Shown piece after piece: positions 1 through 22,580 of a stretch of 22,580 nt of DNA (position 1 is the stretch's first letter; each line of letters opens with the position of its first letter). The position numbers and the translations under genes are program-made. A model generated the notes under the pieces. The model saw nothing but the letters and a program-made list of their open reading frames with translations, had not been told where the DNA came from and did not search any database. The stretch is from IMG/VR virus record IMGVR_UViG_3300025769_000920, positions 1-22,580 of that record. One strand, given 5' to 3'. Source of the DNA: a virus.

Positions 1-192
1 ATAACAGAGAGTTTGGGATTGAGTGCTACACATGCAAGCAAAAGGATATTGGACTTAGCCAAGGGAGCGAAGAGTGAGTACGTACAACTTGAGGCAAGCA
101 AGGATATACTAGACAGGGCAGGCTTCAAGGCTCCGGATAAGCACATGCATTTACATGCAGGCGAAATAAAGGTTGCAATTGATTTGTCCTAG
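1..192 (+). CDS. Small terminase subunit-like protein, C-terminal part (5' truncated)
   Basis: Open from base 1 in frame 1 to a TAG at 190-192, giving 63 residues of a C-terminus; the start lies outside the window. The visible part reads as a helical segment containing QLEASKDILDRAGFKAP, then HLHAGEIKVAIDLS. A 'xxAxKxILDRAG' helix followed by a short beta-like tail is what I know from small terminase and similar DNA-recognition proteins of tailed phages. The helix-turn-helix expected at the N-terminus is missing, so it cannot be checked. Position supports the call: it opens the block that leads to the large terminase 1.4 kb downstream. It would recognise the phage DNA and hand it to the packaging motor. 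Other phage DNA-binding proteins share this helix, so the name is probable rather than certain. Confidence 0.6.
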   Translation: MTESLGLSATHASKRILDLAKGAKSEYVQLEASKDILDRAGFKAPDKHMHLHAGEIKVAIDLS

Positions 193-310
193 GGGGGTGG
201 GGGTAAAAAGTTGCAATGGCGACTCGACAACATCACCCATACAAACATTATTTGCTCTCAAGGTTCGTTTGTGCATTGAGCGTGATAACGAGATGAGGGA
301 TAACTAAACT
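193..310 (+). other. Non-coding leader between terS-like gene and small-gene cluster
   Basis: These 118 bases hold no credible gene. They contain a G-rich tract (six Gs, T, five Gs) at 192-203 immediately after the TAG stop. GTTGCAAT occurs at 172-179 and again at 210-217, so it flanks the tract. The first promoter-like motif copy follows, then the leader of the next gene with AGGGA at 296-300 as a weak ribosome binding site. Packaging (pac or cos) sites of tailed phages often lie in or next to the small-terminase gene, so this is a natural place to look for one, but nothing here proves it. Confidence 0.5.
267..279 (+). promoter_or_regulatory. Promoter-like motif, copy 1 (variant)
   Basis: CGTTTGTGCATTG matches the motif ATTTGTGCGTTG with G instead of A at its first base and A instead of G at the ninth. 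It lies 31 bases ahead of the ATG at 311 that starts the small-gene/terminase block. The same motif occurs exactly in three other places ahead of gene blocks. Role as a promoter or operator is inferred from position only. Confidence 0.5.
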
Positions 311-613
311 ATGGCAACACCGGCATGGACACGTAAAGAAGGCAAGAACCCTGAGGGTGGGTTAAACGCAAAGGGTCGAGCTTCTTATAAACAAGGAACA
401 TTAAAGCCACCAGTTAAGAGTGGGGATAATCCTAGACGTGCTTCTTTCTTACAAAGGATGGGAGCAGCTAAAGGGCCTGAGAGAGATAGTAAAGGTAAAC
501 CTACTAGGTTATTATTATCATTAAAGGCTTGGGGTGCGAGTAGCAAAGCAGATGCTATTAAGAAAGGTCGTGCCATTTCAAGGAGAAATAAATCTAAAAA
601 GGAGAAAGCATAA
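311..613 (+). CDS. DUF6321-like small basic protein
   Basis: A 100-residue Lys/Arg-rich protein. The N-terminus PAWTRKEGKNPEGGLNAKGRASY, then a middle part with SFLQRMGAAKGP and SKGKPTRLLLSLKAWG, is the pattern I know from DUF6321, a family common next to the terminase genes of marine phages. No function is established for it as far as I know. No signal peptide or membrane segment is seen; the last 25 residues are almost all Lys, Arg, Ser and Ala. It is the first gene after the copy 1 motif and its TAA overlaps the next ATG (TAATG), so the two are probably co-translated. A nucleic-acid-binding role is plausible from charge only. Confidence 0.75.
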   Translation: MATPAWTRKEGKNPEGGLNAKGRASYKQGTLKPPVKSGDNPRRASFLQRMGAAKGPERDSKGKPTRLLLSLKAWGASSKADAIKKGRAISRRNKSKKEKA

Positions 614-741
614 TGCCTATGGGTAAAGGAACTTATGGTACTACTAAAGGAAGACCACCAAAGAAGAAGAGCATGCTAACTGGTAAGCAGAAGACATTAC
701 CACCTGCTTTACAGAAAAAAATTATGAAGAAGAAAAAGTAG
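613..741 (+). CDS. 42-residue basic protein with AT-hook-like GRPPKKK
   Basis: Starts at the ATG that shares its A with the preceding TAA and ends at TAG 739-741. The protein starts MPMGKGTYGTTKGRPPKKK and ends KKIMKKKK. GRPPKKK resembles the core of an AT-hook, a short peptide that lies in the DNA minor groove, although the usual PRGRP is not complete. Roughly a third of the residues are Lys or Arg. I know similar very short MGKGTYG...GRPPKKK proteins from marine phage genomes, always near structural or packaging genes, without an assigned function. The overlap, the close spacing to the next gene and the conserved form argue that it is real despite its length. Confidence 0.65.
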   Translation: MPMGKGTYGTTKGRPPKKKSMLTGKQKTLPPALQKKIMKKKK

Positions 742-750
742 GAGTTTATT

Positions 751-1020
751 ATGGTAGCAATGAAAGAAGCTATTGAAAAAAGAAAATCTCAAACTAAAAA
801 ATTAAGTTTATTGAATACTCCTTTAAGATCATTAAATGCCTATCTTGCTAACAAAAGAGCTACAAAGAAAGAAGCTGAAGACATAAATAAAATGATAATG
901 AAGGTTGATGATATGGAGCTTGATGGTTTAGAAAGAAAAAGAAAAGAAGAGTTAAGGTCTATTATGCTTAGAGTAAAAAGAAAAATGGCAATGGATAAAA
1001 GACAAGTAAATGGCAGTTAA
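751..1020 (+). CDS. Hypothetical Lys-rich helical protein
   Basis: An 89-residue protein preceded by AGGAG at 741-745, a good ribosome binding site. It is strongly charged and likely to be all alpha-helical: a first helix rich in Lys/Glu, LNTPLRSLNAYLANKRATKKEAEDINKMI in the middle, and a last helix with alternating Arg/Lys and Glu ending in KRKMAMDKRQVNGS. The pattern of hydrophobic residues would suit a short coiled coil. I do not recognise a family. Its 3' end overlaps the next gene by 11 bases in another frame, consistent with membership of the small-gene operon. Confidence 0.6.
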   Translation: MVAMKEAIEKRKSQTKKLSLLNTPLRSLNAYLANKRATKKEAEDINKMIMKVDDMELDGLERKRKEELRSIMLRVKRKMAMDKRQVNGS

Positions 1021-1177
1021 CGAAGCAGGCAACTATACTAAACCTACTATGAGGAAAGCTATCTTTCGCAGGATCAAAGCCAGTGGTAAGGGTGGTAAAC
1101 CCGGACAATGGTCTGCTCGTAAAGCACAGATGCTTGCCAAACAATACAAAGCTAAAGGGGGAGGTTATACTTCTTAA
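1010..1177 (+). CDS. DUF5872-like 55-residue protein (GGKPGQWSARKAQ motif)
   Basis: Starts at ATG 1010-1012 inside the end of the previous gene and ends with TAA 1175-1177, whose last base starts the next ATG. The protein contains YTKPTMRKAIFRRIKAS, then GGKPGQWSARKAQMLAKQYK, then GGGYTS. The GGxPGQWSARKAQ...YxxxGGGY signature matches small proteins annotated as DUF5872 and turns up in many phages and some bacterial and viral genomes. The function is unknown to me. Overlaps on both sides and the recognisable signature make it a real gene. Confidence 0.7.
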   Translation: MAVNEAGNYTKPTMRKAIFRRIKASGKGGKPGQWSARKAQMLAKQYKAKGGGYTS

Positions 1178-1437
1178 TGGCTTTATCTAAATCACAAAGG
1201 TCGCTCCGTGCATGGACAAAACAAAAGTGGAGAACGAAATCAGGTAAACCTAGTACACAAGGGTCAAAGGCAACCGGTGAACGTTATCTACCTGAGAAAG
1301 CAATTAAAGCTTTATCTTCCTCTGAATACGCAGCCTCTACGGCTCTTAAACGAAAAGCAATTAGAGCAGGTAAACAAGTATCTAAACAGCCCAAAAAGAT
1401 TGCAAGCAAAACGAGAAGTTATCGATCTTATTCATAG
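1177..1437 (+). CDS. Conserved small basic marine-phage protein
   Basis: An 86-residue, Lys/Arg/Ser-rich protein. The N-terminus LSKSQRSLRAWTKQKWRTKSGKPSTQ, the centre GERYLPEKAIKALSSSEYAA and the C-terminal SKQPKKIASKTRSYR are features I recognise from proteins lying directly upstream of terL in marine podoviruses; no function has been assigned that I know of. It overlaps the previous TAA by one base (TAATG), so translation is probably coupled. A different reading frame across the same bases (1208-1450) lacks both the overlap and the family resemblance and was left out. A role in DNA binding or packaging is only a guess from charge and location. Confidence 0.7.
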   Translation: MALSKSQRSLRAWTKQKWRTKSGKPSTQGSKATGERYLPEKAIKALSSSEYAASTALKRKAIRAGKQVSKQPKKIASKTRSYRSYS

Positions 1438-1446
1438 GATTACCAA

Positions 1447-1641
1447 ATGAGTTTTTTACATACTCTTAAGAAAGAAGAAAGAGATATACTTCGTGTAGTT
1501 GTTAAGAACGTACACTTCAAACATTACCCGGAACAGTTCTGCACAGATTATGAAGCAGACAAAATGATTGCAGCCATTGCACCTGAGGTGGTAGAAAAAC
1601 TAATGAAAGTTGGCAAGGATATGAAAGTTGACCAACTTTAA
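1447..1641 (+). CDS. Hypothetical 64-residue protein upstream of terL
   Basis: Unlike its neighbours this small protein is not strongly basic. It contains EERDILRVVVKNVHFKHYPEQ, CTDYEADKMIAAIAPEVVEKLMKVG. Similar 'KEERDxLxVVVxNVxFKHYP...CTDxEADKxI...PEVVEKLLK' proteins appear before the large terminase in marine phages I have seen, with no known role. Its end overlaps the terL start by 14 bases, so it is probably translated together with terL. The length, position and mainly helical form would also fit a small terminase-associated factor, but nothing in the sequence shows this. Confidence 0.65.
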   Translation: MSFLHTLKKEERDILRVVVKNVHFKHYPEQFCTDYEADKMIAAIAPEVVEKLMKVGKDMKVDQL

Positions 1642-3148
1642 ATACAAACCTGATGGTGAAGTTTGCAAAAATTTTATGAAGGATGATACCTTTTTTCGTG
1701 GTATTAGAGGGCCAGTAGGGTCAGGTAAATCAGTAGCTTGTTCTGTAGAAGTATTCAGAAGGGCGTTAATGCAGGAGAAATCACCGGATGGCAAAAGGAA
1801 AAGTCGTTGGGCTATCATCAGAAACACAAATCCTCAGCTTCGCACTACCACGATTAAGACTTGGTTGGACTGGTTTCCGGAAGAAGATTGGGGTAGGTTT
1901 TCTTGGTCAGTTCCATATACGCACAAGATATCCAAGAGTGACTTGGAGTTGGAAGTTATATTCCTTGCACTCGACAGACCTGAAGACGTAAAGAAACTTC
2001 TTTCATTAGAACTTACTGGCATATGGATTAATGAGGCTAGGGAAATACCCAAGTCAATTATTGATGCATGTACTATGCGTGTGGGTAGATATCCATCTAT
2101 GAGAGATGGAGGGCCAACATGGACTGGTGTGATTGCAGATACTAACGCACCTGAAGAAGATCACTGGTGGCCAATCATGGCAGGAGAAGTTCCTGTGCCT
2201 GATCATATAAGTTCTGAGGAATCTAGGATGCTAGTGAAACCTGATAACTGGAAGTTCTATACACAACCATCAGCTATGATAGAGGAAAAAGATAATGATG
2301 GATTGGTTTCAAAATATAATCCTAATCCGTTAGCTGAAAACAAAAAGAATATGATGCCAAGCTATTATCCTAACTTGATACAAGGTAAGACTAAGAGTTG
2401 GATAGATGTTTATGTAATGAATAGGCTTGGGCATATACAAGATGGTAAACCAGTATACAATATGTTTAGAGCCGATGTGCATGTTGCTAAAGAAGAAATA
2501 CCTGTCGCTGATGGTATGCCTTTATTTATTGGATTAGATTTTGGCTTAACCCCTGCAGCAGTCTTTGGTCAAAAGGTCAGAGGTCGTTGGCTTATATTAC
2601 AGGAGATAGTTGCCTTTGATATGGGCATAGTTAGATTTGCTGAGTTACTAAGAGCAGAGATAGCAACACGTTACGCTAACTGCGATGTAAATATATTTGG
2701 TGATCCGGCAGGAGACTTTAGGGCACAGACAGATGAGTCTACACCATTTCAAATATTGAGAGGTGCAGGACTTCAAGCTAGACCAACACATAGTAATGAT
2801 GTAGCGTTAAGACTGGAATCTGTGTCAGGTCCATTGCAACGTATGGTTGATGGTCAGTCAGGTGTGTTGATAGATTATAGATGTAAAGAATTGATTAAAG
2901 GTTTTGAAGGTGGCTATCACTATAGAAGAATGCAAGTATCAGGAGAAAGGTATGAGGACAAACCATCTAAGGATAGGTTCTCACATATACATGATGCATT
3001 GCAGTATCTTATGTTAGGGTCAGGAGAAGGCAGACAAGTGATGGGTCAGTTCAAAACTCTCAAAGCATTTAATGCTAGGAAAGAATTTGATGTATTTACA
3101 AGACAACCTAAACAACAAAGACGACAAGGTCTTTGGTCTAGGTTATAA
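1628..3148 (+). CDS. terL: Large terminase subunit (packaging ATPase and nuclease)
   Basis: The 506-residue protein pumps DNA into the prohead and cuts it. The N-terminal ATPase has a Walker A motif GPVGSGKS at residues 28-35 and a Walker B segment GIWINEA at 131-137, with E136 as the likely catalytic Glu. The C-terminal RNase H-like nuclease shows D304 in GLDFGLTP, D359 and D363 in FGDPAGD, and D456 in SHIHDAL, the usual acidic set. The start chosen is TTG at 1628: the residues it adds (FKYKPDGEVCKNFM) look like family sequence and AAGGA lies a few bases upstream at 1616-1620. The alternative is ATG at 1676 (residue 17), which would begin just before the Walker A strand. Overlaps the previous gene by 14 bases. 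Function is secure. Confidence 0.96.
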   Translation: MTNFKYKPDGEVCKNFMKDDTFFRGIRGPVGSGKSVACSVEVFRRALMQEKSPDGKRKSRWAIIRNTNPQLRTTTIKTWLDWFPEEDWGRFSWSVPYTHKISKSDLELEVIFLALDRPEDVKKLLSLELTGIWINEAREIPKSIIDACTMRVGRYPSMRDGGPTWTGVIADTNAPEEDHWWPIMAGEVPVPDHISSEESRMLVKPDNWKFYTQPSAMIEEKDNDGLVSKYNPNPLAENKKNMMPSYYPNLIQGKTKSWIDVYVMNRLGHIQDGKPVYNMFRADVHVAKEEIPVADGMPLFIGLDFGLTPAAVFGQKVRGRWLILQEIVAFDMGIVRFAELLRAEIATRYANCDVNIFGDPAGDFRAQTDESTPFQILRGAGLQARPTHSNDVALRLESVSGPLQRMVDGQSGVLIDYRCKELIKGFEGGYHYRRMQVSGERYEDKPSKDRFSHIHDALQYLMLGSGEGRQVMGQFKTLKAFNARKEFDVFTRQPKQQRRQGLWSRL

Positions 3149-3150
3149 CA

Positions 3151-3161
3151 TTTGTGCGTTG
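3151..3161 (+). promoter_or_regulatory. Promoter-like motif, copy 2
   Basis: TTTGTGCGTTG begins two bases after the terL stop, and with the preceding A it is an exact ATTTGTGCGTTG at 3150-3161. It lies in the 59-base gap ahead of the portal block, 46 bases from the next ATG. An AT-rich inverted repeat (TATTAA, T, TTAATA) follows at about 3165-3179. Same motif as at 267, 6365 and 17969. Confidence 0.6.
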
Positions 3162-3207
3162 TGTATTATTAATTTAATATGTATGCGTTAAAGAAAAGGA
3201 GATTCAT

Positions 3208-3423
3208 ATGTGTTTACCCGGTGGTGGATCAAGAACACCTGCACCCGATCCTGAATTAGAAAAAGAAAGAGAATCCGAAAAGGCTAAAGAGCAGGTTAAG
3301 ACTGCTGAAATGAAGCAAGAAGCTTTAGAAGAAACTGTTTCAAGAAGACGTAAAGGTACAGGTAGAAGATCATTGTTGTCTGGTTCAGGTGGTGGTGTAG
3401 GTTTTTATAACAGGTATTCATAA
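3208..3423 (+). CDS. Small head-module protein (MCLPGGGS...GGGVGFYNRYS)
   Basis: A 71-residue protein with a strong ribosome binding site AAGGAGA at 3196-3202. The N-terminus MCLPGGGSRTPAPDPELEKERE is followed by a charged helix (about residues 17-47) and a C-terminus RRKGTGRRSLLSGSGGGVGFYN. The same form, with Met-Cys-Leu-Pro at the start and a Gly-rich GFY end, is found between terL and portal in marine podoviruses. The location is comparable to small T7 head-assembly proteins, and a minor virion or assembly role is reasonable but unproved. The Cys at position 2 has no preceding signal peptide, so it is not a classic lipoprotein. The TAA overlaps the portal ATG (TAATG). Confidence 0.65.
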   Translation: MCLPGGGSRTPAPDPELEKERESEKAKEQVKTAEMKQEALEETVSRRRKGTGRRSLLSGSGGGVGFYNRYS

Positions 3424-4973
3424 TGCATGATATAGCTCAAAGCTACATGGCTAAATATGAAAAAGCCAAAACAATCAGACGTGAGTTTGAAGAACTCTAC
3501 GATGAAATCTTTGAGTATTGTTTACCACAAAGACAGGGGTTCAAGAACTATACCCCCGGTCAAAGACGTGATGATCGTATATTTGATGAGACTGCTGTAG
3601 TTGGTGTACAAGAATTTGCATCAAGATTGCAAGCAGGATTAGTTCCTAACTTTGCTAGATGGGCAGACTTTGTTGCCGGTGGAGAAGTTCCTGTTGAAGA
3701 AGCAGATGAGATTAACAATAAGCTAGATGAGGTTACGGAATATGTATTTGAAATATTACAGACATCTAACTTTGCACAAGAGATACATGAATGTTTTATA
3801 GACCTTGCTCTTGGTACTGCTGTACTTGCTGTTACTGAAGGTGATGCTGTAAACCCAATACGTTTTCATTCTATTCCATTGCCACATGTTGTGTTGGATA
3901 CAGGGCCTGATGGAAGAATTGATCATGTTTATAGGGAAAGAGATTTAAAGTTTAGTGACTTACCTATTGCATATCCAAGAGGTTCTTTTACTGAACAAAC
4001 ATTAGATAAGATACAAAAGTATCCTGATAGCAAATGCAAGATACTAGAAGTATCATGCAAGCTTTATGACAAACCAAATGAAGAACGCTATAGCTATATG
4101 GTTATAGAGATGGGTGACAAGAAGCTTATACTAAATGAAGAGTATAATGGCATAGGCTCTAATCCTTTTATTGCTTTTAGATGGAGCAAAGCAAGTGGTG
4201 AGGTTTATGGCAGAGGCCCTGCTGTTAATGCATTAAGTGCTATCAAGAGTGCTAACCTTACAATAGAGTTGGTGTTAGAGAATGCACAGATGGCAATATC
4301 AGGCATCTATCAAATGGATGATGATGGTGTTATTAACGTAGATACAATTAACTTAGTGCCGGGAACTGTAATTCCTAAAGCACCTAACTCACAAGGACTA
4401 CAGCCTATAAGGGCAGCAGGCAACTTTGATGTTGCTAACTTGGTTCTTAATGATATGAGAAATAATATTAAGCGTGCTTTGTATAATGATATGCTTGGTG
4501 ATCCTAACAAGACACCTGCTTCAGCAACTGAAGTTGCAGAACGTATGGCTGATCTATCAAGAAAGATAGGTTCAGCATTTGGTAGATTGCAGGCTGAGAT
4601 GGTACAGCCAGTATTACAGCGAGTAATATACTTGCTAACTAAGCAAGGCAGGATAGAAATACCAACTGTTAATGGCAGGCAAGTTAAGATTAAAAGCGTT
4701 TCCCCACTGGCACAAGCACAATCAAATCAAGACATTGTGTCTCTAGATAGATTCTTAGAAATGGTCGCAGGGCGTTTTGGTCCTGAGGTGATTAACCTCC
4801 TAGTCTCCTCAGAAGAAACAGCAATCTATCTAGCCAAGAAATTTGGTGTGCCAGACCAGTTGATCCGTGATGTTGGTGAGAGACAACGCATGGTACAGAT
4901 GGCACAACAGATGCAACAACAAACAGGAATAGACCCGAATGCAAACCCAAACATCCAAGCACTTGGGGGTTGA
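3423..4973 (+). CDS. Portal (head-tail connector) protein
   Basis: A 516-residue protein close in length to T7 gp8 (536). It forms the dodecameric ring at one head vertex through which DNA passes. The N-terminus has the typical helix and loop with ELYDEIFEYCLPQRQGF and LQAGLVPNFARWADF. The central part has RWSKASGEVYGRGPA (YGRGP at about 262-266), and the stem/crown part has TPASATEVAERM (SATEV at 367-371), both characteristic of the T7-type head-tail connector family. The C-terminus ends in a Gln/Met-rich tail (MVQMAQQMQQQTG), common in portals. It starts by TAATG coupling to the 71-residue gene, and the Bbp19-like gene starts inside its 3' end. The assignment is secure. Confidence 0.93.
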   Translation: MHDIAQSYMAKYEKAKTIRREFEELYDEIFEYCLPQRQGFKNYTPGQRRDDRIFDETAVVGVQEFASRLQAGLVPNFARWADFVAGGEVPVEEADEINNKLDEVTEYVFEILQTSNFAQEIHECFIDLALGTAVLAVTEGDAVNPIRFHSIPLPHVVLDTGPDGRIDHVYRERDLKFSDLPIAYPRGSFTEQTLDKIQKYPDSKCKILEVSCKLYDKPNEERYSYMVIEMGDKKLILNEEYNGIGSNPFIAFRWSKASGEVYGRGPAVNALSAIKSANLTIELVLENAQMAISGIYQMDDDGVINVDTINLVPGTVIPKAPNSQGLQPIRAAGNFDVANLVLNDMRNNIKRALYNDMLGDPNKTPASATEVAERMADLSRKIGSAFGRLQAEMVQPVLQRVIYLLTKQGRIEIPTVNGRQVKIKSVSPLAQAQSNQDIVSLDRFLEMVAGRFGPEVINLLVSSEETAIYLAKKFGVPDQLIRDVGERQRMVQMAQQMQQQTGIDPNANPNIQALGG

Positions 4974-5226
4974 TGGATACCCTCGCTCCAAAAACAATGA
5001 TGAAAAAATATCTTTAGATTTAGCCAGTACATTCAATACTCCCAGTGGACTGGCTACTTTACAATATCTTAAGTCTATAACAATAGAAGCTATAACAGGA
5101 GCTAATATAAGTTCTGAAGAGTTACGGCATCTTGAAGGACAAAGATATCTAGTGGCATTGATTGCCAAACGAGTTCAACATGCAGAGAGGATAAATCATG
5201 GAAGAAACATCAGCAACACCAAATGA
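4939..5226 (+). CDS. Bbp19-like phage protein
   Basis: A 95-residue protein. The core LASTFNTPSGLATLQYLKS (residues 28-46) and EELRHLEGQRYLVALIAKRV (61-80) fit the pattern of the Bbp19-type phage domain, in which 'F.tp.G...L..L' is followed by '..EGqR.vv..I'. These lie between portal and scaffold genes in many podoviruses; their exact role is not known to me. The ATG at 4939 overlaps the portal gene by 35 bases and has AGGA at 4925-4928; no better start exists before the conserved core. The end overlaps the scaffold gene by 29 bases. The first 25 residues may not be conserved because they are read in a second frame of the portal gene. Confidence 0.65.
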   Translation: MQTQTSKHLGVDGYPRSKNNDEKISLDLASTFNTPSGLATLQYLKSITIEAITGANISSEELRHLEGQRYLVALIAKRVQHAERINHGRNISNTK

Positions 5227-5923
5227 AACTACTGAAGCTCCAGTAGAACAAACTACGGAATCTGTTCAGGCTGAAAGACCTGAGTGGCTACCTGAAAAGT
5301 TTCAGACACCTGAAGACTTGCGTAAATCATATGACGAACTTTCAAGTAAGCTTGGTAAGGGTGAGGAAGAATTACGTGATAAACTATTACAGGAAATGGA
5401 AACAGAAGCATTTTCAAGTAGACCTGATGCAGTTGGTGATTATGTATTACCTGAAGTTATAGATGAGCAAGCTGCTGTAGATAATGAGTTGCTTGACTGG
5501 TGGTCTAACTATTCATGGGAAAATGGATTAAGCCAAGAAGAGTTTGCAGAAGGCATAGAGAAATATGCTACAGCTATTATGGGTCAGCAACCTGATCTTG
5601 AAGCTGTGCAAAAAGAACTTGGTGATAATGCTAATGAAAGAGTTGAGGCTGTTCAATTGTGGATGAATAAGTTCTTTCCTGATCCTGCAATGCAAGAAGC
5701 CGTTGCAGAACTAGGTGCAAGTTCAGCAGGCATTAAAGCTTTGGAGCATATTATAGAGCAAACAAAATCATCCAATGTAGCAGGTCAAGGAACAATTGCA
5801 GGCCAAGTTACCAAAGAAGATGTAGAAGCTAAGATGAAAGACCCAAGATACTGGCAACAGGGTAGACGTGATCCGGCATTCGTACAGGAGGTCAATAATG
5901 AATGGAAGCGTCTTTACGGGTGA
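5198..5923 (+). CDS. Capsid assembly scaffolding protein
   Basis: A 241-residue, very acidic, Glu/Gln-rich protein, mostly helical, with no Cys. It starts MEETSATPNETTEAPVEQ, carries RPEWLPEKFQTPEDLRKSYDELSSKLG (the 'P.WLPeKF.tpEdL.kaY.eL' motif at about residues 27-53 is typical of T7 gp9-like scaffolds), and ends with a basic-aromatic segment NEWKRLYG that could bind the capsid protein. It guides assembly of the prohead and leaves before DNA fills it. Placement between the portal and capsid genes is as in T7. AGAGGA at 5185-5190 is the ribosome binding site. The 3' end overlaps the next gene by 26 bases. Confidence 0.88.
   Translation: MEETSATPNETTEAPVEQTTESVQAERPEWLPEKFQTPEDLRKSYDELSSKLGKGEEELRDKLLQEMETEAFSSRPDAVGDYVLPEVIDEQAAVDNELLDWWSNYSWENGLSQEEFAEGIEKYATAIMGQQPDLEAVQKELGDNANERVEAVQLWMNKFFPDPAMQEAVAELGASSAGIKALEHIIEQTKSSNVAGQGTIAGQVTKEDVEAKMKDPRYWQQGRRDPAFVQEVNNEWKRLYG
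5886..5892 (+). promoter_or_regulatory. Strong Shine-Dalgarno deciding the start at 5898
   Basis: AGGAGGT lies five bases ahead of ATG 5898, inside the end of the scaffold gene. This favours ATG 5898 over the in-frame ATG at 5868, which has no such site and would lengthen the overlap. Confidence 0.75.
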
Positions 5924-6431
5924 AGGTGATTATGGCATTGCTGAAATAATTAAAAGCAGGCCAAGTCATGCAGAAAAGCTTCAACATAATTTAAGGGATA
6001 CTGATTTACGAGAATGTTTAATTGCAGGTGTGTCTCCGTGGCGAGCATTAATGCAATCATTACAAGTAGATACAGCAGAAACTTATACTGTTTTGTTAAA
6101 AGAAGAACCGGTTATGATGTTTGGTGTTGTGCCACAGCATGATTTGGTAGCAAGAATTTGGATGCTATGCAGTCCTGTAGTAGAGCAATATCCAAAAACA
6201 TTTGTCAAATTGTCACCATCTATTGTAGATTACTTTCAAAATAAATATTTTTTATTGGAAAACGTATGCCCAATAGATCATTACAAGACTTTAAGTTGGT
6301 TGGAATATCTTGGTTTTGGCTTTTTACCATCTGCTATTTCTAGTAATGGTTATCACGTTTTACGATTTGTGCGTTGTCAAAACCTTTATTATATGCAATC
6401 CCTTGAAGATACACGGCCTGTAATAAGCTGA
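5898..6431 (+). CDS. T7 gp13-like internal virion protein (DUF2833, GNAT-like)
   Basis: A 177-residue protein from the ATG supported by AGGAGGT. The middle part has EEPVMMFGVVPQHDLVARIWMLCSP and the C-terminal third has HYKTLSWLEYLGFGFLP. The order 'p.a.fGv....iWmL...(i)...y...F...s...(v)...y..L.N.v...h..tl.WLeylGF' is that of the gp13/DUF2833 family, which has an acetyltransferase-like (GNAT) fold. T7 gp13 is needed to make infectious particles. No catalytic activity can be claimed. In T7 this gene follows the tail-tube genes; here it lies between scaffold and capsid. The copy 3 promoter-like motif is inside its coding sequence near the end (encoding FVRCQ). Confidence 0.72.
   Translation: MNGSVFTGEGDYGIAEIIKSRPSHAEKLQHNLRDTDLRECLIAGVSPWRALMQSLQVDTAETYTVLLKEEPVMMFGVVPQHDLVARIWMLCSPVVEQYPKTFVKLSPSIVDYFQNKYFLLENVCPIDHYKTLSWLEYLGFGFLPSAISSNGYHVLRFVRCQNLYYMQSLEDTRPVIS
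6365..6376 (+). promoter_or_regulatory. Promoter-like motif, copy 3 (inside coding sequence)
   Basis: Exact ATTTGTGCGTTG within the last 70 bases of the gp13-like gene, 145 bases ahead of the capsid start codon. It would serve the capsid, tail and ejection block. Because it is also coding, one copy alone could be chance; the identity with the copies at 3150 and 17969 makes a site likely. Confidence 0.5.
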
Positions 6432-6521
6432 CAGCCCTAACGGATAACTGGATGAAGCCGAAAACAGACAACCGATAGCAACCTAAACAACAAACTGCAA
6501 TGAGCAGGGAAAGGACTAATA
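6432..6521 (+). other. 90-base leader of the capsid gene
   Basis: Non-coding. It ends with GGGAAAGGA at about 6507-6515 as the ribosome binding site, six bases from the ATG. GGATAACT at 6442-6449 also occurs in the leader at 298-305. There is no tRNA-like fold and no clear terminator. A long untranslated leader on the most highly expressed gene fits transcription starting upstream at the copy 3 motif. Confidence 0.45.
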
Positions 6522-7337
6522 ATGGCTAATACAATAGATCAAGCCTTTATTAAGCAGTTCGAGTCCGAGGTACATCTTGCATACCAAAGAATGGGTTCAA
6601 AGTTAATGAACACTGTTCGTAACGTAAGCAATGTTGCAGGAAGCGTAGTACGCTTTCAAAAAATCGGTACTGGTTCAGCTTCAACTAAATCAAGGAACGG
6701 TATGGTTACTCCGATGGAACTAGATCATACTAACGTAGAAGCAACACTAGCAGACTACTATGCTGCTGAGTACATAGATAAGTTAGACGAACTCAAGACA
6801 AACATTGATGAACGTCAAGCTATCGCTACTTCTGCTGCTGCTGCATTAGGCCGTAAGACAGATGAGATTCTTATTACAGCTATGGATGCAGGTGCTAACT
6901 CAACTCAGTTACATGATACTAGCAGTGCTGTAGAAAAAGCAGACTTGTTATCAGCTTTTGAAACATTTGGTTCTGCTAACTTACCTGAAGATGGTAATAG
7001 ATATATTGCTATGCATCCAAAAGGATTTGCTGACTTATTCTTAATCAATGAGTTTGCATCTTCTGATTATGTAGGCGATCAGAACTTACCATATGCAGGT
7101 GGCATGACAATGAAAGAGTTCTTAGGATTTAAGATTTTTTCAACTACTGCTGTAACTGCCGGTAAGAACATGGCATATCATACAACTGCTGTAGGACTTG
7201 GCATTGGTGCTAATGTAACTACTGAGTTAAATTATGTGCCTGAAAGAGTTTCACACTTAGCAACATCAATGATGTCCATGGGTGCTGTCGTTATTGACGA
7301 CAATGGTATCTATGAACTTCTCGATAACAATACATAG
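6522..7337 (+). CDS. Major capsid protein
   Basis: A 271-residue protein in the position of T7 gene 10, after scaffold and before the tail-tube genes. The N-terminus MANTIDQAFIKQFESEVHLAYQRMGSKLMNTVR is a long helix of the kind that starts capsid proteins of this marine podovirus group ('F...v..laqq..skL...V'). It continues with a beta-rich part, EYIDKLDELKTNIDERQ, AAAALGRKTDEILITAMD, a loop with RYIAMHPKGFADLF, and a C-terminal domain ending GAVVIDDNGIYELLDN. No Ig-like extension or cleavage signal is seen. An HK97 fold is expected from the family. Codons favour plain, frequent choices as in a highly expressed gene. The name is well supported by context and pattern. Confidence 0.88.
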   Translation: MANTIDQAFIKQFESEVHLAYQRMGSKLMNTVRNVSNVAGSVVRFQKIGTGSASTKSRNGMVTPMELDHTNVEATLADYYAAEYIDKLDELKTNIDERQAIATSAAAALGRKTDEILITAMDAGANSTQLHDTSSAVEKADLLSAFETFGSANLPEDGNRYIAMHPKGFADLFLINEFASSDYVGDQNLPYAGGMTMKEFLGFKIFSTTAVTAGKNMAYHTTAVGLGIGANVTTELNYVPERVSHLATSMMSMGAVVIDDNGIYELLDNNT

Positions 7338-7347
7338 GAGGTGAATC

Positions 7348-7611
7348 ATGGCTTATAGTGCAGCAAACCTAACAAGAATTGGTGGAGCATCTAATGGCGA
7401 TCTCTGGTTTTATACATCAGCAGATGCTATTGCTACTGTGAATACATCAGGTTATTTCAACGATGCAGCAAATATGCTTGCAGTTCGTGACTTAATTATT
7501 GTTGTAGATACAAATACACCAACAACAAACTTTGTTAATGTGTTATCAAATACTGGTACAGTGGTTGACGTTTCTGACGGAACTGTTGTAGTAGAAACTG
7601 ATGGCGACTAA
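7348..7611 (+). CDS. Probable head decoration or minor capsid protein
   Basis: An 87-residue protein with an excellent ribosome binding site, AGGAGGTGA at 7336-7344, ten bases after the capsid gene. It starts MAYSAANLTRIGGASNGDLWFYTSADAIATVNTSGYFNDAA and continues with beta-strand-like sequence RDLIIVVDT and NTGTVVDVSDGTVVVET. Small Gly/Thr/Val-rich proteins of this form with 'TvdtsGYFndaa' follow the capsid gene in many marine phages and are taken to be head decoration or head-fibre proteins. Nothing in the sequence proves incorporation into the virion. The strong initiation site suggests production at a high level, as expected of a decoration protein. Confidence 0.65.
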   Translation: MAYSAANLTRIGGASNGDLWFYTSADAIATVNTSGYFNDAANMLAVRDLIIVVDTNTPTTNFVNVLSNTGTVVDVSDGTVVVETDGD

Positions 7612-7617
7612 TAACTA

Positions 7618-8205
7618 ATGACTTCAACGGCATCCAACTCAGCGTTAGACATAGCATCAAGAGCCTTAGTGCTTATTGGTGCAGAGCCAATCACTTCATT
7701 TGAAAGTAGTTCAACAGAAGCATTGGTAGCCTCTAACATGTATGAGGATGTCGTTAGGTCCTCTTTATGTATATGCAGGTGGAGATTTGCTACAGAGCAG
7801 GCAGTTCTTAATCAGCTTACAGATACACCTACAGGCAGATTTGATATAGCACATCAGTTACCAAGTAATTTGTTGATGCTACATGCTGTTACAATAAACG
7901 ATAATAAAATACAGTATACTGTATATGGTGATAAGGTTTTTTCTGACTCAACTACAAACGATACTTTGATAGCTGACTATACTTACAGGGCAGATGAGGT
8001 AGACTTTCCATCATACTTTTCACTTGCTGTGCAGTATTCACTAGCTTCGGTATTTGCAACAGCGATAGCTAGAGATGACAAACTTATGGAAATGATGGAA
8101 GTTAAAGCTGAAAGACTTATGGCCAAAGCTAGAAACTTAGATGGTCAACAACAAACATCAAGGGTATTATCAACCACGAGGTTTAGAACAAATAGGTTAA
8201 GCTAA
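7618..8205 (+). CDS. Tail tubular protein A-like adaptor (T7 gp11-like)
   Basis: A 195-residue protein, the same length as T7 gp11 (196). It has the family layout: a helix with ALDIASRALVLIGAEPITSF, then EALVASNMYEDVVRSSLCICRWRFATEQAVLNQL, a beta-hairpin part with RFDIAHQLPSNLLMLHAV, and a final helical part with FPSYFSLAVQYSLASVFATAIARDDKL and a basic C-terminus. The 'W.FA..qa.L' and 'lP.d.l.l..v' features are typical. The protein forms the ring that joins portal to tail nozzle. There is no clear ribosome binding site seven bases after the previous stop, so translation is probably coupled. It ends by TAATG overlap with the nozzle gene. Confidence 0.85.
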   Translation: MTSTASNSALDIASRALVLIGAEPITSFESSSTEALVASNMYEDVVRSSLCICRWRFATEQAVLNQLTDTPTGRFDIAHQLPSNLLMLHAVTINDNKIQYTVYGDKVFSDSTTNDTLIADYTYRADEVDFPSYFSLAVQYSLASVFATAIARDDKLMEMMEVKAERLMAKARNLDGQQQTSRVLSTTRFRTNRLS

Positions 8206-10451
8206 TGGCAAGGATTAGAATACCACAAAATAGTTTCCAGTTTGGTGAAATTAGTCCTTCGTTAACATCAAGAACCGATTCACCTATATATAAAAATTCA
8301 GCAGAACGAGTGCGTAATTTTTTTATACGTGGCGAGGGTGGAGTAACTAAAAGACCCGGAACAAAAAGATGGCATAACTTTGGAAGCAGTCCGTCTTATG
8401 ATTCAAACCTTAGACAAACAGTTCGTATAGAACCTTTTTCATTTTCAGATGATGAACAATACATAATAGCATTTAGCAATACACGTATAGAAATATTTCA
8501 AGTGAGTCCTACAACTGGTGCTATATCATCGATACAGGCTTTAACTGGGCAAAGTTGGTTAGTGAATACAACCTCTGCACCTTACTTAGAAGAATATACT
8601 TTTGCACAACAAGGTGACGTTATGTTTATATGTCATCAAACAATAGCACCAAGAAAAATTGTTCGTACAGGCTTAACAACATTTGTTGTTCAAACTTTTA
8701 ATTTTGAATCGTCAAGTAATAGTGAGCATGTCTTTCAGCCTTATTATCCATTTCAAGCATTAGGTGTAACTATATCAGCCAGTGCTACAAGTGGTAGTGG
8801 AGTTACTTTAACAACTAGTGCTGATTATTTTACATCAGATCATGTTGGTGTATATCTTAAGATAGGAACTGCCGAGGCAGAGATTACTGGTTATACAAAT
8901 GCAACAACTGTAACAGCCACTATTTATGGAACGCTTAGACAGCAATTAGATTTAAATGCTTTTAAAACAACAGAGGATAGTTTAACTGTTCAAGTAACGC
9001 ATGCCTTACATGGATTATCCGTAGGTGCTACAATTATTATCGACAGGGCAGGAACTGTAGGTGGTATAGGTATTACAAGATTAAATGGTACACAAACTAT
9101 AACTGCTGTAATAGATGAAAATACATATGAATTTAATGTAGCTACAAGCCATGAGGCAACCTCTTCAGAAGATGGTGGTGGCAGACCGAGGGTTGAGACT
9201 GGATCAGCTACAACTGAATGGCAAGAGCAAAGCTATTCTGCTGTTCGTGGATTTCCGGCTGCAGTAACTTTTCATCAAAATAGATTATGGTTTGGTGGTA
9301 CACTAGCACAACCTGATGGTATATGGGGTAGTAAGTCAGGGCAATATTTTAACTTTGATGTTGGTGATGGTGAAGACAATGATGCACTTGATCTTACAGC
9401 AAACGTTGGTGAGATATTTACTGTAAGACATTTAGTATCAAACAGAGATTTACAGGTCTTTACTACAGGTGCAGAGTTGTTTGTACAAGCACCAGTAGAT
9501 AAACCAGTTACACCTGCTAATGCACAGATACGCAGACAAACACCATATGGTGCATCGTTTGTAAGGCCTGCTGTATTTGATGGTGCTACATTATTTATAC
9601 AAACAACTGGTTCTGCTTTGCGAGAGTTTTTGTTTACAGATGCTGAACAAGCTTATACCTCAGTAGCTGTGTCAAGTCTTGCACCTCATCTAATACTAAA
9701 TCCTGTACAGCAAACATCTATTAAAGGTGCATTAAACAGAAGTGAATCATATGCTTTTCTTTTAAATAGTGATGGTACTATAGCTGTGTTCTATTCTATT
9801 AGAGGAGACAATAAAGCAGGATGGACATTGTGGGATACGGCAGGCAAGTGGCATTCAATATGTAGTGTATTTGAAAGATTATTTGTCGTTGCTTCAAGAG
9901 ATGATGGTTCAGGATCAGACAAGTTATTTTTAGAAGAGTTTCAGGTAGATATGCCAATGGACTTTTGTGATGAGTTTAGTGCATCAAGCAGTGTATTCAG
10001 TGGATTGACATCACACTTTTCAAATGGTGCTGTTGTAAAAGCAATTAGTGGTAATGATTATCTTGGTGAGTTTACTATAGCCGGAGGACAAATAGATGCA
10101 TCATTAGCTAAATCAAATGTATCCACTGGCTATATAGGTTATGCATTCACTCCTCTCATCAAGACCTTGCCAGTGGATGCAGGTATTATTGGTGGGCCAC
10201 TTACCGGAGAGCCTAGAAGAATTAGTAGAGTTGTTTTAGATTTGTATTCTACTCTAGCAGTTTCTGTAAATAACAATGATCTTGTTTTTAGGAATGTTAC
10301 TGATGATATGTCTAATGAAAGAGTACCAGTAACAGGCAAAGAAGAGTTTAGGATACTTGGGTATAGTCGTGATCCAAGAGTGAATGTATCACAGAGTTAT
10401 CCTTTTAGTTTAGACATTAATGGTATGGTAGTGGAGGTAGCATTCGGATGA
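8205..10451 (+). CDS. Tail nozzle (T7 gp12-like tail tubular protein B)
   Basis: A 748-residue protein, near the length of T7 gp12 (794). The N-terminus QNSFQFGEISPSLTSRTDSPIYKNSAERVRNFFIRGEGGVTKRPGT is the recognised start of podovirus nozzle or stabilisation proteins ('F..GE.SP.l..R.D...Y......l.Nf.....G...rRPGt'). The remainder is beta-rich, as expected of a propeller-type tail tube, with HQNRLWFGGT and VGEIFTVRHLVSNRDLQVFTTGAELFV in the centre. Residues about 260-325 hold an inserted segment with VTHALHGLSVG (264-274) and RLNGTQTITAV, a small module found in several phage structural proteins. It overlaps the previous stop (TAATG) and the next start by four bases (ATGA). Confidence 0.87.
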   Translation: MARIRIPQNSFQFGEISPSLTSRTDSPIYKNSAERVRNFFIRGEGGVTKRPGTKRWHNFGSSPSYDSNLRQTVRIEPFSFSDDEQYIIAFSNTRIEIFQVSPTTGAISSIQALTGQSWLVNTTSAPYLEEYTFAQQGDVMFICHQTIAPRKIVRTGLTTFVVQTFNFESSSNSEHVFQPYYPFQALGVTISASATSGSGVTLTTSADYFTSDHVGVYLKIGTAEAEITGYTNATTVTATIYGTLRQQLDLNAFKTTEDSLTVQVTHALHGLSVGATIIIDRAGTVGGIGITRLNGTQTITAVIDENTYEFNVATSHEATSSEDGGGRPRVETGSATTEWQEQSYSAVRGFPAAVTFHQNRLWFGGTLAQPDGIWGSKSGQYFNFDVGDGEDNDALDLTANVGEIFTVRHLVSNRDLQVFTTGAELFVQAPVDKPVTPANAQIRRQTPYGASFVRPAVFDGATLFIQTTGSALREFLFTDAEQAYTSVAVSSLAPHLILNPVQQTSIKGALNRSESYAFLLNSDGTIAVFYSIRGDNKAGWTLWDTAGKWHSICSVFERLFVVASRDDGSGSDKLFLEEFQVDMPMDFCDEFSASSSVFSGLTSHFSNGAVVKAISGNDYLGEFTIAGGQIDASLAKSNVSTGYIGYAFTPLIKTLPVDAGIIGGPLTGEPRRISRVVLDLYSTLAVSVNNNDLVFRNVTDDMSNERVPVTGKEEFRILGYSRDPRVNVSQSYPFSLDINGMVVEVAFG

Positions 10452-10966
10452 GTTGGTGGATGGTAGCAGGTGCAGTTGTTAGTGCATATGGTGCAATGCA
10501 AGCAGGCAAGGCAAGAGCAGCAGAAGCTAGGGCACAAGCAGCACAGTTAGAAGAACAAAAGAAAGATGCCAAAGTTACTGCAATGCAGGAACATAATATA
10601 CGTATGCAAAACTTAAATGTAATGCTTGGTGTTAATGCATCATTGGCAGGTGTAATGGGTAGAGATGAAGACAGATCACTCGCAGCTATTAAACAAAAGA
10701 TATTAAAAGAAGCAACAACATTAGAAGATAGATCAAGATTGCAATATCTTACTGATCAAAGTCAACGTTCTATGTCTATACAAATAGCAGGCATGAGAGC
10801 AAGGAATGCTAGGAGAGCAGGTACGATATCAGCTATAAGCAGTTTATTAAGTGCAGGTAATCAGTACTCAAAAATATCAGGATCAGTTCCTACTGCATCA
10901 GTCACAGGCACTGGCCCTTTAAGATTTAATCCTAGTAGAATAAGTGGAAGTGGAATCTTTACATAA
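10448..10966 (+). CDS. Internal virion (ejection) protein, T7 gp14-like
   Basis: A 172-residue protein. The N-terminus SWWMVAGAVVSAYGAMQAGKARAAEARAQAAQLEEQ is a short hydrophobic Gly/Ala helix leading into a long amphipathic helix, the layout of gp14-type core proteins that insert in the outer membrane on DNA ejection. It continues with helices (EDRSLAAIKQKILKEATTLEDRS, IAGMRARNARRAGTISAISSLLSAG) and a flexible C-terminus. Identity with T7 gp14 is not obvious, so the call rests on form, length (T7 gp14 is 196) and being the first of three genes between nozzle and fibre. ATGA overlap upstream and TAATG overlap downstream. Confidence 0.72.
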   Translation: MSWWMVAGAVVSAYGAMQAGKARAAEARAQAAQLEEQKKDAKVTAMQEHNIRMQNLNVMLGVNASLAGVMGRDEDRSLAAIKQKILKEATTLEDRSRLQYLTDQSQRSMSIQIAGMRARNARRAGTISAISSLLSAGNQYSKISGSVPTASVTGTGPLRFNPSRISGSGIFT

Positions 10967-13900
10967 TGGTAGAATTTCTAAAAGCAAAACCTACATCTTT
11001 TGTTAATAGACCTAGAGGTATTATTGATACACGCACAGGCGAAAGTCAAGTATATGAACAGATAGCTAACCTTGGCGATCAAATGTCAAGGATGGGATTT
11101 GAGGATGCAGTAGTTGAGCAGGAAAAAATAGGTAAAGATTATGTTGCTTCACTGCAAACTAGAGACGAGCAAGGCAAGTTACAATTTGTAGCATTGCCTG
11201 AATCACTTAGTAAGGTTGCTAAAGATGCAGCTACACCACAACTAAGAAAAAGATATGCAAATGAATTACAGTTAGACACAAGTAATAAAATTTCTGAGTT
11301 ACATAGAACATATAAAGATGATCCTGTAAGCTTTGAGTTTCAATCTAATTTATATATTACTGAGACTGTTAATACCCTACGTGCAAATGGATATGCAGAA
11401 GTAGCAGGTGATTACGCAACAAATGCAGCAGGCTTAGTTGTACAGCATTCAAATGATTTAAAGCTTAAAGCTTTCAAGAAACAAGAAGAAGCGGCTAATG
11501 AAAAGCAAAGAGTTCTCATTGATAATCAAATACAAGATTCTTATGAAAATAGAATAGGTGGTAAATTTAAAGAAGCAGATGAAATGGACAAAGCTGTTCT
11601 TGCTTCATTAGATGACCTTATTGAAAGAGATGTTGTTAACGCACCATACTACAAAGAACAAAGAGCATTGGTTCTTAGAAATAAGAAACAAGCTATTATG
11701 GAATTACAGTTTCAAAATTTTAGTGCAGCACAAATGGCTGCATATAATAGAAGTCTTACATTAGGCAAAATATCTGGTCGTGATAAAGCTTTATTACCAA
11801 ATTTAACTGATCAACATTTTATAGATCAAAGAGAAGATATGAGGCCTGAGGATATTAGGCAACTTACAGCATGGGGTTCTACAACTAAAGGAAGATTTGC
11901 TGATGGTCTTACAGAAAAAAAGAAAACATATGAGATTGATAATACAGCAAAGCAATGGAACAGCAAAACACTATCAATAAAATCAACTAAAGTAAGTAAT
12001 GACTTAGATGCTGTTATTGGTAATGAATTAGGTCTTGGAAGGAAAGCGTCACCTAATGATATTCTAAATGCAACACAATCACAAACGCAAAAAATAATGG
12101 GAGGACAGAAAGGTAATGCATCTGTTCCTACATCTATCAAACAAGTTATAGGAAATCCATCTATAGCTATAACTAATATTAATAATAAATTAGAGCAAGG
12201 CAATCGAGAGGGTGCAGAATCATCTATTAATAATTTAATAAATGTAGCAAAAGTTTCTAGTGGCCTTATAGGTGTAGATAAAAAAGGAATCGGAAGAATA
12301 AAAAATATAGAAATAATGGCAAAGAAAGATGGAGATTTAGTCAAAGCTTTTAAACAGGTTTTTAGAACAGATGAGCAAGAAGAGATAGCACGTGCAAGAG
12401 TTAAAACAAAGATTCTTGAAAGCGACAATTCAATAACAGAAGACAATTATAATGCTACTGCCTTTATGAAGAAAAAACTTAAAGGTATGGATTTGGATTT
12501 AGATGCATCAGAAATGTTAGACATGTTACCAATTATGCGTTCCTCACTTGAAACTGAGGGAGCAGATATTGATGATGCCTTGGAACTAGTAGAAGAATAT
12601 TATGAGGCTGTATATAAAGCACATCCAAGTAACTACAATATAAATGAAAGAAAAACTGGAACACCTGATACTGGTGGTATTGTTTCTTACTATGGAGATA
12701 ACACAGACAAAGTAGTTGAGATTATTAATAATAAACTTAAAGCCGATTTACCTGATGATACTGAAACAAGTTTCTTTGGATTGTATACAACCAAGGTAGA
12801 TTATGAGCTTGGTGAAAATGCTTTCTTATTACCGGATAGATCAAATGGAAACAAAAATTCTGGAAGATGGACAGTCGTTGATGTTGATGGCAAGCCACTT
12901 ACTAACGAATTTGGTGTTATTGAAATAACAACACAGGACATAGAGCTATCATCAAATATTATTACACAGGAAGCTAAAGTAGCTATTGCTGAAGAAAGTA
13001 TAGGTAAGTTTTTTAATTGGTGGAATAACTTTAGTTTTGATACAGATATACGTATAGAAATGGGTGAAATAAAAGGAAGCAAGTCAGTTAATTTAGATGC
13101 ACCTGCACCACCAATTGATACCTTTGATGATACTACTAAGAAAAAACTTATGTCTTCTGATCTTTATGTTCAGCCTACTGGCCCTGAGATGCAAGAGAAT
13201 GTTGATATACAACCTGATGCTATGAGAAATATAAACGATGCAGTTGATCAAGCTATAGATACTGTAGATAGAACTGTAGTACAGCCAGTTATTGAAGGTG
13301 TGGAAACAGCGATTAACAAAGCAGGTAAGCTTAAAGATATAGCTGTTAATAATATTATTAGTATGTATAACAATATGAAAACTTATGGTGCTGAAATATT
13401 AAGAGATACACCTGAGTTTATAGAAATATCTCAGTTAGCAAATGGTCAGGTGATTGACGAACTTGTAAATAGTATTACAGCAAACAAACCAATCAACGCA
13501 CATGTAGGTGCTGTAGATCAATTAATAAAAGATGAAGATTTTAGCCCTGTACAATATCAAGATGGTGCAGGTAAATCTGTTGGATATGGTTTTGCTATTG
13601 CAGCTTTAGAAGATGATGAACGTGCTTTAATTAAGGATATAAATAATATTACAGAAAAAGAAGCAAAAGCAATTATAAATATTAAAGTTAGAAAGATAGC
13701 AACAAAGTTTGTTAGGGATGTTCCTAATTTTAATTCAATAGCAACAACGAGACAGATTGCATTGATCAACTTTGCATATCAACTTGGTTATGAAAATGTA
13801 ACGAATCAAGGCAAAGACCCTAACAAACAATGGCCTAAGTTTTTTGTTAGTTTAAAAGCTGCTGCAATTGCACCTGAAGGTTCAAAAGAAAGAGAGGAAC

Positions 13901-14025
13901 TGTTTGCCGAAGCAAGAAATAACATGGTGTATAACTACACATCTAAAGGTAAATTTTATACAGATTGGTTTAACCAAACTCCTAACAGGGCTAAACGAGT
14001 TGCACAAAGCATAAGAGGTTATTAA
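10966..14025 (+). CDS. Internal virion (ejection) protein with C-terminal T4-type lysozyme domain
   Basis: A 1019-residue protein in the place of T7 gp15. Residues 1-820 are largely helical and charged, with LGDQMSRMGFEDAVVEQEKIGKDYV near the start, and would form the core/ejection tube. Residues about 840-1019 are a GH24 lysozyme: E857 and D866 in KDEDFSPVQYQDGAGKS have the same nine-residue spacing as Glu11 and Asp20 of T4 lysozyme, ALINFAYQLGYENV matches the T4 core helix (ALINMVFQMGE), and the end NQTPNRAKRV (1003-1012) is the same as a C-terminal stretch of T4 lysozyme. The third T4 residue, Thr26, corresponds to S871 in a loop one residue shorter. The domain should open peptidoglycan during entry. 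TAATG overlaps at both ends. Confidence 0.85.
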   Translation: MVEFLKAKPTSFVNRPRGIIDTRTGESQVYEQIANLGDQMSRMGFEDAVVEQEKIGKDYVASLQTRDEQGKLQFVALPESLSKVAKDAATPQLRKRYANELQLDTSNKISELHRTYKDDPVSFEFQSNLYITETVNTLRANGYAEVAGDYATNAAGLVVQHSNDLKLKAFKKQEEAANEKQRVLIDNQIQDSYENRIGGKFKEADEMDKAVLASLDDLIERDVVNAPYYKEQRALVLRNKKQAIMELQFQNFSAAQMAAYNRSLTLGKISGRDKALLPNLTDQHFIDQREDMRPEDIRQLTAWGSTTKGRFADGLTEKKKTYEIDNTAKQWNSKTLSIKSTKVSNDLDAVIGNELGLGRKASPNDILNATQSQTQKIMGGQKGNASVPTSIKQVIGNPSIAITNINNKLEQGNREGAESSINNLINVAKVSSGLIGVDKKGIGRIKNIEIMAKKDGDLVKAFKQVFRTDEQEEIARARVKTKILESDNSITEDNYNATAFMKKKLKGMDLDLDASEMLDMLPIMRSSLETEGADIDDALELVEEYYEAVYKAHPSNYNINERKTGTPDTGGIVSYYGDNTDKVVEIINNKLKADLPDDTETSFFGLYTTKVDYELGENAFLLPDRSNGNKNSGRWTVVDVDGKPLTNEFGVIEITTQDIELSSNIITQEAKVAIAEESIGKFFNWWNNFSFDTDIRIEMGEIKGSKSVNLDAPAPPIDTFDDTTKKKLMSSDLYVQPTGPEMQENVDIQPDAMRNINDAVDQAIDTVDRTVVQPVIEGVETAINKAGKLKDIAVNNIISMYNNMKTYGAEILRDTPEFIEISQLANGQVIDELVNSITANKPINAHVGAVDQLIKDEDFSPVQYQDGAGKSVGYGFAIAALEDDERALIKDINNITEKEAKAIINIKVRKIATKFVRDVPNFNSIATTRQIALINFAYQLGYENVTNQGKDPNKQWPKFFVSLKAAAIAPEGSKEREELFAEARNNMVYNYTSKGKFYTDWFNQTPNRAKRVAQSIRGY

Positions 14026-17000
14026 TGTCTGAACTTTTTTACAGGTCATCTGATTACAAAAGTTTTACACCAAGAAAGTTTGCAAGACCAACACCAGTTT
14101 TTACAGAGTATCAAAAGCATGCAGATACAATAGAGCCATCATTTGGTGAAACATTTATGGGTCATCTTGGTTATCAATGGATGCCAGTTACAAACTTTAT
14201 ACAAGAGCAATTGACGTTTACTAATCAGGATGATGATCCTGATTTTAGATGGCAGGATCAAGAAGAAACAGAATTATATTATCAATATGTTGAAGAGCTT
14301 TCACGATCTAAGAATAGAGATCATTATGATTTTATAATGAGTAATATTGATCAAGGTATTAAACGTAGAGAAATCATGGATAGAGGTGGATTGTTTCCTG
14401 CACTAGTAGCAGGCTTTGCTGATCCACTTAACATTGCATTTGCTTTACCAGTTTTTAACGTAGGAATAAAAGCTGCTTGGGCAGCAGGCTCTGCTCTTGG
14501 TGTAGCTAAAGCAGGTGGTAAAGTTGGATTAGGTTTTGGTATAGCATCAGAAGCAATACGGGCACCATTCGATCCTTTGAATACTCCACACGAAGTAGCT
14601 ATGAACATAGGTGCATCTACACTTATGACTGCTTTACTAACTGGTGGAATGAAAGGTATAGCTAACACTTACTCTGGCATGAAGCTTAAGAAAATAAATG
14701 AAGAGATAGCTAAAGAAAAAAAAGGTGTGAAGCCTACAGAACCTGAGGTTGTTGATCCAACTACAGGTCAGCCTGAAATAAAACCTGAAGCCAAACCAAC
14801 AACTAAACCAACAGCAAAAATTAAATCATTATCAGAACTATCAGATGATGAAATTCAGTACAGGTTTGGAGAAGAGTTTAATGTAAAGAAAATAATAACT
14901 GATCCAAAAATAGTAGATAAGTATAAGCTTGACGTAGACAAGCCTAACATTTTAGGGAGGCATGTGTATTCTGATGAGGGTGGAACTGTATATGTGGATA
15001 TTGCTAGAACAAAAGATAAATTTAGAAGTCTTAAAGAAAAAGCAAAGAATAAAGAAAAAGGATTTGAAGAACTAGAACGTTTAAAAAATACAGGTTTATA
15101 TTCTGATATATCATATTATCAAAGTAGATTTATGTTTAATAACATTGATAGATTTACTGATGAAGATCAGTTTGTAGACTTTGTTTTATTTCACGAGATG
15201 ATGCATGGTAAATACAAACAAAAGCCAAATCAAACACTTAGAGCATATGAAGATGAAATAAATGTTAATGCTTTAGATAGATCACAATTTGAGAGAAACA
15301 AAATATCTCAGGATACAGGTGCATTAAAAGATACTGTGTATTCACGCATTGGAATTGTAAGTAAAATTATTCCGTCACGTATTATTAATGAAGCTAAAGA
15401 TTTAAATGTATCTATAAAAAATGACTACAATAAAATGTCACACAATGCATCTGTTGCTCTCGAAGGAAATCAATATGGCAGAGCAAGTCAATCTTTGTCA
15501 GCAAGGGCAAAACTCTATGGTGGTAGAGTATACGCATTACGTACAAGAATGCGTGAAAGATATATGAAACATATGAAGTCACGAGAAGGTACTGGTGAGT
15601 TTATTGGATTTGATGTAGCTTCAATGGCTGTAAAAGCTAATAGATATATGAGAGGTGACACAAGCAAAAAAACATTTGATGAATGGTTTGATGATTTGAT
15701 CTTGACTCATATTGATACTGGTAACCCTGATTGGCATGCAGCCAACTATCAATATTTACCGGAAATAATTAGAGCGTCGTTAGATGATCTTAATGGCATG
15801 TTTAGGGCTGTAGATGATTTAGCACGAGAGGTTGGTGAGTTAGGGGATGATGTAGGTATACGACAACAAATAAAAGATATTGCATTAGATGTAGAAAAAC
15901 GAACTCAAGAAATAACAAAGATAAAAGAAACAATTAAATCAATAGATGATAGAGCTAAAGAACGTATGTCTAGTAGCAGATCATCTACACCACAATACAC
16001 AGCAAAAGAAAAAAAGTTTAAAGATAACTTACAAGGCCAGTTAATGGTTGAAGAAAAGAGGGTTGCTGATGCTGCACTTAATACAACTTGGTTAAGAGGT
16101 GTCTTAGATTCACCAACAAGAAAGAACTATAAATTTCCTATTTACTATGACAAAGCTTTATTACTTTCTAGTCCTGATAAAAGAGAAGAACTTACACAGG
16201 TTTTTGCTAAACATTTTTTAGAAGAAGATACTTATAAAAGATGGGAAGGCGATAAGTGGATTGATGTACAGATTGCAGGTAAAGCAGAAAAAGCTAGAGA
16301 AGAAGCTGAAAAGGTTGTTAATAAAATACTAGAAATAGGTGATAACTTGCATGAAACAGGATCAATAGGTCCGGGCAAGGGCAAGCACTTAATGATTCGT
16401 GCAACAAATATACCTGAGTGGAAAGTCAAAGACTTTATCATAAGAGATGAGCGTGTACTAGAAAACTATATGGAAAAGATGGGCTTTCGTATTGAATGGG
16501 CAAGAGCATTTGGTAGAGAAAACATAGAAGAAATGTTAGACAGGCACGATATAATTATGAAAGCTGATGGTCTTTCTGAAAAAAGACGTGCTGAATTTAG
16601 AACAAACTTTCTTGCTGACTATGAACGTGAAGCAGGACAAATGATTAGGTCACCTGATAGGTGGGATAACAAATACTCAAGGGTAACTAAAAAGGTTGCA
16701 GGTATGACTTATCTTACTGGTGCAGGAGTAACATCTATAATTGAAACAGTAGCTATGCCAATCTTTGAGCATGGATATGGCAGGGTATTTAGGACTGCTG
16801 TGCAAGCTGTTGATGGTAACTGGTCTAATATTAAAGCTAACGTAAAGAATCTTATGTACGTTAATGAGGGTATGGAGTTAGCAAAGTCTATAGCACAAAG
16901 AATATTTTTAACAGACACAACTAAAAACTTACAGCCGGGCAAGTTAGAGCGTTCTGTTGAAATGATGGAAAAGGGTTTTTATATTGGCAATGGCTTATCT

Positions 17001-17969
17001 ATTATTACAAAGATAGGTAAGATGGTTGATATGGCTGTGCGTATACCTAAGTTTTTTGAGCAAATACAATCAATAAAAAATAATAGTGCATCTGCATTCG
17101 ATATAGAAGAGCTTGGTCGTTATGGTATAACACCTGATGTGGCTAGAAGATTATCTAATATGCCTTGGGAAAAAACAGAAACAGGTATGCCTGTATTAAA
17201 TTTAGCAGAATGGCCAGAAGCTACAGCATTAGACAGAGAACTCAAAAGAACTATGATGACTTATCTTGCATCTGCATCACGCAATACTATTATGCATGCC
17301 ACTGCATTTGATAGACCAATGATCATGGATGGTTTTGTTTATGTTAAATACAAGCCGTGGATGAGAAAGCTTGGTATACAAGTTGATGAAAGAGCAAGTA
17401 TTAAAGTTGGAAATAAGATTACATATCCTATGGCACGTATAGAGTCTGGTGTTATGGCATTTCCATTTCAGTTCTATAACTTTGCATTTGCAGCAACAAA
17501 TAGGATTGCAGCATCTATGCTTGATCCTGCAAGACAACATAGAATGGCAGGTATGTCTGCATTGTTAGGCATGAGTTATATAACATTACTTATCAAGAAA
17601 CCTGATTGGTGGTTTGAAAATAGAGATGCACCTGAGTTAATGATGCGTAGCTTTGAAATGTCAGGTATTACAGGAGTGTATTCAGATATTGCATACATGG
17701 CATTACATTCTGCGATTGCTACTGGTTTGCATAATCCTGATGATTCATGGCTTAAGGGTAAATACAAGCCAACAGTCGGTGATCAGTTTGCAGACTTTGC
17801 AGGTGCAACACCGGGCATGATGCGTGAGTGGGTGCTTGGTGCCCACGAATTGTTAACTGATCAAACTCCGGAAGGTTTAAAAAGATTGTCTTATAACCTA
17901 CCGATAATAGGTTTAACACCATTTGCTGAAGATATGAGAGAGCTAGGCAGGAGTATAACAAGGCAATGA
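14025..17969 (+). CDS. Large internal virion (ejection) protein, gp16-like, with HExxH metallopeptidase-like motif
   Basis: A 1314-residue protein in the place of T7 gp16, the largest gene here. Residues 123-177 are hydrophobic/Gly-Ala-rich (LFPALVAGFADPLNIAFALP onward) and 1174-1190 (MAGMSALLGMSYITLLI) could cross a membrane, as expected for a protein entering the host envelope. A Lys/Pro/Thr/Glu linker (about 225-265) leads to a domain with FVLFHEMMHGK; H390, E391 and H394 form a HExxH zinc site and YEDEINVNAL (408-417) offers a third ligand, probably E409 or else E411. Similar HExxH...YEN.iN..AL segments occur in large marine-phage proteins, as I recall. Residues about 620-690 look like coiled coil. 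No transglycosylase domain is evident. It is the last gene of the ejection block and is followed by the copy 4 motif. Confidence 0.82.
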   Translation: MSELFYRSSDYKSFTPRKFARPTPVFTEYQKHADTIEPSFGETFMGHLGYQWMPVTNFIQEQLTFTNQDDDPDFRWQDQEETELYYQYVEELSRSKNRDHYDFIMSNIDQGIKRREIMDRGGLFPALVAGFADPLNIAFALPVFNVGIKAAWAAGSALGVAKAGGKVGLGFGIASEAIRAPFDPLNTPHEVAMNIGASTLMTALLTGGMKGIANTYSGMKLKKINEEIAKEKKGVKPTEPEVVDPTTGQPEIKPEAKPTTKPTAKIKSLSELSDDEIQYRFGEEFNVKKIITDPKIVDKYKLDVDKPNILGRHVYSDEGGTVYVDIARTKDKFRSLKEKAKNKEKGFEELERLKNTGLYSDISYYQSRFMFNNIDRFTDEDQFVDFVLFHEMMHGKYKQKPNQTLRAYEDEINVNALDRSQFERNKISQDTGALKDTVYSRIGIVSKIIPSRIINEAKDLNVSIKNDYNKMSHNASVALEGNQYGRASQSLSARAKLYGGRVYALRTRMRERYMKHMKSREGTGEFIGFDVASMAVKANRYMRGDTSKKTFDEWFDDLILTHIDTGNPDWHAANYQYLPEIIRASLDDLNGMFRAVDDLAREVGELGDDVGIRQQIKDIALDVEKRTQEITKIKETIKSIDDRAKERMSSSRSSTPQYTAKEKKFKDNLQGQLMVEEKRVADAALNTTWLRGVLDSPTRKNYKFPIYYDKALLLSSPDKREELTQVFAKHFLEEDTYKRWEGDKWIDVQIAGKAEKAREEAEKVVNKILEIGDNLHETGSIGPGKGKHLMIRATNIPEWKVKDFIIRDERVLENYMEKMGFRIEWARAFGRENIEEMLDRHDIIMKADGLSEKRRAEFRTNFLADYEREAGQMIRSPDRWDNKYSRVTKKVAGMTYLTGAGVTSIIETVAMPIFEHGYGRVFRTAVQAVDGNWSNIKANVKNLMYVNEGMELAKSIAQRIFLTDTTKNLQPGKLERSVEMMEKGFYIGNGLSIITKIGKMVDMAVRIPKFFEQIQSIKNNSASAFDIEELGRYGITPDVARRLSNMPWEKTETGMPVLNLAEWPEATALDRELKRTMMTYLASASRNTIMHATAFDRPMIMDGFVYVKYKPWMRKLGIQVDERASIKVGNKITYPMARIESGVMAFPFQFYNFAFAATNRIAASMLDPARQHRMAGMSALLGMSYITLLIKKPDWWFENRDAPELMMRSFEMSGITGVYSDIAYMALHSAIATGLHNPDDSWLKGKYKPTVGDQFADFAGATPGMMREWVLGAHELLTDQTPEGLKRLSYNLPIIGLTPFAEDMRELGRSITRQ

Positions 17970-17980
17970 TTTGTGCGTTG
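17969..17980 (+). promoter_or_regulatory. Promoter-like motif, copy 4
   Basis: Exact ATTTGTGCGTTG starting at the last base of the TGA stop of the ejection gene, in the 43-base gap ahead of the fibre gene. The following bases (GCACAC) allow a small hairpin TGTGC-GTT-GCACA that the other copies do not share, so the conserved primary sequence rather than a fold is the likely signal. Confidence 0.6.
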
Positions 17981-18012
17981 CACACAACTACAACAACAAA
18001 TAAGGTGCGAAT

Positions 18013-20730
18013 ATGACAATTTCTTTAAGTGATAATAATCCTAGAGTCTCGTACACTGTAGCAGAGGGTGTAACACAGACAGCATTTACTGTGAACTTTG
18101 AGTTCTTTGATGATGCTGATCTTAACTTTTATGTTGATGGCACACTCAAAACATTAACCACACATTACACAGTTACAGGTGGTAGTGGTGCAACTGGCAC
18201 AATTAATACAACAGCAGGTAATAGTGTTACTGGAATTGCAGGTGGTTCTACTGTAGTTATAACAAGAGAAATTGCATTAGCTAGAATAACAGACTTTCCA
18301 TCTTCAGGTGCATTTCAGGTAGCTACTCTTAATACAGAACTTGATAGATTTACTGCAATTGCAGCAGATATTCTTGATGATACAACACGATCAATACAAT
18401 TAGCTGATAGTGATGCGTCGGCATCTATGACATTACCTCTAAAAGCAGACAGAGTTGGTACTGTTTTAGGATTTAATGCTACTACTGGTGCAGTAGAAGC
18501 AGGACCTACAATAGCAAACGTAAACAGTTTATCTGCAATTACTGCCAATATAAATACAGTAGCAGGTATAAGTTCTAATGTTACTACAGTAGCAGGCATA
18601 GCAAGTAACGTCACAACAGTAGCAGGAATATCAGGTAATGTTTCTACAGTAGCAGGTATAGCAAGTAATGTTACTACAGTTGCAGCCGATGCAACGGATA
18701 TAGGTACAGTAGCTACGAATATAGCTAGTGTTAACACAGTTGCTACAAATATTGCAGACGTAATTACAGTAGCCAATGATCTTAATGAAGCTGTATCTGA
18801 ATTAGAAACAGTTGCAAATGACTTAAATGAAGCTACTTCAGAGATAGATACAGTAGCAAATAGTATAAGCAATGTTGATATAGTTGGTGCAAACATAGCC
18901 AATGTAAATACTGTAGGAGGCATAAGTGCCAATGTGACTACAGTTGCAGGGGTTAGTGCAAACGTAACTACAGTGGCAGGAATAAGTGGTAATGTTAGTA
19001 CAGTTGCAGGAATAAGTAGTGATGTAACTGCTGTTGCAGGAGATGCCACTGATATAGGAACAGTATCTACCAACATTGCTAATGTCAATATAGTTGCAGG
19101 TAACAATAGCAATGTAAGTACAGTCGCAGGAATATCTGGTAATGTGACTACTGTCGCAGGAATACAAGCTAATGTAACGACTGTGGCCGGAATAAGCGCA
19201 AACGTAACTACAGTTGCAAATGATGCAACCGACATAGGAACAGTAGCAACTAATATTGCTAACGTTAACTCAGTTGGTGGTTCTATAGCTAATGTAAATA
19301 CAGTAGCTTCTAACTTAGCTTCAGTGAATAACTTTGGGGAAGTCTATCGCATTGCATCTTCAGCACCTACTACATCATTAGATTTAGGTGACTTATACTT
19401 TGATACTACATCAGATACTCTAAAGGTTTATGGTGCTAGTGGATGGCAGAACGCAGGTTCATCAGTCAATGGTACATCTCAAAGATATCACTATGACATA
19501 ACTGGCACTCCAACAAGTGTAACTGGTGCAGATGCTAATGGTAACACACTAGCTTATGATGCAGGATATGTAGATGTTTATGTCAATGGTGTTCGCATGT
19601 CTACTGCTGACGTTACAGTTACCAGTGGAGATACAGTAACCTTTGCTTCAGCCTTAGCTAATGGGGATGAGGTAGATATAGTTGGCTATGGCACATTTAG
19701 TGTAGCTACTTTAAACGCAGATAACCTAAACAGTGGCACAGTACCAAGTGCTAGGGTAACTGGTGCATATACTGGTATTACTGGAACTGGTGCATTAAAC
19801 GCAGGAACAATCACAAGTGGATTTGGTAACATTGATACTGGCTCTAGTACAATTACAACTACTGGTGCTGTAAGTGTTGGTGCTTTTACTAGTAATGGTA
19901 TAGACGATAATGCTGATGCTTTGGCTATAACCATAGATAGTTCTGAAAATGTTATGATTTCTAAAACGAGTACTGCATTTGGCACGGCTGGAGTTGAATT
20001 AAGTCAAAATGGAGTTGCTGGTAAAGTCTTTATTACTCGTAGTGGTGGTGAAGCACTTTCTTTAAACAGACTGTCTTCTGATGGTGAGATTGTTGGACTT
20101 TACAAAGATAGTACTCTTGTAGGAAGTATTGGTGTTGCTGATAGTGGAGATAGAATTTATTTAGCAAATGGTGGTGCAGAAGGTATAGGAATAGATAATG
20201 GTAGTAATGCTTTTGTTCCCACTAATGCAAGTGGTGCATATGCAGACAATCATATTTCATTAGGTAGGTCTGATGCTAGATGGGCAGGTATTTATACAAG
20301 TGATGGATTATTTGTAGGTGGCACTGGTTCAGCTAATCATCTTGATGACTATGAAGAGGGAACTTGGACACCTAATATTGGTGGTGATTCTACCTATAAT
20401 GAACAAACTGGTAAGTATATTAAAGTAGGTCATAAAGTAACTTTATGGTTTACATTAAGAATAAATCAAAGAAACACTCCTGCTGCTCCTTACATTGTAG
20501 CAGGTAATCCTTTCACTAATAATAATGCAATAGGTGGAACTGGTATAGTTCATTATTTTAATTCAATTCAAACTTCAGCAATAGTTTTAACAACAAGAAT
20601 AGACATTAGTGGTTCTAATATTAATATAAGTGGTGCTACTGGAAGTGCCACTACTATTGCAAATGTTAATCATGATTGGGCAGGTAATGGCTCTGCTGTT
20701 TATGGATTTGTAACCTTTTTTTCAACATAA
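18013..20730 (+). CDS. Tail fibre protein (T7 gp17-like N-terminus, decapeptide repeats)
   Basis: A 905-residue protein. Residues 1-155 resemble the virion-attachment domain of T7 gp17 fibres: VSYTVAEGVTQTAFTVNFEFF, LNFYVDGT, VVITREIALARITDF and FQVATLNTELDRFTAIAADILDD are typical. Residues 179-436 are 25 short repeats of the form NVTTVAGISA. Then comes a segment with FGEVYRIASSAPTTSLDLGDLYFDTTSDTLKVYG, a Gly/Thr-rich shaft, a module (about 670-775) shared with the second fibre gene, and the tip with LDDYEEGTWTPNIGG (777-791), a common marine-phage fibre end that probably contacts the host. No S74 chaperone is present. It begins a new block after the copy 4 motif; the ribosome binding site is TAAGGTG at 18001-18007. 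Confidence 0.9.
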   Translation: MTISLSDNNPRVSYTVAEGVTQTAFTVNFEFFDDADLNFYVDGTLKTLTTHYTVTGGSGATGTINTTAGNSVTGIAGGSTVVITREIALARITDFPSSGAFQVATLNTELDRFTAIAADILDDTTRSIQLADSDASASMTLPLKADRVGTVLGFNATTGAVEAGPTIANVNSLSAITANINTVAGISSNVTTVAGIASNVTTVAGISGNVSTVAGIASNVTTVAADATDIGTVATNIASVNTVATNIADVITVANDLNEAVSELETVANDLNEATSEIDTVANSISNVDIVGANIANVNTVGGISANVTTVAGVSANVTTVAGISGNVSTVAGISSDVTAVAGDATDIGTVSTNIANVNIVAGNNSNVSTVAGISGNVTTVAGIQANVTTVAGISANVTTVANDATDIGTVATNIANVNSVGGSIANVNTVASNLASVNNFGEVYRIASSAPTTSLDLGDLYFDTTSDTLKVYGASGWQNAGSSVNGTSQRYHYDITGTPTSVTGADANGNTLAYDAGYVDVYVNGVRMSTADVTVTSGDTVTFASALANGDEVDIVGYGTFSVATLNADNLNSGTVPSARVTGAYTGITGTGALNAGTITSGFGNIDTGSSTITTTGAVSVGAFTSNGIDDNADALAITIDSSENVMISKTSTAFGTAGVELSQNGVAGKVFITRSGGEALSLNRLSSDGEIVGLYKDSTLVGSIGVADSGDRIYLANGGAEGIGIDNGSNAFVPTNASGAYADNHISLGRSDARWAGIYTSDGLFVGGTGSANHLDDYEEGTWTPNIGGDSTYNEQTGKYIKVGHKVTLWFTLRINQRNTPAAPYIVAGNPFTNNNAIGGTGIVHYFNSIQTSAIVLTTRIDISGSNINISGATGSATTIANVNHDWAGNGSAVYGFVTFFST
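18547..19320 (+). repeat. In-frame tandem decapeptide (30-bp) repeats in the tail fibre
   Basis: Reading from residue 179 to 436 in strict phase gives 25 units: 23 of ten residues and two of fourteen (249-262 and 263-276, both containing TVANDLNEA). The consensus is [ND]V-x-TVA-x-x-I-x, with hydrophobic residues at positions 2, 5 and 8. A larger pattern, ...DAT-DIGTV[AS]TNIA-[SN]VN, recurs three times (from 226, 344 and 404), which shows that groups of units were duplicated. The DNA units differ at many synonymous sites, so the array is not recent as a whole. Confidence 0.9.
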
Positions 20731-20758
20731 CCCTATTGGACATAGGGTAGTCAGTCCA
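20730..20758 (+). promoter_or_regulatory. Candidate RNA pseudoknot after the fibre gene
   Basis: ACCCTAT (20730-20736) pairs with ATAGGGT (20742-20748), a seven-pair stem with the loop TGGAC. The whole loop is complementary to GTCCA at 20754-20758, five bases after the stem. This would allow an H-type pseudoknot, or two alternative hairpins. There is no run of T after it, so it is not an ordinary intrinsic terminator. It starts in the last base of the fibre stop codon and ends before the ribosome binding site (AAGGAGA, 20766-20772) of the next gene. Confidence 0.45.
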
Positions 20759-20778
20759 TTAACCAAAAGGAGATAAAA

Positions 20779-21039
20779 ATGGCATTAACAGAAGAAACAA
20801 TACAAGACAAAATAGAGATAGTCGGTGACTACAAGCACGTTCAAGTAAGAACTGCTACAGTCATCAAGAGAGATGGCACAGAGATAAGTCGTAGTTTTCA
20901 TCGTCATGTTGTTGCACCTAATATAAGTGCAGATGACTTAGCCAATGAGAGTGCAGAAGTACAAGCCATATGCAATGCAGTACACACAGATGCAATCAAG
21001 ACAGCTTACGCAGAACATTTAGCTAACCAAGAGGTATAG
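20779..21039 (+). CDS. Small protein between two fibre genes, unknown function
   Basis: An 86-residue protein with a strong ribosome binding site AAGGAGA at 20766-20772. It reads ALTEETIQDKIEIVGDYKHVQVRTATVIKRDGTEISRSFHRHVVAPN followed by a helical half, ISADDLANESAEVQAICNAVHTDAIKTAYAEHLAN. A beta-rich first half with 'D.......V.VR.ath.i.kDG.eis.s..R' followed by helices is a form I have seen in proteins lying next to tail-fibre genes of marine phages and cyanophages. No function is established to my knowledge. A helper in fibre assembly or a small tail part would suit the location. The next gene starts one base after the stop. Confidence 0.75.
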   Translation: MALTEETIQDKIEIVGDYKHVQVRTATVIKRDGTEISRSFHRHVVAPNISADDLANESAEVQAICNAVHTDAIKTAYAEHLANQEV

Positions 21040-21040
21040 C

Positions 21041-22483
21041 ATGACAAGAGCAAAAGACATATCCAAGATACTAACTGATGCAGACCTCAGTGGTACTCTT
21101 GATGTAACAGGTAATACTACAGTCAATGGTTCTATAATTACCAACACTGGTTTTTCTGTAGGTAACACTGCTATTCTTGGACAAGAAATAGACGTTTCTA
21201 GTGGTGATTTTACACTTGATGTAGCAGGAGACATTATTCTTGACGCTGATGGGGGGGATGTAGCATTTAGAGATGGAGGTGTTGGTCATTTACAAATATC
21301 AAATGTTTCCAATGATGTTAAAATACTAAGTTTACAAACAGATAAAGATTTAATTTTTAGTGGTATTGATGGCGGCTCTGAAATAGAAGCCATGCGTATT
21401 GATATGTCAGCAGGTGGCAATGTTGGTATTGGAACTAGCTCTATATCAAGTTCTGACAAACTTAGTATTAATGGTGGTCATGCAAGAGTTGTTAATAGCG
21501 TTGCTCAATCAGGTAATACATTAGATAATAGTACATTTTCAGGTCTTATAGTTAATAATTCAAATGATGCTAATGGAGATTTAGCAGGTATAGTTATGTA
21601 CCCAACAAGTCAATACACAGCAGCAGCAGGTGTATTTGGCGTTAGAGAAAGTCAAACAGCAGCAGGTATAAGTTTTTGGAGTGGTTCTAATACTGGCTCA
21701 GAACGTATGCGTATAGACAGCAGTGGTGCTTTATTAATAGGTAAAACTAGCTCTGACAACACAACAGTTGGTGGTAGATTTTTAGCAGATGGATTTGGTT
21801 CTTTAGTTAGAAATGGTAATAAATGTCTTGTTTTAAATAGAAAAACTTCTGATGGTCAGATTATTGAGCTTCAGAGAGATGGTACTGCTAGAGGTTCTAT
21901 TGGGATTTTTAATGGTGACCCATTTATAGCTCGTTCAAGTGGTAATGGTATGAGATGGTTTTCTAATGGTTTACATCCTTGTGATGAAACTGGAGCTACT
22001 GCCGATAACACTGTTAGTTTAGGTACATCAAGTGGTAGATTTGATGACGCATACATAACTAATGGAGTCACTACAGGTTCTGATTTTAATGATAAACAAA
22101 ACATAGAAACTTTAAGTGATGCAGAAGTAAGAGTTGCTACAGCATGTAAAGGACTTTTAAGAAAATGGAAATGGAAGTCAGCAGTTGCAGAAAAAGGTGA
22201 CAATGCAAGAACTCACTTTGGTATCATAGCACAAGACCTACAAGATGCTTTTACAGCAGAGGGTTTAGATGCAGGTGACTATGCAATGTTTATGTCTAAT
22301 ACTTGGTGGGAAAAAGAAATATCTGTAGATGCAGTAGAAGCTGATGAAGAAAATGGCATAGAAGCACAAGATGCTTACACTTATATGGATGAAAAAGAAG
22401 AAGCAACTGAGGGTTACACAGAAAGAACTAGATTAGGTGTTAGGTATAGTGAATTACTAGCATTTATAATATCTGCAATTTAA
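21041..22483 (+). CDS. Second tail fibre/spike with C-terminal S74 intramolecular chaperone
   Basis: A 480-residue protein. The N-terminal half is a Gly/Asp/Thr-rich fibre shaft (LSGTLDVTGNTTVNGSI, then SLQTDKDLIFSGIDGG and MRIDMSAGGNVGIGTSS). The module at about 255-345 resembles the one in the first fibre. Residues about 345-480 are the peptidase S74 chaperone of endosialidase type: S347-D348 with K352 in GSDFNDKQNIETL is the expected Ser-Asp self-cleavage site, followed by LLRKWKWK, HFGIIAQDLQDAF, and RLGVRYSELLAFIISAI at the end. By family knowledge this part helps the fibre trimer fold and then cuts itself off. An insertion rich in Glu and Asp (about 423-460) separates the two conserved parts. 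Confidence 0.88.
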   Translation: MTRAKDISKILTDADLSGTLDVTGNTTVNGSIITNTGFSVGNTAILGQEIDVSSGDFTLDVAGDIILDADGGDVAFRDGGVGHLQISNVSNDVKILSLQTDKDLIFSGIDGGSEIEAMRIDMSAGGNVGIGTSSISSSDKLSINGGHARVVNSVAQSGNTLDNSTFSGLIVNNSNDANGDLAGIVMYPTSQYTAAAGVFGVRESQTAAGISFWSGSNTGSERMRIDSSGALLIGKTSSDNTTVGGRFLADGFGSLVRNGNKCLVLNRKTSDGQIIELQRDGTARGSIGIFNGDPFIARSSGNGMRWFSNGLHPCDETGATADNTVSLGTSSGRFDDAYITNGVTTGSDFNDKQNIETLSDAEVRVATACKGLLRKWKWKSAVAEKGDNARTHFGIIAQDLQDAFTAEGLDAGDYAMFMSNTWWEKEISVDAVEADEENGIEAQDAYTYMDEKEEATEGYTERTRLGVRYSELLAFIISAI

Positions 22484-22498
22484 TAACAGGAGAATAAA

Positions 22499-22580
22499 AT
22501 GGCAGTAACTTGGACAATCGCAAATATGGAAAGAGACTTAGTGCAGGGAGATAACACAGATATTGTGACTATCTTGCACT
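22499..22580 (+). CDS. Start of a small phage protein (3' truncated)
   Basis: The ATG at 22499-22501 follows ACAGGAGAAT, a good ribosome binding site, 16 bases after the previous gene. The frame is open to the window end and gives 27 residues, starting MAVTWTIANMERDLVQGDNT. I recognise this start (MAVTWTIxNMER) from small proteins next to fibre genes in marine phages and cyanophages; no function is known to me. Only the first part can be seen. Confidence 0.65.
   Translation, partial: MAVTWTIANMERDLVQGDNTDIVTILH

Follow-up and report, generated by a model that had tools for sequence, protein, structure and literature searches.

We investigated what a 12-base word repeated ahead of late-gene blocks in a viral DNA might signal and, if it belongs to promoters, which RNA polymerase would read it. 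The stretch analysed (hereafter the window) is a 22,580-base IMG/VR viral record from a podovirus-like phage and contains late genes only, encoding terL, portal, scaffold, a gp13-like protein, capsid, tail, ejection proteins and fibres. The genes that matter most below, all on the + strand, are terL, the large terminase (1628-3148; phrog_2, E 1.2e-20; 67% identity to Pelagibacter phage Hodr), the gp13-like internal virion protein gene (5868-6431; phrog_308, E 1.7e-24), the major capsid gene (6522-7337; Pfam Phage_capsid_2, E 1.2e-61) and a tail fibre gene (18013-20730; phrog_21412, E 3.7e-82). Megablast of the window against isolated phages gave no match, and relatives were therefore taken from metagenomic contigs, with 80 loci fetched by the capsid protein. 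The genomes of Azospirillum, Micavibrio and other Alphaproteobacteria contain capsid relatives with 45-53% identity (L348-L427), probably in prophages; the closest relatives (76-83%) come from metagenome bins, where their contigs may be strays.

The repeated word and its four sites in the window

The word, ATTTGTGCGTTG, occurs exactly at 3150-3161, 6365-6376 and 17969-17980, always on the + strand, which is the late strand. A first-order Markov model of the window predicts 0.0011 copies on the + strand and 0.0016 on the - strand, and only two other 12-mers are found three times in the window; the claim of the initial annotation that three exact copies lie far above chance (~0.003 expected on both strands) is borne out. 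When up to three mismatches were allowed there was no excess in the window (20 found; 23.7 expected), so the signal rests on near-exact copies. One variant, GTTTGTGCATTG, lies on the late strand at 267-278, one base earlier than the 268-279 initially given. The earlier statements that all copies are on the coding strand and that the next start codon follows within 60 bases for three of them, and after 145 bases for the capsid copy, proved correct. The copy at 6365, previously assigned to a gap, is inside the gp13-like gene, and the first A of the copy at 17969 is the final base of the preceding stop codon. An Rfam search of the window returned nothing near any copy.

We propose that the 12-base word would be the upstream half of late promoters for host RNA polymerase carrying the housekeeping sigma factor. 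The predicted layout is a TTTGTGCG box followed by TTGnnn-N17/18 and a TA-rich -10, with TGnTTAkGn at sites in the gap after terL. The box would lie at about -44 to -37 and abut the -35 hexamer on its upstream side. The word closes with the TTG of this hexamer, so that its last three bases would open a sigma70 -35 box, a perfect one at terS.

Four sites in the window, all on the + strand, can be read in this way. Predicted late promoter B (267-304), ahead of a 100-aa gene with its ATG at 311, consists of the box TTTGTGCA (268-275), the -35 TTGAGC (276-281), a 17-bp spacer and a -10-like GATAAC (299-304), and the same site is present in relatives L002, L003 and L013. Predicted late promoter C (3150-3187), between the terL stop (3148) and the gene at 3208, has the box TTTGTGCG (3151-3158), the -35 TTGTGT (3159-3164) and a -10-like TATGCG (3182-3187), and it has counterparts in many terL gaps of relatives. 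Candidate late promoter D (6365-6402) falls towards the 3' end of the gp13-like gene and 145 bp before the capsid gene, with the box at 6366-6373, TTGTCA at 6374-6379 and a poor -10, AATCCC, at 6397-6402. Predicted late promoter E (17969-18006), ahead of the fibre gene with its ATG at 18013 and matched by the fibre sites of relatives, combines the box TTTGTGCG (17970-17977), the -35 TTGCAC (17978-17983) and a -10-like TAAGGT (18001-18006) that overlaps the Shine-Dalgarno sequence. The sigma70 core is weaker at B, C and E and poor at D.

Conservation at late-gene junctions

The putative late-promoter class is conserved among several hundred relatives. Comparison of gaps in related phages, the check proposed at the outset, revealed the word at orthologous junctions: it immediately follows the terL stop, recurs within the gp13-like gene and precedes both the fibre gene and the gene that comes next to terS on its downstream side. 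Across 46 genomes or fragments, window included, the regular expression [AT][AT]TGTG[AC][AG]TTG matched 124 late-strand sites (17 expected) versus 7 on the other strand (13 expected), although relatedness among the genomes inflates every motif count. A box variant, TTGTGAGTTG, is common to separate sites of the L059/L060/L063 clade.

About 44 of the 76 distinct terL gaps bear the word, a few of these matches being spurious and lying within the start of the next gene. The remaining terL junctions are mostly gapless, the ribosome-binding site following the stop without a break; L283, L289, L239 and L250 have a wordless, AT-rich gap. In a column profile of 45 terL-gap sites, G stands at -14 in 32, followed by TTA at -12 to -10. 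The enrichment of this G, two bases before the -10 hexamer, has a binomial probability of 9e-15, a value that ignores the relatedness of the sites and is therefore overstated. By place and sequence, the G and the TTA would form an extended -10 at 17 bases.

The word-to-start distance is about 41-75 bases after terL, 43-57 at the fibre gene and 142-157 at the capsid gene. At the fibre gene, we applied the regular expression to the 28 motif-bearing genomes or fragments in which a fibre start had been detected and found a motif-to-ATG distance of 43 in 14 of them, 44 in one and 55-57 in five; eight had no matching site, and some of these have a degenerate one (e.g. L038 and L073). The -10-like TARGGT at these sites is not independent evidence for a promoter, because it overlaps the Shine-Dalgarno sequence and because a comparable TAGGGT precedes the fibre gene of L062, a relative that has no motif. 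The predicted transcript start falls on the A of the AUG at B and at most matched fibre sites, the latter through their distance of 43; that these sites would need a leaderless message counts against the proposed promoters. A leaderless fibre mRNA, with a -10-like hexamer overlapping the ribosome-binding site, is speculative.

Copy D is read in frame as TTT-GTG-CGT-TGT, encoding F-V-R-C in a conserved peptide of the gp13-like protein, and its conservation is therefore partly at the protein level. This raises the possibility that copy D alone is not a promoter but a conserved FVRC peptide written in favoured codons, with capsid mRNA supplied by upstream promoters. Its poor -10 in the window would fit such an account, as would the retention of FVRC or FxRC and of the CGT codon at this place in motif-free relatives. 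The valine codon speaks the other way: all 17 distinct motif-bearing relatives that have valine there encode it by GTG, a codon used for 11% of the valines in the window, whereas most motif-free relatives have GTT, GTA or other residues. Three motif-free relatives do have GTG, and in one of them, L059, the TTGTGAGTTG variant is present but escaped the pattern. These relatives share ancestry, yet the codon usage argues for constraint on the DNA of copy D besides that on the peptide, and we regard the protein-only account as rather unlikely.

The capsid-gene leader also contains a hairpin, CAG-CCC-UAAC-GG-AUAA-CUG, at window positions 6432-6450, right after the gp13 stop. The form searched for was present in 40 of 41 relatives, and its arms were complementary over at least 3 bp in 40/40, with about nine different stem sequences; with shuffled partners, a mean of 16 (maximum 24) of 40 paired. 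This hairpin is also present in motif-free phages and had no Rfam hit. RNAalifold on the capsid leader returned no pairs, and the count of paired arms did show pairing.

The predicted terS promoter and a candidate activator

The key site belongs to terS, with which the late genes begin, and is not part of the window. Upstream of this gene, relatives have TTTGTGC(G/A)TTGACA, separated by 17-18 bases from nATAAA, after which come seven G in a row. Scanning for TTGTGCGTTGACA followed by G7, which demands the box and cannot prove it but leaves the -10 free, gave 92 contigs with 33 distinct sites, and a terS match lay 55-107 bp downstream wherever the contig includes terS. At the unselected -10, two columns have A in 24/33 and 25/33 sites. 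Sigma70 geometry (-35 TTGACA, a TATAAT-like -10, 17 +/- 1 bp) was found at the 33 distinct box-bearing terS promoters and in box-free relatives. A second scan demanded TTGACA and two G7 runs, not the box; among the matches listed, the same core occurred with TTTGTGCG-type boxes or, in other lineages, with other boxes abutting TTGACA. Box-free relatives keep the core as well (TTGACA-N17-TATACT in Hodr; TTGACA-N17-CATAAA in L064). Core and box are therefore separable, the same promoter carrying other boxes in some phages and none in Hodr and L064.

In L215, L225, L230, L237, L275, L283 and L289, among the matches listed, a GTGACG/CGTCAC-like palindrome replaces TTTGTGCG and abuts TTGACA upstream of terS, pointing to a possible different regulator at the same promoter. 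Lineages with such a palindromic box keep ATTGTGCGTTGC after terL. A rule of one box per phage at all sites is thus not general, and one phage can mix boxes. In much of the family (e.g. L104-L195) the terS promoter is followed directly by a pair of G-runs, each of about seven bases and separated by a few bases; the window likewise has G-runs after its terS stop, at about 193-206.

Same-junction conservation, the bias towards one strand, the fusion to a perfect TTGACA at terS and a -10-like element spaced at 17/18 bp all support the suggestion of the initial annotation that the word is a promoter element ahead of gene blocks. We consider the word-bearing sites very probably to be sigma70-type promoters, and we infer both this sigma70 use and the transcript starts from the DNA sequence. 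The core is strong at terS (TTGACA, nATAAA) and weak inside the late operon (TTGnnn, with TATGnn or TAGGnT).

When gene content was compared between motif-bearing and motif-free genomes, an XRE/HTH_3 protein of ~85 residues encoded on the early strand stood out. Among genomes of at least 30 kb, it is present in 21/21 motif-bearing and 1/6 motif-free ones (Fisher 7e-5, uncorrected for the many families compared before this protein was singled out, and with a motif-free set that is small and selected by motif absence). G047, whose only match to the regular expression is at a gene start, was placed in the motif-free set. The sole motif-free genome of this size with the protein is Hodr, in which the recognition helix is changed, and L064, a 27-kb motif-free fragment, has a diverged copy; the helix is otherwise almost invariant. 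Contigs fetched by the XRE protein alone are a more independent test than the Fisher comparison: where at least 5 kb was available on the late side, the motif was there, on the late strand, in 27/28. The co-occurrence of motif and gene is partly shared ancestry. The XRE gene is outside the window and present in the record of close relative L002. Its product matches HTH_3, with a weak PHROG match to a CII-like regulator, and its predicted fold (pLDDT 83) is nearest HipB and restriction-modification (R-M) controller proteins (top E 1.2e-3), a match that supports the predicted fold class and no more. One clade (L446-L450 and L452) has an extra late-strand TTTGTGAGTTG in the early region; the XRE gene match starts 943 bases away from it.

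Late promoters of this family thus appear to be read by the host polymerase helped by a small phage DNA-binding protein. In the mechanism that we propose, the early operon on the opposite strand would be transcribed first from ordinary promoters, allowing the XRE protein to accumulate. It would then bind TTTGTGCG beside the -35, the 8-bp box serving as a half-site for an activator that touches sigma region 4, and would aid the host polymerase both at terS and at the internal promoters with their weaker cores, so that the terS, post-terS, portal/scaffold, capsid and fibre blocks are turned on. On the strength of sequence comparison, we think it likely that this explanation, with host polymerase, housekeeping sigma and a box read by the XRE protein, is right as a whole; taken by itself, the assignment of the XRE protein as the activator of the late promoters is one that we favour on balance.

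The box could instead be an operator, bound by a repressor that keeps the late promoters off, or by a host transcription factor rather than a phage activator. Its position, overlapping the RNA polymerase footprint, would suit repression, XRE proteins are often repressors, and the terS core is already strong with its TTGACA. The weak internal cores, however, would need help rather than repression, and a host factor would not explain why the XRE gene tracks the motif, which together make an operator improbable. From the box position and the weak internal cores we infer activation rather than repression, and the gene's distribution suggests the identity of the factor. The initial annotation had offered a host-factor promoter element or operator as alternatives, and these come closer to the evidence than the phage polymerase promoter that it preferred.

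The polymerase and comparison with known systems

An RNA-level signal, either a processing site or a leader structure in late mRNA, would account for motifs near start codons and for the local inverted repeats in some gaps; a common structure was sought and rejected at the terL gap (none in 45 sites, median z -0.33), the word-to-start distance varies and the terS site is a promoter by its geometry, so we regard such a signal as very improbable. A promoter for a phage single-subunit RNA polymerase, with the 12-mer as recognition sequence and a start a few bases downstream, would fit a short motif repeated ahead of late blocks at spacings that would mostly leave an ordinary 5' UTR, but we set it aside as scarcely credible given that RNA_pol (PF00940) was absent from the 60 family records searched (25 + 35, many of them fragments; T7 control found at 1e-109), that the box runs into a TTGACA whose distance from the -10 is that of sigma70 promoters and that the core persists without the box. 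The records searched include five with exact terminal repeats of 23-127 bases, apparently closed genomes of ~33 kb.

As no phage RNA_pol was found, the host polymerase is the simplest reader. A pelagiphage without an RNA polymerase is stated to depend on that of its host (PMC10504331), and this remark on host polymerase reliance was all that we found in the literature on regulation in such phages. The papers listed in a search for the word's sequence were unrelated, as judged by title.

Taken further, these observations might describe a modular late-promoter code in a widespread marine phage family, in which one sigma70 core at terS carries exchangeable boxes abutting the -35 (TTTGTGCG or the GTGACG/CGTCAC palindrome), TTTGTGCG is a single half-site read by one XRE protein beside sigma region 4 and the fibre mRNA is leaderless in many members; we put this full version forward tentatively, with rather more doubt than belief. 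The proposed late promoters would offer a readable code for small marine phages of a large and mostly uncultured group, whose searched records revealed no RNA polymerase gene, and the XRE protein is a testable candidate for the early-to-late switch. Different boxes on the same core in related phages offer a natural series for the exchange of promoter-activator pairs.

T7-type promoters are read by a phage-encoded single-subunit RNA polymerase, for which the 60 records gave no PF00940 match. Lambda CII is an XRE-like HTH activator of phage promoters at -35 and recognises TTGC-N6-TTGC repeats. The family XRE protein, with its weak CII-like PHROG match, is comparable as a candidate HTH activator at -35; repeats of the CII type flanking the -35 are absent from the terS and terL-gap column profiles. 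The MotA box of T4 middle promoters lies near -30 and replaces the -35, unlike the box described here, which is upstream of a retained -35 TTG. The likeness to T4, whose middle promoters and sigma appropriation are the subject of PMC6755090 and PMC2988021, would lie in an early phage protein and a short box that together turn the host RNA polymerase towards a later class of genes.

The proposed scheme can also be compared with late operons that begin at terS. In phages of Gram-positive bacteria, small activators of the RinA/ArpU/LtrC type turn on such operons. RinA is termed a phage transcription activator (PMC9867676). The present case differs from these in that several internal promoters share the box, the candidate is an XRE-type protein and the phages are marine.

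Class II sigma70 promoters, such as those of R-M controller proteins and of lambda CI at PRM, provide another comparison. The conserved site here differs in being a single 8-bp half-site, no second half-site being conserved upstream of the box in the column profiles, and activation here is predicted. As in class II promoters, the conserved site abuts the -35, with TTTGTGCG directly upstream of TTG in late-strand sites, and the proposed activator would be an XRE-type protein working with the host polymerase.
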